From: Winogradskyella echinorum
Lineage (GTDB): Bacteria > Bacteroidota > Bacteroidia > Flavobacteriales > Flavobacteriaceae
Assembly: GCF_014297365.1 (NCBI RefSeq)
Contig: NZ_JACOQD010000002.1
Coordinates: 558,001-622,000 of the forward strand
Reading direction: 5' to 3'
DNA: 64,000 nucleotides
In this document: in pieces, positions 1 through 64,000 of the stretch
Position numbering within the stretch: position 1 is the stretch's first letter
How the letters are laid out: each line of letters begins with the position of its first letter
Made by a program: the position numbers and the translations under genes
Notes under the pieces: model-generated
Told to the model about the DNA's origin: nothing
Seen by the model: the letters and a program-made list of their open reading frames with translations, nothing else
The model's database searches: none

Positions 1-129
1 TACAATTCCAAGCGCTCCAGATGGCATATCTTCATTTTCGTCTGAGAGTTGTTTAAAGCTAAATGAGTTATCTGCTTGCGAGTATCCTAATAAAATATTT
101 AAAATAAAAAATATAGTAAATAAACGCAT
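1..129 (-). CDS. N-terminus of an unknown secreted protein (cut by window edge)
   Basis: Reading leftward from an ATG at 127-129, the frame is open for 43 codons to the window edge. The first 18 residues form a signal peptide (MRLFTIFFILNILLGYSQ) with a basic start, a hydrophobic core and the S-Q cleavage end common in Flavobacteria. The mature part begins ADNSFSFKQLSDENEDMPSG. I do not recognise the family from so short a piece. It lies downstream of, and on the same strand as, the aminotransferase gene with about 86 nt between them, so co-transcription is possible. Confidence 0.6.
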   Translation of the reverse strand, partial: MRLFTIFFILNILLGYSQADNSFSFKQLSDENEDMPSGALGIV

Positions 130-215
130 ATAAGTAATTGATAATTATAGATATAATTTAACAATAAATTTACTAAAACAACTATACTTATGTGAAATTT
201 GAGAATTTTGTGTAA

Positions 216-1409
216 TTATAGTACAGCTTTCACTAACATAACCATCTTCTCAGCGCGTTCTCTTACCTCATCTTCCGTCCACGATAGTTTAATCAAGCAA
301 GAAATGTTACGGGCTATCCAATGATCGGATTGCTCATAGGATTTGGTTTTTAGATACTCTAAACCATCTTTTACTTCCTTTGAAATTGGAAACAAAGATT
401 TCAACTCTTTAAGATGATCCCATTTTCTTATGTAATGCCAATTGTTATGGTAGTAATTCCAACACACATCAACGCCATTTGCTTTAAATGCTTCTGCAAC
501 CTTTTGACCAGATACAGCATTTGGCATAAAGAAGTTTAAAAAAGCATAGCTTTCTTCACCGCCTTCAGGCACAGTTCTAAATGTAACTCCAGGCAATTTA
601 GCCAATGCGTTTCTTAAAATTGTATAGTTACGTTTTTGAATTTTAATAAATTCTGGTAATCGTCTCACTTGCGCCAAACCAACAGCAGCATGTAATTCTG
701 AAATTCTAAAATTATATCCTAAAAAAGGATGTGTTTCTGCACCTCTGTCATTACCAATATGATCGTGACCATGATCGCTGTAATGATCTGCCTTGATATA
801 ATAGTCTTTATTATTGGTTACGACTGCTCCGCCTTCGCCACAAGTAATTGTTTTTACAAAATCAAATGAAAAACAACCCAGATCAGCAATGCTTCCTAAT
901 GGTTTTCCTTTATATGATCCACCAATGGCTTGGCATGCATCTTCAATAAATATTAAATTATGTGTCTGACAAACCGTTCTTAATGTATCCATATCTGCCA
1001 TACTTCCACACATTTGTACAACCATAACTGCCTTAGTTTTTGGTGTTATTGCAGCGTCAACAGCTTTTGGGTCTAAGGTTAAGGTATCGTCAATATCTAC
1101 CATTATTGGGATAGCTCCTAGCATCATTATGGCTTCAAAACTTGCAACAAATGTAAAAGTTGGCATTATCACCTCATCACCTGCTCCTACTCCTGCAGAA
1201 GCCAATGCAACAGAAACAGCAGCTGTGCCGCTAGATACTAACTGTACATAATTAGATTGAAATGTTTTTGCTAATTCGGTTTCTAGTTCTTTAGCTTTCC
1301 AGTGGCCATTTCTCATACCATCAAAACCATACCGCATTAACACTCCATTTTCTAGTACATCGTTAACTTCTTTACGTTCTAAATCACTAAATAATTCGAA
1401 TCCTGGCAT
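216..1409 (-). CDS. DegT/DnrJ/EryC1/StrS-family PLP aminotransferase
   Basis: The 397-residue length and sequence fit the DegT/DnrJ/EryC1/StrS sugar-aminotransferase fold. The PLP Schiff-base lysine is expected at K186 in the FVKTITCGEGG motif. The PLP-nitrogen aspartate is D157 in EDACQAIGG, and the substrate-binding SSGTAAV segment is at residues 59-65. Members usually aminate keto-sugars or related cyclic ketones. An N-terminal FELFSDLERKEV stretch and a central HDHIGNDRGAET segment are typical of a Bacteroidota branch whose substrate I cannot name. No sugar-nucleotide genes are adjacent, so the pathway is open. It is followed by the secreted-protein gene at 129 and preceded by a nitroreductase on the same strand. 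Confidence 0.9.
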   Translation of the reverse strand: MPGFELFSDLERKEVNDVLENGVLMRYGFDGMRNGHWKAKELETELAKTFQSNYVQLVSSGTAAVSVALASAGVGAGDEVIMPTFTFVASFEAIMMLGAIPIMVDIDDTLTLDPKAVDAAITPKTKAVMVVQMCGSMADMDTLRTVCQTHNLIFIEDACQAIGGSYKGKPLGSIADLGCFSFDFVKTITCGEGGAVVTNNKDYYIKADHYSDHGHDHIGNDRGAETHPFLGYNFRISELHAAVGLAQVRRLPEFIKIQKRNYTILRNALAKLPGVTFRTVPEGGEESYAFLNFFMPNAVSGQKVAEAFKANGVDVCWNYYHNNWHYIRKWDHLKELKSLFPISKEVKDGLEYLKTKSYEQSDHWIARNISCLIKLSWTEDEVRERAEKMVMLVKAVL

Positions 1410-1486
1410 ATAATTGGGAGAAAATTAAAATTGAATTTACTTTTGAAACTATACTCTTTTGAGTTTTTTATCAATTATATCAAAAC

Positions 1487-2116
1487 CTATAATTCTATAA
1501 TGGTTTCTGATAATTGTTTCCTTACTTTTTTAAAGTCTGCAAACATGTCGTCTTTAGCTCTATAACCAACTGGCAATAACAACACCGATTTTAAACCATG
1601 TGCTTCTAGACCTAAAGCTTTATCTAAATCAGCTGGCATAAAACCTTCCATCGGACAACTATCAATCTCTTCAATGGCACAAACCGTCATCAAATTGCCT
1701 AAAGCAATATAGGCTTGTTTTGTTGCCCAACCTATTTTCTTGTCTAATGGCATACCTTCAATAGTAGATTTCATCTGCGCTTTAAAAGGATCTAAAATAT
1801 TGTCTGGTGTATTCCTAATAGCTTTAATTGTATCAAAATGCTTATTTACATCTTCTTCGTCTATAATTGTCTGAATGCAAAGTACCAATAAATGAGACGA
1901 ATCTACCACTTGTCGTTGTCCATAAGATACTTTTACTAAATGCTCTCTAATCTGCTTATCTCCTACAACGACTAGCTTTAATGTTTGAAGTCCATATGAT
2001 AATGCTGTAAGATTAAATGCCTCCTTTAGAGTCAATAGTTTTTCATCAGAAAGTTGCTTTGTAGTATCAAACTTTTTGGTGGCATAACGCCATTGTAACT
2101 TTTCAATTATCGACAT
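1487..2116 (-). CDS. NAD(P)H-dependent nitroreductase family oxidoreductase
   Basis: This 209-residue protein has the nitroreductase (NfsB-like) fold. The N-terminal 'LQWRYATKKFD' supplies the R-(Y/R)-(S/A)-x-(K/R)-x-F flavin phosphate contact. The helix 'KQAYIALGNLMTVCAIEEIDSCPMEGF' (about residues 133-158) is the conserved dimer and FMN-binding region. The C-terminal 'LPVGYR' is the late family motif. Such enzymes use FMN and NAD(P)H to reduce nitro groups, quinones or flavins in the cytoplasm, and the natural substrate cannot be told from sequence. It lies 77 nt upstream of the aminotransferase gene on the same strand and diverges from the large adhesin gene across a 235-nt AT-rich gap. 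Confidence 0.88.
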   Translation of the reverse strand: MSIIEKLQWRYATKKFDTTKQLSDEKLLTLKEAFNLTALSYGLQTLKLVVVGDKQIREHLVKVSYGQRQVVDSSHLLVLCIQTIIDEEDVNKHFDTIKAIRNTPDNILDPFKAQMKSTIEGMPLDKKIGWATKQAYIALGNLMTVCAIEEIDSCPMEGFMPADLDKALGLEAHGLKSVLLLPVGYRAKDDMFADFKKVRKQLSETIIEL

Positions 2117-2351
2117 AATAACTTTTTTTCAAAAATAAACAATAAATATACTTATATGATAAGAATTAAATAGGCTTTATGGGTAAAATAAAAATTATTG
2201 CTTATTTTTTCAGTTAGTTTCATTTTTAATTGAAAATAGATAAATATTACAACACAATGCATTTTATCGTATTTTTTTGTAGTTTTGTCGATATTATTAA
2301 ATTTTAACATATCTTAAATCTTGTAAGTTTTAGATAAGACCAACATAAAAT

Positions 2352-5300
2352 ATGAATAAAAACTATATTTTAATTTTTGCACTTATATTTTTCTTAAATG
2401 CTTATACACAAGATTTTAGTGCTATATGGAATACTGCTCATACCGAAAACAATTCTACGTTAGACAACCAAATAGAAATCCCTACAAACCCAGCATATAC
2501 CTATAATTATAATGTAGATTGGGGTGATGGTATCACCGATTCTAATGTTACTGGCAACATTACTCATACTTATGCTTCTTCAGGTAGCTACACAATTAAT
2601 ATTTCAGGAACATTTCCTCAGATATATTTTAACAATACAGGAGATAAATTAAAAATTGAAGAAATTCTTAGTTGGGGAACAATACAATGGCTCAGTATGG
2701 AAAATTCATTTTGGGGTTGTACCAATTTAAATTTCGATGCTATTGATGCTCCAGATTTATCACAAGTAACGAGTTTACAGAACATGTTTAGAGAATGTTC
2801 TTCATTTAATGGTATTGTAAATAACTGGAGCACTAATACAATTACCAATATATCTGGAACGTTTGCTTATGCTATAATTTTTAATAGGCCTTTAGACAAT
2901 TGGAATGTAAGCTCCGTTACTGATATGTCAGAAACGTTCTTACAAGCCAGAATTTTTAATGAACCTTTAGATAGCTGGAACACTTCTTCTGTTACAGATA
3001 TGAGTGACATGTTTAACGCTACTTACGACTTTAATCAAAATATAAATAATTGGAGTGTTAATCAAGTAACTAACATGGAACGCATGTTTGCCAATGCAAT
3101 TAATTACAATTCTCCAGTAAATAACTGGAACGTAGCAAATGTTACTACCATGCGTGAAATGTTTGAAGATGCAAGAATTTTTAATCAACCTTTAGATAAT
3201 TGGGATGTAAGTAACGTAACTGATATGTCTGGTATGTTTGATGATGCCGAAGATTTTAATCAACCCATAGAAATTTGGAACGTGGCAAACGTTACAACCA
3301 TGGAGAATATGTTTAAAGAGGCAACAGATTTTAACCAACCACTTAATAACTGGGACGTTGGTAACGTAACTACAATGAGTTACATGTTTGAGAGAACAAC
3401 CACATTTAATCAACCATTAAATAATTGGGATGTTAGTAGTGTTACGGATATGAAAAACATGTTCGATGGTATTTTTGGTTTAACTCCATTCAATCAACCA
3501 TTAGATAATTGGAATACTGCCAATGTAACAAACATGAGTTATATGTTTAGACGATGTGACTTTAATCAACCAATAGAAAATTGGGATGTAAGCAACGTCA
3601 TTAACATGTCTGGAATGTTTAATTATTCACCAAATTTTAATCAACCATTAGAAAATTGGGATGTTTCTAGCGTTACAAACATGTCTAGTATGTTTAATGC
3701 TGCTATACAATTTAATCAACCATTAAACAATTGGACTACAACAGCACTTACTAATATAAGTACAATATTTTTTAATACACCTCTTTTTAACCAACCGCTA
3801 GATAATTGGGACGTAAGTAATGTTACTAATATGAATAACGCGTTTAATGGTGCTGCAACTTTTAATCAAAACCTTGGAACTTGGAATATTACTAATGTCA
3901 CTAACATGACTAACATGTTAAGTAACTCTAACCTTACTTTAGAAAATTACGACAATACTCTCATAGGTTGGGCAGCTCAAAGTGTACAAAATAATGTCTC
4001 ATTAGGAGCTCTTTCGCTTACTTATTGCGACAGTTTAAATGAAAGACAAGACCTTATCGATAATCATAACTGGACTATTACTGGAGACAGTGTGGATTGC
4101 TCTTATGTAATTTGTACAAATATAGTTTCTCCAATAGATGGAGACCTTAACGTACCAGCAAACTCAAACATAATTTGGGATCCTGCACCAAATGCAACAG
4201 GTTATTACGTAAGCATACGTCGAGAAGATGATATGGGTAATGTATTACAGGTAATTTTTGACAATGAAGATGTTGGTAACGTGGTAAGTGTCACTTTTAC
4301 TAACGAGTTTCTACCTGGTGATAATGTATATGTGACAGTAATACCTTATAATGAAGAAGGGCCAGCTGTTGGATGTGAAGAAATATATTTTAAAACGGTC
4401 GAAAGCTGGGTTAATAGTCCTGATGCCTTTAAACTAACTTACGATACACAACTTCAATTTAGCAATCAAACAACACCAATTAACCAACTTAAACTTCAAA
4501 CAAGATCTGGAATAATTTATAATTTCTCTATTGATTGGGGAGATGGGCAATATGATAATAATGTTACTGGTGATATTACGCATACCTATTTAAATCCAGG
4601 TATATATACAATCAGTATTATAGGAGATTTTCCGGCACCAAGACACGAAGAATTTAATAGCGATTCATACAAATTGTTATCTATTGATCAATGGGGAACA
4701 CAGGTATGGGAAAGTATGCAAGGAGCATTTGCTGGTTGTACCAATATGGAATACATGGCTACAGACATACCCAATCTTTCTAATGTTACGGATATGAGCA
4801 GAATGTTTATTGTCTGTAGAAATTTTGATGGTAATATCAATAATTGGGATGTTAGCAATGTTACTAATATGTATGGAATGTTTGGAGTTGCAGAAATTTT
4901 CAATCAACCGCTCAATACTTGGGACGTAAGTAATGTCACTAATATGTCATTAATGTTTTTCAGAACCGATTTGTTTGACCAAAATATTGATAATTGGAAT
5001 ACAGCCAATGTTACAAATATGTATAGAATGTTTGAAGATGCAGAAGCTTTTAACCAAACAATAGATAGCTGGGATGTTGGTAATGTTACTACTATGGAAA
5101 GTATGTTTAAGCGTGCCACTGCTTTTAATCAATCTTTAAATAACTGGAATGTTAGTAGTGTTGAAAGCATGGAAGATATGTTTGAGTCTGCTACAGCTTA
5201 TAATAGTGATATAAGCAATTGGGATGTTAGCAATGTAACTACCATGCAAAGTATGTTTAGTTCTGCTAGTGCTTTTAATCAACCCATATCTCTATGGGAC

Positions 5301-8300
5301 GTTAGTAATGTGCTTAACATGAGTCAAATGTTTACAAGTGCTACAAACTTTAATCAACCTATAAATAATTGGAATGTTAGTAGTGTTGTTACTACCAGTT
5401 ATATGTTTTCTTCTGCAACTTCTTTTAATCAACCTTTAGATCTTTGGGATGTATCCTCAGTAACTAATATGTCCGGAATGTTTAGAAGTGCGTCATCATT
5501 TAATCAAAATATTAATAATTGGAATGTTACTAATGTTATAACTACCGCTAATATGTTCGAAAATGCTATTGTATTTAACGAACCTTTAGATCAATGGGAT
5601 GTTAACTCGGTAGTAAACATGAGTTCTATGTTTAAAGGTGCAACCATTTTTAATCAACCCATAGATAATTGGGACGTAAGTGCGGTTGCAACGATGTCTT
5701 CTATGTTTGAAAATGCTACAAGCTTTAATCAACCATTAAACTCGTGGGATGTTAGTTCTGTAACCCTTACCGACGCTATGTTTAAAGGTGCAACCGTTTT
5801 TAATAATCCAATAAACAATTGGGATGTAGCCTCTGTAACAAATATGTTGTCTATGTTCGAAGATGCTATTGCATTCGATCAACCATTAAATAATTGGGAT
5901 ACAGGAGAGGTTCTTAACATGCAACAAATGTTTAAAGGAGCTACTTTATTCAATCAAGATATTGATGCTTGGGATGTATCTTTTGTTACTACAATGGAAG
6001 AAATGTTTAGAAATGCCACAACCTATAACCAAACTATGAATAGTTGGAATGTGGCTTCTGTTGCAACAATGGAAGGAATGTTTGAAGATGCAATAGCATT
6101 TAATAGTGAAATAAATAGCTGGAATGTGCGAGGTGTATTAACAATGAAAAATATGTTTTATGGAGCATCTGCATTTAATCAAACATTAAACAACTGGCGT
6201 GTTACAGGTGTACAAAGCATGGAAAACATGTTTAGAGATGCCATCTCATATAACCAATCTATGGATGCTTGGAATATTGGTACAACAAACATGCGAAGTA
6301 TGTTTAGAGATGCTTCTTCATTTAATCAAAACCTAGTCGATTGGGATATTAGTAATATTACAAATGCTACTAATATGCTAGATGACACAGCATTAACTAG
6401 AGAAAACTACGATGCTACATTAATTGCTTGGTCAGAACTCACATTAACTCCTGGACTTACATTAGGTGCAGACTCATTGCTTTACTGTGATGCATTGCAA
6501 CAACGACAGTCTATTATAGATAATTTTGGTTGGACAATAATTGGAGACATTTTAGATTGTCCAATTCCAGAATGTACCCAATTAGTTTTACCATTAAATG
6601 GAGCAACAGATGTCCCCGTAAATACCAATTTAACTTGGGAAGATGTACTTTTTGCAAATGGTTATAAATTAGAAATTACTATACAACCTAGTGGCACTGT
6701 TATTAATGAAACCTTAGGTGATGTAACCGTGTATGAATTTGATACGGATTTTACTGGTGGTGAAACCGTTTATGTAACCATTATTCCTTTTAACGATAAT
6801 GGAGATGCTATAGGACCTTGTACTGAAGAAAGCTTTACAATATCAAGTGATCCTGCAACCATTCCAGATTGTACAAATCTTACTTTACCATTAAATGGTG
6901 ATACTGAAGTTGAAGTTAATACAGATATTAGCTGGTCACCTATTACCAATGCTAACGGCTATAATCTAAATGTCGTTACTAATCCTGGTGGAATTATAAT
7001 TGTGAACAATGAAGATGTAGGAAACGTAACAACGTACGATTTTACAACAGACCTACCAGAAGAAACTCAGATTGACGTTACAATAACACCATATAATGAT
7101 GAAGGTAACTCTAACAATTGTACAACAGAAAGCTTTACCACACAAACCATTCCTCGTGCACCACTATGTACAACTATAAGTAGCCCTGTTAATAATGAAA
7201 TAGATGTTGCTATAGATACCAATATTACTTGGAATGCAGTTGCTGATGCAACGGGTTATTTAATTAGTATAGGTACAACAAGTGGTGGAATTGAAGTGGC
7301 TAATAGTATCGATGTTGGTAATATGACCACTTATAATATTCCTAATGACCTTCAAAATAGTAGAACATATTACGTTACTATTATTCCATATAATGCTACT
7401 GGTGATGCAACAGGTTGTAATGAAGAAATCTTCACAACCGAAGACCCAATCTCAACAAGTCCGGTTTGTACAAATCTATCGAGTCCTGTTAATGGAGCCA
7501 CAAATATTGCATTAGATTTAAATCAAATCACTTGGGATATTGCTACCAACGCAACGTCATATAGAATAACAATATCTGGTACAGCAAATAATGATATTAC
7601 CAATTTTGAAACCACCGACACCTTCTACAATTTCGCTAATACTTTTGTAAATGGTGAAGTTGTATCTGTTACAATTATTCCGTTTAATGCTACTGAAAGT
7701 GCTACAGGATGTACTACTGAAAGTTTCACAATAATCCCTGAAACGCCTAATTGTACTACTTTGTCTAGTCCTTTAGATGGAGCAACGAATATTGCTACAG
7801 ACTTAAACCAAATTACTTGGAATACTATTGCAAATGCAACAAGCTACAAAGTAACTATTACTGGAACAGCCAATAATAATGTCACAGATTTTGAAACAAC
7901 AGATACCTTCTACAATTTCGCCAATACATTTATAAATGACGAAGTGGTAACTGTAACTATAGTACCAATTAACCAAACTATTGAAACTACTGGTTGTACT
8001 TCTGAGAGCTTTACTATAATTCCTGAAACACCAAGTTGTACAGCACTTGCAAGTCCTTTAGATGGAGCAACGAATATTGCTACAGACTTAAACCAAATTA
8101 CATGGAATTCAATAGCAAATGCAACAAGTTACATAGTAACAATAACAGGTACAACGAACAACGATATTACTGATTTCGAAACAACCGACACCTTCTACAA
8201 TTTCACAAATACATTTGTAAATAGTGAAGTCGTCTCCGTTACTATTATTCCAATAGACGGACCTGTTGAAGCTGCTGGTTGTACTACTGAAAGTTTCACA

Positions 8301-10040
8301 ATAATCCCAGAAACGCCAACTTGTACTAACTTGTCTAGTCCTTTAGATGGTGAAACTAATGTTGCTGTAGATTTAAACCAAATCTCTTGGAATGCTGTTG
8401 CAAATGCAACGAGCTATAAAGTAACTATTACTGGAACAGCAAATAATAATATCACAGATTTTGAAACAACAGATACCTTCTACAATTTCGCCAATACATT
8501 TATAAATGACGAAGTGGTAACTGTAACTATTATTCCAGATAATCAAGGTGTTGAAGCTTCTGGTTGTACTTCTGAGAGTTTTACAATAATTCCAGAAATA
8601 CCAGATTGTACAACACTTACGAGTCCTTTAGATGGAGCAACAAATATTGCTACAGACTTAAACCAAATTACATGGAATGCTGTAACTAATGCAACAAGCT
8701 ATAGAATAACAATATCTGGTACAGCCAACAACGATATTACCAATTTTGAAACAACAGATACCTTTTACAATTTCACAAATACATTTGTAAATAGTGAAGT
8801 TGTCTCCGTTACTATTATTCCAATAGACGGAACTGTTGAAGCTGCTGGTTGTACTTTTGAAAGTTTCACAATAATCCCTGAAACACCAACTTGTACTAAC
8901 TTGTCTAGTCCTTTATATGGTGAAACTAATGTTGCTGTAGATTTAAACCAGATCACTTGGAATGCTGTTGCAAATGCAACAAGCTACAAAGTAACTATTA
9001 CAGGAACAGCCAATAATAATGTTACAGATTTTGAAACAACAGATACCTTCTACAATTTCGCCAATACATTTATAAATGACGAAGTGGTAACTGTAACTAT
9101 CGTTCCAGTTAATCAAGGTGTTGAAGCTTCTGGTTGTACTTCTGAGAGTTTTACAATAATTCCTGAAACACCAGATTGTACAACGCTTGCAAGCCCTTTA
9201 GATGGCGCTACAGATATTGAAACAGATTTAAATGAAATCACTTGGAATTCAATAGCAAATGCAACTAGTTATAAAATAACAATATCTGGTACAGCAAACA
9301 ACGATATTACTGATTTTGAAACAACAGACACCTTCTACAATTTCACCAATTTATTTTTAAACAATGAGATTGTAACTGTAAAAATTATTCCTTTAAATGG
9401 AATCGTTGAGGCAGTTGGTTGCGCTTCAGAAATATTCGAAATTGTAAAAACACCAATCTGTACAGAACTTCTTAGTCCATACGATGGTGAAACAGATGTA
9501 GCTATAGAAACTGACTTAACATGGGAATCTATTTCAAACGCTGAAGGCTATATTTTATCTGTAGGCACAGTATCTGGTGGTACAGATATTGTAAATAATT
9601 TAAATGTAGGTTTCACAACATCTTATAGTTTCAATGATGATTTACAAAGTATAACAACGTATTACGTTTCCATCATTCCTTATAACATAAACGGAGAAGC
9701 TGAAAATTGTTCAGAAAGTCAATTTACTACTTTATTAGTTCCAAAAAATGATGTGAAATACGGATTTTCACCAAATGGAGATGGTACTAACGATTTCTGG
9801 CACATTGAAGGCATAGAAGATCATCCAAATAACACAGTAAGTATTTATAATCGATGGGGAGATTTAGTTTTTCAGATTGATGATTATAATAATACATCTA
9901 ATGTCTTTAGAGGAGTTGCAAATAAAAAGACAAAAATGGGTGCAGGTAAACTACCAGATGGCACCTATTTCTTTCAATTTTCAATTAGCGGAGAGCATAA
10001 TTTTAAAACATTAGAAGGTTACGTTGTTATAAAAAGATAA
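2352..10040 (+). CDS. Giant T9SS-secreted repeat adhesin (BspA/DUF285 repeats, Fn3-like array)
   Basis: A 2562-residue surface protein. Residues 1-20 are a signal peptide ending NAYTQ. Two similar N-terminal modules follow. Each starts with a PKD-like strand pattern (VDWGDG...THTY, about residues 50-85 and 705-755), then many 25-residue BspA-type DUF285 repeats of the form FNQPLDNWDVSNVTxMSxMF (about residues 117-547 and 780-1350). A fibronectin-III-like domain separates them (about 587-684). A long Fn3-like array fills about 1403-2460. The C-terminus (about 2463-2562, FSPNGDGTNDFWHIEG...YNRWGDLVFQ) is the gliding-motility type B sorting domain used by the type IX secretion system. The next gene, 4 nt downstream, encodes a PorP/SprF-like protein, the usual partner of such SprB-like adhesins. 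Role: cell-surface attachment or gliding, inferred. Confidence 0.92.
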   Translation: MNKNYILIFALIFFLNAYTQDFSAIWNTAHTENNSTLDNQIEIPTNPAYTYNYNVDWGDGITDSNVTGNITHTYASSGSYTINISGTFPQIYFNNTGDKLKIEEILSWGTIQWLSMENSFWGCTNLNFDAIDAPDLSQVTSLQNMFRECSSFNGIVNNWSTNTITNISGTFAYAIIFNRPLDNWNVSSVTDMSETFLQARIFNEPLDSWNTSSVTDMSDMFNATYDFNQNINNWSVNQVTNMERMFANAINYNSPVNNWNVANVTTMREMFEDARIFNQPLDNWDVSNVTDMSGMFDDAEDFNQPIEIWNVANVTTMENMFKEATDFNQPLNNWDVGNVTTMSYMFERTTTFNQPLNNWDVSSVTDMKNMFDGIFGLTPFNQPLDNWNTANVTNMSYMFRRCDFNQPIENWDVSNVINMSGMFNYSPNFNQPLENWDVSSVTNMSSMFNAAIQFNQPLNNWTTTALTNISTIFFNTPLFNQPLDNWDVSNVTNMNNAFNGAATFNQNLGTWNITNVTNMTNMLSNSNLTLENYDNTLIGWAAQSVQNNVSLGALSLTYCDSLNERQDLIDNHNWTITGDSVDCSYVICTNIVSPIDGDLNVPANSNIIWDPAPNATGYYVSIRREDDMGNVLQVIFDNEDVGNVVSVTFTNEFLPGDNVYVTVIPYNEEGPAVGCEEIYFKTVESWVNSPDAFKLTYDTQLQFSNQTTPINQLKLQTRSGIIYNFSIDWGDGQYDNNVTGDITHTYLNPGIYTISIIGDFPAPRHEEFNSDSYKLLSIDQWGTQVWESMQGAFAGCTNMEYMATDIPNLSNVTDMSRMFIVCRNFDGNINNWDVSNVTNMYGMFGVAEIFNQPLNTWDVSNVTNMSLMFFRTDLFDQNIDNWNTANVTNMYRMFEDAEAFNQTIDSWDVGNVTTMESMFKRATAFNQSLNNWNVSSVESMEDMFESATAYNSDISNWDVSNVTTMQSMFSSASAFNQPISLWDVSNVLNMSQMFTSATNFNQPINNWNVSSVVTTSYMFSSATSFNQPLDLWDVSSVTNMSGMFRSASSFNQNINNWNVTNVITTANMFENAIVFNEPLDQWDVNSVVNMSSMFKGATIFNQPIDNWDVSAVATMSSMFENATSFNQPLNSWDVSSVTLTDAMFKGATVFNNPINNWDVASVTNMLSMFEDAIAFDQPLNNWDTGEVLNMQQMFKGATLFNQDIDAWDVSFVTTMEEMFRNATTYNQTMNSWNVASVATMEGMFEDAIAFNSEINSWNVRGVLTMKNMFYGASAFNQTLNNWRVTGVQSMENMFRDAISYNQSMDAWNIGTTNMRSMFRDASSFNQNLVDWDISNITNATNMLDDTALTRENYDATLIAWSELTLTPGLTLGADSLLYCDALQQRQSIIDNFGWTIIGDILDCPIPECTQLVLPLNGATDVPVNTNLTWEDVLFANGYKLEITIQPSGTVINETLGDVTVYEFDTDFTGGETVYVTIIPFNDNGDAIGPCTEESFTISSDPATIPDCTNLTLPLNGDTEVEVNTDISWSPITNANGYNLNVVTNPGGIIIVNNEDVGNVTTYDFTTDLPEETQIDVTITPYNDEGNSNNCTTESFTTQTIPRAPLCTTISSPVNNEIDVAIDTNITWNAVADATGYLISIGTTSGGIEVANSIDVGNMTTYNIPNDLQNSRTYYVTIIPYNATGDATGCNEEIFTTEDPISTSPVCTNLSSPVNGATNIALDLNQITWDIATNATSYRITISGTANNDITNFETTDTFYNFANTFVNGEVVSVTIIPFNATESATGCTTESFTIIPETPNCTTLSSPLDGATNIATDLNQITWNTIANATSYKVTITGTANNNVTDFETTDTFYNFANTFINDEVVTVTIVPINQTIETTGCTSESFTIIPETPSCTALASPLDGATNIATDLNQITWNSIANATSYIVTITGTTNNDITDFETTDTFYNFTNTFVNSEVVSVTIIPIDGPVEAAGCTTESFTIIPETPTCTNLSSPLDGETNVAVDLNQISWNAVANATSYKVTITGTANNNITDFETTDTFYNFANTFINDEVVTVTIIPDNQGVEASGCTSESFTIIPEIPDCTTLTSPLDGATNIATDLNQITWNAVTNATSYRITISGTANNDITNFETTDTFYNFTNTFVNSEVVSVTIIPIDGTVEAAGCTFESFTIIPETPTCTNLSSPLYGETNVAVDLNQITWNAVANATSYKVTITGTANNNVTDFETTDTFYNFANTFINDEVVTVTIVPVNQGVEASGCTSESFTIIPETPDCTTLASPLDGATDIETDLNEITWNSIANATSYKITISGTANNDITDFETTDTFYNFTNLFLNNEIVTVKIIPLNGIVEAVGCASEIFEIVKTPICTELLSPYDGETDVAIETDLTWESISNAEGYILSVGTVSGGTDIVNNLNVGFTTSYSFNDDLQSITTYYVSIIPYNINGEAENCSESQFTTLLVPKNDVKYGFSPNGDGTNDFWHIEGIEDHPNNTVSIYNRWGDLVFQIDDYNNTSNVFRGVANKKTKMGAGKLPDGTYFFQFSISGEHNFKTLEGYVVIKR
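7468..9460 (+). repeat. Tandem array of about seven 285-bp Fn3-like coding repeats, alternating A/B types
   Basis: Inside the adhesin gene, units of about 285 bp (95 residues) start near 7468, 7750, 8035, 8320, 8605, 8890 and 9175. Each begins C-T-x-L-x-S-P and contains the core DFETTDTFYNF. Odd units share the FVNSEVVSVTI type and even units share the FINDEVVTVTI type. The array is therefore also a 570-bp two-unit repeat, with long stretches nearly identical at DNA level. Confidence 0.85.
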
Positions 10041-10044
10041 TTAG

Positions 10045-10977
10045 ATGAATTTTAGAAGAAAATTAATAATTACAGCTACAATCATTGGATTAACAACGTT
10101 TTTGTTAAATACTGTAGCTGCGCAGCAAACACCTTTGTTTTCAGAGTATAATTACAATCCATTTATTATAAATCCTGCTTATGCCGGACTTACACCAAAT
10201 ACGGAATTTTCCATTAGCAATTCTGGGCATTTTAACGCATTTGAAGGTAGCCCAAAAAGTTTTGCATTTAGTGGACATGGCTCTACGAACAGAAAAAAAG
10301 TAGGTCTTGGTCTTGGACTTATTAGTGATCAAATCGGAGTAAGTACATCAACTAGCTTCTTTGCTGCTTACTCTTATAAAATATTCTTTGATTTTGATAG
10401 TGATCGTCCTTATTGGCAAAACTATACGCCTGGCGTGTTGTCTTTTGGAATTTCTGGGGGATTGCAGCGATATTCGGAAAATCTAACAGAACTTGGAATT
10501 GTAAATGACGATGTATTTGCAGAAGATATCAATGCTATGGTCCCAACTATTGGCTTCGGTTTTCTTTTTAATCATAGCTCTTTCTATGTTGGATTTTCGT
10601 CTCCAAATGTTTTAGGCGATGCTTTAGTTTCAGATAAAAGTTTTAATATCACCAATACATATTATGGCTATTTTGGATATCGCTTTTTTAACAATCGCTT
10701 TAAGGATTTAATAATTAAACCAAATATTTTATTAAAACATCAGCAAGGTGCACCATTACAAGCAGATATTAATATCGCTGTAAGTGTTAGAAACAAATTT
10801 GAAGTCGGAGCTGGTTATAGAACTAGCAATTCTTATAACGTGTTAGCAGGCCTCTATTTGTTTAATAACTTCAGAGTTATTTATAACTATAATATCGCCA
10901 CAAATAATTCACCATTAGGAAATACTCATGGCTTTATCTTAAGTTATCAAATGAAAAATGGATATAGCAATGATTAG
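10045..10977 (+). CDS. PorP/SprF family type IX secretion system membrane protein
   Basis: A 310-residue protein with a signal peptide ending in VAAQQ, followed by the family hallmark P-L-F-S-E-Y-N-Y-N-P-F-I-I-N-P-A-Y-A-G at mature residues 2-20. The rest is rich in aromatic, glycine-flanked beta strands, consistent with an outer-membrane barrel. SprF of Flavobacterium johnsoniae is needed for secretion of the adhesin SprB, and SprF paralogues commonly sit immediately after large type B sorting-domain proteins. Here only 4 nt separate the gene from the 2562-residue adhesin, so the pair is almost certainly one operon. A dedicated role in exporting that adhesin is inferred. Confidence 0.93.
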   Translation: MNFRRKLIITATIIGLTTFLLNTVAAQQTPLFSEYNYNPFIINPAYAGLTPNTEFSISNSGHFNAFEGSPKSFAFSGHGSTNRKKVGLGLGLISDQIGVSTSTSFFAAYSYKIFFDFDSDRPYWQNYTPGVLSFGISGGLQRYSENLTELGIVNDDVFAEDINAMVPTIGFGFLFNHSSFYVGFSSPNVLGDALVSDKSFNITNTYYGYFGYRFFNNRFKDLIIKPNILLKHQQGAPLQADINIAVSVRNKFEVGAGYRTSNSYNVLAGLYLFNNFRVIYNYNIATNNSPLGNTHGFILSYQMKNGYSND

Positions 10978-11080
10978 GCTCGCTCTAAAGCTTGTCATTT
11001 ATATCAAATAAACTTTTAAGAAAATCTTGTAAATTTTTCAATTAGAATTTCAATAACTTTAGCATACACAAAATGACTAA

Positions 11081-11665
11081 ATGAATATTGCAATTTTAAT
11101 CCTCGCAGCAGGTAGCTCATCTCGTATGGGAGTTGCTAAACAGTTATTGCCTGCTGGTGACACGACACTCCTTGGAATTGCCATTAATAATGCACTACAA
11201 ACTAAAGTCAGAAACATCTATTGTGTCCTAGGTGCTAAAGCAGATGAAATTCAAAATTCTATAAAAGTCAAAGACATTGAATTTATTATTAACTCTGACT
11301 ATAAAACAGGTCTAAGTTCTAGTATTAAAAAAGGAATTAATCATTTACAATCTCAAAATTATGATGCTATTTTAATGACGTTAGGAGATCAACCTTATGT
11401 TGATTTTAACATTTTGAATGAAATGATTAACGTCTTCAAAACTCAACCTCATAAAATAATAGCCTCAGGATATGGTGAGAAAGTTGGTATACCTGTAATT
11501 ATTCCAAAACACTATTATCAAGAATTTTTGAAATTAACAGGAGATAAAGGTGCTAAACAATTCTTAAATAATAACACAGAACAAATCGTGGTTTTTAATA
11601 ATGAGCATTTAATGGATATTGATACTAAAGAAGACTATGAAAGTTACTTAAAATCAATTATTTAA
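11081..11665 (+). CDS. MocA-like molybdenum cofactor nucleotidyltransferase
   Basis: A 194-residue NTP-transferase. The N-terminal LAAGSSSRMGVAKQLL (residues 7-22) is the nucleotide-binding loop of the MobA/MocA family. 'TLGDQPYVD' (about residues 99-107) is the metal-binding acidic motif. 'DIDTKEDYES' near the C-terminus is also typical. MocA adds CMP to molybdopterin to form the cytosine-dinucleotide cofactor used by xanthine-dehydrogenase-family enzymes. The two following genes encode exactly such an enzyme, so I infer that this protein matures its cofactor. The start ATG at 11081 is the first methionine of the frame. Confidence 0.88.
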   Translation: MNIAILILAAGSSSRMGVAKQLLPAGDTTLLGIAINNALQTKVRNIYCVLGAKADEIQNSIKVKDIEFIINSDYKTGLSSSIKKGINHLQSQNYDAILMTLGDQPYVDFNILNEMINVFKTQPHKIIASGYGEKVGIPVIIPKHYYQEFLKLTGDKGAKQFLNNNTEQIVVFNNEHLMDIDTKEDYESYLKSII

Positions 11666-11703
11666 AATAAAAACTTTAACTTTAGAGTAATTAAATAAAG
11701 ACT

Positions 11704-12165
11704 ATGGCAAGCTATAATTTAAAAATAAACGGAAAAAATGTGAACGTCGTTGCAGACACAGACACTCCTCTACTCTGGGTACTCAGAGACGAACTCAATT
11801 TAGTAGGTACAAAATTTGGTTGCGGCATTGGGCAATGTGGTGCATGTACAGTACATATTGATGGCGTGGCAACACGTAGTTGTCTATTACCAGCTTCGCG
11901 ATTAGAAGATTCTGAAATTACAACAATTGAAGGCTTAGCAAATGATAAAATGCATCCTGTACAAGAAGCTTGGAAAGAGCTAGATGTGCCGCAGTGTGGT
12001 TATTGCCAAGCCGGACAAATAATGACAGCAACTTCGTTTTTAAAGCAAAATCCTAATCCAGATAATGAATCTATTAGAAATGCTATGCATGGAAATCTTT
12101 GTCGTTGTGCAAGCTATAATAGAATTGAAAAAGCAGTTGCCTTAGCTGCTAAAAAAATGTCTTAA
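11704..12165 (+). CDS. iorA: (2Fe-2S) small subunit of a molybdenum hydroxylase (IorA-like)
   Basis: A 153-residue electron-transfer subunit. Cys40, Cys45, Cys48 and Cys60 form the plant-ferredoxin-type 2Fe-2S site (CGIGQCGAC). Cys98, Cys101, Cys133 and Cys135 (CGYC ... CRC) form the second cluster close to the molybdenum cofactor. Length and motifs match isoquinoline 1-oxidoreductase alpha-type subunits, which lack an FAD domain. It lies 38 nt after the MocA-like gene and 11 nt before the large subunit, so the three look like one operon. The protein has no signal of its own and is probably exported by riding with the Tat-signal-bearing large subunit. Confidence 0.92.
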   Translation: MASYNLKINGKNVNVVADTDTPLLWVLRDELNLVGTKFGCGIGQCGACTVHIDGVATRSCLLPASRLEDSEITTIEGLANDKMHPVQEAWKELDVPQCGYCQAGQIMTATSFLKQNPNPDNESIRNAMHGNLCRCASYNRIEKAVALAAKKMS

Positions 12166-12176
12166 GTTGATATACT

Positions 12177-14336
12177 ATGAAAAAAAACAACAAAATAACA
12201 TTTAGCAGACGTAATTTTATAAGAACATCTGCTCTTGCCAGCGGAGGACTTTTAATTGGCTTTAATTTTTTAAACTCGTGTAAAGAAGCCGCCGTTCCAC
12301 CAGTTGATGTTTCGCAACTCAACTTCAATGATTTTAATGCATTTATAAAAATCGCTAACAATGGATATGTCACGATATTTTCTCCAAACCCTGAAATTGG
12401 TCAAGGAGTAAAAACATCCATGCCAATGCTTATCGCCGAAGAATTAGATGTACCATGGGATCATGTTTCTGTAGAACAAGGCGCTCTAGATACAGAAAAT
12501 TTTCAGAGACAAGTTGCGGGTGGTAGCCAGTCTATTCGTTTTGGTTGGGAAGCATTAAGACAAACAGGTGCTACTGCAAAACAAATGCTGGTAAATGCTG
12601 CTGCTGCTAAATGGGGAGTTGATGCGTCAACTTGTAAAGCTTCAGATGGCATTATAAAAAATGCTAACGGTGACAAATTAGGTTATGGTGATGTTGTTAA
12701 TGAAGCTGCTGTATTAGAAGTTCCCGAAAATGTAACTTTAAAAGAACCTAAAGACTTTAAAATAATAGGTAAAGATGCTATCAATGTAGATATAGATAAA
12801 ATCGTAACAGGAAAACCATTATTTGGTTTAGATTATACTGTTGAAGGAATGAAATACGTATCGGTTGCACGTCCACCAGCATTTGGTCAAAAGATAAATT
12901 CCTTTGACGCTACTGAAGCAAAAGCCGTTAATGGAGTTTATGACGTTGTACAACTTGGAGATAAAATTGCTGTCTTAGCATCTAATACTTGGGCTGCAAT
13001 GAAAGGAAAAAAAGCCTTGAAAGTTGAATGGAAAAATGATGGCACTCTAGAAAGTACAGCTAAACATGATAAGGAATTAAACAAAATCTTAGGCGGCAAT
13101 AATTTAGATGTACGTCGTGAAGATGGAAACGTAAAAAAAGCATTTGCCGAAGCAGATAAAGTTATTGAACGCACCTACGAATCACCATTTCTACCGCATA
13201 ATTGTATGGAACCAATGAATTTCTATGCAAACGTTACTGATGATAAGGTACATCTAGTAGGACCAATACAAACACCAGCTGGTACAGCTAGTAGAATTGC
13301 AAAACTCATAGAAAGAAACCCAGAGGAAATTCATTTAGAAATGACTCGAATGGGAGGCGGTTTTGGTAGACGACTCTACGGAGATTTTGCATTAGAAGCT
13401 GCCGAAATTTCTAATATTACCAAACAACCTGTTAAAGTTGTATTTTCTAGAGAAGATGATATGGCTGCAGGTATCTATAGACCAGCTATAAAATACAGAA
13501 TTAAAGCGTCAATTAAAGATGGAAAAGTAACAGGTTATAACCTACGCGAAGCGGCAATCAACTCTAATATGTATGGATTAATTCCTAATTTCTTTCCTGC
13601 TGGCGCCATTGAAAATTATAAAGTTGAATCTGGAAATTATAGAAGTAATATTACAACAGGAGCATGGCGTGCGCCCTACACTAACTTTTTAGCTTTTGCA
13701 GAACAAAGTTTCTTCGATGAGTTAGCAACAGAATTAAATATTGACCCAATACAATTAAGATTAGATTTATTAGCAAATGTAGAAGATGGAAAAGATCCTT
13801 CTATTGAGTATTCTGCAAAAAGAATGATAGACACCATTAAACTCGCTAAAGCAAAAAGTAATTGGGGAAAAAGCAATAATGGAACTCATCAAGGATTTTC
13901 TGCCTATTACAGTCATAACACACATGTGGCTGAAGTGGTCGATATAATTATGAAAGATGGTATGCCATCTGTTGAAAAAGTAACAGTTGCGGTTGATTGT
14001 GGAATTGTTGTAAATCCTACAGGAGCTAAAAACCAAATTGAAGGTGGTGTTATTGATGGAATTGGCCATGCTATGTATGGAGATTTTTCTTTTGAAAATG
14101 GAAAACCTCAAGATGTCAATTTTAATACCTATCGCTTAATTAGAATGAAAGAAACTCCTATAGTTGAAACTTATTTTGTTAAAAACGAGTTATCACCTAC
14201 TGGTTTAGGAGAACCAGGACTTCCTCCTGCAGGTGGCGCTTTGGCAAATGCTATCAAAGCTGCAACTGGTGAGATTTTAACAAAGCAACCTTTTTTAAAA
14301 TCCTTAAAGAATCTAGAAACTAATTTAAAAACCTAG
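12177..14336 (+). CDS. iorB: Molybdopterin-binding large subunit of an aldehyde/isoquinoline-type oxidoreductase (IorB-like)
   Basis: A 719-residue xanthine-dehydrogenase-family catalytic subunit. Residues 1-35 are a twin-arginine signal (SRRNFIRTSALASGG, R11-R12), so the folded holoenzyme is likely sent to the periplasm. 'GQGVKTSMPMLIAEEL' and 'RMGGGFGRR' are cofactor-binding loops. 'GEPGLPPAGGALANAI' (E679) carries the catalytic glutamate that activates the Mo-OH group. Members hydroxylate aldehydes or N-heterocycles with water as oxygen donor, and the substrate here is unknown. No XdhC-like maturation gene is in the window. A strong hairpin terminator follows at 14356. Confidence 0.9.
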   Translation: MKKNNKITFSRRNFIRTSALASGGLLIGFNFLNSCKEAAVPPVDVSQLNFNDFNAFIKIANNGYVTIFSPNPEIGQGVKTSMPMLIAEELDVPWDHVSVEQGALDTENFQRQVAGGSQSIRFGWEALRQTGATAKQMLVNAAAAKWGVDASTCKASDGIIKNANGDKLGYGDVVNEAAVLEVPENVTLKEPKDFKIIGKDAINVDIDKIVTGKPLFGLDYTVEGMKYVSVARPPAFGQKINSFDATEAKAVNGVYDVVQLGDKIAVLASNTWAAMKGKKALKVEWKNDGTLESTAKHDKELNKILGGNNLDVRREDGNVKKAFAEADKVIERTYESPFLPHNCMEPMNFYANVTDDKVHLVGPIQTPAGTASRIAKLIERNPEEIHLEMTRMGGGFGRRLYGDFALEAAEISNITKQPVKVVFSREDDMAAGIYRPAIKYRIKASIKDGKVTGYNLREAAINSNMYGLIPNFFPAGAIENYKVESGNYRSNITTGAWRAPYTNFLAFAEQSFFDELATELNIDPIQLRLDLLANVEDGKDPSIEYSAKRMIDTIKLAKAKSNWGKSNNGTHQGFSAYYSHNTHVAEVVDIIMKDGMPSVEKVTVAVDCGIVVNPTGAKNQIEGGVIDGIGHAMYGDFSFENGKPQDVNFNTYRLIRMKETPIVETYFVKNELSPTGLGEPGLPPAGGALANAIKAATGEILTKQPFLKSLKNLETNLKT

Positions 14337-14355
14337 AGTTTAAAATATATTCTAA

Positions 14356-14395
14356 TAAAAGAGCCAAGTATAAATTACTTGGCTCTTTTATTGGT
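14356..14395 (+). terminator. Rho-independent terminator after the molybdoenzyme operon
   Basis: A perfect 15-bp stem (14356-14370 with 14376-14390, core AAGAGCCAAGTA) closes a 5-nt loop and is followed by a T-rich run. It ends the mocA-iorA-iorB operon. The stem is symmetrical and A/T-flanked, so it may work both ways, but no minus-strand gene needs it. Confidence 0.9.
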
Positions 14396-14456
14396 TTTAA
14401 TATTACACACCACCATTCAGAATATTTATTGACATGTACTAACCACATCTAAATCT

Positions 14457-14499
14457 TGATTAATATCATGTTTAAGCATTTTTTTTTGATTTAAATTTA
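14457..14499 (+). promoter_or_regulatory. FNR-type box plus -7 element for the USP gene at 14519
   Basis: The palindrome TGATTAATATCA lies at 14457-14468. The -7-like element TAAATTTA lies at 14492-14499, 29.5 nt from the box centre. The gene starts 20 nt further on. The spacing equals that of eleven other promoters in this window. Confidence 0.7.
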
Positions 14500-14518
14500 T
14501 AATCTACAATAAAATAAG

Positions 14519-15349
14519 ATGAGAAACATATTACTACTTACCGATTTTTCGAAAAATGCATTAAACGCCATACATTATGCAATCAACCTTTATGGAAGCA
14601 AATGTAAATATTACATTCTTCATGTAAAGCGTTCAACTTCATATACTACAGATGATATCTTAACCGCTGGAAATGAAAGTATTTACGATTCAATCTTTAA
14701 AAACGATAAAAATGAATTAGAAAGTGTAGTAACAGATTTAAAAAACAAGTTTCAACCAACAACATTGAATATTGAAACTATTATGGATTTCGATGTGTTA
14801 ACAGATGCTGTTAATCAGGTTGTGAAATCAAAAAATATAGATTTAGTTGTTATGGGAACAAATGGCGCTACTGGTGCCAAAGAGGTTATATTTGGAAGCA
14901 ATACCATTAACGTTATACGAAAGGTTAATTGCGATACACTCGTTATCCCTGAGAATTTTGAGTATAGAAAAATAAAAGAAATTGTTTTGCCTCTAGATGC
15001 TTTAGACTCTGTTATCGGCCAACCTTTTTCTCGAATTCTTGAATTTGTAAAAAGTTACGAGAGTAAATTACACCTTTTAAGAATTAACCAAAATGGAAGT
15101 ATTCCTAACTCACAACTTAGCGATAAAGAAGGTATAAATACACTTTCTAAAGAAATGTCGTATAGTTATAACATTATAAATAATATCCCTATGCATTACG
15201 CTGTGAGTGGATTTATTCAAACACAAAACATAGATTTAATGATACTTATAGAGCAAAAAGAATTAATGTTCGAGCGATTTTTTATGGGATCTACAACTAC
15301 CAAAATTGGTAATAACCTCACTGTTCCTCTTATGGTATTCCACAGCTAA
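14519..15349 (+). CDS. Universal stress protein, two-domain
   Basis: A 276-residue UspA-family protein. The first domain (about 1-145) starts LLTDFSKNALNAI and holds the ATP-binding motif G-2x-G-9x-G-S (GTNG...FGS) at about residues 115-129. The second half is a divergent Usp fold that has lost this motif. Two-domain USPs of this size are characteristic of Bacteroidota and are usually induced by starvation, low oxygen or redox stress. This copy stands alone on the plus strand, separated from its five relatives at 19.9-25.4 kb, but has the same FNR-type promoter. The minus-strand lipoprotein gene downstream converges on it. Confidence 0.9.
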   Translation: MRNILLLTDFSKNALNAIHYAINLYGSKCKYYILHVKRSTSYTTDDILTAGNESIYDSIFKNDKNELESVVTDLKNKFQPTTLNIETIMDFDVLTDAVNQVVKSKNIDLVVMGTNGATGAKEVIFGSNTINVIRKVNCDTLVIPENFEYRKIKEIVLPLDALDSVIGQPFSRILEFVKSYESKLHLLRINQNGSIPNSQLSDKEGINTLSKEMSYSYNIINNIPMHYAVSGFIQTQNIDLMILIEQKELMFERFFMGSTTTKIGNNLTVPLMVFHS

Positions 15350-15399
15350 AAAGCTAGAATAGACTAACTTGTGAAGAAATCTGTTAATCCATTAAGATT

Positions 15400-16035
15400 T
15401 TATTCAATCTTGGCTATAATTTGTTCTTCCTCCAATACTTCAACAGCTAATTTAACATAATCCTTAACTGTCTTTTTAATGGCTCTAGGATCTGCTATAT
15501 TAATGTACCCTTTCCAAATAAGCTGCCTTGCTTTTGTTGGGCAAATACAATAAATTGAGGTTTCTGCATTATAGATAGTGTATTTTTCAATGTTATTGGG
15601 ATTATAATAACTCTCTTCATACATTAAATAATCATCCTTAAATTGTCTATAGGTTTGCTCATAGGATTTAAAATTTAATAAGTAGCGACTCTTATTTTCA
15701 ATACCGATTATTTTCGTTAGGATAATTGTGTCGTAACCTTCTTTTGTGAGTTTACTTTCTAAATTTTCTAACTCAGCCTCAGTTAATATTTCTGTTTGAG
15801 AAGTAGTATCTAGAATAATATGACCCATCATTACTTCATTGCCTCTAAGTTCTAACTCCTTCTTTAAGGCCATCTCAAATTCTTGCTTAGCCACTTCATC
15901 TGAAGTTAAGCCAACCACTAAAACTTTATATGGGTCGTAAATACCAATATCTGGATTCTTCCAACTATCCACTAATCTTGCTGAAGAACAACTTGTTAAG
16001 ATTACAGAAAATATAAGTAGTGTGATTTTTTTCAT
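15400..16035 (-). CDS. Putative lipoprotein of unknown function (DUF4136-like features)
   Basis: A 211-residue protein starting with a lipoprotein signal: hydrophobic residues 5-14 and lipobox L-T-S-C (Cys16). The mature region SSARLVDSWKNPD resembles the opening of DUF4136-type lipoproteins, with alternating strands and a K-V-L-V-V-G-L strand near residue 38. No catalytic motif is visible. It follows the 149-residue coiled-coil gene by 14 nt, suggesting co-transcription. The position beside hsp20 and among USPs suggests an envelope-stress role, but that is inference. Confidence 0.7.
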   Translation of the reverse strand: MKKITLLIFSVILTSCSSARLVDSWKNPDIGIYDPYKVLVVGLTSDEVAKQEFEMALKKELELRGNEVMMGHIILDTTSQTEILTEAELENLESKLTKEGYDTIILTKIIGIENKSRYLLNFKSYEQTYRQFKDDYLMYEESYYNPNNIEKYTIYNAETSIYCICPTKARQLIWKGYINIADPRAIKKTVKDYVKLAVEVLEEEQIIAKIE

Positions 16036-16049
16036 GGGTTTATTTTAAC

Positions 16050-16499
16050 TTATTTTCTATCTAGTAATCTCCTATTCTTTTCATCCTTTTTAATCGTCTT
16101 AATAATATCAAAAAGTTGCTTTTTTAGCATTATATAATCTTTTTTGAATTGATTTACCTCCACGATTATGCCTCTATGTTCTTTTTTGTAGGCCTCTTCT
16201 TGCTTAGGCTGGTCTATGCCATCTAACATTATTTCTAATTCATTTTCATGCACTTTTAAAGCTTCAATTAAAAGATTGTTCTTTTTTTGTGATCTATTTA
16301 TGGCATCAATGATTTCTTTATTGTGCGAAAATTTTTCTGGATCAATCATCTGTAAGGTGTATGATTTTATAAGATCCTCGAAAAACAAATGTTCATCTCT
16401 TATAAACCTTAACTCAGATAACCAATCTTGAGAATGTTTGTGCATTTCCTCTGCACTTAACCACTCTATATAGCGCGCTTGTGTTTGTATCGTTTTCAT
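16050..16499 (-). CDS. Hypothetical helical cytoplasmic protein
   Basis: A 149-residue, charged, almost entirely helical protein with no signal or membrane segment. Heptad-like stretches from about residue 85 to 145 suggest a coiled coil. The first third has 'WLSAEEMHKHSQDWLSELRFIRDEH', which looks like an amphipathic helix pair. I recognise no family. It sits between hsp20 (64 nt upstream, with a terminator hairpin in the gap) and a lipoprotein gene (14 nt downstream). Leakage through the hairpin could place it partly under the hsp20 promoter. Confidence 0.65.
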   Translation of the reverse strand: MKTIQTQARYIEWLSAEEMHKHSQDWLSELRFIRDEHLFFEDLIKSYTLQMIDPEKFSHNKEIIDAINRSQKKNNLLIEALKVHENELEIMLDGIDQPKQEEAYKKEHRGIIVEVNQFKKDYIMLKKQLFDIIKTIKKDEKNRRLLDRK

Positions 16500-16515
16500 A
16501 ATATCTATTTTAAAT

Positions 16516-16556
16516 AAAAAAGCAGAAAGTAGTCCTTAACACTACCATCTGCTTTT
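16516..16556 (-). terminator. Terminator hairpin downstream of hsp20
   Basis: Interrupted stem: 16518-16526 pairs with 16548-16556 (AAAAGCAGA) and 16529-16533 with 16541-16545 (GTAGT). Read leftward it ends in a run of T. It lies between hsp20 and the 149-residue gene and would attenuate read-through. Confidence 0.75.
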
Positions 16557-16563
16557 GTAATTG

Positions 16564-17016
16564 TTAAAGAACTTCAATAACCTTTTTAGTTGTTTCTTTA
16601 ACTTCTTCTTTTTTCTGAAGATTTAGCTTTAGAATACCGTTTTCATAACTTGCCATAACATCCTGATCCGTATTTACAGTTTTTGGAAGTTTCAATGATC
16701 TTTTAAACGAATTGTAACTAAATTCTCTGCGAGTGTAGTCCTCTTTTTTTTCTTCAGATTCTTTCTGTTTTTCACCGCATACTTTTAGCATATTGTCCTC
16801 AATGGTGACCTCAAAATCCTTTTTAGAAAATCCTGGTGCTGCAAATTCAATTTCAAAATCATCCTCATGTTCTTTTACGTTCATTGCAGGCATTAAACTG
16901 TCTTCTTCAAAAAAGTCATCGTTAAAAAAATCATCACTGCTTAAAAAGCTTTTTAAGCTATCATTATTCCAGGAAGGGAATAATCTGTTTCTGTTGTTAA
17001 ATTTAATAAGTGACAT
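16564..17016 (-). CDS. Hsp20/alpha-crystallin small heat-shock protein
   Basis: A 150-residue ATP-independent holdase that keeps unfolding proteins soluble. The alpha-crystallin domain spans about residues 43-140. It opens 'MNVKEHEDDFEIEFAAPGFSK', contains the strand pair around 'DNMLKVCGE', and ends with the family signature A-S-Y-E-N-G-I-L-K-L-N-L (about residues 125-136). The acidic N-terminal arm has repeated Phe-Asp patches (DDFFNDDFFEED), as in other bacterial class A sHsps. Its promoter carries an FNR-type box, paralleling the alpha-crystallin HspX in the mycobacterial DosR regulon. Confidence 0.95.
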   Translation of the reverse strand: MSLIKFNNRNRLFPSWNNDSLKSFLSSDDFFNDDFFEEDSLMPAMNVKEHEDDFEIEFAAPGFSKKDFEVTIEDNMLKVCGEKQKESEEKKEDYTRREFSYNSFKRSLKLPKTVNTDQDVMASYENGILKLNLQKKEEVKETTKKVIEVL

Positions 17017-17053
17017 AATTTTAAATTTATTTGATTAAACATTTTATCTATTA

Positions 17054-17096
17054 TAAAATTAAATCACTGAACAAGAATATAAAATGATAAATATCA
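17054..17096 (-). promoter_or_regulatory. FNR-type box plus -7 element for hsp20
   Basis: The box TGATAAATATCA lies at 17085-17096 (half-sites TGATA/TATCA). On the minus strand the -7-like element TAATTTTA lies at 17061-17054, 29.5 nt from the box centre. The hsp20 start is 38 nt downstream of the -7 element. Confidence 0.7.
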
Positions 17097-17204
17097 GCTT
17101 AATAGCATAATTTTAAATTGAATTTAAAACTTTTTTAAACTACCTAGTAAGCAGCTGTTTTTGGGCTAATTCTTAAACTTTATATATTACTATTGTCATA
17201 GTTT

Positions 17205-18578
17205 TTATACTATTTCTTTATACACATCTGCTAATTTAGGGATTGTAGCATTCCAATTAAACTCATCTTTTAGTTTCACTCTAAATGCATCTAACGCTGT
17301 TGGTTCTCCATGAATTAGAAATACTTTTTCCGGACTATTTTTTATATCACTCAACCAATTCAATATATCTTGTTGATCTGCATGAGCAGATAAGCTTTCA
17401 ACACTTTTTATTGTCGCTTTTACGGGATAATATTTACCAAAAAAGCGAATTTCGTGAGCACCTTCTAACAATTGTCTACCTCGAGTGCCTTCGGCCTGGT
17501 AACCTACTAATAAAACTGTTGTAGAAGGTTCGACTATCATTTGCTGTAAATAAGTTAAAACACGACCTCCAGTAACCATACCACTGCCTGCAATAATAAT
17601 TTTTGATCGCCTATCGTCAATGGTTTCCCATGTCTCCTTATAAGATTGAATAATATTTACATGATTACACATAGCGCTATAATCTTCCATAGATAATTTA
17701 TGCCATTTAGGGTATCGTTTAAAAACATCCAAAACATTATTACCCATAGGGCTATCTACAAAAATTGGAATATTTGGAATTTTATTTTTCTTATAGAGTT
17801 GCCACAGTATAAACATTAAGGTTTGTAAGCGCTCAACAGCAAAACTTGGAATTATAAGATTCCCCTTTTTGTTTATAGTTTCTAAAATGATTTCTGATAA
17901 TAAATCTTCAATGTTTTCTTTAGGATGCAACTTATTACCATAAGTACTTTCCACAAATAAAAAATCTGCCCACTCTGGTCTTTTAGGATCATTTAATAAA
18001 TAATCGTTTTGTCTACCAATATCTCCAGAGAATACAAATCGTTTTCCATTAATATCTATTTCAATGAAGGTGGCACCAATAATATGTCCATTATATTGAA
18101 AACGATAAGATATATGATCTGATAGCTGAATCCATTTATCTTCTAATTCTACTTCGAACATTTTTATGGTATTCTCTGCCTCTGAAACTGAATAAAAAGG
18201 AACTGCAGGACTATGTTTTGTATACCGTTCTTTGTTGGCTTTTTCAGCCTCTTCTTCATGGATTTTTGCACTATCTCTTAAGATAATTTCTGCTATAGCT
18301 AAAGTTGGAGCTGTACCAATTATTTTACCAGAAAACCCTTGTTTTATTAAGCGAGGCAAATAACCTACATGATCTAAATGACCATGAGTAAGCAAAACAA
18401 TATCTATAGATTTTACATCTATTGGAAGGTTATCCCAGTTTAACATTCTAAGGTCTTTTAAACCTTGAAACATACCACAATCAACGAGTATATTTTTTTC
18501 TGAAGTCTCTATTAAAAACTTTGAACCTGTTACTACACCTGCAGCACCTAAGAAGTTGATTTTTACAAAATAGTCCAT
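17205..18578 (-). CDS. MBL-fold beta-CASP RNA/DNA-processing hydrolase
   Basis: A 457-residue metallo-beta-lactamase/beta-CASP nuclease related to RNA 3'-end-processing enzymes. The zinc motif H-x-H-x-D-H is at H65-H70 (THGHLDH). The later beta-CASP motifs are 'SAHAD' and 'HGEPTALDAF' near residues 400 and 435. 'AGSGMVTGGRVLTYLQ' is the hallmark loop. I choose the ATG at 18578 rather than an in-frame one at 18617 because homologues begin close to the first beta strand and the upstream gene ends at 18589. The gene follows the ATP-cone nuclease gene by 10 nt, so the two probably act together. Similar pairs occur in anaerobic-stress clusters of other phyla. Confidence 0.9.
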   Translation of the reverse strand: MDYFVKINFLGAAGVVTGSKFLIETSEKNILVDCGMFQGLKDLRMLNWDNLPIDVKSIDIVLLTHGHLDHVGYLPRLIKQGFSGKIIGTAPTLAIAEIILRDSAKIHEEEAEKANKERYTKHSPAVPFYSVSEAENTIKMFEVELEDKWIQLSDHISYRFQYNGHIIGATFIEIDINGKRFVFSGDIGRQNDYLLNDPKRPEWADFLFVESTYGNKLHPKENIEDLLSEIILETINKKGNLIIPSFAVERLQTLMFILWQLYKKNKIPNIPIFVDSPMGNNVLDVFKRYPKWHKLSMEDYSAMCNHVNIIQSYKETWETIDDRRSKIIIAGSGMVTGGRVLTYLQQMIVEPSTTVLLVGYQAEGTRGRQLLEGAHEIRFFGKYYPVKATIKSVESLSAHADQQDILNWLSDIKNSPEKVFLIHGEPTALDAFRVKLKDEFNWNATIPKLADVYKEIV

Positions 18579-18588
18579 ATTTTTTGTT

Positions 18589-19431
18589 TTAAGCAGTACA
18601 TAGTTGAGAAACCTCATTTAGAATCTTCCCCTTTCTAGTTTCAGAAATTCCTAAATGATCTAAGAAAAATTTGTCGTTCAACAATTCTCTACACAAAACT
18701 ACATCTCTACTTAGCAGAAACTGTTTTTCTCTATTTGTAAGTAATGTAGACACTGTAATTGGGTATAATCCCAATCGGTCAATCCTATCTTTTAAACCAT
18801 TATTTAATGGATAATCCCAACTTAACAAATACAAACCACAACAATTACCATAGTCTAATGCATCTTTGGTAAACCTTGTATTGGTAACTACCCAACCTTT
18901 ATTAAGTTGTGTTTTTTGATTTTTCTGCGGATACCAATTTTCTTTAATATCACGATAACGCGAATTGATATATAGCGGTATTTTCACATTACAGTTTAGC
19001 CCTTGCTCACCATGAAATTTACATTCAATTATGGTTGTTTCGTCGTTTTTTTGAGCTATAATATCTACTTCGTGTGATACGCATTTTCCTTGTAATAAGG
19101 AGCCTACTTCAGTTTCATAACCAGAATATTTTAAAATTGCGCTTACAAAACGTTCAAATGGAAAACCAGTAGGCCCAAGTTCGTATATTGCTTTTTTGAG
19201 CTTATACTTTGAAGCCAAATGACTTTTATTTTTTTTAAGTAGTGAAAAAGCCCTATTATAAATTTCTTTGGTTGATATTCCTTGATAAAGCTCGTCTCTT
19301 ACTGTGTCCAGAATGTTATTAATAATAGATTGGCTCGCACCAGTTCTTTTTAAGGAAGTTCTTAATTTATCTAGTGAAAATTTCACCTTATCGCCAGAAT
19401 ATTTTATGATTTCTATATTTTCAATTTCCAT
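18589..19431 (-). CDS. ATP-cone domain fused to Mrr-like PD-(D/E)xK endonuclease
   Basis: A 280-residue fusion. Residues 1-85 match the ATP-cone, a nucleotide-sensing regulatory domain known from ribonucleotide reductases and NrdR (IEIIKYSGDKVKFSLDKLRTSL...). Residues 88-185 look like an Mrr-type restriction-endonuclease fold: a helix GFPFERFVSAILKYSGYE, then D123 (HEVDIIA) and E136-x-K138 (IIECKFH), the expected catalytic triad. The remainder has a W-V-V-T-N-T-R-F strand as in Mrr homologues. No methyltransferase or specificity gene is nearby, so this is not an ordinary restriction system. I infer ATP- or dATP-gated nucleic-acid cleavage. Confidence 0.85.
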   Translation of the reverse strand: MEIENIEIIKYSGDKVKFSLDKLRTSLKRTGASQSIINNILDTVRDELYQGISTKEIYNRAFSLLKKNKSHLASKYKLKKAIYELGPTGFPFERFVSAILKYSGYETEVGSLLQGKCVSHEVDIIAQKNDETTIIECKFHGEQGLNCNVKIPLYINSRYRDIKENWYPQKNQKTQLNKGWVVTNTRFTKDALDYGNCCGLYLLSWDYPLNNGLKDRIDRLGLYPITVSTLLTNREKQFLLSRDVVLCRELLNDKFFLDHLGISETRKGKILNEVSQLCTA

Positions 19432-19497
19432 ACTTATAATTTAAAAATCTGACAAAATCAAAGACGATTATAACAGCCTTAGTTGGCTAACTAATAT

Positions 19498-19905
19498 TTA
19501 TTTCGACTTAAAAAAGTCTCTAACCCAAGCTTTTACTTGATTATCCGTCATACTATCTGCTTTTTCCACAGCTTTTAGTTTGGTGCTCAAAGCGTTATAG
19601 TTTTCATGTAATTCTTTGGCAAAACGCTCATTAGTTTCGGCAGGCCCAAATATGACTAAGGCATCACTATTTTCTATTTTAGGGATGATGTTATGAAAAT
19701 AGCTTTTCATTTGATGTTTTTCACGCTCCAAATATTTACTATCCTGAACCACATCTTGAGGACCTCCTTTAAGACGTGTACCAGAGCCTCCATGAATACG
19801 AAAGTGATCTAAATTAGACGTTACAGTTTCGAATTTTTCTTGCTCATTTTCTAATGTAACAATTAAGGCTTTATCCTTATCTAACCAAATACCTGTTTGT
19901 TTCAT
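19498..19905 (-). CDS. Small eRF1/baeRF-like protein with degenerate GGQ loop
   Basis: A 135-residue cytoplasmic protein. The opening (GIWLDKDKALIVTL) forms strands like the N-terminus of bacterial eRF1-like proteins. Residues 36-50 carry a glycine-rich loop ending G-G-P-Q, followed by a long charged helix. 'ALVIFGPAETNERFAKEL' (about 82-99) resembles the start of eRF1 domain 3 (L-I-x-G-P-G-x-x-K). I see this as a minimal member of the bacterial release-factor-like (baeRF) group, but recognition is by motif only. It follows a USP gene by 12 nt and would share that gene's FNR-type promoter. Ribosome rescue or hibernation is inferred. Confidence 0.7.
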   Translation of the reverse strand: MKQTGIWLDKDKALIVTLENEQEKFETVTSNLDHFRIHGGSGTRLKGGPQDVVQDSKYLEREKHQMKSYFHNIIPKIENSDALVIFGPAETNERFAKELHENYNALSTKLKAVEKADSMTDNQVKAWVRDFFKSK

Positions 19906-19917
19906 AATTTTACGGTT

Positions 19918-20772
19918 TTAATTTCTTAAATCATGCATCACTAGTATCGGAACTTTAGAATGAAATGATATACTTTTCACTAAAGGATCAGTTAAAATAC
20001 TTCCAAAAAATGCATGTTTTTTATTAATAAATGCTACCATATCACTATCACGACTCTCAACAAAAATGTTTATGGCGGTTTCTACCGAATTATGCGACAG
20101 GAAATGGGTTTTATGTTTTGTTTCACCTAAAATTTCTTCAAGCAATTGCTTGTTTTCTTTTTGCTCTTTGCTTAACTCATCTGCTTCTGAAACATGAAGC
20201 ACAATTACTGTGGCATCAGATTTTTTAGCAATCTCTGTGAGATATATTAATTCTCTTCTTTTATAATGTGTTTTATAGCTAGTAGGAAATACAATCTCTT
20301 TTGGCATTATAGACTTTGCATTGAGCGGCACAACTATTACAGGACAGTTTCGTACTTTTTCCATAACGTATGTTGCAGTACTACCAAATGCTGTAGCTCT
20401 TGAGTAAGTTTCACCTTTCGTGCCCATAATAACCATTTCTATATCCTTTTTTTCAACTACATCTTTTATAGCTTCTAGAGTATTGTTAAATACAGAGATG
20501 GTTTTAAAGTTGTGTTTGGGGTTTGGATCTACCGTCATTGTAATCATATCTTGAATTTTTGCCAAACCATCTTCTGAATTTCGCTTGGCAGTTTCATATA
20601 GTTCACTACCAGGCTCCATATTCATTAGGCTTTTCATTAAATTGCTTGTAGCAGAAAAAACATTCAGCAAATAAAAATCACAAGAATCATTTTTATATAA
20701 TTGAATTGCATATCGTAATGCTTTATTGGCATTTTTAGAAAAATCTGTTGGTATTAAAATTTTATGTCTCAT
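19918..20772 (-). CDS. Universal stress protein, two-domain
   Basis: A 284-residue UspA-family protein beginning MRHKILIPTDFSKNANKALRYAI. The ATP motif is intact in the first domain (GTKG-9x-GS, about residues 117-131), followed by 'VRNCPVIVVP'. The second domain (about 160-284) keeps the fold but not the nucleotide motif. It heads an operon with the small eRF1-like gene 12 nt downstream. Upstream, its FNR-type box overlaps the 3' end of the next USP gene, so the two USP genes are closely spaced yet separately promoted. Confidence 0.9.
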   Translation of the reverse strand: MRHKILIPTDFSKNANKALRYAIQLYKNDSCDFYLLNVFSATSNLMKSLMNMEPGSELYETAKRNSEDGLAKIQDMITMTVDPNPKHNFKTISVFNNTLEAIKDVVEKKDIEMVIMGTKGETYSRATAFGSTATYVMEKVRNCPVIVVPLNAKSIMPKEIVFPTSYKTHYKRRELIYLTEIAKKSDATVIVLHVSEADELSKEQKENKQLLEEILGETKHKTHFLSHNSVETAINIFVESRDSDMVAFINKKHAFFGSILTDPLVKSISFHSKVPILVMHDLRN

Positions 20773-20791
20773 GGCCTAATTTTTAATAATT

Positions 20792-20834
20792 TAAAGTTAT
20801 GTCATCTCATAGGTTATTTAAATGACATTCATCA
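20792..20834 (-). promoter_or_regulatory. FNR-type box plus -7 element for the USP gene ending at 19918
   Basis: Read on the minus strand, the box is TGATGAATGTCA (20834-20823) and the -7-like element is TAACTTTA (20799-20792), again 29.5 nt apart centre to edge. The box overlaps the stop codon of the upstream USP gene. Its half-sites are weaker than in the other copies. Confidence 0.55.
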
Positions 20835-21665
20835 GCTTACACAAGGAATTACTAAAAAAGGAACTGTGGGATGAAATCCAATTTTCTTTATTATGGGTTC
20901 TTTTACTAAACTTTCAATAAAACTATGCTTGTAATTAATCATAACAAGTATATCAATGTTAAGCTCTTCAATGAAGTCATTGATTTCTTGGGTTTTTTTA
21001 GCGTAATCTGGCATCCAATGAAAACTATATTCATAGTTTTTTAAATATGTTTTTAGCATTGTGTAATTGTAGTCTTGCAATTTTGTCAATTTTTCTTCCT
21101 TGTTGATATGAACAATTCTTATCTTAGAATTATAGAGTTCTGCTAGTCGTTTTAACGGAAGTATTTCTTGGTCATAAAAACGATTAAAACCAGTAGAGAA
21201 AGCAATTTGTTTTGGTTCTTCAAAATCAAACTCATCTGGTACTATTAATACCGGACAACGGCTCACTTTTTTTATTATATTAACTGTATTACTGCCAAAT
21301 AGAAACTCTTTAGCGCCTGTTGCTCCTTTAGTACCCATTACTACTAAATCTATATGGTGCTTATCTAAAGCACTATCAATGGCATCGTCTAAACTAAAAC
21401 TACTTAGTAAAATTTCGAATTCGTGATTAGCATTTGCATTACTATTTACTGCCATTTCCTTTAATTCTTTTAAATCTTTCATGGCATTATCTGACATAGT
21501 GTTTAGTAATTTATTTGAAATACTAGACATTGTAGAAATTTTCATTTTTAGAGAATGCAGAAAATAGAATTTACACTCTTCATTGGCATATAGTTTTAAT
21601 GCATAAACAGCAGCGCTCCAGGCATTATCTGAAAAATCTGTGGGTAATAGAATATTTTTTTTCAT
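20832..21665 (-). CDS. Universal stress protein, two-domain
   Basis: A 277-residue UspA-family protein. It starts MKKNILLPTDFSDNAWSAAVYAL. The ATP-binding motif G-2x-G-9x-GS is complete (GTKGATGAKEFLFGS, about residues 116-130), then 'VSRCPVLIVPDEF'. The second domain contains 'IDILVMINYKHSFIESL', a variant of the position where active domains carry the glycine motif, so it is probably structural. The gene has its own FNR-type promoter and no downstream partner in the same transcription unit that I can define. Confidence 0.9.
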   Translation of the reverse strand: MKKNILLPTDFSDNAWSAAVYALKLYANEECKFYFLHSLKMKISTMSSISNKLLNTMSDNAMKDLKELKEMAVNSNANANHEFEILLSSFSLDDAIDSALDKHHIDLVVMGTKGATGAKEFLFGSNTVNIIKKVSRCPVLIVPDEFDFEEPKQIAFSTGFNRFYDQEILPLKRLAELYNSKIRIVHINKEEKLTKLQDYNYTMLKTYLKNYEYSFHWMPDYAKKTQEINDFIEELNIDILVMINYKHSFIESLVKEPIIKKIGFHPTVPFLVIPCVS

Positions 21666-21688
21666 GTTTACATAGCTTTTATTATACA

Positions 21689-21731
21689 GTAAATTACTGC
21701 TTTCTTTTAGGATAAAACATGATATAGATCA
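21689..21731 (-). promoter_or_regulatory. FNR-type box plus degenerate -7 element for the USP gene ending at 20832
   Basis: The box is TGATATAGATCA at 21720-21731. The sequence at the expected -7 position on the minus strand is TAATTTAC (21696-21689), a looser match to TAnnTTTG than in the sister promoters, at the same 29.5-nt distance. Confidence 0.6.
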
Positions 21732-21739
21732 GTTTGAAC

Positions 21740-22585
21740 CTATGATTGAGATGGCATAACTAGAAATGGCACATTTAAATGGAAACCAATTTGATTAATG
21801 GTATTTTTAAAAAATAAGTTTTCAAAAAATGAGTGCTTATTATTTATCATTACCAAAAGATTTATCTTATGTTTAATCTGAAATTCATTAATGGCATTCA
21901 TTAAATTCATGGTTCTAACATCATGAAATAAATAAGCAGAATCCTTAAACATTGCTTTTAATTTTGATTTATTTCTTTTCTGTAAGTCCGTAAGCTCATA
22001 TCCTGTAGAAACATGCATTGTATTTAATCTAGCATGATTAGTTTTTACTAATTGCTTTAAAATTTTGAGTTCAGAATGTTTGTATGAGGCTTCGAGATCT
22101 GTTGGGAATAAAATTTCGTGTGGTGCTTCAAATTCAAAATCGGATGGAATTGCCAAAACAGGGCACTTAATTTCCTTAAATACATGCACCGTATTTGAAC
22201 CAAATAAGACTTCTTTAGCACCAGTAGCCCCTTGAGTGCCCATAACTACAAGATCTACATCATAGGTTTCTATAAATTCTTTTATACCTGCAATGAGGGT
22301 GTCAAATCTTGAGTATGTTTCAAACTTATGATTTGGATTATCACCAAACTTATCGTTAATGTTTTGGTTAATTTTATTTAAATTATTTTGAGATGTACTT
22401 CTTACGGCATCACCAAGACCAAATTGTGCTGGATATCCTAGCACGTATTCCACGTTATAGATTACAGGTGTGTAGGCATTAAATAAATGAAAAGTACATT
22501 CTTCATCTTTAAATAATTGAATTGCATAAGTAATTGCATTCCATGAATTATCTGAAAAATCGGTGGGTAAAAGAATATGTTTCAT
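21740..22585 (-). CDS. Universal stress protein, two-domain
   Basis: A 281-residue UspA-family protein (MKHILLPTDFSDNSWNAITYAI). The first domain has the intact ATP motif GTQGATGAKEVLFGS followed by 'IKCPVLAIPSDFEFEAP'. The second domain has 'HKINLLVMINNKHSFFENLFF' where the nucleotide motif would be. It starts 17 nt after the preceding USP gene (22603-23451) with no box in the gap, so the two form an operon under one FNR-type promoter. It is closest in sequence layout to the 20832-21665 copy, suggesting local duplication. Confidence 0.9.
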   Translation of the reverse strand: MKHILLPTDFSDNSWNAITYAIQLFKDEECTFHLFNAYTPVIYNVEYVLGYPAQFGLGDAVRSTSQNNLNKINQNINDKFGDNPNHKFETYSRFDTLIAGIKEFIETYDVDLVVMGTQGATGAKEVLFGSNTVHVFKEIKCPVLAIPSDFEFEAPHEILFPTDLEASYKHSELKILKQLVKTNHARLNTMHVSTGYELTDLQKRNKSKLKAMFKDSAYLFHDVRTMNLMNAINEFQIKHKINLLVMINNKHSFFENLFFKNTINQIGFHLNVPFLVMPSQS

Positions 22586-22602
22586 AATATTAGTTTTTAA
22601 TG

Positions 22603-23451
22603 TTAAAATCGAGCTGTATTTTGCATAGCTAACAAAGGTATTTTTAACCCAAGGCTTACCTTATCGATATTAGAGGGAAACAACATATCTTCTAAAAATG
22701 AGTGTTGCGTATTTACCATAGTGAGTATATCGATGTCTTTTTCTTCAATATAGGTTTTAATAACGTCTGCAATTTTCTTACTTTCTTCGTGGTAAAAGTT
22801 TACATCGTTTTCACTTAAGGCATCTTCAATAAATGACTTATTATCTTCTTGTCTGATAGAAAGTTTTTGACTTGTAGAAACATGCAAAACATTAATCTTA
22901 CTCCTATAAGGTTTTGCCAAAATAGAAAGCAGTTTAAGCTCTCGACGCTTATAAGGCATCATAAAATTTGATGGAAATAATATATTTTTAGGTTGTGTAT
23001 TGGTATAATTAGAAGGAATAGCCAAAACAGGACACTTTACATATTTTAAAACTTGAAACGTCTGACTGCCAAAAACAATATGTCGCTCATCTGATTTACC
23101 TTTAGTACCCATAACTATTAAATCTATGTTTTTACCATCTGCAATAAGATTTGCTTCTTCGACTAGCGTATTGTATGCAGATATTGAATGAAAGATAAAC
23201 CTAGGATGAGGAGCTATTTTTTTAACCTTACTTATAAGGTTTTCTAAATTAGCGTGAGATTCATTTCTTATATTATCTAAAACGTCATTAAATACTTCAC
23301 GTGAGGTTAAATCATCATGGTCATAAAACTCATTTTGATATGCATGCATAAAGTAGAACGTCGTTCTTTGGTATTTAAAAAATTCTAGTGCATATTTAAT
23401 AGCATTCATAGAATTTTCTGAAAAATCCGTTGGTAATAGAATAGATAGCAT
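22603..23451 (-). CDS. Universal stress protein, two-domain
   Basis: A 282-residue UspA-family protein and first gene of a two-USP operon. The ATP motif is present (GTKGKSDERHIVFGS, about residues 115-129) but the spacer differs from the ATGAKE form of its neighbours, so it is the more divergent paralogue. It ends with 'LGLKIPLLAMQNTARF'. Its promoter carries the most perfect palindrome of the series (TGATATATATCA). Confidence 0.9.
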   Translation of the reverse strand: MLSILLPTDFSENSMNAIKYALEFFKYQRTTFYFMHAYQNEFYDHDDLTSREVFNDVLDNIRNESHANLENLISKVKKIAPHPRFIFHSISAYNTLVEEANLIADGKNIDLIVMGTKGKSDERHIVFGSQTFQVLKYVKCPVLAIPSNYTNTQPKNILFPSNFMMPYKRRELKLLSILAKPYRSKINVLHVSTSQKLSIRQEDNKSFIEDALSENDVNFYHEESKKIADVIKTYIEEKDIDILTMVNTQHSFLEDMLFPSNIDKVSLGLKIPLLAMQNTARF

Positions 23452-23476
23452 AATAATAGTTTTTTGGTTTCATTGT

Positions 23477-23519
23477 TAAATTTAATCTCTTAAAAACTTA
23501 AAAACTATGATATATATCA
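23477..23519 (-). promoter_or_regulatory. FNR-type box plus -7 element for the two-USP operon
   Basis: The perfect 12-bp palindrome TGATATATATCA lies at 23508-23519. On the minus strand the -7-like element TAAATTTA lies at 23484-23477, 29.5 nt from the box centre. Confidence 0.72.
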
Positions 23520-23589
23520 GACAGAAATTATTGCTGTCTTTTCAATATTTAGACGGGAATTATGTATAAATTTTAATCTGTAAACATTA

Positions 23590-23892
23590 TTACAGATAAG
23601 GTTTTAGTATTCCTTTTCTTTTTTCTAACTGTTTTTGCAAATCGCTAATTGTGTTCTTTACAGCTAACTCATAATTTTTTTCATTAGAAGCTGCAAATAT
23701 CCTTGGACCATTAACGCTTAATTCTATTTCACAAATTTTACCATTACCTTTTGGGTCGTTTTCCTTTTTAAAAAACACTTCTGCGTTAATCAGTGTATCG
23801 TACTTTTTATTTAAACTTTTAAGTTTCTTTAATGTATAATCATCAAGAGTTTCACTTGTTTTTAAATTAACAAATTGAATACTAGTTTTCAT
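23590..23892 (-). CDS. hpf: Ribosome hibernation-promoting factor (HPF/RaiA family), short form
   Basis: A 100-residue protein of the S30AE/HPF family, which binds the 30S decoding centre and stops translation in resting cells. It has the expected beta-alpha-beta-beta-beta-alpha layout: MKTSIQFVNLKTSETLDDYTLKKLKSLNKKY, then basic strands (VFFKKEND, ICEIELSV) and a C-terminal helix ending LEKRKGILKPYL. There is no long C-terminal dimerisation tail, so this is the short type. It has its own FNR-type promoter with a consensus -7 element, linking ribosome hibernation to the same signal as the USPs. Confidence 0.92.
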   Translation of the reverse strand: MKTSIQFVNLKTSETLDDYTLKKLKSLNKKYDTLINAEVFFKKENDPKGNGKICEIELSVNGPRIFAASNEKNYELAVKNTISDLQKQLEKRKGILKPYL

Positions 23893-23918
23893 GTCTTATT
23901 TTTTTATTGTTATACCTC

Positions 23919-23961
23919 CAAATTTATCTTAATTACGATGTTAATGAAATGATATTTGTCA
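23919..23961 (-). promoter_or_regulatory. FNR-type box plus consensus -7 element for hpf
   Basis: On the minus strand the box is TGACAAATATCA (23961-23950) and the -7 element is TAAATTTG (23926-23919), a full match to the Bacteroidota TAnnTTTG consensus. The centre-to-edge distance is 29.5 nt. Confidence 0.72.
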
Positions 23962-24012
23962 TCTATGAATTAACTTAATCAAGCTAGATTTTAACTATTG
24001 TATTTATATATC

Positions 24013-24049
24013 AAAAAAAACATCCAACTGAAATTAGCTGGATGTTTTT
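24013..24049 (-). terminator. Terminator after the USP-membrane protein operon
   Basis: A 14-bp stem with one mismatch (24016-24029 with 24036-24049, core ACATCCA/TGGATGT) and an A/T tract on each side. It lies downstream of the 128-residue membrane gene and upstream of the hpf promoter, so it separates the two units. Confidence 0.85.
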
Positions 24050-24114
24050 AATGGTTAATAGCAAAAGAATTTAAGTCTTCATATTTAAATTGCGGTATCT
24101 CATTTTATATTTTT

Positions 24115-24501
24115 TTATAGCGGTATAATACTATAGACTACATTAAGCAAAAAAATACCAACGAAGAATAGTAGTGTATAAATGACTTGTACCATTTTTA
24201 TATTAATAATTTCTAGCCATTTAACCGTTAGTTTTGGAAACATAAATAAGGCCAATCCTAAAAACAATGATGACCAACCAATAAGTGTAATAATCAATGT
24301 GTAGTTTGGCTCCCAAATGTTATGGAACAACACATTTAGCAATCCAACAATAATGGCCATAAAAGAAAAGATGATTAAAAATTTTTCATCTTTTAAATCG
24401 TTGAATATTTGTTTTATACGCTTTGGGTTAAGGCTTAATATTAAAAAGAAAATAATTAGATACCATCCCCAAAATTGTGCTAAAAATATAGAACTGTCCA
24501 T
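24115..24501 (-). CDS. Small four-helix membrane protein, unknown function
   Basis: A 128-residue hydrophobic protein with about four transmembrane helices (near residues 5-24, 40-62, 68-88 and 103-124) separated by short charged loops such as NPKRIKQIFNDLKDEK. No conserved catalytic motif is visible. It starts 12 nt after the upstream USP gene and therefore shares that gene's FNR-type promoter. A terminator follows. Its place suggests a membrane partner in the same stress response, but no function can be assigned. Confidence 0.75.
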   Translation of the reverse strand: MDSSIFLAQFWGWYLIIFFLILSLNPKRIKQIFNDLKDEKFLIIFSFMAIIVGLLNVLFHNIWEPNYTLIITLIGWSSLFLGLALFMFPKLTVKWLEIINIKMVQVIYTLLFFVGIFLLNVVYSIIPL

Positions 24502-24513
24502 AGTATTAATAAT

Positions 24514-25353
24514 TTATTCGTGTAATACCAAAAACGGAATTTCCGTATGGTAGGTTATTTTTTCTACTTTAGAATGAAATAATATGCTTTGAAAATAATT
24601 TAAGTTTTTAGCAACCATTGCAATTAAATTAATATTTCTACTTTCTACAAAACATTGTATTGCGTCTTCTACTTTTCTATTAGTTAGAAAATGAAAGGTT
24701 GGTTGATATTCTTCAAAATAATCGGTAAGTAAATCTTTACTTGCCAGCTCATCGGTATTTAAAACACTGTCTTTTTTATGTATATGAAGTATCCGTAGAT
24801 TAGCTTTTAAAGTCTTTAAAATATCCGTTATGGGCTCTAATGTCTCTAAATGATAAGATAGATTAAAATCCGTAGGAAAAGCTATTTCCTTTAGTGGTGA
24901 GTATTTTGCATCTTCTGGTACAACTAAAGTGGTGCAATTAACCTTTGTAATTACATCACCTGTATTGCTTCCTATAATATATTTTTTAAGACCCGAAGCT
25001 CCTTTAGTTCCCATAACGATCATATCTATTTTCTTTTCTTCGATATGTTTTCTAATGGATTCTAGCAAAAAAGCATATTCCGTTATGGTATAGAAATTAT
25101 GCTTATTATTAGTAATATGGTTTTCGCTAATTTTTTTAAGTATTGCCCTTAATCTAGTTTTAGAGGGCTTTATATATAGATCATCAATTTGATCTGCTGT
25201 TGGGATATAACTGCTATCTCCTGCCATAAAATTATCTATCCTATTCACATATAAAAGATAGAAATTACACTTTACTGGTTCAAAAAAATCTATGGCATAG
25301 GAAATAGCATTCCATGCATTTTCTGAAAAGTCTGTTGGTAATAAAATATTCAT
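24514..25353 (-). CDS. Universal stress protein, two-domain
   Basis: A 279-residue UspA-family protein (MNILLPTDFSENAWNAISYAI). The ATP motif GTKGASGLKKYIIGS is intact, followed by 'VNCTTLVVPEDA', where the usual Pro after Cys is replaced by Thr. The second domain contains 'RNINLIAMVAKNLNYFQSIL' and is motif-less. It leads a two-gene operon with the small membrane protein. It lies directly downstream of the response-regulator gene (91 nt), with its own FNR-type promoter in the gap. Confidence 0.9.
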   Translation of the reverse strand: MNILLPTDFSENAWNAISYAIDFFEPVKCNFYLLYVNRIDNFMAGDSSYIPTADQIDDLYIKPSKTRLRAILKKISENHITNNKHNFYTITEYAFLLESIRKHIEEKKIDMIVMGTKGASGLKKYIIGSNTGDVITKVNCTTLVVPEDAKYSPLKEIAFPTDFNLSYHLETLEPITDILKTLKANLRILHIHKKDSVLNTDELASKDLLTDYFEEYQPTFHFLTNRKVEDAIQCFVESRNINLIAMVAKNLNYFQSILFHSKVEKITYHTEIPFLVLHE

Positions 25354-25375
25354 CGTTTAAGCGTCTAAGTACAAA

Positions 25376-25418
25376 CAAATCTAAAACGATGGGTGATTTT
25401 AAAATATGATATTGGTCA
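25376..25418 (-). promoter_or_regulatory. FNR-type box plus consensus -7 element for the USP-membrane operon
   Basis: Minus-strand box TGACCAATATCA (25418-25407), identical to the box at 32108. The -7 element TAGATTTG (25383-25376) is a full consensus match. The distance is 29.5 nt. The site sits just downstream of the response-regulator gene. Confidence 0.75.
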
Positions 25419-25444
25419 TATTGCCAAAAAAAATCAGAATTCTT

Positions 25445-26497
25445 TTAGTAAATTTCTTGTAGTTTTTGAAGATCTAAAACTTTAATATTTCTACCTTCCA
25501 TTTCTATAAGTCCTTGTTTTTTAAAAACTGAAATTGTTCGTATTAAAGTTTCTGTAGCAATACCTGCCACACTTGCTAAATCATTACGAGATATTCTAAT
25601 TGGATCATCTGGCTTTGCATTTATCTTTTCTGCAAACCGAAGAATAGTTGAAGCTGTTTTCTTTTGAACTGAGCTATATGCCATTTGTAATAATTGATCT
25701 TTAACTCCCTCTATATCATTTGTTAATAACTGCATTACCTCAAGTGTTACTTTATGGTTGTTATTTAGAACATCTGTGAGCTCTGTCTTTGATACACCTA
25801 CCATCTCAGTATCTTCCATTGCAACAGCAGTTTCTTTGTAGGGTACGTTTTGAGTAAAGGATGTATAACCAAATAAATCGTCTTCCTTATGTAACCCAGT
25901 AGTAAGTTCCTTGCCACTTTCATCAAATTTATAGCATCGTACTACTCCTTTACTTATAAGATAAATATAGTTTGAGTTCTGCCCTTCTTTGTAAATGATA
26001 TCGTTTTTACTAAAATTATAAACCGTACCATTATCGTCTAAAAAATTTTTTAAATCGTTTAAGGTTCTTATTTCTTCATCTGTATCTGATGATGAATTTT
26101 GTAGTGATTCTCGTTCCTCTTTTAAAAGTGCAGCTTTAGCAATTCTACTTTCAATAGCACTTATAATTTCATCTTCGGTAAAAGGCTTAGTAATATAATC
26201 ATCTGCACCAAGGTCCATACCTTTTCTAACATCTTGGCGTTCCGTCTTCGCTGATAAAAATATAAATGGAATAAACTTTGTTTCATTGTTTTTAGAGAGC
26301 GCTTCTAATACACCGTAACCATCCAATATAGGCATCATAATATCACACACCACAATATCTGGCTTATGATTTTTCGCCATTTCTACACCAATTTGTCCAT
26401 TGCTAGCTGTTAATACTTTGTAGTCTGACAATTCTAATAACTCTGCAGTATTTTCTCTTAAAACAGTATCGTCTTCTATTAATAATATAGTTTTCAT
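25445..26497 (-). CDS. Response regulator: receiver domain fused to Crp/Fnr-type cNMP-binding and HTH domains
   Basis: A 350-residue regulator. Residues 1-120 are a receiver domain with acidic pocket E8-D9-D10, phospho-acceptor D52 (VVCDIMMP) and the conserved K-P-F near 102. A linker helix leads to a cyclic-nucleotide-binding fold (about 160-280) and a Crp-type HTH (about 300-350). In the recognition helix, A-T-E-T-L-I-R places E316 and R320 where FNR has the Glu and Arg that read the TGA of its site. There are no clustered cysteines, so it is not an Fe-S FNR. The start codon overlaps the kinase stop by 4 nt, so the two are co-translated partners. I infer that it binds the TGAT-N4-ATCA boxes of this region. 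Confidence 0.9.
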   Translation of the reverse strand: MKTILLIEDDTVLRENTAELLELSDYKVLTASNGQIGVEMAKNHKPDIVVCDIMMPILDGYGVLEALSKNNETKFIPFIFLSAKTERQDVRKGMDLGADDYITKPFTEDEIISAIESRIAKAALLKEERESLQNSSSDTDEEIRTLNDLKNFLDDNGTVYNFSKNDIIYKEGQNSNYIYLISKGVVRCYKFDESGKELTTGLHKEDDLFGYTSFTQNVPYKETAVAMEDTEMVGVSKTELTDVLNNNHKVTLEVMQLLTNDIEGVKDQLLQMAYSSVQKKTASTILRFAEKINAKPDDPIRISRNDLASVAGIATETLIRTISVFKKQGLIEMEGRNIKVLDLQKLQEIY

Positions 26498-27999
26498 GGT
26501 TGTGCTTTGTTGGGAAGTTCTATGACAAATGTAGACCCTTTATGTTCTTCGCTTGTAAAGGAAATGGTTCCATTTAAATTTTCTAAATGATCTTTTACGA
26601 TATTCAATCCAATACCTGTGCCCTGCATCAATAGTGCATTTTCTGCTCTAAAATAACGATTAAAAATGTTTTTCTGATCTTTTGCAGGTATTCCTATTCC
26701 GTTATCTATAACTTTGAAAATTGTAGTACTTTCATTCTGCGAAATCTCAACATCAATAATCGTATTTTCCGATGAATATTTAATGGCATTATATATAAGG
26801 TTAGACAATGCCAATTCTAATATTTTTTCATCTTGATACATAGCCATGTGATCAATATTTTCTGGGTAATTAATCTGCTGACCATCTTTTAAAAGCATGT
26901 TAGCATTGTAAATAACTTCATTTAAAACCTTACTTAATTTAAAGTTACTAAACTTGTAATTAATCTTTCCTTTCTCTAACTTCTCTACAGAAAGAAAATC
27001 ATTTAAAATAGTATTGAGATATTGAACTTTCTCAGTTATAGTTTTTATATGCTTCTCTCGTTTATCTTGTTGCTCGCTCAACTTGTATTTACTCAATAAC
27101 ATGGTAGAAGTTAAAATACCACTTAAGGGTGTTTTAAATTCATGAGATACCATTGATAAAAATTTAGTCTTAAGATCATTGAGTTCTTTTTCAGCATTTA
27201 AAGCCGTTTTTAATTCCTCTGTTCTAATATCTACAGTTTTCTCTAGTCGTTCTGTATAGTTTTTTTGTTCTGTGATGTCTAAAATAATAGCGAAAAAAAC
27301 ATCTCTATCACCTAATTTAGACCGTTGCAAATGTACATAGGCAGGATAAGTGCTACCAGATTTTCGTTGGTGTACAGTTTCAAACTCAATTTTTTCAGTA
27401 TTCTCTTTGTCTAATAAAGCTATCTCTTCCCTAAACTGCGATTCGGTATAATTTGGTTTTATATCCAAAGGAGTCATGGTTTGCAACTCTTTTAACGAAT
27501 ATCCTATATTTTTTTGTGCACCATGATTTACATTTATAAATTTGAGCGTTTTAGCATCAAAAACGTAAATCTCGTTTAGTGATTTAAGAATAATATTCGC
27601 TAAATGATTTTTTTCTTGCTCTAATTTTTTACGCTCTGTAACATCAATCACCAAAGCCATAACAAAATTTTTACCATAAACGGTAAAAGGATTTAAACCC
27701 GCTTCAATCGGAAATTTGCTACCATCCTTATGGGCTCCAAAAATATCACGTCCTTGTCCCATTCTTCGACGATGTTGCTTTTTGATAAAGCCATCGAAAT
27801 GAGCACCATGTTCAGCATGATAATTTTGTGGTATTAATATATTTAATGGTTGATTTATAAGCTCATCTGTCTCATATCCAAACATTTTATTGGCAGAATC
27901 ATTTGTTTCAACAATATTTTGGTGTTTATCAACTATAATAACACCTTCAGATATAGAACCTAAAAGCAATTTGAATATATCTTGATCTTGTCGAAACAT
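26494..27999 (-). CDS. Two-PAS sensor histidine kinase with FixL-like first PAS
   Basis: A 501-residue soluble kinase with no membrane segment. PAS1 covers about 8-125, PAS2 about 135-250, a coiled linker 245-275, the HisKA domain has H285 in FLSMVSHEFKTPLSG, and HATPase boxes (NAIKYS, DNGIGIP, GTGIGLNIV) follow. In PAS1, H64 (IPQNYHAEH) and R84 (MGQGRDIFGAHKDG) align with the haem-ligand His and distal Arg of FixL (H200/R220 in Bradyrhizobium) and keep the same 20-residue spacing. Haem binding and O2 or NO sensing are therefore plausible but not proven. The gene overlaps the REC-Crp/Fnr gene and lies in the middle of the inferred regulon. Confidence 0.9.
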   Translation of the reverse strand: MFRQDQDIFKLLLGSISEGVIIVDKHQNIVETNDSANKMFGYETDELINQPLNILIPQNYHAEHGAHFDGFIKKQHRRRMGQGRDIFGAHKDGSKFPIEAGLNPFTVYGKNFVMALVIDVTERKKLEQEKNHLANIILKSLNEIYVFDAKTLKFINVNHGAQKNIGYSLKELQTMTPLDIKPNYTESQFREEIALLDKENTEKIEFETVHQRKSGSTYPAYVHLQRSKLGDRDVFFAIILDITEQKNYTERLEKTVDIRTEELKTALNAEKELNDLKTKFLSMVSHEFKTPLSGILTSTMLLSKYKLSEQQDKREKHIKTITEKVQYLNTILNDFLSVEKLEKGKINYKFSNFKLSKVLNEVIYNANMLLKDGQQINYPENIDHMAMYQDEKILELALSNLIYNAIKYSSENTIIDVEISQNESTTIFKVIDNGIGIPAKDQKNIFNRYFRAENALLMQGTGIGLNIVKDHLENLNGTISFTSEEHKGSTFVIELPNKAQP

Positions 28000-28091
28000 T
28001 TTTCAGCTAACTTTTTATGAATGTTAAAGATAGAAAACTCCATTTGAAATTGGTGAATATGCTTGTAAAGATTTAATTGGAAATTCTCAAC

Positions 28092-28134
28092 TGATAGATA
28101 TCATTTTTTTTAACAGAAAGCAACCATACATTTA
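28092..28134 (+). promoter_or_regulatory. FNR-type box plus -7 element for the TerB-like gene
   Basis: Box TGATAGATATCA at 28092-28103 and -7-like TACATTTA at 28127-28134, 29.5 nt apart. It lies in the divergent gap with the kinase gene, but no TAnnTTTG is present at the mirror position, so it should serve only the plus-strand gene. Confidence 0.7.
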
Positions 28135-28153
28135 CAAATAAATACAGACAGCT

Positions 28154-28561
28154 ATGAAAACTAAAAAGAAAATGACTTTGAAATTTTACCAAAATCTAGG
28201 TAAATTGTTTTATGCCGTTGCGGCAACTGATGGAAATGTTAAACCAATAGAAATTGAAAAACTCAACACCTTTGTAAAAAAATATTGGTTAGATATAGAT
28301 GATATTGAAGATGTATTTGGTATCGATGCTGCATACCAAATAGAAGTTGTTTTTGATTGGCTTAATTATGACGAAGAAATGGATGTGAATACTTGCTACA
28401 CTGATTTTGTATCCTATAAAAATGAACAGAGCCATTTATTTACTGAGGAAGTAAAGAAATTAATTTTAAAAACTAGCTCAGCAATAGCTCACGCTTTTTC
28501 TGGTATTAATAAATCGGAATTAATGCTAATAGCAAAATTAGATATAGAATTAAAAAAGTAA
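28154..28561 (+). CDS. TerB-like tellurite-resistance/stress protein
   Basis: A 135-residue all-helical cytoplasmic protein. The segment [23 protein letters not shown] (about residues 13-35) matches the TerB opening, in which an A-x-D-G-x-V-x-x-x-E metal-binding pattern follows a helix. A second acidic segment '[15 protein letters not shown]' comes near residue 75. TerB domains sense or bind divalent metals in stress responses, and the role here is unknown. It is divergent from the two-component genes and behind an FNR-type promoter. It is followed by deoD with 46 nt between, so the two may be co-transcribed. Confidence 0.7.
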
Positions 28562-28607
28562 ACTAAGTTTCAGTAATACTTACCACTTAATAAAAATAAC
28601 TAGAATT

Positions 28608-29306
28608 ATGAGCATTCATATTGAAGCAAAAAAAGGAGAAATTGCTGAAACAGTATTATTACCAGGTGACCCAATGCGCGCCAAATGGATAGCAGAAACA
28701 TTTTTTGAAAACCCTAAATGCTACAACAATGTTAGAGGTATGTTAGGTTATACGGGTTTATATAAAGGAAAACGCGTGTCGGTTCAAGGAACTGGTATGG
28801 GAATTCCATCTGCACTAATCTATTGTCATGAGCTTATTAATGAGTATGGCGTTAAAAACTTAATACGTGTTGGCTCAACCGGATCTTACCAAAAAGACGT
28901 AAAAATTCGTGACATAGTAATTGCTATGGCAGCGTCATCTACTTCTGGCATCAATAATTCGCGATTTATAAATGCGGACTATTCCCCTACTGCCAATTTT
29001 GAATTATTTTTAAATGCAGCTCTATATGCAAAGGATAACAACATTCCTATAAAAGCTGGCAATGTACTCTCTGCAGACGAGTTTTATGATGATGATTTTG
29101 ACAGCTATAAAAAATGGGCAGAATTTGGTGTGTTATGTGTAGAAATGGAAACCGCAGGATTATATACCATCGCAGCAAAGTTTAATGTTAGAGCATTGTC
29201 TATTTTAACGGTTTCAGATTCATTAGTAACTAAAGAGCGCACCTCAGCTGATGAGCGAGAAAGCACATTTAATACTATGGTTGAGATTGCATTGAATTCT
29301 GTATAG
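28608..29306 (+). CDS. deoD: Purine-nucleoside phosphorylase, DeoD type
   Basis: A 232-residue hexameric-type phosphorylase that splits purine (deoxy)nucleosides with phosphate for salvage. Visible family motifs: [14 protein letters not shown] (residues 18-31, phosphate site), GTGMGIPS (about 62-69), [12 protein letters not shown] (about 86-97) and the nucleoside-binding V-E-M-E-T-A-G-L-Y (about 177-185) followed by SDS. Length equals that of typical DeoD. Its position right after the TerB-like gene suggests a shared transcript from the FNR-type promoter, with no terminator in the gap. Nucleoside salvage would fit a non-growing state. Confidence 0.93.
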
Positions 29307-29387
29307 CTCATCATAAAAATGGCTTCAAGGTTTGTCTTCAAAGACGAATATCATTATTTAAATATTTGACTTTCAATGTTTTTACAT

Positions 29388-29429
29388 TGATATAAATTAG
29401 CTAAATCCCTCTAAAGTTTTCTAATTTTG
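29388..29429 (+). promoter_or_regulatory. Candidate weaker FNR-type box and consensus -7 element for the metal ATPase
   Basis: TGATATAAATTA at 29388-29399 differs from the box consensus by one base in the second half-site. The -7 element TAATTTTG at 29422-29429 is a full consensus match, but the spacing is 28.5 nt instead of 29.5. It is reported as a possible degenerate site. Confidence 0.4.
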
Positions 29430-29449
29430 AAACACGAGAAAGTATCTAA

Positions 29450-31417
29450 ATGAAAAATAAACCAGAACATCAACATAATCTCAATTTAGTATTTGGTAAA
29501 AAAACAGAACTCTATTTTGCTATCTTTTGCGGAGTGTTTTTGCTTATAGGTTACTTAATTGAAAAATTAACTGGTTTTGCAGATTGGACGTCATTGCTAA
29601 ATTATATAATTGCCTACTTTTTTGGAGGTGCTTTTATTGCTATTGATGCATCAAAAAAAATTCCTAAAGGAGAATTTGATATTGATTTTTTAATGATTGC
29701 TGCTGCAGCTGGCGCAGCCTATATTGGTAGTTGGGCTGAAGGTGCTTTACTTTTGTTTTTATTTAGTTTAGGGCATGCTTTAGAACATTACGCAATGAAT
29801 AAAGCAAAAAAATCAATTGAAGCTTTAGGCAATCTATCTCCAAAAACAGCGCTCGTTAAGCAAAACGATAAATTAAAAGAAGTGGCCATTGAAGCCCTAA
29901 AAATTAACGACATTATTGTAATAAAGCCAAATACAAAAATTGCTGCAGATGGCGTAATTATTAGTGGTAACAGTAGTATTAACCAAGCACCAATTACAGG
30001 AGAAAGTATCCCAATCGACAAAACATTTATTGAATCTACAAACAATTTACCAGATTTTAAGCACATAGATAAAAAACATATTGCCTTTGCAGGTAGCATA
30101 AATGGCGATAACAGCCTCGAAGTTCTGGTGCTTAAATTAAGTGAAGATTCTACAGTATCTCGATTAATTAAATTGGTAAATGAAGTTGAAACTCAAAAAT
30201 CCCCTACGCAACGACTCACAAAAAAGTTTGAAAAATGGTATGTCCCTATAGTAATACTTTTAGTTATCTTATTATGTTTTGCGTATTTAGTAGTTGATGA
30301 AAGTTTTAACGAAAGTTTATATAGAGCAATAACCGTGTTAGTTGCTGCGAGTCCTTGTGCGTTGGCAATTTCTACACCAAGTGCTGTATTAAGTGGCATT
30401 GCTAGAGCTGCACAAAAAGGTGTTCTTATAAAAGGAGGTAAAGCGTTAGAAGATTTAGGGGAAATTACAACCATTTCATTTGATAAAACTGGCACCTTAA
30501 CCGAAGGCAAGCCAAAACTCACCAACTTAATCACTTTAAATAATTTTAATGAAAATGAATTACCTAAAATCGTTCTTGAAGTAGAAAGTTTAAGTAATCA
30601 TCCACTAGCAAAAGCTATAGCAAATGACATTAGAGTCAATTATAATATTGAGTCTCAGAATAAAGCTTCTAATGTAAACGCTATTCAAGGAAAAGGTATA
30701 AGTGCTTTATACAATGGTAATATGGTTCATATAGGTAATGTAAAGCTTATGGAAGATGTTGGCATTATAGTATCAACATCTGTCATCACTAAAATGGAGA
30801 ACTTTTTAAAAAACGGGCACACCGTTATGCTCGTTGGATATAAAAATGAAGTCATAGGATTAGTTAGCGTAATGGATTTACCTCGAAAAACTGCCAAAAA
30901 CACTTTAAAAAAATTAAAACAAATTGGTATAAAACAAATGATTATGCTTACTGGAGACCATCAAAACGTAGGAAATGCCATTGCCAAACAAATTGGTCTT
31001 ACTGTAGTAAAAGGTAATTTATTGCCAGAAGATAAAGTAACCGAAATACAAAAACTCATTAAACGAGATAAAAAAATTGCAATGGTTGGTGATGGTGTTA
31101 ACGATGCTCCTGCAATGGCATTGAGCACCGTAAGTGTTGCTATGGGTGCAGCTGGTAGTGATGTAGCTCTAGAAACTGCAGATGTGGCTCTTATGTCCGA
31201 TAAAATTGAAAATTTACCCTTTGTTATAGGTCTAAGTAGAGAATCTAAAGGCATTATTAAGCAAAACATATTTATAAGTTTGGGTGTTGTTGCTATACTA
31301 GTTCCTGTAACCATTTTGGGACTCACCAATATTGGTTTAGCCGTTGCTTTTCATGAAGGTTCAACCATTGTGGTAGTGCTCAATGCATTACGTTTACTCC
31401 GTTATAAACTCAATTAG
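29450..31417 (+). CDS. P1B-4-type heavy-metal translocating ATPase (Co2+/Fe2+ efflux type)
   Basis: A 655-residue P-type ATPase. It has TGES (actuator), the phosphorylated D345 in DKTGT, MLTGDH and GDGVNDAPA. The ion-path motif in the fourth core helix is S-P-C (301-303), not C-P-C, and a late helix holds H-E-G-S (from H635). This pair defines the P1B-4 subgroup (CoaT/CtpD/PfeT), whose members export Co2+ or Fe2+ rather than Cu, Zn or Cd. There is no N-terminal metal-binding domain, only a His-containing head (EHQHN). The gene is monocistronic by layout. A weak FNR-type site upstream suggests a link to the stress regulon, perhaps to limit ferrous iron under low oxygen. Confidence 0.92.
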   Translation: MKNKPEHQHNLNLVFGKKTELYFAIFCGVFLLIGYLIEKLTGFADWTSLLNYIIAYFFGGAFIAIDASKKIPKGEFDIDFLMIAAAAGAAYIGSWAEGALLLFLFSLGHALEHYAMNKAKKSIEALGNLSPKTALVKQNDKLKEVAIEALKINDIIVIKPNTKIAADGVIISGNSSINQAPITGESIPIDKTFIESTNNLPDFKHIDKKHIAFAGSINGDNSLEVLVLKLSEDSTVSRLIKLVNEVETQKSPTQRLTKKFEKWYVPIVILLVILLCFAYLVVDESFNESLYRAITVLVAASPCALAISTPSAVLSGIARAAQKGVLIKGGKALEDLGEITTISFDKTGTLTEGKPKLTNLITLNNFNENELPKIVLEVESLSNHPLAKAIANDIRVNYNIESQNKASNVNAIQGKGISALYNGNMVHIGNVKLMEDVGIIVSTSVITKMENFLKNGHTVMLVGYKNEVIGLVSVMDLPRKTAKNTLKKLKQIGIKQMIMLTGDHQNVGNAIAKQIGLTVVKGNLLPEDKVTEIQKLIKRDKKIAMVGDGVNDAPAMALSTVSVAMGAAGSDVALETADVALMSDKIENLPFVIGLSRESKGIIKQNIFISLGVVAILVPVTILGLTNIGLAVAFHEGSTIVVVLNALRLLRYKLN

Positions 31418-31457
31418 ATCCATACAGTTTTTAGTTTCACTAAAGCTTATAATAAAC

Positions 31458-31500
31458 TGATATTTCTCATTTTCAGTGGGTTAATATTGTAATAATTTTA
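31458..31500 (+). promoter_or_regulatory. FNR-type box plus -7 element for the CDP-alcohol phosphatidyltransferase gene
   Basis: TGATATTTCTCA at 31458-31469 (one deviation in the right half-site) and TAATTTTA at 31493-31500, 29.5 nt from the box centre. The gene starts 17 nt after the -7 element. Confidence 0.6.
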
Positions 31501-31517
31501 CAGAAAGTACAATAGCG

Positions 31518-32105
31518 ATGCTCACATTCAAAAATTATAACATTGCAGACTGGTTTTCATTTTATCGGATTATTGCAGCGCCAGTATTATTAACACTCAT
31601 TTGGTTTGATTTACGCTTAATATTCACATGGTTTTTACTCATTAGCTATTCTACAGATGCTATAGATGGGTATTTAGCGCGTAAGCTAAAAATTACCAGC
31701 CCAAGAGGTTCTCAACTCGATTCCTTTGGTGACCAAATAACATTAATTGTTGGTTTAATAGGGTTGTTTTATTTTGAAAATGCTTTTATAAAAACCAATT
31801 TTGTTTTAATTATTATAGCTTTCGTGCCATACATTATTCAAATGTTTATTGCCTACTTTAAATATGGAAAAGCTACAGCATTTCACACCTATTTAGCAAA
31901 ATTATCTGCTATAGTGCAAAGTGTTTTTATCTTATGGTCATTATTCTTTTCTCCCGAATATTCATTGTTTTATATTATGATTGCTATTGGGCTATTAGAA
32001 ACCTTTGAGGAAATTACACTCATTTTTATGTACAGAAATTGGGCATCTGACGTAAAAGGCATTTATTGGGCACTACGAGACAAACGTCGTCTTAAAAATA
32101 AGTAA
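31518..32105 (+). CDS. CDP-alcohol phosphatidyltransferase family membrane enzyme
   Basis: A 195-residue membrane protein with about six helices. The full active-site motif D-G-2x-A-R-8x-G-3x-D-3x-D is present at D50, G51, A54, R55, G64, D68 and D72. These enzymes move a phosphatidyl group from CDP-diacylglycerol to an alcohol (glycerol phosphate, serine, inositol and others), and the acceptor cannot be read from the sequence. It has its own FNR-type promoter, adding phospholipid synthesis to the predicted regulon alongside the patatin lipase and MlaEFD. Confidence 0.9.
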   Translation: MLTFKNYNIADWFSFYRIIAAPVLLTLIWFDLRLIFTWFLLISYSTDAIDGYLARKLKITSPRGSQLDSFGDQITLIVGLIGLFYFENAFIKTNFVLIIIAFVPYIIQMFIAYFKYGKATAFHTYLAKLSAIVQSVFILWSLFFSPEYSLFYIMIAIGLLETFEEITLIFMYRNWASDVKGIYWALRDKRRLKNK

Positions 32106-32107
32106 AC

Positions 32108-32150
32108 TGACCAATATCATAGATAATAACTTCGATTCTAAATAATTTAG
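32108..32150 (+). promoter_or_regulatory. FNR-type box plus -7-like element for the PNPOx-like gene
   Basis: TGACCAATATCA at 32108-32119, directly after the previous stop codon, and TAATTTAG at 32143-32150, 29.5 nt from the box centre. The last four bases of the -7 element are off consensus at one position. Confidence 0.6.
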
Positions 32151-32172
32151 TAAAAAACTAAAACCCTAGATT

Positions 32173-32628
32173 ATGATTAGATCATTAAACCAAAAGGAAA
32201 ACACAAAAATATTAGCATCAAATTATATAGGTAATTTATCCTATATTTATAGAGATAGACCTTATGTAGTGCCAATAACTTACTTTTTTGACACTGAAAA
32301 CAATATTATAATAGGCTATTCTGGGGAGGGACATAAAATTAACGCGATGCGCAAAAACCCAAATGTATCGCTATCCGTTTCGGAAGTTGATTCAGTAAAT
32401 TCCTGGAACTCGGTTCTTGCTCAAGGAACCTATGTAGAACTTTCTGGAAGTGATGCTAAAGCGCAACTACATATTTTTTCTTTAGGGGTTAAAGATTTAG
32501 TCATCAATAAAGAACACAGAAAATTAGATTTTATTAGTGAATTTTCAAGCAAAATTTATAAGGACGAATTACCAATTATTTTTCAGATTAAAGTTGAAGA
32601 GATTACTGGTAAAATGCGACGAAATTAA
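32173..32628 (+). CDS. Pyridoxamine 5'-phosphate oxidase-like FMN-binding protein
   Basis: A 151-residue split-barrel flavoprotein. The strand R-D-R-P-Y-V-V-P-I-T-Y-F (about residues 30-41), the central 'IIGYSGEGHKINAMRKNPNVSLSV' (about 51-74) and 'WNSVLAQGTYVEL' match the PNPOx-like family with nitroimidazole-resistance and FMN-binding relatives. It is probably a flavin-dependent reductase or sensor rather than a true PdxH, which is longer. It has an FNR-type promoter. Small PNPOx-like proteins are also frequent in the mycobacterial hypoxia regulon. A lipoprotein gene follows 19 nt later. Confidence 0.85.
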   Translation: MIRSLNQKENTKILASNYIGNLSYIYRDRPYVVPITYFFDTENNIIIGYSGEGHKINAMRKNPNVSLSVSEVDSVNSWNSVLAQGTYVELSGSDAKAQLHIFSLGVKDLVINKEHRKLDFISEFSSKIYKDELPIIFQIKVEEITGKMRRN

Positions 32629-32647
32629 TTTCAAAAAAAAGAAACAA

Positions 32648-33526
32648 ATGAAATATATACTGATAATTCTATTAATGCCATTACTTTTTAATTGTAAAAA
32701 TGACAGTGATAAAAAAGATCAATTACCTATCTATAATAACGAAATTAGAGATTCAATAGCCACAAATACGGTTAAACCAGATAGTATGCAAATTGAAACC
32801 GTTAATAAATCTATTGCTTTAGAGTTAAAACAAGAGCAACTCATCAAAAAAAAGGATGAGCGCATTGAGCTTCAAAAATTGGTTATAGATAAAAGAGATG
32901 CTATAGAAAAGGATGATTACACAATAAATTTTCATTACCCACTTCTTAATGAATCCTTTAAACCTACGCACACCAATTTTAATAATTTTATGAATCAGTA
33001 TTATGCCAATATTTCTAAAGCCGAATCCGAAATATTACAGAATAAACTTTTATGCGATAGTATTGAAGCTCAAAAATTTAGGGAAGAGCGCTTTATAGAT
33101 TACAAAATTTACAATGTTAATGACCAGCTTATAAGTCTGTTGTTTTACAAAGAGAATTATTACTCTGGATCCATGCATCCAAGTTTTACGTTCGATTGTT
33201 TCAATTTTAATCTTGTTGAAGGTGTGTTTATGAACTACGAAGACTTCTTTACGCAAGGCTCTGAAGAGGAACTATTAACTATTCTCAACGAAAAAATTAG
33301 CAATAGCATAAAACTAGGTAATTTGTATTACGACTGCTGGGAAATAGAAATTGAAGATTTTTTTAGAGCCAAAAATAATTTTGTACTCAATGATAACTAT
33401 GTAGAGTTTTATTTTGATGATTGCGTAATGTGCCCTTCTTATACAGGCACCTATTCTATAGAACTTCCGCTCGTAGAATTACTTTCTGTTCTTAAAAAAT
33501 TCGATTCAAATCCATTAGTTTTTTAA
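32648..33526 (+). CDS. Lipoprotein with DUF3298/RsiV-like domain
   Basis: A 292-residue protein. I start it at the ATG at 32648 because this gives a lipoprotein signal (MKYILIILLMPLLFNC, Cys16); an in-frame ATG at 32537 would overlap the previous gene and lack a signal. A charged spacer covers about 20-85. From about 95 a DUF4163/DUF3298-like domain begins (INFHYPLLN...) and continues through 'ISLLFYKENYYSGSMHPSFTFDCFNFNL', where the S-x-H-P and F-x-F-N/D positions are typical. Such domains bind cell-wall or lysozyme-related ligands in RsiV and PdaC relatives. It is probably co-transcribed with the PNPOx-like gene. Confidence 0.8.
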   Translation: MKYILIILLMPLLFNCKNDSDKKDQLPIYNNEIRDSIATNTVKPDSMQIETVNKSIALELKQEQLIKKKDERIELQKLVIDKRDAIEKDDYTINFHYPLLNESFKPTHTNFNNFMNQYYANISKAESEILQNKLLCDSIEAQKFREERFIDYKIYNVNDQLISLLFYKENYYSGSMHPSFTFDCFNFNLVEGVFMNYEDFFTQGSEEELLTILNEKISNSIKLGNLYYDCWEIEIEDFFRAKNNFVLNDNYVEFYFDDCVMCPSYTGTYSIELPLVELLSVLKKFDSNPLVF

Positions 33527-33546
33527 CACTGATAAAAAAGGCACCT

Positions 33547-34005
33547 ATGAAAACAAAGACACAATTGTTATTAGATCTTTGGATAGAAGCTAGAACTCGA
33601 TTTGCAAATCAGTTACCTAATCTCACTGAAAATGATTTAACAAAAAAACTATTACCATCTCCAAATAGTATCGGTTTTTTAATTCGTCATATCGGAGACG
33701 TTGAACTTCTTTTTGCCAAAAACGTATTTGGAGCTAGCGATACAAAAGTGATAGCAAAAACAGTCATTGCCCAAAAAGACACTGGAGATTGGACTAACCT
33801 CAATGAATTGTTAGCATATGTCAATCACTCATTTAAAGTGTTACAATCTATCGTAGAAAAACAAGAGGATTCGGACTGGGAAACTACTATTGTAACTAAA
33901 GAATTCGGAACTAAAACCAAAGCAGAAGCTTTTGGTAGAATCATTTCACACACCACCTATCATGCAGGTCAATTAGCTATTATAAAAAAATATGGAAAAA
34001 GCTGA
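33547..34005 (+). CDS. DinB/DUF1572-family four-helix protein
   Basis: A 152-residue DinB-superfamily protein. The metal-binding histidines expected of the family are in 'LIRHIGDVELLFAKNVFG' (H49) and the C-terminal 'ISHTTYHAGQLAIIKKYG' (about H139 and H143). The four-helix layout is visible in the alternation of long amphipathic stretches. DinB-like enzymes act as thiol- or metal-dependent transferases, in Bacillus-type organisms often with bacillithiol. A bshB1 gene lies 12 kb downstream. The gene converges with mlaD, 14 nt apart. Confidence 0.85.
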   Translation: MKTKTQLLLDLWIEARTRFANQLPNLTENDLTKKLLPSPNSIGFLIRHIGDVELLFAKNVFGASDTKVIAKTVIAQKDTGDWTNLNELLAYVNHSFKVLQSIVEKQEDSDWETTIVTKEFGTKTKAEAFGRIISHTTYHAGQLAIIKKYGKS

Positions 34006-34019
34006 CCTTAAAATTTAAG

Positions 34020-35009
34020 TCAATCTTTGTTTTTTGCTTCCTTTTTCTCTTGTCGTTCCAACCTCTTAAAATAACCTCGTGTTAAAAAGTTATGTTTTAA
34101 TGCTTCCATATTCTGATTAAATTTATCTGTACCTTCATTAATATTATTTAGAGTAGATTTTAAACTATTCACTAAAGTTGTATCCTTTACAAAATAATTA
34201 TAGGCACCTTCACTAGAATTAAAATCATTAACTACTGAATTTATGTTTTTGAGAACACTTTCAATTTCTAAACTTGAAGTTTCAAGATGTGTAACTATAT
34301 CTTTTAACTTTTTACCTGAAAGAGTATCGTTAAGTAACATGCCTAAAATAGTTCCATCATCCGTTTTAATATTAGAAATAATAGAATTAAGTTCTGCAAT
34401 AGAATTGGAAGCACCATAACTGGCATATTTAAGGTTGGTTACAGATTGTTTTAGGTCTTGTGCCATAATGGTATCGTTGAGCAAAATGCCAATAGTTCCT
34501 TTACCTTTTGTAATGCTATTAGTAATTTTAAGCAAATCTGAAGTTAATATCGCTGCATTTTCAGTACTTGTATTGAGTGTATTAAGAATATCGTCAGTAC
34601 CTATTTTACTGTAAGATTCTATAGTAGTATTATTTTCTATCATTTCAGAAATCCCTTTACCTGGTACAATATTTACTATCATGTTTCCAACCAACCCGTC
34701 TGAACCAATCGTTGCAATAGCATTTTTTTTAATGTGTGAAATAATTTTCTCTTCAATCGATAATTCTACTTTTATGGTTGAATCGTTAACCATCATAATA
34801 TCTTTAACCGTACCGATATCAATACCCGAGTATCTTACATTATTACCTTTTTGTAACCCATTAACATTTTGAAAGTAAGAATTGATGACAAATGTTTTTT
34901 TAAACATATCTTCTCGTTGACCAACCAGATAAACACCTGCAATAAATAGAATGGTTCCTATAAGAACAAATATGCCTAGTCTTAGTTTTTGAGCATTTGA
35001 TTTTTTCAT
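34020..35009 (-). CDS. mlaD: MlaD/MCE-domain lipid-binding protein
   Basis: A 329-residue protein. The ATG at 35009 is chosen since it opens with basic residues and one transmembrane helix (LRLGIFVLIGTILFIAGVYLVG, about 9-30) and sits 4 nt after mlaF; an upstream in-frame start would overlap mlaF. The MCE domain (about 35-120) has 'FQNVNGLQKGNNVRYSGIDIGTVKDI'. After it come repeated helical segments with three copies of a 'G-T-I-L-G/I-L-L-N-D-T' motif, probably a coiled tube as in Bacteroidota MCE proteins. It shuttles phospholipids between inner and outer membranes with MlaE and MlaF. Confidence 0.9.
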   Translation of the reverse strand: MKKSNAQKLRLGIFVLIGTILFIAGVYLVGQREDMFKKTFVINSYFQNVNGLQKGNNVRYSGIDIGTVKDIMMVNDSTIKVELSIEEKIISHIKKNAIATIGSDGLVGNMIVNIVPGKGISEMIENNTTIESYSKIGTDDILNTLNTSTENAAILTSDLLKITNSITKGKGTIGILLNDTIMAQDLKQSVTNLKYASYGASNSIAELNSIISNIKTDDGTILGMLLNDTLSGKKLKDIVTHLETSSLEIESVLKNINSVVNDFNSSEGAYNYFVKDTTLVNSLKSTLNNINEGTDKFNQNMEALKHNFLTRGYFKRLERQEKKEAKNKD

Positions 35010-35013
35010 AATA

Positions 35014-35775
35014 TTAGTGTTTAAAAAAGGCTTTAATTTTAGAGTCTTCGGAATTTGATAATTCTTCATATGATCCAACAGCATAATCAATACCATCTAT
35101 AAGTAATAACATTCTATCTGAAATAACTCTTGCACAATCCACATCATGGGTAATAATTAGTGATGAGGTGTTATATTTCTTCTGAATATCTTGCATTAAA
35201 ATGATGATTTCTTTTGCTGTGATTGGGTCTAACCCACTTGTAGGCTCATCATAAAGAATGATTTTTGGTTGTAGAATTAGAGTCCTTGCTAAGGCAACAC
35301 GACGTTTCATTCCGCCAGACAATTCCGAAGGCATTAAATCGACAGTATGGGCCAAACCAACATTCGTTAAAGCTTCCATTACCAAGTCTTCAGTATTGAG
35401 ATTTACGCTCATCTTCTTTTTGTGACGTCGTAATGGAAATTCTAAATTCTCACGAACCGTCATAGAATCATACAGAGCACTACCTTGAAATAGAAATCCG
35501 ATATCTGCTCTCAAAATATCTAAAGCTTCTTGTGTTAATTTGGTAATATCATTTTGCATAACTGTAATAGAACCACTATCAGCTTCGATTAAACCTACTA
35601 AACATTTAATCATTACCGATTTCCCTGAACCCGATTTACCCATAATGACCAAATTTTCACCTTGATAAAGTTTCATATTAAAGCCATTCAATACATCATT
35701 GTCTCCAAAACTTTTATACAAATCTTTAATTTCTAAGACTATATTTTTGTTTAATATGTTTGTTATTTCACTCAT
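35014..35775 (-). CDS. mlaF: MlaF-type phospholipid ABC transporter ATPase
   Basis: A 253-residue ATPase. Walker A is GKSGSGKS (about 45-52), the signature is LSGGMKRRVALARTL (about 150-164), and Walker B is IILYDEPTSGLDP, followed by the H-loop ITHDVDCA. The 'GLDPITAKEI' form is typical of the MlaF/Ttg2A group. It is the middle gene of mlaE-mlaF-mlaD: it overlaps mlaE by 4 nt and is followed by mlaD after 4 nt, so the three are tightly coupled in translation. Confidence 0.93.
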   Translation of the reverse strand: MSEITNILNKNIVLEIKDLYKSFGDNDVLNGFNMKLYQGENLVIMGKSGSGKSVMIKCLVGLIEADSGSITVMQNDITKLTQEALDILRADIGFLFQGSALYDSMTVRENLEFPLRRHKKKMSVNLNTEDLVMEALTNVGLAHTVDLMPSELSGGMKRRVALARTLILQPKIILYDEPTSGLDPITAKEIIILMQDIQKKYNTSSLIITHDVDCARVISDRMLLLIDGIDYAVGSYEELSNSEDSKIKAFFKH

Positions 35776-36554
35776 AAATCGTAAAAAATATCAGTTACAA
35801 AAACGGCCATAAAATCAATAATGAACAATAATAAAGAACTTATAACAACAGCTGAATTCGCAGCCTTACCTACTCCTTCGGTACCTTTTGCACAATAATA
35901 GCCTTTATAACAGCCCACAATACCAATGGCCAATCCGAAAAAGAAGGATTTAATAGTTGCTGGAAAAATATCACCAAACTCTATTGCTTCAAAAACTTGA
36001 TTAAAATAGAGTGTAAACGATACATTTCCTTTTAGATTTTCAACTAAAAATGAACCAAACAAAGCAATGGCATCTCCAATGATTACTAATAAAGGCAGCA
36101 TTAACGTAACTGCTAACACTCTAGTAACAACAAGATATTTAAATGGATTTGTACCAGAGACCTCCATAGCATCAATTTGTTCGGTAACACGCATTGAGCC
36201 TAACTCAGCACCAATGCCAGAACCAATTCTACCAGCACACACTAAAGCTGTGATTATCGGACCTATTTCTCTTACTATAGATATACTAACCATAGATGGC
36301 ATCCAAGATGCAGCACCGAATTCCATTAAGGTTGGTCGTGTTTGTAAATCCAAAACCAACCCAATAATAAAACAAGTAATTCCAACTAATAACAAGGAAC
36401 GATTGCCCATATTATAACATTGGCGCAATAACTCTTTTGTCTCAAAGGGGAACTTAAAACTTTCCTTAAAAAAGCGAGTCGTAAAATAAGATAAATCACC
36501 AAGCTCAATTAAGAACGTGTTTACCTGACTTATCATTTTTGAAATATTCAACAT
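35772..36554 (-). CDS. mlaE: MlaE-type phospholipid ABC transporter permease
   Basis: A 260-residue integral membrane protein of the MlaE family with five to six helices. Signature segments: 'ISIVREIGPIITALVCAGRIGSGIGAELGSMRVTEQIDAMEVSGTNPFKYLVVTR' (about 93-147) and the C-terminal 'GKAANSAVVISSLLLFIIDF'. It forms the inner-membrane core of the Mla lipid transporter, first gene of the operon. Its promoter shares the intergenic region with the divergent patatin gene and contains a consensus TACATTTG -7 element with an FNR-type box upstream. Confidence 0.93.
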   Translation of the reverse strand: MLNISKMISQVNTFLIELGDLSYFTTRFFKESFKFPFETKELLRQCYNMGNRSLLLVGITCFIIGLVLDLQTRPTLMEFGAASWMPSMVSISIVREIGPIITALVCAGRIGSGIGAELGSMRVTEQIDAMEVSGTNPFKYLVVTRVLAVTLMLPLLVIIGDAIALFGSFLVENLKGNVSFTLYFNQVFEAIEFGDIFPATIKSFFFGLAIGIVGCYKGYYCAKGTEGVGKAANSAVVISSLLLFIIDFMAVFVTDIFYDL

Positions 36555-36574
36555 CGCGGATTCTATAGTATAAT

Positions 36575-36617
36575 CAAATGTATTGTAATAGCGCGTTTTG
36601 CAAAATGATATAAATCA
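36575..36617 (-). promoter_or_regulatory. FNR-type box plus consensus -7 element for mlaEFD
   Basis: Minus-strand box TGATTTATATCA (36617-36606) and -7 element TACATTTG (36582-36575), full consensus, 29.5 nt apart. It is the left member of a divergent pair of sites whose centres are 23 bp apart. Confidence 0.75.
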
Positions 36618-36628
36618 TATCCATAGAC

Positions 36629-36671
36629 TGATATAAATCATTATTATTAAAGACTTTACTACATATATTTG
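36629..36671 (+). promoter_or_regulatory. FNR-type box plus consensus -7 element for the patatin gene
   Basis: Box TGATATAAATCA at 36629-36640 and -7 element TATATTTG at 36664-36671, full consensus, 29.5 nt apart. The left box of the pair has the same sequence on the plus strand. Confidence 0.75.
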
Positions 36672-36695
36672 AGCCTAATAGATTTCATAATAACA

Positions 36696-37466
36696 ATGAA
36701 TATAGGATTAGTATTGTCTGGTGGTGGCATGAGAGGAGTTGCACACATTGGTGTAATTAAAGCATTAGAGGAACATGGAATTTTTCCGACGCACATTTCC
36801 GGATCTAGTGCAGGTGCTATTGTTGGCGGTTTATACGCTTACGGTTATGATTATAAAACCATTTTAGATTTCTTTAAAAATGTTCAATTCTTAGATTTTA
36901 AAAAGTATGCTTTAGGCAAACCAGGTTTTATTGATGCTGAAAAATTTTACCCACAATTCAACACTTTAATTAAGGATGATAATTTTAGTGCATTAAAAAA
37001 GACTTTAATAATTACAGCTACTGATATTTTAAAAGGTAGTCTTAAAATTTTTAGTGAAGGTGAATTAATTAAACCTATATTGGCTTCGGCAGCTTTTCCC
37101 GGTGTTTTCGCACCTGTTAAAATTGGAGACTCACTTTATATAGATGGTGGTGCTCTTAATAATTTCCCTGTTGATGTTTTAAAATCACAAGCTGATATTC
37201 TTATAGGAAGTTACGTCAATGGTTTTGATACTCTAACAATAGAAGATCTTAAACACTCGCATCATGTTGTAGAACGTGCCTTTAAATTAAAATCCGTTAA
37301 GGAAGATTATAAAAAATTTAAACAGTGCGATTTGGTTATATCTCCCAAAACATTAGGCAAATATGGCACATTTGATAAAAAATATATCAATGAGATTTTT
37401 GAAATTGGTTATAAAACTACACTGAATGAACTTCAAAACAACACGTCGTTCCAAGTAAAACGTTAG
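36696..37466 (+). CDS. Patatin-like phospholipase
   Basis: A 256-residue cytoplasmic-type patatin. The ATG at 36696 is preferred because an in-frame TTG at 36669 lies inside the -7 element. Key parts: glycine-rich oxyanion loop GGGMRG (about 9-14), nucleophile Ser in G-S-S-A-G (about 36-40) and dyad Asp in D-G-G (about 149-151, YIDGGALNNFPV). It should release fatty acids from phospholipids. It is divergent from mlaEFD with matched FNR-type promoters, so lipid turnover and lipid transport are probably switched on together. A bidirectional terminator follows. Confidence 0.92.
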   Translation: MNIGLVLSGGGMRGVAHIGVIKALEEHGIFPTHISGSSAGAIVGGLYAYGYDYKTILDFFKNVQFLDFKKYALGKPGFIDAEKFYPQFNTLIKDDNFSALKKTLIITATDILKGSLKIFSEGELIKPILASAAFPGVFAPVKIGDSLYIDGGALNNFPVDVLKSQADILIGSYVNGFDTLTIEDLKHSHHVVERAFKLKSVKEDYKKFKQCDLVISPKTLGKYGTFDKKYINEIFEIGYKTTLNELQNNTSFQVKR

Positions 37467-37483
37467 TATCTATTATAAATTAA

Positions 37484-37516
37484 AAAACCCTCTAAACACT
37501 ATGTTTAAAGGGTTTT
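37484..37516. terminator. Bidirectional terminator between the patatin gene and tRNA-Ser
   Basis: Stem 37484-37491 with 37509-37516 (AAAACCCT/AGGGTTTT), extended after one mismatch by 37493-37497 with 37503-37507, loop ACTAT. A/T runs on both sides let it end the plus-strand patatin transcript and the minus-strand tRNA transcript. Confidence 0.85.
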
Positions 37517-37548
37517 AACTTTTAAAGTGTCTTTGACGACTTTATCAG

Positions 37549-37633
37549 CGGAGAAAGAGGGATTCGAACCCCCGGAGGTGTGACCCTCAACAGTTTTCAA
37601 GACTGCCGCATTCGACCACTCTGCCATTTCTCC
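37549..37633 (-). tRNA. tRNA-Ser (anticodon UGA)
   Basis: An 85-nt class II tRNA. The acceptor ends GGAGAAA/TTTCTCC pair with discriminator G at 37549. The anticodon loop CTTGAAA gives UGA (reads UCA). There is a long variable arm (TTGAGGGTCACACCTC...) and the T loop is GTTCGAATC. No CCA is encoded. A full consensus promoter lies upstream on the minus strand. Confidence 0.97.
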
Positions 37634-37668
37634 TGAGTGCCTCATGAACTATTTGTTCAATGCGGGTG

Positions 37669-37699
37669 CAAATATAAAATCCTTTTTGTTGTAGCCAAA
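37669..37699 (-). promoter_or_regulatory. Bacteroidota housekeeping promoter of tRNA-Ser
   Basis: On the minus strand, TTTG (37699-37696), 19 nt, then TATATTTG (37676-37669): an exact TTTG-N19-TAnnTTTG promoter. The tRNA 5' end is 36 nt downstream. Confidence 0.88.
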
Positions 37700-37845
37700 G
37701 ATTTTTCTTTAGTTTTTTTAAAAATTAAATATAATTGATAAAAAAAGTAAAAGTTGGAGCTATTAATGAATCCATTGTACTTTGCGGCATAATATGTGTT
37801 AAACTAAAAGTTGTAATTGTAATTAATTCAAAATAAATTAAAAAC

Positions 37846-38181
37846 ATGAAAAAATTATTCATCATTCTAGGTCTTTTAGCTGCATTCACTGCTGTGGTTT
37901 TATCTGTAACTTAATTATACGGCATGGCAGTTACACCGATTATTATTGCTTTTATAAGTGGCTTAATTGTAATATTTTTATCGAAAAAGGAACATTCTAA
38001 AACAAAAACGATTCAATATATATTCCTTTTAGTTATAATATCGTTAAGTCTAACAATTTATAAAGGAGTAACTAAAACTGACGATGAAGTTGCAATCGAA
38101 AGTACTGAGCAACGAAGTACTAAAAAATTAGAAGATTCTACGCCAGAGACCGAAAAATTAGAATCGAATAATACCCCATAA
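37846..38181 (+). pseudogene. Small membrane protein gene interrupted by an in-frame TAA
   Basis: An ATG at 37846 opens a frame coding 22 residues (MKKLFIILGLLAAFTAVVLS plus VT) and then TAA at 37912-37914. The same frame continues without any other stop through L-Y-G-M to 38181, giving a second piece (ATG at 37924, 85 residues: AVTPIIIAFISGLIVIFLSKK...). Read through, the 111-residue product would have three membrane helices and an acidic tail, which resembles small membrane proteins common in Flavobacteria. A TTA-to-TAA change would explain the stop. Alternatives are two separate small proteins, readthrough, or a sequencing error. No function is known. Confidence 0.6.
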
Positions 38182-38334
38182 AAATTCACCAAGGTGGTAA
38201 GAAAAAATTTCGTCTATTTATATTATTTTTGCTAAATCATTTAGTTACATGTAATAAGCATGCAAAAAGTTATCGTTTAAAGGAAAATAAAAAAAAACGA
38301 AACGCATGTGATAAAAAACAATAGATACAATCAC

Positions 38335-39366
38335 ATGAAAATATTATTTGCGTCTGCACTTATCCTTGTTGGTTCTTGCTCTACTCTGAGACACAGCGAA
38401 AAAGTTAATAATCTTAAAAACAGTATTGCATTTGATGATAAAAGCGTTGTTGAAAAATATATCAATACTATTAAAGCTGATGAGTTAAAAAATCATTTAG
38501 AAGAAATAGCTTCAGATAAATACAATGGCAGAATGACTGGTGAAGAAGGACACAACCAAGTTTGTGATTACATAAGAGCATATTATAAATCTCAAAATAT
38601 TAAAGCGCCAAAATCTAATCCTAATTATTACCAAAAGGTTCCAAAAGATGTTTTACCAAATAACCTAAATGACTCTCAAAATATTATTGCTTATATAGAA
38701 GGTTCCGAGTACCCAGAAGAATATGTTTTTATTACTGCACATTCTGATCATGAAGGTGTAAAAAATGGAGAAATTTATAATGGTGCAGATGATAATGGAT
38801 CTGGCACTGCAGCGGTTTTAGAAATGGCTGAGGCATTTAGTAGCGCTGTAAAAGATGGATATAGACCTAAACGAAGTATTGTTTTTTTGCATGTAACTGC
38901 TGAAGAAGTCGGTCTTCATGGGTCGCGTTATTATTCAAACAATCCTATTTTTCCGTTAGAAAACACCATAACAGATCTTAACATAGATATGATTGGTCGT
39001 GTTGATCCTATACATAAAGATAATGAGAATTACATATACCTTATTGGATCAGATAGAATAAGTACCGAATTACACTTTATCGCCCAAAAAGCCAATAGTG
39101 AATTTACAAATTTAGATTTAGACTATACATACAATGCTGAGAATGATTCTAACCGTTATTATTATAGATCGGATCATTATAATTTTGCAATAAAAGGTGT
39201 GCCTGTAATTTTCTTTTTTAATGGCGAGCACGAAGATTATACCCAACCAACTGATACAGCTGATAAAATTAATTACCCTTTGTTAACTAAACGAGCAAGA
39301 TTCATATTTGCCACAGCTTGGTATATTGCCAACTCAGATAAGCGATTAAGCCCAGAGATTATTTAG
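38335..39366 (+). CDS. M28-family zinc aminopeptidase lipoprotein, short form
   Basis: A 343-residue exported peptidase. The start at 38335 gives a lipoprotein signal (MKILFASALILVGSC, Cys15); an upstream in-frame GTG would spoil it. The M28 metal ligands are seen in 'HSDHEG', 'GADDNGSGTAAVLEMAE', 'EEVGLHGS', the 'DLNIDMIGR' Asp and the late 'YYRSDHYNFA' His. Unlike the next gene it lacks the PA insert domain between the N-terminal helix region and the catalytic domain. It is a close tandem paralogue of the 525-residue neighbour, probably a duplication followed by loss of the insert. Confidence 0.9.
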   Translation: MKILFASALILVGSCSTLRHSEKVNNLKNSIAFDDKSVVEKYINTIKADELKNHLEEIASDKYNGRMTGEEGHNQVCDYIRAYYKSQNIKAPKSNPNYYQKVPKDVLPNNLNDSQNIIAYIEGSEYPEEYVFITAHSDHEGVKNGEIYNGADDNGSGTAAVLEMAEAFSSAVKDGYRPKRSIVFLHVTAEEVGLHGSRYYSNNPIFPLENTITDLNIDMIGRVDPIHKDNENYIYLIGSDRISTELHFIAQKANSEFTNLDLDYTYNAENDSNRYYYRSDHYNFAIKGVPVIFFFNGEHEDYTQPTDTADKINYPLLTKRARFIFATAWYIANSDKRLSPEII

Positions 39367-39492
39367 TGTTAAAGTTTGTTAAAGAAATTTAGCCTTAACT
39401 CAAAGCCCTATCAATTTTTGTAATTTTACTTACTTACTTTTTTATAATCAACATATTACTAATACAACTAACTATCTTAACGATTTAATAAA

Positions 39493-41070
39493 ATGAAAAA
39501 AACACTACTAATACTTTGTGTTTCTGGTTTAATATTAAGCTGCGGAACCTCTTCTAAAACTAATTCTGCTTCTGCTAAAGTATCAACTAAAACAGTAGAT
39601 CCTTCGGAATACGCATCAACAATTACTTCAGATGAATTAAAAACAATGCTATACAAATATGCATCTGATGAATTTGAAGGTAGAAACACTGGAGAAAAAG
39701 GTCAGAAAATGGCTGTAGAATATTTAAAAGCACAATACTTAGCTTTAGGAATTCCGACACCTTTAGGTGGTGACGATTACTTTCAAGAAGTGCCTTTAGA
39801 GAAACAAAAAATTGCTGAAGCTCAATTGAGTGTTAACGGTAAAACGTTTAATAGTTTTGAAGATCATATTGTATTAGCAGCAGATCAAAGTATTGATATT
39901 TCTGTAAATGACATTGTATATGTTGCTTCTGGTATTGATGCTGATAATTATTCAGATTATAAAAATGTTGATGTAAAAGGTAAAATAGTTTTGGTAAAAG
40001 CTGGTGAGCCAAAGGACGCAAATGGCAATTACGTTACGTCTGGTACCAATGAAGAGACAAAATGGTCTAGTGGTCGTCAATCTTTATCGAGCAAAAGAGA
40101 TGCAGCAAGAGACCATGGCGCAAAAGGCATGCTTTTAATGGATAGTGGATTATTTCCTAGATATGCAGGTTTTTTTAAAAGACAGGCTGAGTCTGGTGCT
40201 TCTGGACGTTTATCATTAAAAAGTAATGAAGCTGGCATGACCATGCTAATGATTAATGAAAGTTTAGGTAAAGCACTACACGCATCTATTTTAGAAGATA
40301 ATACGCCAAAAGTACTGGACTCTAAAATAAATTTAGCAATAGAAAATAATGCAGAAGAAGTAATTTCTGAAAATGTTGTAGCTTATATAAAAGGTACTGA
40401 AAAACCAGATGAAATTATTGTAATTTCTGCACATTTAGACCACGAAGGTATAAAAGATGGACAAGTATACAATGGTGCAGACGACGACGGTTCTGGTACA
40501 GTTGCTATTTTAGAAATAGCTGAAGCATTTAAAATGGCTGAAAAAGCTGGAAATGGACCAAAACGTTCAATATTATTTTTACATGTTACTGGAGAAGAAA
40601 AAGGACTTTTAGGTTCGAGACATTACACAGATAACGACCCTATCTTTCCATTAGAAAATACAGTTGCAGATCTTAACATAGATATGATAGGTAGAACAGA
40701 TCCTAAACGTAAGGAAGGAGATAGAAATTATGTTTATTTAATAGGTAGTGACAAACTAAGTACAGACTTACATAATCTATCTGAAGAAGTTAACAAAAAA
40801 TATACAAACATAGAGTTAGATTACACTTATAATGATGAAAACGATCCGAATCGTTATTATTACAGATCAGATCATTATAATTTTGCAAAAAACAATGTTC
40901 CTGTTATATTCTATTTTAATGGTACACACGATGATTATCATAAGCCAAGTGATACGCCAGATAAAATTGAATACGATTTATTAGAAAACAGAACACGTTT
41001 AGTTTTCCATACAGCTTGGGAGATTGCAAATAGAGATGCGAGAGTTGTTGTAGATAAAGCTGCAGAATAG
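39493..41070 (+). CDS. M28-family zinc aminopeptidase lipoprotein with PA domain
   Basis: A 525-residue exported peptidase. Residues 1-17 are a lipoprotein signal (LILSC, Cys17). A PA (protease-associated) domain fills about 130-275 (VDVKGKIVLVKAGEP... MLMINESLGKAL). The catalytic M28 domain follows: 'SAHLDHEGIKDG', 'NGADDDGSGTVAILEIAE', 'EEKGLLGSRHY', 'DLNIDMIGRTD' and the terminal 'RSDHYNFAKNNVPVIF' give the two-zinc site. It trims peptides at the cell envelope. About 126 nt separate it from the shorter paralogue upstream. A strong terminator follows. Confidence 0.93.
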   Translation: MKKTLLILCVSGLILSCGTSSKTNSASAKVSTKTVDPSEYASTITSDELKTMLYKYASDEFEGRNTGEKGQKMAVEYLKAQYLALGIPTPLGGDDYFQEVPLEKQKIAEAQLSVNGKTFNSFEDHIVLAADQSIDISVNDIVYVASGIDADNYSDYKNVDVKGKIVLVKAGEPKDANGNYVTSGTNEETKWSSGRQSLSSKRDAARDHGAKGMLLMDSGLFPRYAGFFKRQAESGASGRLSLKSNEAGMTMLMINESLGKALHASILEDNTPKVLDSKINLAIENNAEEVISENVVAYIKGTEKPDEIIVISAHLDHEGIKDGQVYNGADDDGSGTVAILEIAEAFKMAEKAGNGPKRSILFLHVTGEEKGLLGSRHYTDNDPIFPLENTVADLNIDMIGRTDPKRKEGDRNYVYLIGSDKLSTDLHNLSEEVNKKYTNIELDYTYNDENDPNRYYYRSDHYNFAKNNVPVIFYFNGTHDDYHKPSDTPDKIEYDLLENRTRLVFHTAWEIANRDARVVVDKAAE

Positions 41071-41090
41071 GATTTTAAAAACAGAGATAA

Positions 41091-41128
41091 AAAGGGTCTT
41101 TCAGTAACTTAACTGAAAGGCTTTTTTT
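41091..41128 (+). terminator. Terminator after the M28 peptidase gene
   Basis: Stem CTTTCAGT (41098-41105) with ACTGAAAG (41112-41119), 6-nt loop, followed by GC and a run of seven T. Confidence 0.9.
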
Positions 41129-41151
41129 ATTAAAAAATAGTTCAAAAAGGT

Positions 41152-41182
41152 TTTGCAGAAAATTGGAAATAAATTACATTTG
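41152..41182 (+). promoter_or_regulatory. Bacteroidota housekeeping promoter of tRNA-His
   Basis: TTTG at 41152-41155, 19 nt, TACATTTG at 41175-41182: exact TTTG-N19-TAnnTTTG. The tRNA starts 17 nt later. Confidence 0.9.
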
Positions 41183-41199
41183 CAGTCCTAATTAAAATG

Positions 41200-41273
41200 G
41201 TGGTTGTAGCTCAGCTGGTTAGAGCGTCGGTTTGTGGTACCGAAAGTCGCCGGTTCGAACCCGGTCTTCCACC
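41200..41273 (+). tRNA. tRNA-His (anticodon GUG)
   Basis: Cloverleaf with D arm GCTCAGCTGGTTAGAGC, anticodon stem TCGGT/ACCGA around the GTG anticodon and T arm GCCGG-TTCGAAC-CCGGT. A G at 41199 is in place to serve as G-1. In the acceptor stem, positions 5-68 and 6-67 are both U-U, while the other five pairs are normal. No CCA is encoded. Confidence 0.95.
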
Positions 41274-41283
41274 CTAAATTAGT

Positions 41284-41320
41284 AAAAAGCTTCTCAGTAA
41301 TGAGAAGCTTTTTTTATTTT
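41284..41320 (+). terminator. Terminator after tRNA-His
   Basis: Perfect 13-bp stem (41284-41296 with 41301-41313, core AGCTTCTCA), GTAA loop, then more T. Confidence 0.92.
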
Positions 41321-41514
41321 TACTATAATATGTCATAACACAAGTTTTATCAAGTGATTAATAGATTGCATATCAAACAACTATAATCCATAATCAATCT
41401 TTCATTTCATTCGCTTACAACCATTTAAAAAATTATACTATGTTTGGAGTATTTTACAACATATAGTTGATATTTTAAACATTGGCAACGATTACTCTAA
41501 GAATCGTAAAACGA

Positions 41515-42000
41515 ATGGAAAAGAAATTAAAACATAGTATTCTAACTTCTTATTTAATAGGAGCACCAATCGGAATTATTATTGTTTTCGCAACTATTTT
41601 TGTTCCGAGTTTTTTATTTGGAGAAGGACTAATGATCATTGTTATTCTTGGTACATACGGAATCTCAACTATCGGACTTGTGGTTGCGTTTATAATTTCT
41701 TTGTGGATAGGCGGAAAAGTAGCCTATAAGAATATTAAAAACGGAAAGTCTTTACTTCTAACTTCCTTCAAATATTCAACACTTGTGAATGCAATTATTT
41801 GGACAACTTTTTGTTTGATCATTAGCATAACAGTTAAGGAAGAAAAAATTCTAATGATGGTTCCTCCTATTTTTGCTTTTGTTGTTTGTACAGTATTAAC
41901 AACATTTTCAATCGGGCTTTTAATTTCATACGTTATCAAACGAATAATTAGTAAACCGACTGAATTAAAAAATAGTGTTGCCAACAAAGTATATAAATAA
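41515..42000 (+). CDS. Four-helix membrane protein of unknown function
   Basis: A 161-residue hydrophobic protein with about four transmembrane helices (near residues 9-34, 40-65, 85-105 and 113-137) and a basic C-terminus. I prefer the ATG at 41515 over an in-frame TTG 33 nt upstream because the ATG places a basic start before the first helix. No conserved motif or family is recognised. It sits alone between the tRNA-His terminator and the second T9SS protein, with about 240 nt of otherwise empty DNA before it, and could be a small insertion at the tRNA locus. That is speculation. Confidence 0.65.
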   Translation: MEKKLKHSILTSYLIGAPIGIIIVFATIFVPSFLFGEGLMIIVILGTYGISTIGLVVAFIISLWIGGKVAYKNIKNGKSLLLTSFKYSTLVNAIIWTTFCLIISITVKEEKILMMVPPIFAFVVCTVLTTFSIGLLISYVIKRIISKPTELKNSVANKVYK

Positions 42001-42121
42001 TTAAATCGTAAGTGCATATATCGAAAATTTTAACGAATTTTCGCACACTTAGTACTTTTTTACTAAATTACTACTCAAACAAAAGAAACTGTAACTGAAC
42101 TAGTTGTCACCAAACTAAAAA

Positions 42122-45100
42122 ATGATAAAAACCTTGAAGCTTAAATTTATTGTAATTATTTCTCTTTTTTGCATTTTTCAATCAAAGGCCCAAATTACCT
42201 TAACGCATAATATTGGTGAAACTCCAATAGCCACTGGAATGTTTTCATGTGAAGGCGATGAAACATGGATGAGGGTATTTGACCTCTCTGAATTTGGGGT
42301 TGGTCCAAACGAAGAATTTGCAATAACGTCAGGGCAAATAGCTTTTTCCGAATCAAATCCAGGTGCTAACTTACAATTCAGAATTTATAGTGTTGGAGGT
42401 GATTTTCCTAATTATCCTTATTCTTTATACCCACCAACATTGTTAGGAACACGTGGCATTGGAACAGCACCAACAATAAATGGGGAGCCTGAGATTCTTC
42501 AAACCGATTTTAATGAACCTGTTATTATTCCTGCAGGTACCGAAAAAATTCTAGTCGCTGTAGAAAAGTATTGGAGCGTTTATGACCCTGAGTCCGCAAT
42601 AGTGGTTATTGCCGGAACGGAAAATGATACTGGAGTGTCTTATTACTATGGTTGCGACGAAAGTTATGGTATAACTCCAACTACAGACTTACCGAATCCT
42701 GTGCCAAATGCCAACTTTTATATTAATGTTACTGGTGAAACCTTCAATGCTTTTAGTAATGGTCCAACGACTAGACTAACTCATAATACCTGTGGGGATA
42801 TTATTAAAACCAATATTTTTTCATGCTCATCATCATACCTTTACTGGTCAAGGACGTTTACTTTATCAGATTTTGGAATTTCAAATAATGAAGAATATGT
42901 TATTAATTCAGGACAAGTTGCCATAAATAATACTGGATGGCTACCAGAGATTAATTTTAGTATTTACGCCATAGATGATAATTTTCCTGCCTCTTTTTCA
43001 GAAACAGATTTAATAGGTAGTAGTCAGTACCAAACATTACAATATGGAATTGGAGACAGTCCTCAAATCATTGAAGTATTATTTGACACGCCAATCACGG
43101 TACCTGCTAATGTAGAAAGAATTTTAGTTGAAGTACACAAAGGAATTGTTTCCGGTGATGCACTTGCTTTTATAGGTGGTACAACAGTAGATAATGATGT
43201 ATCATGGCAGCGAGGTTGCATTGTAAACGGAACACCAGTAAATGGATTTGTAACAGCCACAGATATGGGATATCCAAACTCTAACTTTTATATAAATGTA
43301 ACTGGTAATGTAAATCATATTAGTAACTCGTTTGGTATATCGGTGACAAACATTTGCTCAGAGTTTTTGAAAGAGTTTAGTATAGAAGGTAACGACAATT
43401 TTAACTCTGTATTATGGGATTTTGGTGATCCTGCTTCAGGTTTAAACAATAATTCATATGACTTGTCGCCATTTCACGATTTCTCGGCTGATGGCGTATA
43501 TACTATTACAGCAACTGTAACGGCATCAGATGGAAGTGTTGAAGTCTTATCAGAGACCATTGAGGTTTATGAACCACCTAACGCATATGGAATCGATAAT
43601 ATTTATGCCTGTGAAGACGTGTCTAATACAGGCATATCATCTGCCTTTGATGTAAGTGCGGTCGAAACTCAGGTACTTGGAGGGCAAACCGATAAAACAA
43701 TAACTTATATTGATGGCAGTGGTAATGAATATAGCTCCCTACCAAACCCTTTTACCAATACAATTAGTGGTTTAGAAACAATTATCGTAAGAGTAGCAAA
43801 TGACAATAACCCGTGTTGTGTTTCTGAAACAACTTTTGATCTAATCGTAAATCCTTTACCTGAAATAGAAACTAATTTAGCATTAACGAGTTGTGAAAAC
43901 GTATCTAATGGTTTTGCTGAATTTAATTTATCAAATTTACCTAATGAAATTATAAACGGGCAACCAGATTTAATGCTTGAATTATTAGATAGTAATAATA
44001 ATTTAATTTCAATTTCCGACTACAATAGTTATGAGAACCTTGTGGCTAATCAAGATTATATTATAGCACGTCTAACTAATACTTCGACTAATTGCTCATC
44101 GGACATAAATATCAACCTGACCATAAGCACTAACCCAATTGCCAATCCGTTGCAACCAATATATGGTTGTGATGACAACAATGATGGTATTTCAGAATAC
44201 TTTGATATTTCTAATATTGAAAGTCTAGTACTTAATGGGCAAACAGGTTTTCTAGTAAGTTACTTTAATGAAGCTGGTATTGAATTACCATTACCTTTAC
44301 CGAATCCTTATACAAATTCAATTGCTTTCAGTGAATTAATTACTGTAAGGGTTACTAATCCAAATTCAACCTGCTTTTCAGAAACAACTTTACAATTGCA
44401 AACTGTTACACAACCAAATATTAATCAACCAAATAATCTATTTGCATGTAATGAAGGAAATGGATATGCCCATTTTGACACATCCCTTATCGAGCAACAA
44501 ATAATTGGAAACCAAACAGGTTTAACAGTTACCTACTTTGATACTAGCAACAATCCATTACCAAGTCCTCTTCCATTATTATTTCAAAACACAGAACCTT
44601 TTTCTCAAACTATTAATGTTATAATAGAAGATACAGCTAATCCAAATTGTTATTCAGAAACCAATTTTGATTTAATCGTAAATGAATTGCCTGAAATTAA
44701 CTTACAAGACGAATATTTTATATGTAATTTAGAACCATCATTACCTTTAATTATAAACTCTGGTTTTAATTCATATAATTGGATTTATGAAGGTGGCACT
44801 ATAGTTTCTAACACTAATAGCGTAGATATTGCAGATGAAGGAAATTATCAATTAACAGTTACACAAATTGAGAATGGTATAACTTGTGAAAACACATTTA
44901 ATTTTACACTTATTCGTTCTGTTTTACCCGAAATCGAAACAATAAATTTTGGTGAGTTAGGGAATAATTTTATTGAAATTATTGCTTTTGGTGATGGAGA
45001 TTTTGAATATTCAATTGATGGTAATAATTTCCAAGACAGCAATTATTTCTCAAATATTCTTGGTGGAATTTATACAGTTTTTGTTAGAGATAAAGATGGT

Positions 45101-45388
45101 TGCGGACAAGATTCGGAAGAAGTTACAGTGATTGATTATCCAAAGTTTTTCACACCAAATAATGATGGATTTAATGATTTTTGGCAAATTAAAGGTATCG
45201 TTAATTTCCCAAATTCTAATACATTAATATTTGATAGATTTGGAAAGCATTTAGCAACTATAACATCAAATGAAATAGGTTGGAATGGACAACATAATGG
45301 TAAACTAATGATGTCTAATGATTATTGGTTTAGAACAGACCTTGGTAATGGTAGAACTTTTTCTGGTCATTTTTCGTTAAAAAGGTAA
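42122..45388 (+). CDS. T9SS type B sorting-domain surface protein with PKD and repeat domains
   Basis: A 1088-residue secreted protein. Residues 1-24 are a signal peptide ending SKAQ. Two related domains of about 200 residues come first (from ITLTHNIGE... at 25 and TRLTHNTCG... at about 219), each with a F-x-L-S-x-F-G-x-x-x-N-E-E core. A PKD domain follows at about 420-490 (WDFGDP...HDFSADGVYTITATV). Then come four C-x-x-x-N-x-G-x-x-x-F-D/N-x-S repeats typical of Flavobacteria gliding proteins (about 495-860). The last 90 residues (FFTPNNDGFNDFWQIKG...FDRFGKHLATI) are the type B sorting domain. No SprF-like gene is adjacent, unlike the first adhesin. Confidence 0.9.
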   Translation: MIKTLKLKFIVIISLFCIFQSKAQITLTHNIGETPIATGMFSCEGDETWMRVFDLSEFGVGPNEEFAITSGQIAFSESNPGANLQFRIYSVGGDFPNYPYSLYPPTLLGTRGIGTAPTINGEPEILQTDFNEPVIIPAGTEKILVAVEKYWSVYDPESAIVVIAGTENDTGVSYYYGCDESYGITPTTDLPNPVPNANFYINVTGETFNAFSNGPTTRLTHNTCGDIIKTNIFSCSSSYLYWSRTFTLSDFGISNNEEYVINSGQVAINNTGWLPEINFSIYAIDDNFPASFSETDLIGSSQYQTLQYGIGDSPQIIEVLFDTPITVPANVERILVEVHKGIVSGDALAFIGGTTVDNDVSWQRGCIVNGTPVNGFVTATDMGYPNSNFYINVTGNVNHISNSFGISVTNICSEFLKEFSIEGNDNFNSVLWDFGDPASGLNNNSYDLSPFHDFSADGVYTITATVTASDGSVEVLSETIEVYEPPNAYGIDNIYACEDVSNTGISSAFDVSAVETQVLGGQTDKTITYIDGSGNEYSSLPNPFTNTISGLETIIVRVANDNNPCCVSETTFDLIVNPLPEIETNLALTSCENVSNGFAEFNLSNLPNEIINGQPDLMLELLDSNNNLISISDYNSYENLVANQDYIIARLTNTSTNCSSDININLTISTNPIANPLQPIYGCDDNNDGISEYFDISNIESLVLNGQTGFLVSYFNEAGIELPLPLPNPYTNSIAFSELITVRVTNPNSTCFSETTLQLQTVTQPNINQPNNLFACNEGNGYAHFDTSLIEQQIIGNQTGLTVTYFDTSNNPLPSPLPLLFQNTEPFSQTINVIIEDTANPNCYSETNFDLIVNELPEINLQDEYFICNLEPSLPLIINSGFNSYNWIYEGGTIVSNTNSVDIADEGNYQLTVTQIENGITCENTFNFTLIRSVLPEIETINFGELGNNFIEIIAFGDGDFEYSIDGNNFQDSNYFSNILGGIYTVFVRDKDGCGQDSEEVTVIDYPKFFTPNNDGFNDFWQIKGIVNFPNSNTLIFDRFGKHLATITSNEIGWNGQHNGKLMMSNDYWFRTDLGNGRTFSGHFSLKR

Positions 45389-45400
45389 ATACCTTTTTTT
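45379..45400 (+). terminator. Short terminator overlapping the stop codon of the T9SS protein gene
   Basis: AAAAAGGT (45379-45386) pairs with ACCTTTTT (45391-45398) around a 4-nt loop and continues into T. The TAA stop lies in the 3' part of the left arm and the loop. Confidence 0.7.
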
Positions 45401-45489
45401 GTTTATAAGACTGAAACAACATCTTTCTTACCTATAAAATGATATGGAAGCGCCATTTCACTTATTGAGACATATAAAATGTAACTAAA

Positions 45490-46008
45490 TTGACCAAACC
45501 GCTAATTAAATCTGTAATTATAATCTTAATCTTTAGTAGTTGTCAACAGAATGGAGATTATTATTTTCACTTTGACGAAGTAAACCATTATTCTATTAAA
45601 ATAGATGAAAACGAATTATTTGACCTTGAAGAAAAGAAGAATATCTCTAAAAATCAACAACTAAAGCTTGATATAATTTTAAATAACAAGCCTAAAAAAA
45701 TTACAGATACTACATTTATTCCTAGACTTACAGTATTAGGATTTAAAAAGAATAAAGTCCCATCAACTAAACATGTAGAATTAAATAAAATATTTCGAGA
45801 AAAACATCATGACGAAGTTTATGCACTTGCATGTGTTCATGTTTATAGAGACATTCTAATATTTAAAAAATCGGATTCAATAATAGGAATCGCAAAAATA
45901 TGTTTTGATTGTTTAAATAGTCAAATTCTAGGGACATCCGCCAATACCATAGAATTCGGACAATCTGGAGATTATGGAAAACTTTATAAATTATTAAATT
46001 ATAATTAA
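45490..46008 (+). CDS. Putative lipoprotein, unknown function
   Basis: A 172-residue protein. The start is a TTG at 45490, the only in-frame start that gives the full lipoprotein signal (MTKPLIKSVIIILIFSSC, Cys18); no ATG is available before the hydrophobic stretch. The mature part is polar, with no recognisable domain, and includes a paired-cysteine segment 'CFDCLNSQ' near residue 145. It lies about 100 nt after a terminator, so it has its own transcript. It converges with bshB1. An ATG-less small lipoprotein should be treated as a prediction. Confidence 0.6.
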   Translation: MTKPLIKSVIIILIFSSCQQNGDYYFHFDEVNHYSIKIDENELFDLEEKKNISKNQQLKLDIILNNKPKKITDTTFIPRLTVLGFKKNKVPSTKHVELNKIFREKHHDEVYALACVHVYRDILIFKKSDSIIGIAKICFDCLNSQILGTSANTIEFGQSGDYGKLYKLLNYN

Positions 46009-46107
46009 GGTATTACATCAAAAGAATTCACTAAACAAGACTAAAAAGAGTAACTAAAGATTAAACTCCTAATATAAAACTGTCTTATCTATACTAAGTT
46101 CCCAAAA

Positions 46108-46827
46108 TTATTTTAAATCAAATAAAGAATCTACTGTAGGATAACGCTCAACAGTAAAACCTTCGGCATGCTCTACTCCAACTAGCCTACCTAAATTTCG
46201 AGCTCTATAATCGATACTGTCTGTAAAATTCTTACTCGATATAGGTGTTTCAGGCTCTTCACTATTTGGGTCATAAAACTGAGTTTCATAAGCTAAAACC
46301 GATTTCATTTTGGTATCCATATATCCAGAAACATCAACAACTACATCTGGTTCTATGTCTTTCCATTGTATATAATGATATACGGCTTTCGGTCTCCAAG
46401 GTTCTTGAATTTTGTTATCACCTAAACTAGTTTCAATTTTAATTAATCCACTTAAAAAACAAGCATCACTTACTAGCTGACTTCCTTTACCATGGTCTAT
46501 ATGTCTGTCGTCAATTGCATTACAAATCACCATTTCCGGTTTGTAATAACGAATCATTTTTATAATTTCTAGTTGATGTGCTTTGTCATTTACAAAAAAG
46601 GCATCTGCAAACTTCATATTAACTCTGGCGTGCACTCCAAGAATTTTTGCAGAATTAGAAGCTTCTACATCTCTAGTTTCAGCTGTGCCACGAGTACCCA
46701 GCTCACCTCTTGTTAAATCAATAATTCCTACTTTTTTACCATTAACAACTTCCTTTGCTAGTGTTGCTCCACAACCTAATTCTACATCATCTGGATGTGC
46801 TCCAATGGCTAGTATATCTAACTTCAT
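46108..46827 (-). CDS. bshB1: Bacillithiol biosynthesis deacetylase BshB1
   Basis: A 239-residue zinc deacetylase of the PIG-L/LmbE family that removes the acetyl group from GlcNAc-malate during bacillithiol synthesis. The metal motif is A-H-P-D-D-V-E (H11, D13-D14). 'RGELGTRGTAETRDVEA' (about residues 40-56) and 'DDRHIDHGKG' (around residue 105) are the BshB1-specific loops. The length fits the 230-240 of BshB1. Only 2 nt separate its start from the stop of the PLP lyase gene upstream, so the two are co-transcribed and may link cysteine supply to the thiol. BshA and BshC are not in the window. Confidence 0.93.
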   Translation of the reverse strand: MKLDILAIGAHPDDVELGCGATLAKEVVNGKKVGIIDLTRGELGTRGTAETRDVEASNSAKILGVHARVNMKFADAFFVNDKAHQLEIIKMIRYYKPEMVICNAIDDRHIDHGKGSQLVSDACFLSGLIKIETSLGDNKIQEPWRPKAVYHYIQWKDIEPDVVVDVSGYMDTKMKSVLAYETQFYDPNSEEPETPISSKNFTDSIDYRARNLGRLVGVEHAEGFTVERYPTVDSLFDLK

Positions 46828-46829
46828 TC

Positions 46830-47987
46830 TTATTTTTTTGAAATTTTATTAATCGCTTGGTCGATATCACTCTTTAAATCTTTCACATCTTCAATACCAA
46901 CAGAAAAACGAACCAGTTGGTTACTAATACCTACTTTATCGCGCTCTTCTTGCGTTAATAGTGCATGTGACGTAAGATGTGGTGAAATCATAGTACTTTC
47001 AACTCCTGCTAAGCTCATTGACGATTTTATAAGTTTTAATTGTTTTTGAAATTCTAGTGCATCTAAATCATCTTTTAACTCAAAAGACAACATCGCACCA
47101 AATCCTGTCATTTGAGATTTGGCCAATTTATATTCTGGATGCGATTTTAAACCTGGATAATAAACTTTGGAAATTTGAGAGTGCTTATTTAACCATTTAG
47201 CCATTTTCATGGCATTTTTAGTTTGCGTTTTTACGCGCAAACCTAAGGTTTTCATACTACGCTCTAACATCCAAACCGTCATGTCACTTAAGCTTCCACC
47301 AAGGTTTTTTCCAACGTTCCAAATACGTTCAATAATTTCTTCTGAACCAGCTACTGCACCTGCACAAATATCACTGTGACCACCAAAATATTTAGTTGCA
47401 GAATGCATTACCATATCAACACCTAAATCTATTGGATTTTGATTTACAGGAGAAGCAAAAGTATTATCTATTGATGTTAAGATATTCTTAGCTTTTCCAA
47501 GCTTTGAAATTGCTTTAATATCTGTAATCGTTAATAAAGGATTTGAAGGTGTTTCAATATGAATTAATTTTGTGTTTGGTTGAATAGCAGCTTCAAAATC
47601 TTCGACTTTATAACCATTTGTAAAAGTATATTCTATCCCATATTTAGGGAATTCTTCTTTTATAAAATTCACGGTTCCACCATATAAAGTATTTTGAACC
47701 ACCAAATGATCACCTTTTTGCAGAAAAGCCAAAAACATATGACTTATTGCAGCCATACCAGAACTAAAAATCAACGCTGATTCTGTGCGCTCTAATGCAG
47801 CAATCTTTTTTGATAAATATTCTTGATTTGGTGTGTTAAAGTACCTTGGATAACGCTTTACATCTACATCTAAAAACTCATAAGACGAGCTTAAATACAT
47901 AGGTGAAACTGCGCCTTTAAATTGTTCATCTTTTATTTCTCCAATGTGAGTACAAATGGTATTAATACCCATTTTTTTATTAGTCAT
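46830..47987 (-). CDS. Cys/Met-metabolism PLP enzyme (cystathionine gamma-synthase/lyase family)
   Basis: A 385-residue trans-sulfuration enzyme. The PLP lysine is K199 in HSATKYFGGHSD. The phosphate-binding S-S-G-M-A-A is at 75-80. D174 in 'SIDNTFASP' binds the pyridine nitrogen. 'TLYGGT' (100-105) is the substrate loop. The family includes cystathionine gamma-synthase, gamma-lyase, beta-lyase and methionine gamma-lyase, and these cannot be told apart by eye. The operon with bshB1 favours a role in cysteine homeostasis. About 50 nt upstream ends a MATE pump gene on the same strand. Confidence 0.9.
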   Translation of the reverse strand: MTNKKMGINTICTHIGEIKDEQFKGAVSPMYLSSSYEFLDVDVKRYPRYFNTPNQEYLSKKIAALERTESALIFSSGMAAISHMFLAFLQKGDHLVVQNTLYGGTVNFIKEEFPKYGIEYTFTNGYKVEDFEAAIQPNTKLIHIETPSNPLLTITDIKAISKLGKAKNILTSIDNTFASPVNQNPIDLGVDMVMHSATKYFGGHSDICAGAVAGSEEIIERIWNVGKNLGGSLSDMTVWMLERSMKTLGLRVKTQTKNAMKMAKWLNKHSQISKVYYPGLKSHPEYKLAKSQMTGFGAMLSFELKDDLDALEFQKQLKLIKSSMSLAGVESTMISPHLTSHALLTQEERDKVGISNQLVRFSVGIEDVKDLKSDIDQAINKISKK

Positions 47988-48039
47988 ATCTTTTTTATTG
48001 AATGTTTATAAATTTAGTAAAAAAGGAACAAATTAAACG

Positions 48040-49446
48040 TTAGACTTTAACAGATTTCCAATAGCCTTTTTTAAACCAAATAATTCCGATAATAGTGATT
48101 AAAACTTCTGCCAGTGTTATTGCCAAAAAGACGCCTATTGGACCGAAATTAAATGTCAATGCCATTAGATAGGCAAATGGTAATTGAAATAACCAAAAGC
48201 AAATAAAATTAATCCAAGTTGGTGTTTTAGTATCTCCTGCACCATTAAAAGAGTTGATTATTACCATACCATAACCGTAAAAAATATAACCAGCAGCAAT
48301 AATTCTTAAACACAATGCGCCATTTTTAATCACCTCAACTTCGGGTGTAAACCATGAAACAATTTGTGGAGCAAAAACCAAGTAAAAAACAGAAACAATA
48401 CCCATAAAAATGGCACTAAATTTTCCTGTTTTCCAAACAGACTGCTCAGCACGATCTGCTTTATTAGCACCTAAATTTTGTCCAACCAAAGTAGCTGCTG
48501 CATTACTCATTCCCCAAGCAGGCATTAATGTAAACATCATTACACGAATGGCAATAGTATAACCAGCTAGTACTTCACTACCAAATTCGCTCATAATTCG
48601 CATTAAAAACACCCAAGATGATGTAGCAAGTAAGAGTTGACCAATACTTCCTAGTGATACTTTAATAAGATTAATCATTACTGCAACACGTAACACTAAA
48701 TCTTTAAAAGCAACTTTAATTTTACTCCAGCCATAAAAAAGAACAGCCAATTGAAAAACGACAGCAGTACCTCTACCTATAGTGGTAGCAATTGCTGCAC
48801 CTTCTACTCCATATGCTGGTATTGGACCAAATCCAAAAATAAACATTGGGTCTAAAATAATATTAAGACCGTTAGATAGCACCAATGCCCACATGGCTAT
48901 TGATGCATCACCAGCTCCCCTAAAAATAGCATTAATTAAAAATAGCAGCATAATGGTAACGTTTCCACCAAGCAGTACTTGTGTATAACCATAACCTTCG
49001 GCTATAAGATCTGCTTCACCACCCATAAGTTCTAAAATTTCTTTTGGGTAGAGAATACCAATAACGCTAATGATTAAAGAGACTAATACTCCGAGAAAAA
49101 TAACCTGTACAGCAGCTTGTGAAGCTCCTTCCCTGTCTTTTTCACCAATCCGTCTTGCAACAATTGCGGTAGCTGCCATACTTAGACCAATAGCAACAGC
49201 ATATACTAACGTAATAACGGATTCGGTTAAGCCAATTGTTGCAACTGCATTTACACTTACTTGAGAGACGTAGAAGATATCTACAATTGCAAAGACAGAT
49301 TCCATGAGCATTTCTAAAATCATAGGTATAGAAAGCATAAAAACGGCTCTGCGTATACTGCCTGTGGTAAAATCTTGTTCCTTTCCAGAAACAGCGATTT
49401 TAAAATATTTAAAAAATTGTTTTATTGAAATTTTATTCGATTGCAT
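48040..49446 (-). CDS. MATE-family multidrug efflux transporter
   Basis: A 468-residue membrane protein with twelve helices in two homologous halves, as is standard for MATE antiporters. The first half starts with 'RRAVFMLSIPMILEMLMESVFAIVDIFYVSQV' (about residues 27-58), a classic MATE opening. 'GLSMAATAIVARRIGEKDREGA' and 'AYGVEGAAIATTIGRGTAV' are the conserved inter-helix segments, and the second half repeats the pattern ('WGMSNAAATLVGQNLGANK'). It exports drugs or metabolites in exchange for Na+ or H+. Substrate unknown. It precedes the PLP lyase gene by 52 nt. Confidence 0.92.
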   Translation of the reverse strand: MQSNKISIKQFFKYFKIAVSGKEQDFTTGSIRRAVFMLSIPMILEMLMESVFAIVDIFYVSQVSVNAVATIGLTESVITLVYAVAIGLSMAATAIVARRIGEKDREGASQAAVQVIFLGVLVSLIISVIGILYPKEILELMGGEADLIAEGYGYTQVLLGGNVTIMLLFLINAIFRGAGDASIAMWALVLSNGLNIILDPMFIFGFGPIPAYGVEGAAIATTIGRGTAVVFQLAVLFYGWSKIKVAFKDLVLRVAVMINLIKVSLGSIGQLLLATSSWVFLMRIMSEFGSEVLAGYTIAIRVMMFTLMPAWGMSNAAATLVGQNLGANKADRAEQSVWKTGKFSAIFMGIVSVFYLVFAPQIVSWFTPEVEVIKNGALCLRIIAAGYIFYGYGMVIINSFNGAGDTKTPTWINFICFWLFQLPFAYLMALTFNFGPIGVFLAITLAEVLITIIGIIWFKKGYWKSVKV

Positions 49447-49590
49447 TACTTAAAAAATTTAATATAGAGATATGTCAAACAGCAGATGTTTGACTATTGA
49501 CATCGCAAGAAGATGCGATAATTTTTTCCGTATATTTTTACTTATGCAATCATAATGACACAAATATGCGCATTATTTTCTTAAAACAAA

Positions 49591-52500
49591 TCACTTTTTA
49601 TAATAAACCCTATACTTTCTGTAAGCAAAGAATCCTAAAAGCGCTACTAAAACTATTGCAATGGCAATGAATTGAAAACTTAGTATTTGGTCTCCACTGG
49701 CATAAGCATGCAAACCAGATAAGTAGAAATTAACTCCAAAATAAGTCATTAGAATACTAGCAAAAGCTATAATTGATAAAAAGTTATATAACCATCGTCC
49801 ACGTAAACCAGGTACTAAACGTATATGTATAACAAAAGCATAGATCATAATACTAATCAACGCCCAAGTTTCTTTTGGATCCCAACCCCAATATCTTCCC
49901 CAACTTTCGTTAGCCCACATACCTCCTAAGAAATTACCAATAGTTAACATTACCAAACCAACAGTTAATGCCATTTCATTAATAATAGTAAGCTCTTTAA
50001 TATTAATGAGCATACGCTCTTGATTCTCTTTGTTGGTAAAGATCATTAACAACAAGGCTACGATTCCTAATATCATACCTATAGCAAAAGGGCCGTAACT
50101 TGCTACAATTACAGAAACGTGTATCATTAACCAATACCCTTGCAATACAGGTTGAAGATTTGCTATTGCAGGATCCATCCAATTCCAATGTGCAACCATT
50201 AATATCATAGAACATACAAACGCAGAAGCTGCGACTGTTAAATTACTTTTTCTTCCAAGTAACAATCCAAATAACATCACAGACCATGCTACATAAATCA
50301 TAGATTCGTAAGCATCACTCCAAGGTGCATGACCAGATAAGTACCAACGCCAAATTAAAGCTGCTACATGCATTGCAAATAATAGAACAATAACACCAAT
50401 AAAAATATTGATAGCTGTTTTAAGTCCCTTGCTTTTATACTTAAAAATCTGCACTATAATCAATACAAACAAAATAGTGGCCGCATACATATACCAACTA
50501 AACAAACGTTTGAAGATATCATATTCGTTATAAAGAATTTCTGATTTAATTTTATCATCAGAGAGCATTACTTCGCTACCCAACTTTTGTTGCGTCTTTT
50601 TAATTCCAGACAATAACTCTTCTGCTTTAGTGTAATCTCCTGTCTGTTTAGCATTATTAAGCGTTACCAAATATGCTGTAAAACCATTATTTATAAAATT
50701 ACCATAAAGCGTATCTTCTATCTTTTCTCTATAGCCCTCTTCTCTAAATTCTAATGAAGAAATCCATTTATTGTTTTCATCACCTGGAATAGGAAATATC
50801 TTTATTGTACGTCCTTCAATTGTATTGTGCAATAAGTTTACGCGAGAATCTGCTTCCTTAATTTCTTTCTGAAATCCTGTTGGTACTTGAGCTTTATAGG
50901 CCTCTTCTAGATAAGGAGCCAACTTATACATTCCGTCTGGTGTAAAGTAATCTATAAAACTTGAAAACTCTTCATCGTAATCTATACCGATAATTGACCT
51001 AATAGAATCAGCCTTTCTTTTCTTTAAATAGATAATTGGTACATTATACCAAAGCATAGGACTTTCTTGGATTGAAAGAAAAACCTGCGAAGCATTAAAG
51101 TCTTCATAAACATCGCTTTTACTTAATTTTCGAAGCATTTCAGAAGCATATGTATGCATCGGCATCATACGACCACTATAGTCTTGGATAACCATTTCCG
51201 AAAACTTAGCAGCATGTTCCTTAGGTGTAATATGTACTTTTAAAATTGAATCAATTTGCGCCTTCGCTGTTTTTTTAGGATGTCCATGACCATCATTTTC
51301 TGAGTGTTCTTGCGCAAATCCAGAAAAGCTAAGAAGTAACAAAATCATGCTCATCATTTTTGCTTTCTTCTTCTTTAACTTATTAAGCTTGCTTCTTATA
51401 TCATCGAAACGAGTATGCTTAGCAAATAGAATTGCCATTAAACCAAAGTACAACAACATGTAACCAGCATAAGTAATATAAGTTCCCCAGCGATCGTGGT
51501 TTACAGAGAGAATAGTTCCTTTTTCATCTGGATGATAACTTGCCTGAAAGAAACGATAACCTCGATGATCTAATACATGATTCATATAAATACGATAGTC
51601 AAAATCACCTTCTTCCTTATCTAGAATAGTCACCTTACTTTCAAAAGATGAATACGAGTTTTCGGTTCCTGGATATTTTTCACCAATAAAATCATTCAAC
51701 TTTACAGAAAAAGGTAATTTTTCTAGTCGAGAACCATATTGTAAAGCTATTTCTAAGCCACCAACTTCAATTTCTTCAACTGGATTAAAAGTTCCCGGAC
51801 CACCAATTATGTTAGCACTTTTTGTTTCTCCATTAACAGTGACGTCTATAACAATGCCATCTTCGTCATTTTTTAGAATAACGGGTTTTTTAACAACATC
51901 AAACACACCTTTAATTACTGGTTTAGGAAATACTAACTGCATATTTCCAATAATATATCGCGAACGCAATACAAGAGGTTGCAAGCTATCTTTAACCAAC
52001 TTTCCTTGAGCTCTGGTTGCCATAGTCATATACTCGCCTGCGTAAGGAGATTTTATGAATAACCCTTCATCAGTATTCATTATGTTTATGGCTCCTTCTT
52101 GTTCTTTATTTAAAGAAATAAGGACATTATGCAAATTAGAAACTTCACCTTCTTTAAGAAAATGATTGTGTGGTCTTCCATCACCAGCTTCAACAATTTT
52201 GAGGTAACTTTCGCCAGATGCATCTGGTACAATATCCTTTTCCGCACCAGCAATAAACTTTTTAAGTTTAAAGTTAACAGGAATATTATCGTAGGTTATA
52301 GTTTCATCTAAGTCGTTATCTAGTCTTGGTGAAAAATCAACTTCTCGTTGAAAATTATAGCGTTGCAAAACTCCATCAATTTTATAATCTCCAACAACAT
52401 AAGCCGTAACATAGGTTTTTAAAGATCTAAACTCATTAACAGTTTCACCTTCACCAATTGACATTCTACCTTCATAACCAATATAACGTGTTATAAAAGC

Positions 52501-52785
52501 TCCAAGAAGAATAAAAATAAAGGATAAGTGCAAAATTAAAGTCGCCCACTTTTCTTTTTTATGTAAACGATATCTAAAAATATTACCCACAAAATTGATA
52601 ACAAAAAAGACCATAATCGCTTCAAACCACCATGCATTATAAATTAATGTCCTTGTATACGGTGTTGGTGAGGTATCCATATTTCTATCTAGAATTGTTC
52701 CGGTTGCCATTGCGACGGCAAAAACAATAAATAAAACAGCAGTAAGTCTTGTGGAGAATAGGATATTAGCGATTTTCTTTTGCAT
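49591..52785 (-). CDS. Cytochrome c biogenesis fusion protein, ResB-CcsA type
   Basis: A 1064-residue fusion of ResB and CcsA, the system II haem delivery and ligation machine. The ResB-like half starts with a helix and 'FSTRLTAVLFIVFAVAMATGTILDR', with a large periplasmic region up to about 460. A second loop contains an H-rich segment 'SENDGHGHPKK' near 495. From about 760 come CcsA helices with the haem-handling WWD motif (W-G-R-Y-W-G-W-D-P-K-E-T-W, about 980-992) and flanking His. The start at 52785 is chosen because it has a short basic head before the first helix; in-frame upstream ATGs exist at 52797 and 52833. Such fusions are usual in Bacteroidota. Confidence 0.92.
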   Translation of the reverse strand: MQKKIANILFSTRLTAVLFIVFAVAMATGTILDRNMDTSPTPYTRTLIYNAWWFEAIMVFFVINFVGNIFRYRLHKKEKWATLILHLSFIFILLGAFITRYIGYEGRMSIGEGETVNEFRSLKTYVTAYVVGDYKIDGVLQRYNFQREVDFSPRLDNDLDETITYDNIPVNFKLKKFIAGAEKDIVPDASGESYLKIVEAGDGRPHNHFLKEGEVSNLHNVLISLNKEQEGAINIMNTDEGLFIKSPYAGEYMTMATRAQGKLVKDSLQPLVLRSRYIIGNMQLVFPKPVIKGVFDVVKKPVILKNDEDGIVIDVTVNGETKSANIIGGPGTFNPVEEIEVGGLEIALQYGSRLEKLPFSVKLNDFIGEKYPGTENSYSSFESKVTILDKEEGDFDYRIYMNHVLDHRGYRFFQASYHPDEKGTILSVNHDRWGTYITYAGYMLLYFGLMAILFAKHTRFDDIRSKLNKLKKKKAKMMSMILLLLSFSGFAQEHSENDGHGHPKKTAKAQIDSILKVHITPKEHAAKFSEMVIQDYSGRMMPMHTYASEMLRKLSKSDVYEDFNASQVFLSIQESPMLWYNVPIIYLKKRKADSIRSIIGIDYDEEFSSFIDYFTPDGMYKLAPYLEEAYKAQVPTGFQKEIKEADSRVNLLHNTIEGRTIKIFPIPGDENNKWISSLEFREEGYREKIEDTLYGNFINNGFTAYLVTLNNAKQTGDYTKAEELLSGIKKTQQKLGSEVMLSDDKIKSEILYNEYDIFKRLFSWYMYAATILFVLIIVQIFKYKSKGLKTAINIFIGVIVLLFAMHVAALIWRWYLSGHAPWSDAYESMIYVAWSVMLFGLLLGRKSNLTVAASAFVCSMILMVAHWNWMDPAIANLQPVLQGYWLMIHVSVIVASYGPFAIGMILGIVALLLMIFTNKENQERMLINIKELTIINEMALTVGLVMLTIGNFLGGMWANESWGRYWGWDPKETWALISIMIYAFVIHIRLVPGLRGRWLYNFLSIIAFASILMTYFGVNFYLSGLHAYASGDQILSFQFIAIAIVLVALLGFFAYRKYRVYYKK

Positions 52786-52888
52786 AGCTATAAGCATTTT
52801 TAAGCTCGTGCAAAGATAAGCCTTTTTGCTCATTTAGAGATGCTTTTTAAAGCATCAAAAGATGTTAAATTTATTAGAATAAAAAAGG

Positions 52889-53338
52889 CTACTTAGAACC
52901 ATTTGATTTAAGTAATTTATTTTGCTCTTCCATTAACTCTTTTAAGTCTGACAACAGTTGAATGTCTTTTGGTGTTACAACAGTTTCATCCTTTGTGTCT
53001 TGTGCTTTATTGCGCAATCTATTCATTCCCTTAACAACAATAAAAACGGTGAATCCTATAATTAAAAAATCTAAAAACACTTCAAATAATTTACCATAAG
53101 CGATGGCAACTTCTGTCGTAGTAATTGTACCAGAAGCATCGGTTATTCCATCTCTAAGAACGAGCTTCTTATTTTCAAAATTTACTCCATCAGAAAGTAA
53201 AGACAATGGAGGCAAAATAACTTGTTTAGCCAATACATCGATCACTTTATTAAAAGCTGCACCGATAATTATACCAATGGCCATATCCATCATATTTCCT
53301 TTTACCGCAAATTCTTTAAATTCCTTAATTAATTTCAT
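52889..53338 (-). CDS. mscL: Large-conductance mechanosensitive channel MscL
   Basis: A 149-residue pentameric channel that releases solutes on osmotic down-shock. The N-terminal amphipathic helix and first membrane helix 'FKEFAVKGNMMDMAIGIIIGAAFNKVIDVLAKQVILPPL' (about 5-43) carry the family signature. The second helix is 'FEVFLDFLIIGFTVFIVVKGMNRL' and the C-terminal bundle ends LMEEQNKLLKSNGSK. Length is normal. It is flanked by the Ccs gene (downstream) and the haemoglobin gene (23 nt upstream, same strand). Confidence 0.95.
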   Translation of the reverse strand: MKLIKEFKEFAVKGNMMDMAIGIIIGAAFNKVIDVLAKQVILPPLSLLSDGVNFENKKLVLRDGITDASGTITTTEVAIAYGKLFEVFLDFLIIGFTVFIVVKGMNRLRNKAQDTKDETVVTPKDIQLLSDLKELMEEQNKLLKSNGSK

Positions 53339-53361
53339 GTTATATTATTTATTCTAAATTA

Positions 53362-53754
53362 TCAATTCTTTGTTCTAGCTTCAAAAATCTTTAAATATAA
53401 AAAGGTTCCCATTTTACGAGCACGTCGCTTGGCATTTTCAGCGTAATCACCTACAAATAATTCATCAATAGTTTGAAACCATAAGTTTAACCATAAACCA
53501 AAATGCAATTCTGTAATGGCATTATTGTGAGCTGCATCTACTTTTACATGAGCTTCGAGCGGATTTCCGTAATATTTTGTTTTTAAAAATAAACTCGATT
53601 CCCAAAACGTAGTTAGATGATCTAAATGCGAATCCCAATCTTTAATGGTTTCATTAAAAAAAGGACCAAGAACGTCATCTTTTCTTACCTTTTCGTAGAA
53701 TTTAGATACCAATTGAAAAATATCTGCTCTCGTTTTAATGTCGCTTTTTGTCAT
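53362..53754 (-). CDS. Group III truncated haemoglobin
   Basis: A 130-residue 2-on-2 globin. The ATG at 53754 is used; an upstream TTG would add three residues. The group III pattern is visible: 'KFYEKVRKDDVLGPFF' in helix B-C, 'HLDHLTTFWESSLF' in helix E, 'NPLEAHVKVDAAH' and the 'TELHFGLWLNLWFQTIDELF' region. The His before Phe (H84) is where the proximal haem ligand is expected in this group. Roles in the family include NO and O2 chemistry. I see no FNR-type box upstream, so it is outside the inferred regulon. Confidence 0.92.
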   Translation of the reverse strand: MTKSDIKTRADIFQLVSKFYEKVRKDDVLGPFFNETIKDWDSHLDHLTTFWESSLFLKTKYYGNPLEAHVKVDAAHNNAITELHFGLWLNLWFQTIDELFVGDYAENAKRRARKMGTFLYLKIFEARTKN

Positions 53755-53824
53755 AATATTCAAAGTTATTGCTTTAATCTAAAAGTTCTTATTCTTAAAT
53801 GGGAAATCTTAGTATTTTTACAGC

Positions 53825-54604
53825 ATGATATCAGTTGTCTTACTTGGCGCAGGTAATGTAGCCACGCATTTGTATAAAGCATTCTCTAAAGCTGAAGAAG
53901 TTTCAGTAGCACAATGGTATAATAGAACTTTATCATCAATTCAGTCCTATAAAAATGAGGTTGATATTATTAATGATTTATCTAAATTAAAAGTAGCCGA
54001 TATATACATTTTAGCGGTTAGTGATGATAGTATAGCGCAATTGTCTCAAGACTTACCTTTTGAGAATAGATTAATTGCACATACCTCTGGCAGTGTTGCA
54101 ATGCACGATTTAGATAAAAAAAATAAGATTTCGGTATTTTATCCTTTGCAGACTTTTTCTAAAGATGCCGATGTTAATTTTTCTGAAGTACCTATATGTA
54201 TAGAAGCTTATCAAAAAGAAAACCTTAAAGTTTTAAAAGACTTAGCGAAGGCAGTTGGTTGTAAGGCTCATAAAATATTTACAGATCAGCGACAAATCCT
54301 ACATTTGGCTGCGGTTTTTGTTAATAATTTTACCAACCAATTATACAGAATTGGTCATGAAATTTGTGAAACTAAAAATATAGAATTTGATATCTTAAAG
54401 CCTTTAATACAGGAAACTGCAAAGAAAATACAAGATATGTCACCATATATAGCTCAGACAGGTCCTGCGAAGCGGAATGATAAAAAGACTATAAAACGAC
54501 ACTTAAAGCAAATTGAAAATGAAGACCACAAAGCGATTTACAAATTGCTTACTGCTTCAATAAAAAAGACACATAACTACAGTTTACCATCTAACAAAAA
54601 ATAA
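53825..54604 (+). CDS. DUF2520 Rossmann-fold protein (F420/NADP-type oxidoreductase-like)
   Basis: A 259-residue protein. The N-terminus (MISVVLLGAGNVATHLYKAF) is a nucleotide-binding beta-alpha-beta with G-x-G-x-x-A. 'AVSDDSIAQLSQDLP' and 'IAHTSGSVAMHDL' follow, as in the DUF2520 family. The C-terminal helical domain has 'LAAVFVNNFTNQLYRIGHEIC', typical of 6-phosphogluconate-dehydrogenase-like dimer helices. The substrate is unknown. It begins a plus-strand series with the KdsC-like, UbiA and Maf genes (9-nt gap to the next), an order often kept in Flavobacteria. Linked function is not established. Confidence 0.88.
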   Translation: MISVVLLGAGNVATHLYKAFSKAEEVSVAQWYNRTLSSIQSYKNEVDIINDLSKLKVADIYILAVSDDSIAQLSQDLPFENRLIAHTSGSVAMHDLDKKNKISVFYPLQTFSKDADVNFSEVPICIEAYQKENLKVLKDLAKAVGCKAHKIFTDQRQILHLAAVFVNNFTNQLYRIGHEICETKNIEFDILKPLIQETAKKIQDMSPYIAQTGPAKRNDKKTIKRHLKQIENEDHKAIYKLLTASIKKTHNYSLPSNKK

Positions 54605-54612
54605 CACCTATA

Positions 54613-55146
54613 ATGACCGACGATAAAAGTTATAAAGAATATTTAGCAGACATTACCACCTTTATTTTTGATGTAGATGGTGTGCTAACCGATGGTACTA
54701 TTACAGTAACAACTGATGGTGAAATGCTACGCACCATGAGTATTAAAGATGGTTTTGCATTAAAAACTGCTGTAGATGCTGGTTTTAATTTGTGTATTAT
54801 TTCTGGTGGTTCTAATGAAGGGGTCCGTAAGCGTTTAGCAGGTTTAGGTATAAAAAATATTTACTTAGGAGCGCACAACAAAATTGAACAGCTTAATGAC
54901 TACTTAAATGCAAACAGTATTGCAAAATCGCAAGTGTTATATATGGGAGATGATATACCAGATTATCCGGTTATGAAATTGGTAGGTTTACCTTGTTGCC
55001 CTCAAGATGCTGTGCAAGAAATTAAAGCTATCTCTAAATATATTTCTCACAAAAATGGAGGAAAAGGTGCTGTAAGAGATGTTATAGAACAAGTACTTAA
55101 AGTGCAAAGTAAATGGAATGGTAACTTTGACGCTAAGTATGACTAG
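54613..55146 (+). CDS. KdsC-like HAD phosphatase (3-deoxy-manno-octulosonate 8-phosphate phosphatase)
   Basis: A 177-residue C0-type HAD enzyme. The nucleophile and acid Asp are D20 and D22 in FIFDVDGVLTDGT. Motif II is 'CIISGGSN'. Motif IV is 'YMGDDIPDYPVM'. There is no cap domain, so it is a tetrameric KdsC-type phosphatase making Kdo for lipopolysaccharide. The C-terminal 'VRDVIEQVLKVQSKW' closes the fold. Its stop codon (TAG at 55144-55146) is the first part of a 7-bp tandem repeat, so the end of this gene is physically tied to the start of the next. Confidence 0.9.
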   Translation: MTDDKSYKEYLADITTFIFDVDGVLTDGTITVTTDGEMLRTMSIKDGFALKTAVDAGFNLCIISGGSNEGVRKRLAGLGIKNIYLGAHNKIEQLNDYLNANSIAKSQVLYMGDDIPDYPVMKLVGLPCCPQDAVQEIKAISKYISHKNGGKGAVRDVIEQVLKVQSKWNGNFDAKYD

Positions 55147-55192
55147 TATGAAGTATGAAGTATGAAGTATGAAGTATGAAGTATGAAGTATG
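55145..55192 (+). repeat. Heptanucleotide tandem repeat AGTATGA, nearly 7 copies
   Basis: Six perfect copies of AGTATGA at 55145-55186 and a seventh ending in T at 55187-55192. Every copy contains an ATG. Each ATG except the last two starts a 5-codon frame (M-K-Y-E-V-stop) whose TGA overlaps the ATG two copies on. The array lies between the kdsC-like stop and the UbiA gene. No other simple repeat of this kind is in the window. Confidence 0.95.
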
Positions 55193-55224
55193 TAAAAAAT
55201 AAAATACACTATCCAAACTTAAAT

Positions 55225-56151
55225 ATGATTCACTTTTTTAAATTAATTCGTTGGAAAAACCTAATAATGATTGCTTTAATGCAAATTTTGGTTAAATACG
55301 CATTGCTTTTACCCTATTTTAGAAGTGGAGAAGTTGCAACGGCTTTAAGTCCATTGGCTTTTTTCCTTTTAGTATTAGCTACTGTATGCATTGCCGCTGG
55401 AGGTTATGTTATAAACGATGTTTACGACATTGAAACAGATAAAGTTAATAAACCAGAAAAAGTGATTATTAATAAACATATTTCTGAAAAAACAGCTTCT
55501 GCGCTATTTATTATTCTAAATGTAATTGGAGTTGGTTTAGGGTTTTATTTATCTAATGGTATTGGCAAATCTGGCTTTTTTGTCATTTTCATTGTTGCTT
55601 CTGCTCTGCTCTATATTTATTCATCTTACTTAAAGCAAATGTTACTTGTAGGCAATATTGTTGTGTCTTTAGTGGTGGCCTTAAGTATTATTTTAGTGGG
55701 AGTTTTTGAATTAATTCCCGTAATAGACGATAGCAATAGAATTAATCAAATTTTCTTTTTCAGAATTATTTTAGATTATGCCATTTTCGCATTTATGATT
55801 AATCTACTGCGAGAAATGGTAAAAGATATTGAAGATATAGATGGCGACCATAAAGCTGGCATGCGAACGCTTCCTATAGTTGTAGGTAGAGAGCGTACTA
55901 ATAAAATTGTTTTTTTCTTATCATTAATACCTTTATTTTCTGTTGTATATTATATCATCTCTAATTTATTTAAACAACAACTTCTCGTAGGCTATTTTTT
56001 AATCTTTGTAATTGCACCATTAATTTATATTACTATAAAATTGTTTAGTGCTGAGCAAAAATCGCATTACAGACATATTAGTCTTATCTTAAAACTCGTA
56101 ATGCTTACAGGTATGCTATCATTATTGGTCTATAATTTCACTTTAAGATAA
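55225..56151 (+). CDS. UbiA-family prenyltransferase
   Basis: A 308-residue integral membrane enzyme with about eight helices. The first Asp-rich motif is N-D-V-Y-D-I-E-T-D (about residues 72-80). The second is D-I-E-D-I-D-G-D (about 204-211), followed by K-A-G-M-R-T-L-P. Both bind Mg-prenyl-diphosphate. Bacteroidota members are often annotated as geranylgeranylglycerol-phosphate or menaquinone-type transferases, and I cannot decide. I take the ATG at 55225 because the first helix begins soon after it. The ATG at 55183, inside the 7-bp repeat, is in frame and would add 14 polar residues. Confidence 0.88.
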   Translation: MIHFFKLIRWKNLIMIALMQILVKYALLLPYFRSGEVATALSPLAFFLLVLATVCIAAGGYVINDVYDIETDKVNKPEKVIINKHISEKTASALFIILNVIGVGLGFYLSNGIGKSGFFVIFIVASALLYIYSSYLKQMLLVGNIVVSLVVALSIILVGVFELIPVIDDSNRINQIFFFRIILDYAIFAFMINLLREMVKDIEDIDGDHKAGMRTLPIVVGRERTNKIVFFLSLIPLFSVVYYIISNLFKQQLLVGYFLIFVIAPLIYITIKLFSAEQKSHYRHISLILKLVMLTGMLSLLVYNFTLR

Positions 56152-56154
56152 TAG

Positions 56155-56748
56155 ATGTTAAACGACAAACTCAAAAATTTCAATATCATTTTAGCTTCGG
56201 CTTCACCTCGTCGTCATGCATTTTTAAAAGCGATGAATCTCGATTTTGAAATTCAACTAAAACCTGTTGATGAAATATATCCTGAATTTCTTAAAAGTTA
56301 TGAAATCACAGATTATTTAGCAAAGCTAAAAGCTGAGCCTTTTATTGAGAACTTACAATCAAATGATATTTTAATCACCAGCGACACCATTGTTTGGCAT
56401 AACGAAAAAGCTATTGGCAAACCAAAAGATGAAGATGATGCTTTTAACATGATAAAATCTTTGAGTAATTCAACACATGAGGTGGTAACCTCTATTTGTT
56501 TCACTCAAATATCAAAACAAAGCATAGTCAATACTATAACTAAAGTAATTTTTAAGGCTTTGAGTGATGAAGAGATTTGGTATTATGTAAAAAACTACAA
56601 ACCGCTAGATAAAGCAGGTGCTTATGGCATACAAGAATGGATTGGAGCTATTGGTATTACTAGTGTGGAAGGTTCTTATAATAACGTTGTGGGCTTGCCT
56701 ACACATTTGCTTTACAAAACGTTAAATGCTATTGCAAACGGTAATTAG
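56155..56748 (+). CDS. maf: Maf-family nucleotide pyrophosphatase
   Basis: A 197-residue Maf protein, a house-cleaning nucleotide pyrophosphatase that removes non-canonical or canonical dTTP/UTP-type nucleotides and affects septation. The signature 'ILASASPRRHAFL' (residues 12-24) binds the triphosphate. D77 in 'TSDTIVW' is the metal ligand. 'GKPKDEDDAFNMI' and the late 'GAYGIQEW' are also conserved. The length is normal. It starts 3 nt after the UbiA stop, so the two are in one operon. Confidence 0.93.
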   Translation: MLNDKLKNFNIILASASPRRHAFLKAMNLDFEIQLKPVDEIYPEFLKSYEITDYLAKLKAEPFIENLQSNDILITSDTIVWHNEKAIGKPKDEDDAFNMIKSLSNSTHEVVTSICFTQISKQSIVNTITKVIFKALSDEEIWYYVKNYKPLDKAGAYGIQEWIGAIGITSVEGSYNNVVGLPTHLLYKTLNAIANGN

Positions 56749-56829
56749 CATCGTAACTTTGCTGTATTAATTTTTAGTGAACATCGAGCGTTGTTGAAGT
56801 GTTCTTAAAGAATCTTAAATACTTAAGTT

Positions 56830-57753
56830 ATGAAAAAGATTTTCTTATTATTATGTCTCTCTTTACTTCTTTTTAATTCTTGTAAAAAAGCAAAAACTGA
56901 ACCTTCTGAAGTTATGGCAATTTCAGAACCTAAAACCGAAGATGCATTACCCAAAACTGTCCTTACTAAAGCGTTTAATGAGTATTGGTTCAATGGTGAA
57001 GCAGAAATAACATCCTATAAATTAGAACAAGCACGTTATGGAGAACTAAGAGAAGGCACTGCTGTTTTAGTATACGTAACTGAAGATTTTTTACCAGAAG
57101 TGCAAGTAAAAGCAGATAATTATAGTAAAGAAAACATACCCGTTTTAAAGCTAAATGCTACAAAAAACTTTATCACAGGTATTTACCCTTATTCCATAAT
57201 GCAAAGCACCTTTTATCCAGTAGCTAATAATAAACATGCAATAAAGATTTCTGCGTCAATACAAGAATGGTGTGGACACGTCTATACACAACTTAATAAT
57301 CGTGATGATTTTGAAGTGACCTCACATTCCTATTTTCAAGGTGAAGCAGATCAATCTTTTACTTTAAAAAAGACCCTAACAGAGAACGAATTATGGACCA
57401 AGCTTCGTATTGATCCAAAAAGTCTTCCTGTTGGATCTATAGAAATCATTCCTTCAATTGAATATCTCAGATTTACTCATAATGCCACCAAAGCATATAA
57501 GGCAGAAGCAAGTTTAGAAAATGGAATTTACAGTTTATATTACCCTGAGTTAAATAGACTACTAAAAATAAACTTCAACGCCAGCTTTCCACACAACATA
57601 CTAGGTTGGGAAGAAACTACCACAAGTGGCTATGGCGCATCTGCTAAAAAATTAACAACCAAAGCCACAAAATTAGAATCCATTAAATCTGCTTATTGGA
57701 ATAAAAAAAGTACTATAGACGAAGCTCTTAGAGAAACTTTAAAATTACAATAG
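56830..57753 (+). CDS. Conserved lipoprotein, unknown function
   Basis: A 307-residue lipoprotein (MKKIFLLLCLSLLLFNSC, Cys18). The mature part starts with an acidic linker and then 'LTKAFNEYWFNGEAEITSYKLEQARYGELREGTAVLVYVTEDF', a pattern conserved among Bacteroidota. Homologues are often mislabelled as Maf because of the neighbouring gene; no Maf motif is present. Later strands ('YSIMQSTFYPV', 'SIQEWCGHVYTQL') suggest a beta-rich envelope domain. It follows maf by 81 nt. Confidence 0.75.
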   Translation: MKKIFLLLCLSLLLFNSCKKAKTEPSEVMAISEPKTEDALPKTVLTKAFNEYWFNGEAEITSYKLEQARYGELREGTAVLVYVTEDFLPEVQVKADNYSKENIPVLKLNATKNFITGIYPYSIMQSTFYPVANNKHAIKISASIQEWCGHVYTQLNNRDDFEVTSHSYFQGEADQSFTLKKTLTENELWTKLRIDPKSLPVGSIEIIPSIEYLRFTHNATKAYKAEASLENGIYSLYYPELNRLLKINFNASFPHNILGWEETTTSGYGASAKKLTTKATKLESIKSAYWNKKSTIDEALRETLKLQ

Positions 57754-57801
57754 ACTTATAAAAATCACTAACTATATTTGTTTAGCGATAATCAACTTAA
57801 C

Positions 57802-58335
57802 ATGAATGAATTTTATTCTACCTATAAAGACGAAATCATCTATTCAGCTATATTATTATTTATACTATTAATAATTAGAGCGATTATAGTTATAACTGTC
57901 AAAAAAATCGGAAAAAAAAGTGGAACCACAGAGGCTAGAGCTAACCTAATTGGTCGTTACGCCACTGTAACCCTTGTTTTTATAGCATTACTAATAGAAG
58001 CATTAATTATAGGTGTAGAAGTTGGTGATATAACACTAATTTTTTCCTCTGTATTTGCAGTAATTGGTATTGCGTTATTTGCCATTTGGTCCATCTTAAG
58101 CAATGTCACTTCTGGAGTCATTATGTTCTTTTCATTTCCTTATAAAGTTGGAGACAAAATTAAAATACACGATAAGGATTATCCTGTAGAAGCTATTATC
58201 GAAGATATTAGAGCGTTTCAATTAATTTTGAGAGAGGATAATGGTGACCTAGTTACCTATCCAAACAATCTAATTTTACAAAAAGCTGTAACCTTGATGG
58301 AAAAAGATGCTTTAGATGACAGCAGTATTTTGTAA
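57802..58335 (+). CDS. Small MscS-like mechanosensitive channel domain protein
   Basis: A 177-residue protein with three membrane helices (about 12-32, 50-72 and 76-100) and one MscS beta domain. The pore-lining helix carries 'IGIALFAIWSILSNVTSGVIMFFSFPYKVGDKI'. The beta domain 'VEAIIEDIRAFQLILREDNGDLVTYPNNLILQKAV' matches the MscS middle domain; the larger C-terminal domain of MscS is missing. The ATG at 57802 avoids a non-ATG start upstream (TTG at 57778). It is followed 30 nt later by the CorA gene. Confidence 0.88.
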   Translation: MNEFYSTYKDEIIYSAILLFILLIIRAIIVITVKKIGKKSGTTEARANLIGRYATVTLVFIALLIEALIIGVEVGDITLIFSSVFAVIGIALFAIWSILSNVTSGVIMFFSFPYKVGDKIKIHDKDYPVEAIIEDIRAFQLILREDNGDLVTYPNNLILQKAVTLMEKDALDDSSIL

Positions 58336-58365
58336 ATTGTCCTTGATACTTAAAAAACTTTATGC

Positions 58366-59448
58366 ATGGTTCTAAAACGTAAGGCCAAAAAAAGAACAAC
58401 AGATTACCAAAAACATGTTGGCCAAGTTCCAGGCACATTAATTTATACAGGAAAAAAATCTGATAAAGATTTTCAGGTAGAATGCTTCGATTATACCAAA
58501 GACAAGATAGAAGAATCTGTACTTTTAAACATAGGAGATGCAATTAATTACAAAGAGACTGATTCTGTAACTTGGATTAATGTAGATGGTCTTAAACACA
58601 CTGACCAAATTGAAAATATAGGACAACAATACAATATACACCCTCTTGTACTAGAAGATATTGTAAATACCACACAACGTCCTAAAATAGATGAATATGA
58701 AGACTATCTCTTTGTAGTTCTAAAAATGCTTTATTACGATAAAGATGAAAACATTGTTATTGAGCAAGTCAGTTTTGTATTAGGCAAAAACTATGTTTTA
58801 ACTTTTCAAGAATCCGAAGGAGATGTTTTCGATTCTATAAGAGAACGCCTACGTTTTAGTAATGGTCGCATAAGAGGATTAAAATCCGACTATTTAATGT
58901 ATGCATTAATTGATGCAGTGGTTGATAATTACTTTAGTATAATTGAAACACTAGGTAATAAAATTGAAGACTTAGAAACAGAACTTTTTGAAGGACATGC
59001 CAGAGAAAACATTAATATTGAAATACAACAATTAAAGCGCGAAATTTTAAAAGTAAGACGTGCTATTTTTCCATTACGTGAAATTATAAATCGAATAGAA
59101 AAAGGTGAGCATCCACTAATTTACAAACGCACAATTACCTACTATAGAGATATTTACGACCATTTAATACAAGTATCAGAAAACATTGATATTTACCGAG
59201 AAATGATTTGGAGTTTAATGGATATGTACATGACAACCATTAGCAATAAGATGAACGAAGTCATGAAAGTACTCACCATAATGTCAACTATTTTTATACC
59301 GCTCACCTTCCTTGCTGGTATCTATGGAATGAATTTTGAATACATCCCAGAATTAAAATATCGTTATGGTTATTTTGTTCTTTTAGGAGTAATGCTACTT
59401 CTTTTTATAGCATTATTATTTTATTTTAAACGTAAGAAATGGCTGTAA
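58366..59448 (+). CDS. corA: CorA-type Mg2+/Co2+ transporter
   Basis: A 360-residue CorA. A large cytoplasmic domain leads to two C-terminal helices. The G-M-N selectivity motif is at 321-323 (AGIYGMNFEYIPEL), with the stalk helix before it and a basic tail KRKKWL. It takes up Mg2+ (and Co2+ or Ni2+) as a pentamer. The N-terminal 20 residues are unusually basic (KRKAKKRT). The two ion-channel genes here (MscS-like then CorA) are close enough for one transcript. Confidence 0.95.
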   Translation: MVLKRKAKKRTTDYQKHVGQVPGTLIYTGKKSDKDFQVECFDYTKDKIEESVLLNIGDAINYKETDSVTWINVDGLKHTDQIENIGQQYNIHPLVLEDIVNTTQRPKIDEYEDYLFVVLKMLYYDKDENIVIEQVSFVLGKNYVLTFQESEGDVFDSIRERLRFSNGRIRGLKSDYLMYALIDAVVDNYFSIIETLGNKIEDLETELFEGHARENINIEIQQLKREILKVRRAIFPLREIINRIEKGEHPLIYKRTITYYRDIYDHLIQVSENIDIYREMIWSLMDMYMTTISNKMNEVMKVLTIMSTIFIPLTFLAGIYGMNFEYIPELKYRYGYFVLLGVMLLLFIALLFYFKRKKWL

Positions 59449-59487
59449 ATTCTTATAATTGCTAAAGAATCAACCAAAATCTTAAAA

Positions 59488-60162
59488 ATGACTAGACAAG
59501 AACACCTCAAATTTTGCAAAACATGTACTAATAGAGAAATGGATCTAAAATTAGGTCTTGTATGTAAACTAACTGGCAGAATTGCCGATTTTGAAGGAGA
59601 ATGTGAATCTTACAACCATGACGAAACTGCTGTTGCCAAAATGGATGACGAAGTTGAAATGGTTAGCTCTGAAATAACATCCAAAATTTCGGAATCTACT
59701 TTAGAAAAACTAAAATCCGAGCAAAGTTTACCTGCTGCTATTTTTGCAGGAATTTTTATAGGTGTACTAGCAGCCATAGCATGGGCAGCAATAACCGTTT
59801 CAACAGGACTAAAAATTGGTTTAGTAGCTATAGCAATTGGTGCTGCTGTAGGGTTTGGAATGCGCTTTTTTGGAAAAGGCATTGACCAAATTTTTGGTAT
59901 TTGTGGTGGAATTATAGCTTTAGTTAGTTGTATTTTAGGCAACCTATTTAGTGTTATTGGTTTTGTTGCAATCAGCGAAGGATACGGACTTTTTGAGACC
60001 TTTTTAAACTTTGATTATTCATATTCTTTTGATGTTATAAAAGAAACAGCAAGTCCTATGGATCTCATCTTTTATGCTATAGCAGCTTGGGAAGGTTATA
60101 AATTTTCCTTTCGAAAATTCACTCAAAAAGATTTGTACGAACTCGAAAAAACAGAAGATTAG
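59488..60162 (+). CDS. Membrane protein with N-terminal four-cysteine motif
   Basis: A 224-residue protein. Cys10, Cys13, Cys26 and Cys39 (F-C-K-T-C ... V-C-K-L ... E-C-E) form a likely zinc-binding head. A polar linker with 'SSEITSKISESTLEKLKSEQSLP' follows, then about four transmembrane helices (near 83-103, 105-125, 132-158 and 178-196) and an acidic tail. Similar proteins occur in Bacteroidota without assigned function. It starts 39 nt after corA. Confidence 0.8.
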   Translation: MTRQEHLKFCKTCTNREMDLKLGLVCKLTGRIADFEGECESYNHDETAVAKMDDEVEMVSSEITSKISESTLEKLKSEQSLPAAIFAGIFIGVLAAIAWAAITVSTGLKIGLVAIAIGAAVGFGMRFFGKGIDQIFGICGGIIALVSCILGNLFSVIGFVAISEGYGLFETFLNFDYSYSFDVIKETASPMDLIFYAIAAWEGYKFSFRKFTQKDLYELEKTED

Positions 60163-60244
60163 CTTAAACCGTTAAACAAAACCTAAAAAAATCGCATAAA
60201 ACAGTATCTTTCCTATATTTGAAGAGCAACTAACTAATAACCTC

Positions 60245-62764
60245 ATGTATCAGATTAGACTCTGTCTTTTGCTTTTTATAAGCAGTATATTTTCATTACA
60301 CGCCCAACAACCTCAAAAACTCAATTCTTCAGAAATTTACGAAGCTGTTCAAAAACTTAATGTTTTAGGTTCAGTACTCTATATCGCTGCGCATCCAGAT
60401 GATGAGAATACACGTTTAATCTCTTACATGGCTAATCATGTAAAGGCTCGTACTGCTTATTTGTCTTTAACCCGTGGAGATGGTGGACAAAACCTAATTG
60501 GGCCAGAAATAAGAGAGCTTTTAGGTGTTATTAGAACGCAGGAGCTTTTAGCTGCAAGACGTATCGATGGTGGTGAACAACGTTTTACAAGAGCAAATGA
60601 TTTTGGCTACTCTAAACATCCAGACGAAACTTTAGAAATATGGAATAAAGATGAAGTACTTTCTGATGTGGTTTGGGCCATCCGAGAATTTAAACCAGAC
60701 ATCATTATTAATCGATTTGACCACAGACGAGCAGGACAAACTCACGGACACCATACTAGTTCTGCGATGTTAAGCTTAGAAGCTTTTGATTTAGCAAACG
60801 ATCCTTCAAAATATAGTAGTCAACTAGAATTAACTGAAACTTGGCAGCCGAAACGTTTATTTTACAACACCTCTTGGTGGCGCTATGGAAGTCAAGAAGA
60901 ATTCGATAAAGTGGACAAAAGCAATATGCTCAACTTTGATATTGGAGTGTATTACCCAACAAAAGGTATGTCTAATAACGAAGTGGCCTCTTTAGCAAGT
61001 AGCCAACACCTTTGTCAAGGTTTTGGTCGTTTAACGACTCGTGGCTCACAAAAAGAATATATCGAATTTTTAAAAGGAAAGCCTTTAGATGATGGCAATG
61101 ATGTTTTTGCCGGTATTGATACTTCTTGGAACAGAATTGAAGGTGGACAAGCCATTGGAAACATTATGACCAAAATTGAAAATAATTTTGATTTTGTAAA
61201 TCCTACCACTCACCTACCACAACTTTTAGAAGCCTATAGATTGCTTCAAAATGTTAACGACAACCATTGGAAAACTATTAAAACCAATGAGCTTAAAGCT
61301 ATAATTGAAGCTTGTACTGGTTTGTATTTAGAAGTGTCGGCAAATTCTCCACAAGCTTCGCCAAATTCTGATGTTGCTCTGCGTATGGAAGTTTTAAACC
61401 GAAGTAATGCAAAAATCAACTTGGTGTCGTACAATCTTTCCACCTTAGATAAAGGCATTACAAAAAATATGGAATTGCCAGAAAACCAACGTTTAAATTT
61501 TGAAGAAGGTATTACAATTCCTCACAATATGGCTTATACAGCTCCATATTGGCTAAACAACCATAGTACATTGGGTATGTATCATGTAGAATATCAAGAT
61601 TTAATTGGCTTACCAGAAACACCAAGAATTATTTTCGTAGACTTTAATTTAAATATAAATGGTACACCTATAACTATAACAAAACCAGTTGTATATCGCT
61701 ATTCAAAACCAGATAAAGGTGAATTATATAGGCCTTTTGAAATTATTCCAGAAGTATCAGCAAGCATAAGCGATAAAGTATTCATTTTTGAAAATGACCA
61801 ACAAAAAGAAATTGAAATTATTGTAAAAGCTGGTCGCGATGCTATTGAAGGTTATGTGCAAATGGCTTATCCTAATGATTGGAGTGTTTATCCCCAAAAG
61901 CAAAAGATAGAAATTGCTAATAAAGGAGATATTCAAAAAGTGGTATTTACTGTAATTCCTCCAAAAGGAAAGAGTGAAGGTTTAATAACTCCAATGGTAA
62001 ATATTAATGGTGAATTTTACACAGATGAGTTAATAGAAATAGATTACGAACATATTCCATTTCAAACGGTTTTAATGCCAAGTGAAAGCAAAGTGGTACG
62101 CTTAGATATTGAAAAAAAAGGTGATAATATTGGTTATATTGAAGGAGCTGGTGATGTAGTGCCTGAAAGTTTGAGACAAATCGGTTATAAGGTTACCATT
62201 ATTAAACCAGAACAAATTTCACCAGAAAACCTTTCTAATTTTGATGCCATCGTTGTTGGCATAAGAGCTTACAACATTGTAGATGAATTAAAATTTAAAC
62301 AAAAATTCTTACTAGATTATGTAAAAGAAGGTGGGAATCTGGTAATTCAATATAACACCAATAGAAGATTAAAAGTAGATAATTTAGCACCATATGATTT
62401 AAAATTATCACGAGATCGTGTTACTGATGAAAATGCTTTGGTAAGAATATTAGAGCCTAATCATCCTGTTCTTAATTTTCCAAATAAAATTACTATTCAA
62501 GATTTTGAAGGTTGGGTACAAGAACGTGGATTGTATTTCCCAAATGAATGGTCTAAAGAATTTACACCACTACTCGCTTCCAACGATAAAGGAGAGTCAT
62601 CTAAAGAAGGTGCTTTACTAGTTGCTAAGTATGGTAAAGGAAATTACATCTATACAGGCTTAAGCTTCTTTAGAGAATTCCCAGCTGGTGTTTCTGGAGC
62701 TTATAGGTTATTTGCTAACCTACTTTCAGCAGGAAAAGAAGATGCTGCTACATTAAAAAATTAA
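60245..62764 (+). CDS. Large secreted PIG-L family deacetylase with C-terminal ThuA/GATase-like domain
   Basis: An 839-residue exported enzyme. Residues 1-20 are a signal peptide (LHAQ). The PIG-L domain (about 40-300) has the zinc motif A-A-H-P-D-D-E (H50, D53), 'LTRGDGGQNLIG' and a 'GHH' segment near residue 175 that should supply the third ligand. A middle beta region (about 370-620) has immunoglobulin-like strands. The C-terminal part (about 630-830, 'EGAGDVVPESLRQIGYKVTII...IVVGIRAYN') looks like a glutamine-amidotransferase/ThuA fold. It probably deacetylates an N-acetyl sugar in the envelope or outside the cell. It differs from BshB1, which is short and cytoplasmic. Confidence 0.9.
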   Translation: MYQIRLCLLLFISSIFSLHAQQPQKLNSSEIYEAVQKLNVLGSVLYIAAHPDDENTRLISYMANHVKARTAYLSLTRGDGGQNLIGPEIRELLGVIRTQELLAARRIDGGEQRFTRANDFGYSKHPDETLEIWNKDEVLSDVVWAIREFKPDIIINRFDHRRAGQTHGHHTSSAMLSLEAFDLANDPSKYSSQLELTETWQPKRLFYNTSWWRYGSQEEFDKVDKSNMLNFDIGVYYPTKGMSNNEVASLASSQHLCQGFGRLTTRGSQKEYIEFLKGKPLDDGNDVFAGIDTSWNRIEGGQAIGNIMTKIENNFDFVNPTTHLPQLLEAYRLLQNVNDNHWKTIKTNELKAIIEACTGLYLEVSANSPQASPNSDVALRMEVLNRSNAKINLVSYNLSTLDKGITKNMELPENQRLNFEEGITIPHNMAYTAPYWLNNHSTLGMYHVEYQDLIGLPETPRIIFVDFNLNINGTPITITKPVVYRYSKPDKGELYRPFEIIPEVSASISDKVFIFENDQQKEIEIIVKAGRDAIEGYVQMAYPNDWSVYPQKQKIEIANKGDIQKVVFTVIPPKGKSEGLITPMVNINGEFYTDELIEIDYEHIPFQTVLMPSESKVVRLDIEKKGDNIGYIEGAGDVVPESLRQIGYKVTIIKPEQISPENLSNFDAIVVGIRAYNIVDELKFKQKFLLDYVKEGGNLVIQYNTNRRLKVDNLAPYDLKLSRDRVTDENALVRILEPNHPVLNFPNKITIQDFEGWVQERGLYFPNEWSKEFTPLLASNDKGESSKEGALLVAKYGKGNYIYTGLSFFREFPAGVSGAYRLFANLLSAGKEDAATLKN

Positions 62765-62825
62765 GAAATTAGAGAGAAATAAAACTAAATAACTAATTAG
62801 AACCAACAATAACAAAAACGAAAGT

Positions 62826-62958
62826 CCCGATTTTCGACAACGTCGGAATAAACGATTTTAAGAAATAATGAGCAAAAAAGTGGAACTGCGAAGCGTAGTT
62901 TCAAGCATGTAACTTTGAAAGAGAATGTGCTTTAGCAATTTCCTTATAAATCGTTTTG
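62826..62958. other. Structured non-coding element (candidate dispersed intergenic repeat or RNA)
   Basis: The 250-nt gap between the deacetylase and the 39-residue peptide holds nested inverted sequence. A long-range arm pair at 62850-62866 and 62938-62956 (AAACGATTT...) pairs almost completely with two bulges. Inside it, a 9-bp hairpin with a 3-nt loop lies at 62882-62902 (core AACTGCG-AAG-CGTAGTT, one G-T). Just before it is a small hairpin CGAC-AAC-GTCG at 62835-62845. No coding frame explains it. No poly-T follows, so it is not a simple terminator. Confidence 0.5.
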
Positions 62959-63014
62959 ACTTTTTGGTTCGCTTTCTGTCAAGACAAAATGAACATTAAA
63001 AACAACTGATTAAT

Positions 63015-63134
63015 ATGCACAACCAAGACCAACCACAAGAAAAACAAAAATGGGATAAGATGTACACTATCGTACTAATCGCTAACGCATTGTACATAGT
63101 ACTCTTTTACTTTATAACAGCATCATTCGCTTAA
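63015..63134 (+). CDS. 39-residue single-helix membrane peptide ahead of the symporter
   Basis: ATG at 63015 to TAA at 63132-63134. A charged, Gln-rich head (MHNQDQPQEKQKWDKMYT) leads to one membrane helix (about residues 17-36, with I-V-L-I-A-N-A-L-Y-I-V-L-F-Y-F). The gene ends 4 nt before the symporter start, so the two are co-translated. Small single-helix partners in front of sodium:solute symporters are known in other lineages (for example DUF4212 before acetate/propionate symporters), and this could be an analogous subunit. It is short, but codon pattern and context support a real gene. Confidence 0.7.
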   Translation: MHNQDQPQEKQKWDKMYTIVLIANALYIVLFYFITASFA

Positions 63135-63138
63135 ATAT

Positions 63139-64000
63139 ATGCAAACATTAGATTGGAGAGATTGGCTAGTTCTTATCGCTACACTTTTAGCGATTGTTGG
63201 CTACGGCACATGGAAAACTAGAGGTAGAAAAAATGCCCAAGATTACATAAAGGGTGGTAACACAACCAAATGGTGGACTATCGGTTTGTCAGTAATGGCA
63301 ACACAAGCTAGCGCTATAACTTTCCTTTCTACAACTGGTCAGGCTTTTTCTGACGGTATGGGTTTTGTTCAATTCTATTTTGGATTGCCAATTGCCATGG
63401 TGATTATTTGTTTGGTATTTATACCTCTTTATCATCGTCTTAAAGTTTATACAGCCTATGAATTTCTCGAAAATCGATTCGACCTTAAAACACGAAGTCT
63501 AACAGCAATCTTATTTTTAATTCAACGTGGCTTAGCTGCTGGTATCACAATATTTGCTCCAGCCATTATTCTCTCTGTTGTTTTAGGTTGGAATATTGTT
63601 ACACTTAACATTGTTATTGGCGTTTTAGTCATCATCTACACCGTTTCTGGCGGAACAAAAGCCGTAACAGTGACACAAAAACAGCAAATGTTTGTAATTT
63701 TTGCCGGTATGCTAGCTGCATTATTCATTATAATAAATCTAATTCCAGATGACGTTTCCTTTAGAGATGCCATTGATATTGCTGGTGCTACTGGAAAAAT
63801 GGAAGTCTTAGATTTTTCATTTGACCTAGAAAATCGCTATACAGTTTGGACAGGCTTAATAGGTGGAACATTTTTAATGTTATCATATTTTGGCACAGAC
63901 CAAAGCCAAGTGCAGCGCTACCTTTCTGGTAAATCCATGAAAGAAATGCAAATGGGTTTACTATTTAATGGTTTATTAAAAGTACCAATGCAGTTTTTCA
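63139..64000 (+). CDS. Sodium:solute symporter family transporter (cut by window edge)
   Basis: The first 287 codons of an SSS-family carrier from the ATG at 63139 to the edge. The opening 'MQTLDWRDWLVLIATLLAIVGYG' is the first helix. 'NTTKWWTIGLSVMATQASAITFLSTTGQAFSDGMGFVQFYFG' (about 50-90) is the conserved helix pair with the sodium-site Ser/Thr region, as in SGLT-like SSS proteins. 'VSGGTKAVTVTQKQQMFV' (about 172-190) and 'MLSYFGTDQSQVQRYLSGKSMKE' (about 252-275) are family signatures. Seven or more membrane segments are visible. The substrate cannot be named. Confidence 0.9.
   Translation, partial: MQTLDWRDWLVLIATLLAIVGYGTWKTRGRKNAQDYIKGGNTTKWWTIGLSVMATQASAITFLSTTGQAFSDGMGFVQFYFGLPIAMVIICLVFIPLYHRLKVYTAYEFLENRFDLKTRSLTAILFLIQRGLAAGITIFAPAIILSVVLGWNIVTLNIVIGVLVIIYTVSGGTKAVTVTQKQQMFVIFAGMLAALFIIINLIPDDVSFRDAIDIAGATGKMEVLDFSFDLENRYTVWTGLIGGTFLMLSYFGTDQSQVQRYLSGKSMKEMQMGLLFNGLLKVPMQFF

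Follow-up and report, generated by a model that had tools for sequence, protein, structure and literature searches.

Why should twelve promoters, crowded between 14.4 and 36.7 kb of a 64,000-nucleotide stretch of the Winogradskyella echinorum genome (the window), carry a 12-bp palindrome of the form TGAY-N4-RTCA at one and the same distance from a -7-like element, and which protein, or proteins, would read it?

Geometry of the promoters

All twelve boxes listed in the first-pass annotation exist, and at each of them a TA-initial element begins exactly 23 nt past the box end, so that the box centre always lies 29.5 nt from the start of the -7 element. The complete pattern TGAY-N4-RTCA-N23-TAnnTTTR, with a perfect box, is found at nine of the twelve sites. 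The box at 31458 (TGATATTTCTCA) has the single deviation already ascribed to it, with TAATTTTA as its -7 element, and weaker -7 elements are found at 21720 (TAATTTAC) and 32108 (TAATTTAG).

On the plus strand, the unit of box, N23 and -7 element at 14457..14499 (TAAATTTA) is the predicted promoter of a Usp gene (14519-15349). Six units follow on the minus strand: 17054..17096 (box 17085, TAATTTTA) precedes an Hsp20 gene (16564-17016); 20792..20834 (box 20823, TAACTTTA) and 21689..21731 (box 21720) precede the Usp genes 19918-20772 and 20832-21665, respectively; 23477..23519 (box 23508, TAAATTTA) the Usp genes 22603-23451 and 21740-22585; 23919..23961 (box 23950, TAAATTTG) an S30AE/HPF-type gene (23590-23892); and 25376..25418 (box 25407, TAGATTTG), a site kept in 13 of 14 related loci, a Usp gene (24514-25353) and a small gene (24115-24501). 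Again on the plus strand, 28092..28134 (TACATTTA) lies before a gene for a 135-aa product without a Pfam match (28154-28561) and then a PNP-type gene (28608-29306), and is kept in 11 of the 12 related loci having both genes; 31458..31500, with the deviant box, and 32108..32150 precede a CDP-alcohol phosphatidyltransferase-type gene (31518-32105) and a PNPOx-like gene (32173-32628). The last two units form a divergent double box, also found in loci L062 and L117, with 36575..36617 on the minus strand (box 36606, TACATTTG) before a MlaE-ABC-MlaD operon (34020-36554) and 36629..36671 on the plus strand (TATATTTG) before a patatin-like gene that probably starts at 36696. The 36606 promoter also has a TTTG, one base off position (N18).

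As had been claimed, TTTG is absent from the four bases beside the box at all twelve window sites (it is found at one of 64 sites of a larger set), whereas both tRNA promoters of the window have TTTG-N19. With the predicted +1 set 12 nt downstream of the T that opens the TA-initial element, the predicted leaders measure 13-33 nt at 11 of the 12 promoters, and that of the twelfth (36629) fits with a gene start at ATG 36696, not at the listed TTG 36669. If TAnnTTTG is placed at -12 to -5, and if starts match those given in excerpts of the F. psychrophilum study (PMC9723704), the predicted box centre is -41.5, i.e. the position of a class II activator. The class II-type pattern first suggested, with Crp/Fnr-type operators at rigid spacing replacing TTTG on TAnnTTTG-type promoters, appears sound as judged from the DNA: it stands far above chance and recurs in related genera. 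The proposed identity with the E. coli FNR core (TTGAT-N4-ATCAA) fails: only the inner 12 bp are matched, the outer T/A pair is absent from all 64 sites, and the E. coli consensus is thus excluded as the box.

Distribution of the spaced pair

A common AT-rich palindrome lying beside common AT-rich -7 elements might produce such an arrangement by chance, and the box taken by itself exceeds the shuffles only 2.4-fold (12 exact matches to TGAY-N4-RTCA in the window, 11 of them within 14.4-36.7 kb, against a shuffle mean of 5.0). The spaced pair, however, is about 1000-fold over shuffles, nine spacing-23 pairs being found in 14.4-36.7 kb against a mean of 0.008 and a maximum of 1 in 500 dinucleotide shuffles, with a single preferred gap; the remaining window holds one box and no such pair, as previously noticed. 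When both strands of the W. echinorum genome were scanned with gaps of 10-38, 43 pairs were found, 16 of them at gap 23 and 0-4 at each other gap, and the reversed pattern, as a control in the same genome, gave 29 pairs over all gaps. Nine of the 16 gap-23 pairs fall within 22 kb, equal to 0.59% of the genome (chance ~1e-16). The expectation that the pair would be less frequent in shuffled DNA was borne out. Among 37 close genomes the spaced pair occurs 776 times versus 41 for the reversed pattern, and sites are conserved upstream of orthologous genes in relatives. An origin by chance or base composition, contradicted by shuffles and gap spectra alike, is therefore extremely improbable.

The idea of one rigid geometry holds for the W. 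echinorum genome and for ten named related loci (55 pairs at gap 23, at most two at any other gap), but not for four relatives, out of ten, with only the FNR-like protein described below, in which gap 22 forms a second peak (19 of 108 pairs) and gap 14 accounts for 11. Gap 22 is also found in 4 of 36 pairs of genomes with neither candidate regulator, and these excesses together argue that another Crp-type user exists.

The regulon had also been thought to be local. A purely local regulon is ruled out by the seven of 16 genome pairs that lie outside the cluster, several of them before classic FNR-type targets; the regulon is therefore a wider one, with its sites most concentrated in the cluster. 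Off-cluster pairs precede ccoN/O (cbb3 oxidase), hemN, pta-ackA and peroxiredoxin-cydAB-type operons. Two of these seven sites have C instead of T after TCA; one site (G000:C1:262939) lies close to a different Crp gene, and a similar site with gap 22 is found in G020, a genome with neither regulator.

Candidate regulators

Two proteins come into consideration as readers of the box. The first is an FNR-like protein (G000:C4:112109) whose gene adjoins the cbb3 operon and for which the NCBIfam Fnr model is the best, with a score below its cut-off. In alignment with Aliivibrio FNR, the Cys pair and central Cys are kept in 19 of 20 orthologs; three of the four FNR cluster cysteines align, the third Cys does not sit where E. 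coli FNR has it, and a Cys is present elsewhere in 13 of the 20. The second candidate activator, encoded within the cluster (25445..26497, minus strand), is a response regulator composed of a receiver, a cNMP-type sensor and a Crp helix-turn-helix (REC-CRP), the fusion of receiver and Crp-type module being found in the window protein and in 14 of 14 aligned orthologs. Its gene overlaps by 4 bp that of a PAS-PAS histidine kinase (26494..27999, minus strand), upstream of which (beyond 27999) no TTTG-N18-20 promoter is found. Among proteins of solved structure, the first PAS of the kinase is best matched by FixL and DosP.

The recognition helices of the FNR-like protein and REC-CRP have T-E-x-x-I-R in common, with identical predicted DNA-contact residues. 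The other two Crp proteins lack this motif and were rejected as users on account of their differing helices, though single sites may be theirs.

Regulators and sites also occur together. All 35 of the 37 close genomes with at least one of the two regulators have sites, and the two with neither have none. Median site numbers, kinship ignored, are 24 with both regulators, 9 with the FNR-like protein only, 14.5 with REC-CRP only (two genomes, one 83% complete) and 0 with neither (two genomes, one 89% complete). Sites rise with REC-CRP copies (7, 19, 37 and 53 for 0, 1, 2 and 3 copies, kinship again ignored), the rank correlation of site number being 0.83 with REC-CRP copies versus 0.58 with genome size. 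A scheme in which the regulator encoded at 25445-26497 is the only activator is incompatible with the 10 of 37 genomes in which sites persist although the FNR-like protein is present without REC-CRP, and the helix contacts of REC-CRP are shared by the FNR-like protein. Conversely, G015, with REC-CRP and without the FNR-like protein or ccoN, has kept the cluster sites.

It is therefore likely that the boxes serve as the operators of a low-oxygen regulon of FNR/FixK type in the Flavobacteriaceae, read by both the FNR-like protein and REC-CRP, as predicted from the computed spacing, recurrence in relatives, co-occurrence with regulators and similarity of the two helices. Two separate circuits, with REC-CRP alone acting on the window cluster, the FNR-like protein alone on the off-cluster genes and the shared box reflecting family resemblance, would accord with the off-cluster sites of W. 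echinorum, which more often have G or A in the box and TGTT-type flanks (three of seven), and with G007, an FNR-only genome with just three sites, at a reductase, ccoN and hemN. Such a division is nevertheless unlikely, because G028, which has only the FNR-like protein, retains sites before a Usp1 ortholog and a Usp4-like gene, the contact residues are the same in both helices and gap 23 is found under either regulator.

Proposed mechanism

In the shared regulon, a dimer of the Crp/Fnr family would sit on TGAY-N4-RTCA centred at -41.5, replacing the TTTG (-33) element, and recruit the main RNA polymerase to TAnnTTTR via a class II contact. Two activators probably share the operator: the FNR-like protein with its Fe-S-type cysteines, which would act globally, and REC-CRP, presumably switched by the co-encoded FixL-like PAS kinase. 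Both would induce micro-oxic respiration (cbb3, hemN, cydAB) and pta-ackA, and a hypoxia-survival set of six Usps, Hsp20, HPF, PNPOx-like and lipid-handling genes. From the patterns described above we infer the binding itself and its class II contact, the response to oxygen, the phosphorylation, and the presence of heme and of an Fe-S cluster.

The signal might be another one, the PAS kinase and REC-CRP sensing stationary phase, redox state or starvation, with oxygen genes being just part of the targets. The Usp, Hsp20 and HPF genes belong to the general stress repertoire, and the FixL-type Arg is found in only 11 of 15 kinases; against this, the cbb3, hemN and cydAB operons carry the same operator, and the first PAS is closest to FixL and DosP, which sense oxygen, its aligned His being present in all 15 kinases, so that a signal other than oxygen seems rather improbable.

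In the low-oxygen reading, an operator, its promoter position and two candidate activators are supplied for a response known from F. psychrophilum, where, in excerpts of the study, expression of cbb3 and heme-biosynthesis genes goes up when oxygen is limiting; the response is described there by expression, with no regulator named in those excerpts and no occurrence of FNR or CRP in the main text (PMC9723704). Among the matches listed from the open-licence PMC literature, no description was recognised of the same geometry in Flavobacteriaceae or of a receiver-CRP regulator of Usps. The pattern predicts regulon members in related genomes and, if confirmed, would show clearly that class II activation can operate on the unusual promoter type of the Bacteroidota.

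Comparison with known systems

The class II regulon of FNR in E. coli and Aliivibrio has its box centred at -41.5 and includes hemN and terminal oxidases among its targets. The present system resembles that of E. coli and Aliivibrio fischeri in the inner box (TGAT-N4-ATCA), the predicted centre at -41.5, the Cys pair and central Cys, and the hemN/oxidase targets. It differs from E. coli FNR in the missing outer T/A, in a helix Ser replaced by Ile and in the third Cys being elsewhere, and from the E. coli regulon in the Bacteroidota -7 element and in a second, receiver-fused activator.

With the FixL-FixJ-FixK systems of rhizobia and Burkholderia it shares a FixL-like PAS kinase, an FNR/FixK-type operator and cbb3 and Usp targets; in Burkholderia, as far as excerpts of the report go, a FixK homolog is under FixLJ, with a Usp-rich lxa locus (PMC6127331). 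Here, however, there is no separate FixJ, receiver and Crp-type module being one protein, so that the step from FixJ to fixK transcription would be skipped. A collapsed cascade, in which a FixL-like oxygen-sensing kinase phosphorylates the receiver-CRP fusion, which acts as a class II activator sharing operator and spacing with an Fe-S FNR-like protein, is a tentative proposal that we hold with somewhat less than even confidence. If true, the same Bacteroidota promoters would receive parallel input from two chemically different oxygen sensors, and additional REC-CRP copies would enlarge the regulon.

Low-oxygen control of Usps together with a heat-shock protein is reported for DosR and for lxa (excerpts of PMC6127331 and PMC9733578 for the latter); the DosR/DevR and OsdR hypoxia regulons are Usp-rich, the OsdR list including a PNPOx gene (excerpts of PMC5069765), and NmpR controls cbb3, hemN and a Usp (excerpts of PMC11841059). 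As in DosR and lxa, Usp genes stand in the cluster together with one for a heat-shock protein, here of the small type, and these genes have one operator in common and a putative response to low oxygen; the PNPOx gene is in common with the OsdR list, and the cbb3, hemN and Usp targets with NmpR. The regulator classes differ, DevR and OsdR being response regulators, NmpR of the NtrC type and FixK of Burkholderia a separate protein, whereas here REC-CRP and the FNR-like protein are the candidates; a receiver-CRP regulator would thus be added to the recurring theme of Usps and heat-shock proteins in hypoxia.

Promoter geometry and spacing

The window (GC content 32%, at G000:C3:558001-622000 in a genome of 3.78 Mb) contains 12 exact TGAY-N4-RTCA boxes against a shuffle mean of 5.0, and 11 of them fall between 14.4 and 36.7 kb. 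The first-pass annotation had listed twelve promoters in this region (boxes at 14457, 17085, 20823, 21720, 23508, 23950, 25407, 28092, 31458, 32108, 36606 and 36629), each separated by exactly 23 nt from a TA-initial -7 element; read site by site, all coordinates and gaps were borne out, and the observation as a whole was confirmed. Nine of the twelve sites are fully strict (box and TAnnTTTR), the one at 31458 has a single box deviation, and those at 21720 and 32108 have weaker -7 ends. Every box is oriented toward a gene, with predicted leaders of 13-33 nt at 11 sites, that of the twelfth fitting if the gene begins at ATG 36696. A class II activator, which takes the place of the TTTG upstream element, is centred at -41.5. 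The same centre is predicted for these boxes from the position of TAnnTTTG in F. psychrophilum, at -12 to -5 (PMC9723704).

The region holds nine pairs at gap 23, as opposed to a mean of 0.008 and a maximum of 1 in 500 dinucleotide shuffles, and, as had been claimed, the remainder of the window has none. Across the genome (gaps 10-38), gap 23 accounts for 16 of 43 pairs and any other gap for 0-4, gap 27 being the highest of these. Thirty-four loci were retrieved with REC-CRP, the receiver-Crp helix-turn-helix protein encoded at 25445..26497 (-); in the ten at >=71% identity (Arcticiflavibacter, Psychroflexus, two Winogradskyella, two Kordia, Mariniflexile, Psychroserpens, Tenacibaculum and strain ALC-1), 55 pairs have gap 23 and at most two any other gap from 5 to 45.

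These 55 sites and the nine of the window form a set of 64, in which the base 3′ of TCA is always T, that 5′ of TGAY is C in 35, A in 24, T in three and G in two, and TTTG adjoins the box once. T is not universal, being replaced by C at two of seven off-cluster sites of the window's genome, with one exception each in the related loci L022 and L024. The interpretation first proposed is supported in part. The suggested identity with the E. coli FNR core (TTGAT-N4-ATCAA) fails at the outer bases.

Conservation and candidate regulators

Among sixteen annotated related stretches, the site upstream of the universal stress protein (Usp) gene adjoining REC-CRP is kept in 13 of the 14 loci that have the pair (absent in L059), and that upstream of the 28154 homolog, divergent from the PAS-PAS histidine kinase gene (26494..27999, -), in 11 of the 12 that carry the homolog as well as the kinase gene. 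In the exception, L020, the kinase has its own site. L062 and L117 likewise show the divergent double box seen at the MlaE operon. Spacing-23 sites at the presumed kinase gene start, of which the window has none, lie at L020 13429-13471 (annotated) and G001:C2:65884-65926 (position only), and suggest autoregulation of kinase and REC-CRP.

Four HTH_Crp_2 proteins are encoded in the genome. The recognition helix T-E-x-x-I-R is common to REC-CRP and an FNR-like protein (G000:C4:112109, beside the cbb3 operon), and is absent from the other two, encoded on C1 and C8. In 19 of 20 aligned FNR-like orthologs three cysteines are conserved (the first two and the central one), at positions that match Aliivibrio FNR in the alignment, and an additional Cys occurs in 13; the Asp-Ile-Met-Met-Pro motif and recognition helix are kept in all 14 REC-CRP orthologs. 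Alignment of the kinase's first PAS with FixL and DosP is free of gaps, with His in 15/15 and Arg in 11/15 (window and 14 orthologs) at the putative heme positions.

Thirty-seven genomes with the window's genus label, own genome included, were compared raw, ignoring kinship: site medians are 24 (13-58) in the 23 with both regulators and 9 (3-19) in the ten with the FNR-like protein only, while the two with REC-CRP only have 18 and 11 sites and the two with neither have 0 and 0. The total is 776 sites versus 41 reversed-pattern matches. With 0, 1, 2 or 3 REC-CRP copies (matches at 1e-40), medians are 7, 19, 37 and 53 (rho 0.83; genome size, rho 0.58; kinship ignored in both). Additional REC-CRP paralogs, one or two per genome and 41-49% identical to that of the window, occur in seven of the 37 genomes (G002, G005, G016, G019, G029, G032, G033), which have 26-58 sites each. 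In 23 further order-level genomes, kinship again ignored, 85 sites were found in 12 with an FNR homolog and five in 11 without, many of the latter being small. G007 (FNR-like only) has three sites, at the reductase, ccoN and hemN; G028 (FNR-like only) keeps those upstream of a Usp4-like gene and of an ortholog of Usp1; G015 (REC-CRP only) keeps the cluster and its sites and is without ccoN.

Gap scans (13-33, kinship ignored) place gap 23 at 28/108 pairs in four of the ten FNR-only genomes (G007, G024, G025, G028), 11/30 in G015 and 0/36 in genomes with neither regulator. Gap 22 is a second peak (19/108 in the FNR-only genomes; 4/36 with neither, G020 among those showing it), gap 14 reaches 11/108 in the FNR-only genomes and gap 27 7/36 with neither; other users or conserved coding matches therefore exist, and gap 22 may be the signature of a different Crp-family regulator whose centre lies closer by one base.

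Regulon content

By Pfam, the cluster genes encode six Usps, Hsp20, a beta-CASP metallo-hydrolase, an ATP-cone/Mrr-type protein, S30AE/HPF type, a P-type ATPase, a CDP-alcohol phosphatidyltransferase, PNPOx-like, patatin, MlaE, ABC and MlaD proteins. Four short ORFs (28154-28561, 15400-16035, 16050-16499, 24115-24501) gave no Pfam match at E 0.01, but homologs of them recur in many of the 16 annotated stretches. Some cluster genes have no box of their own, and some of these are likely downstream members of operons.

The seven off-cluster sites lie upstream of a 60-aa ORF followed by ccoN/O; hemN and a Usp; a thioredoxin-reductase-type flavoprotein, putatively ferredoxin-NADP reductase-like (its NCBIfam matches fall below cut-off); pta and ackA; a 56-aa ORF followed by peroxiredoxin, a cydA-like gene (below cut-off) and cydB; a TonB-type gene; and a metallo-beta-lactamase-rhodanese protein gene. 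Genes for cbb3 and heme biosynthesis go up under oxygen limitation in F. psychrophilum (PMC9723704). Membership of the metallo-beta-lactamase-rhodanese site is doubted because of its C flank, a nearby Crp gene and a gap-22 look-alike in G020. This C-flanked spacing-23 site and the neighbouring Crp-family gene (L014 2454-4982, G000:C1) probably form a separate sulfur-related circuit.

Comparison with known systems

The regulon is not placed with E. coli-type FNR, since the outer box bases differ, nor with FixLJ-FixK, since the receiver is fused to the Crp-type module and does not form a separate FixJ. Its predicted mode of action is like FNR/FixK class II activation, and its gene content resembles the Usp-rich hypoxia regulons of lxa (PMC6127331, PMC9733578), DosR/OsdR (PMC5069765) and NmpR (PMC11841059). 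It differs in having a fused receiver-CRP regulator, in the edges of its box and in the Bacteroidota promoter, and further in that one operator is apparently common to two regulators.
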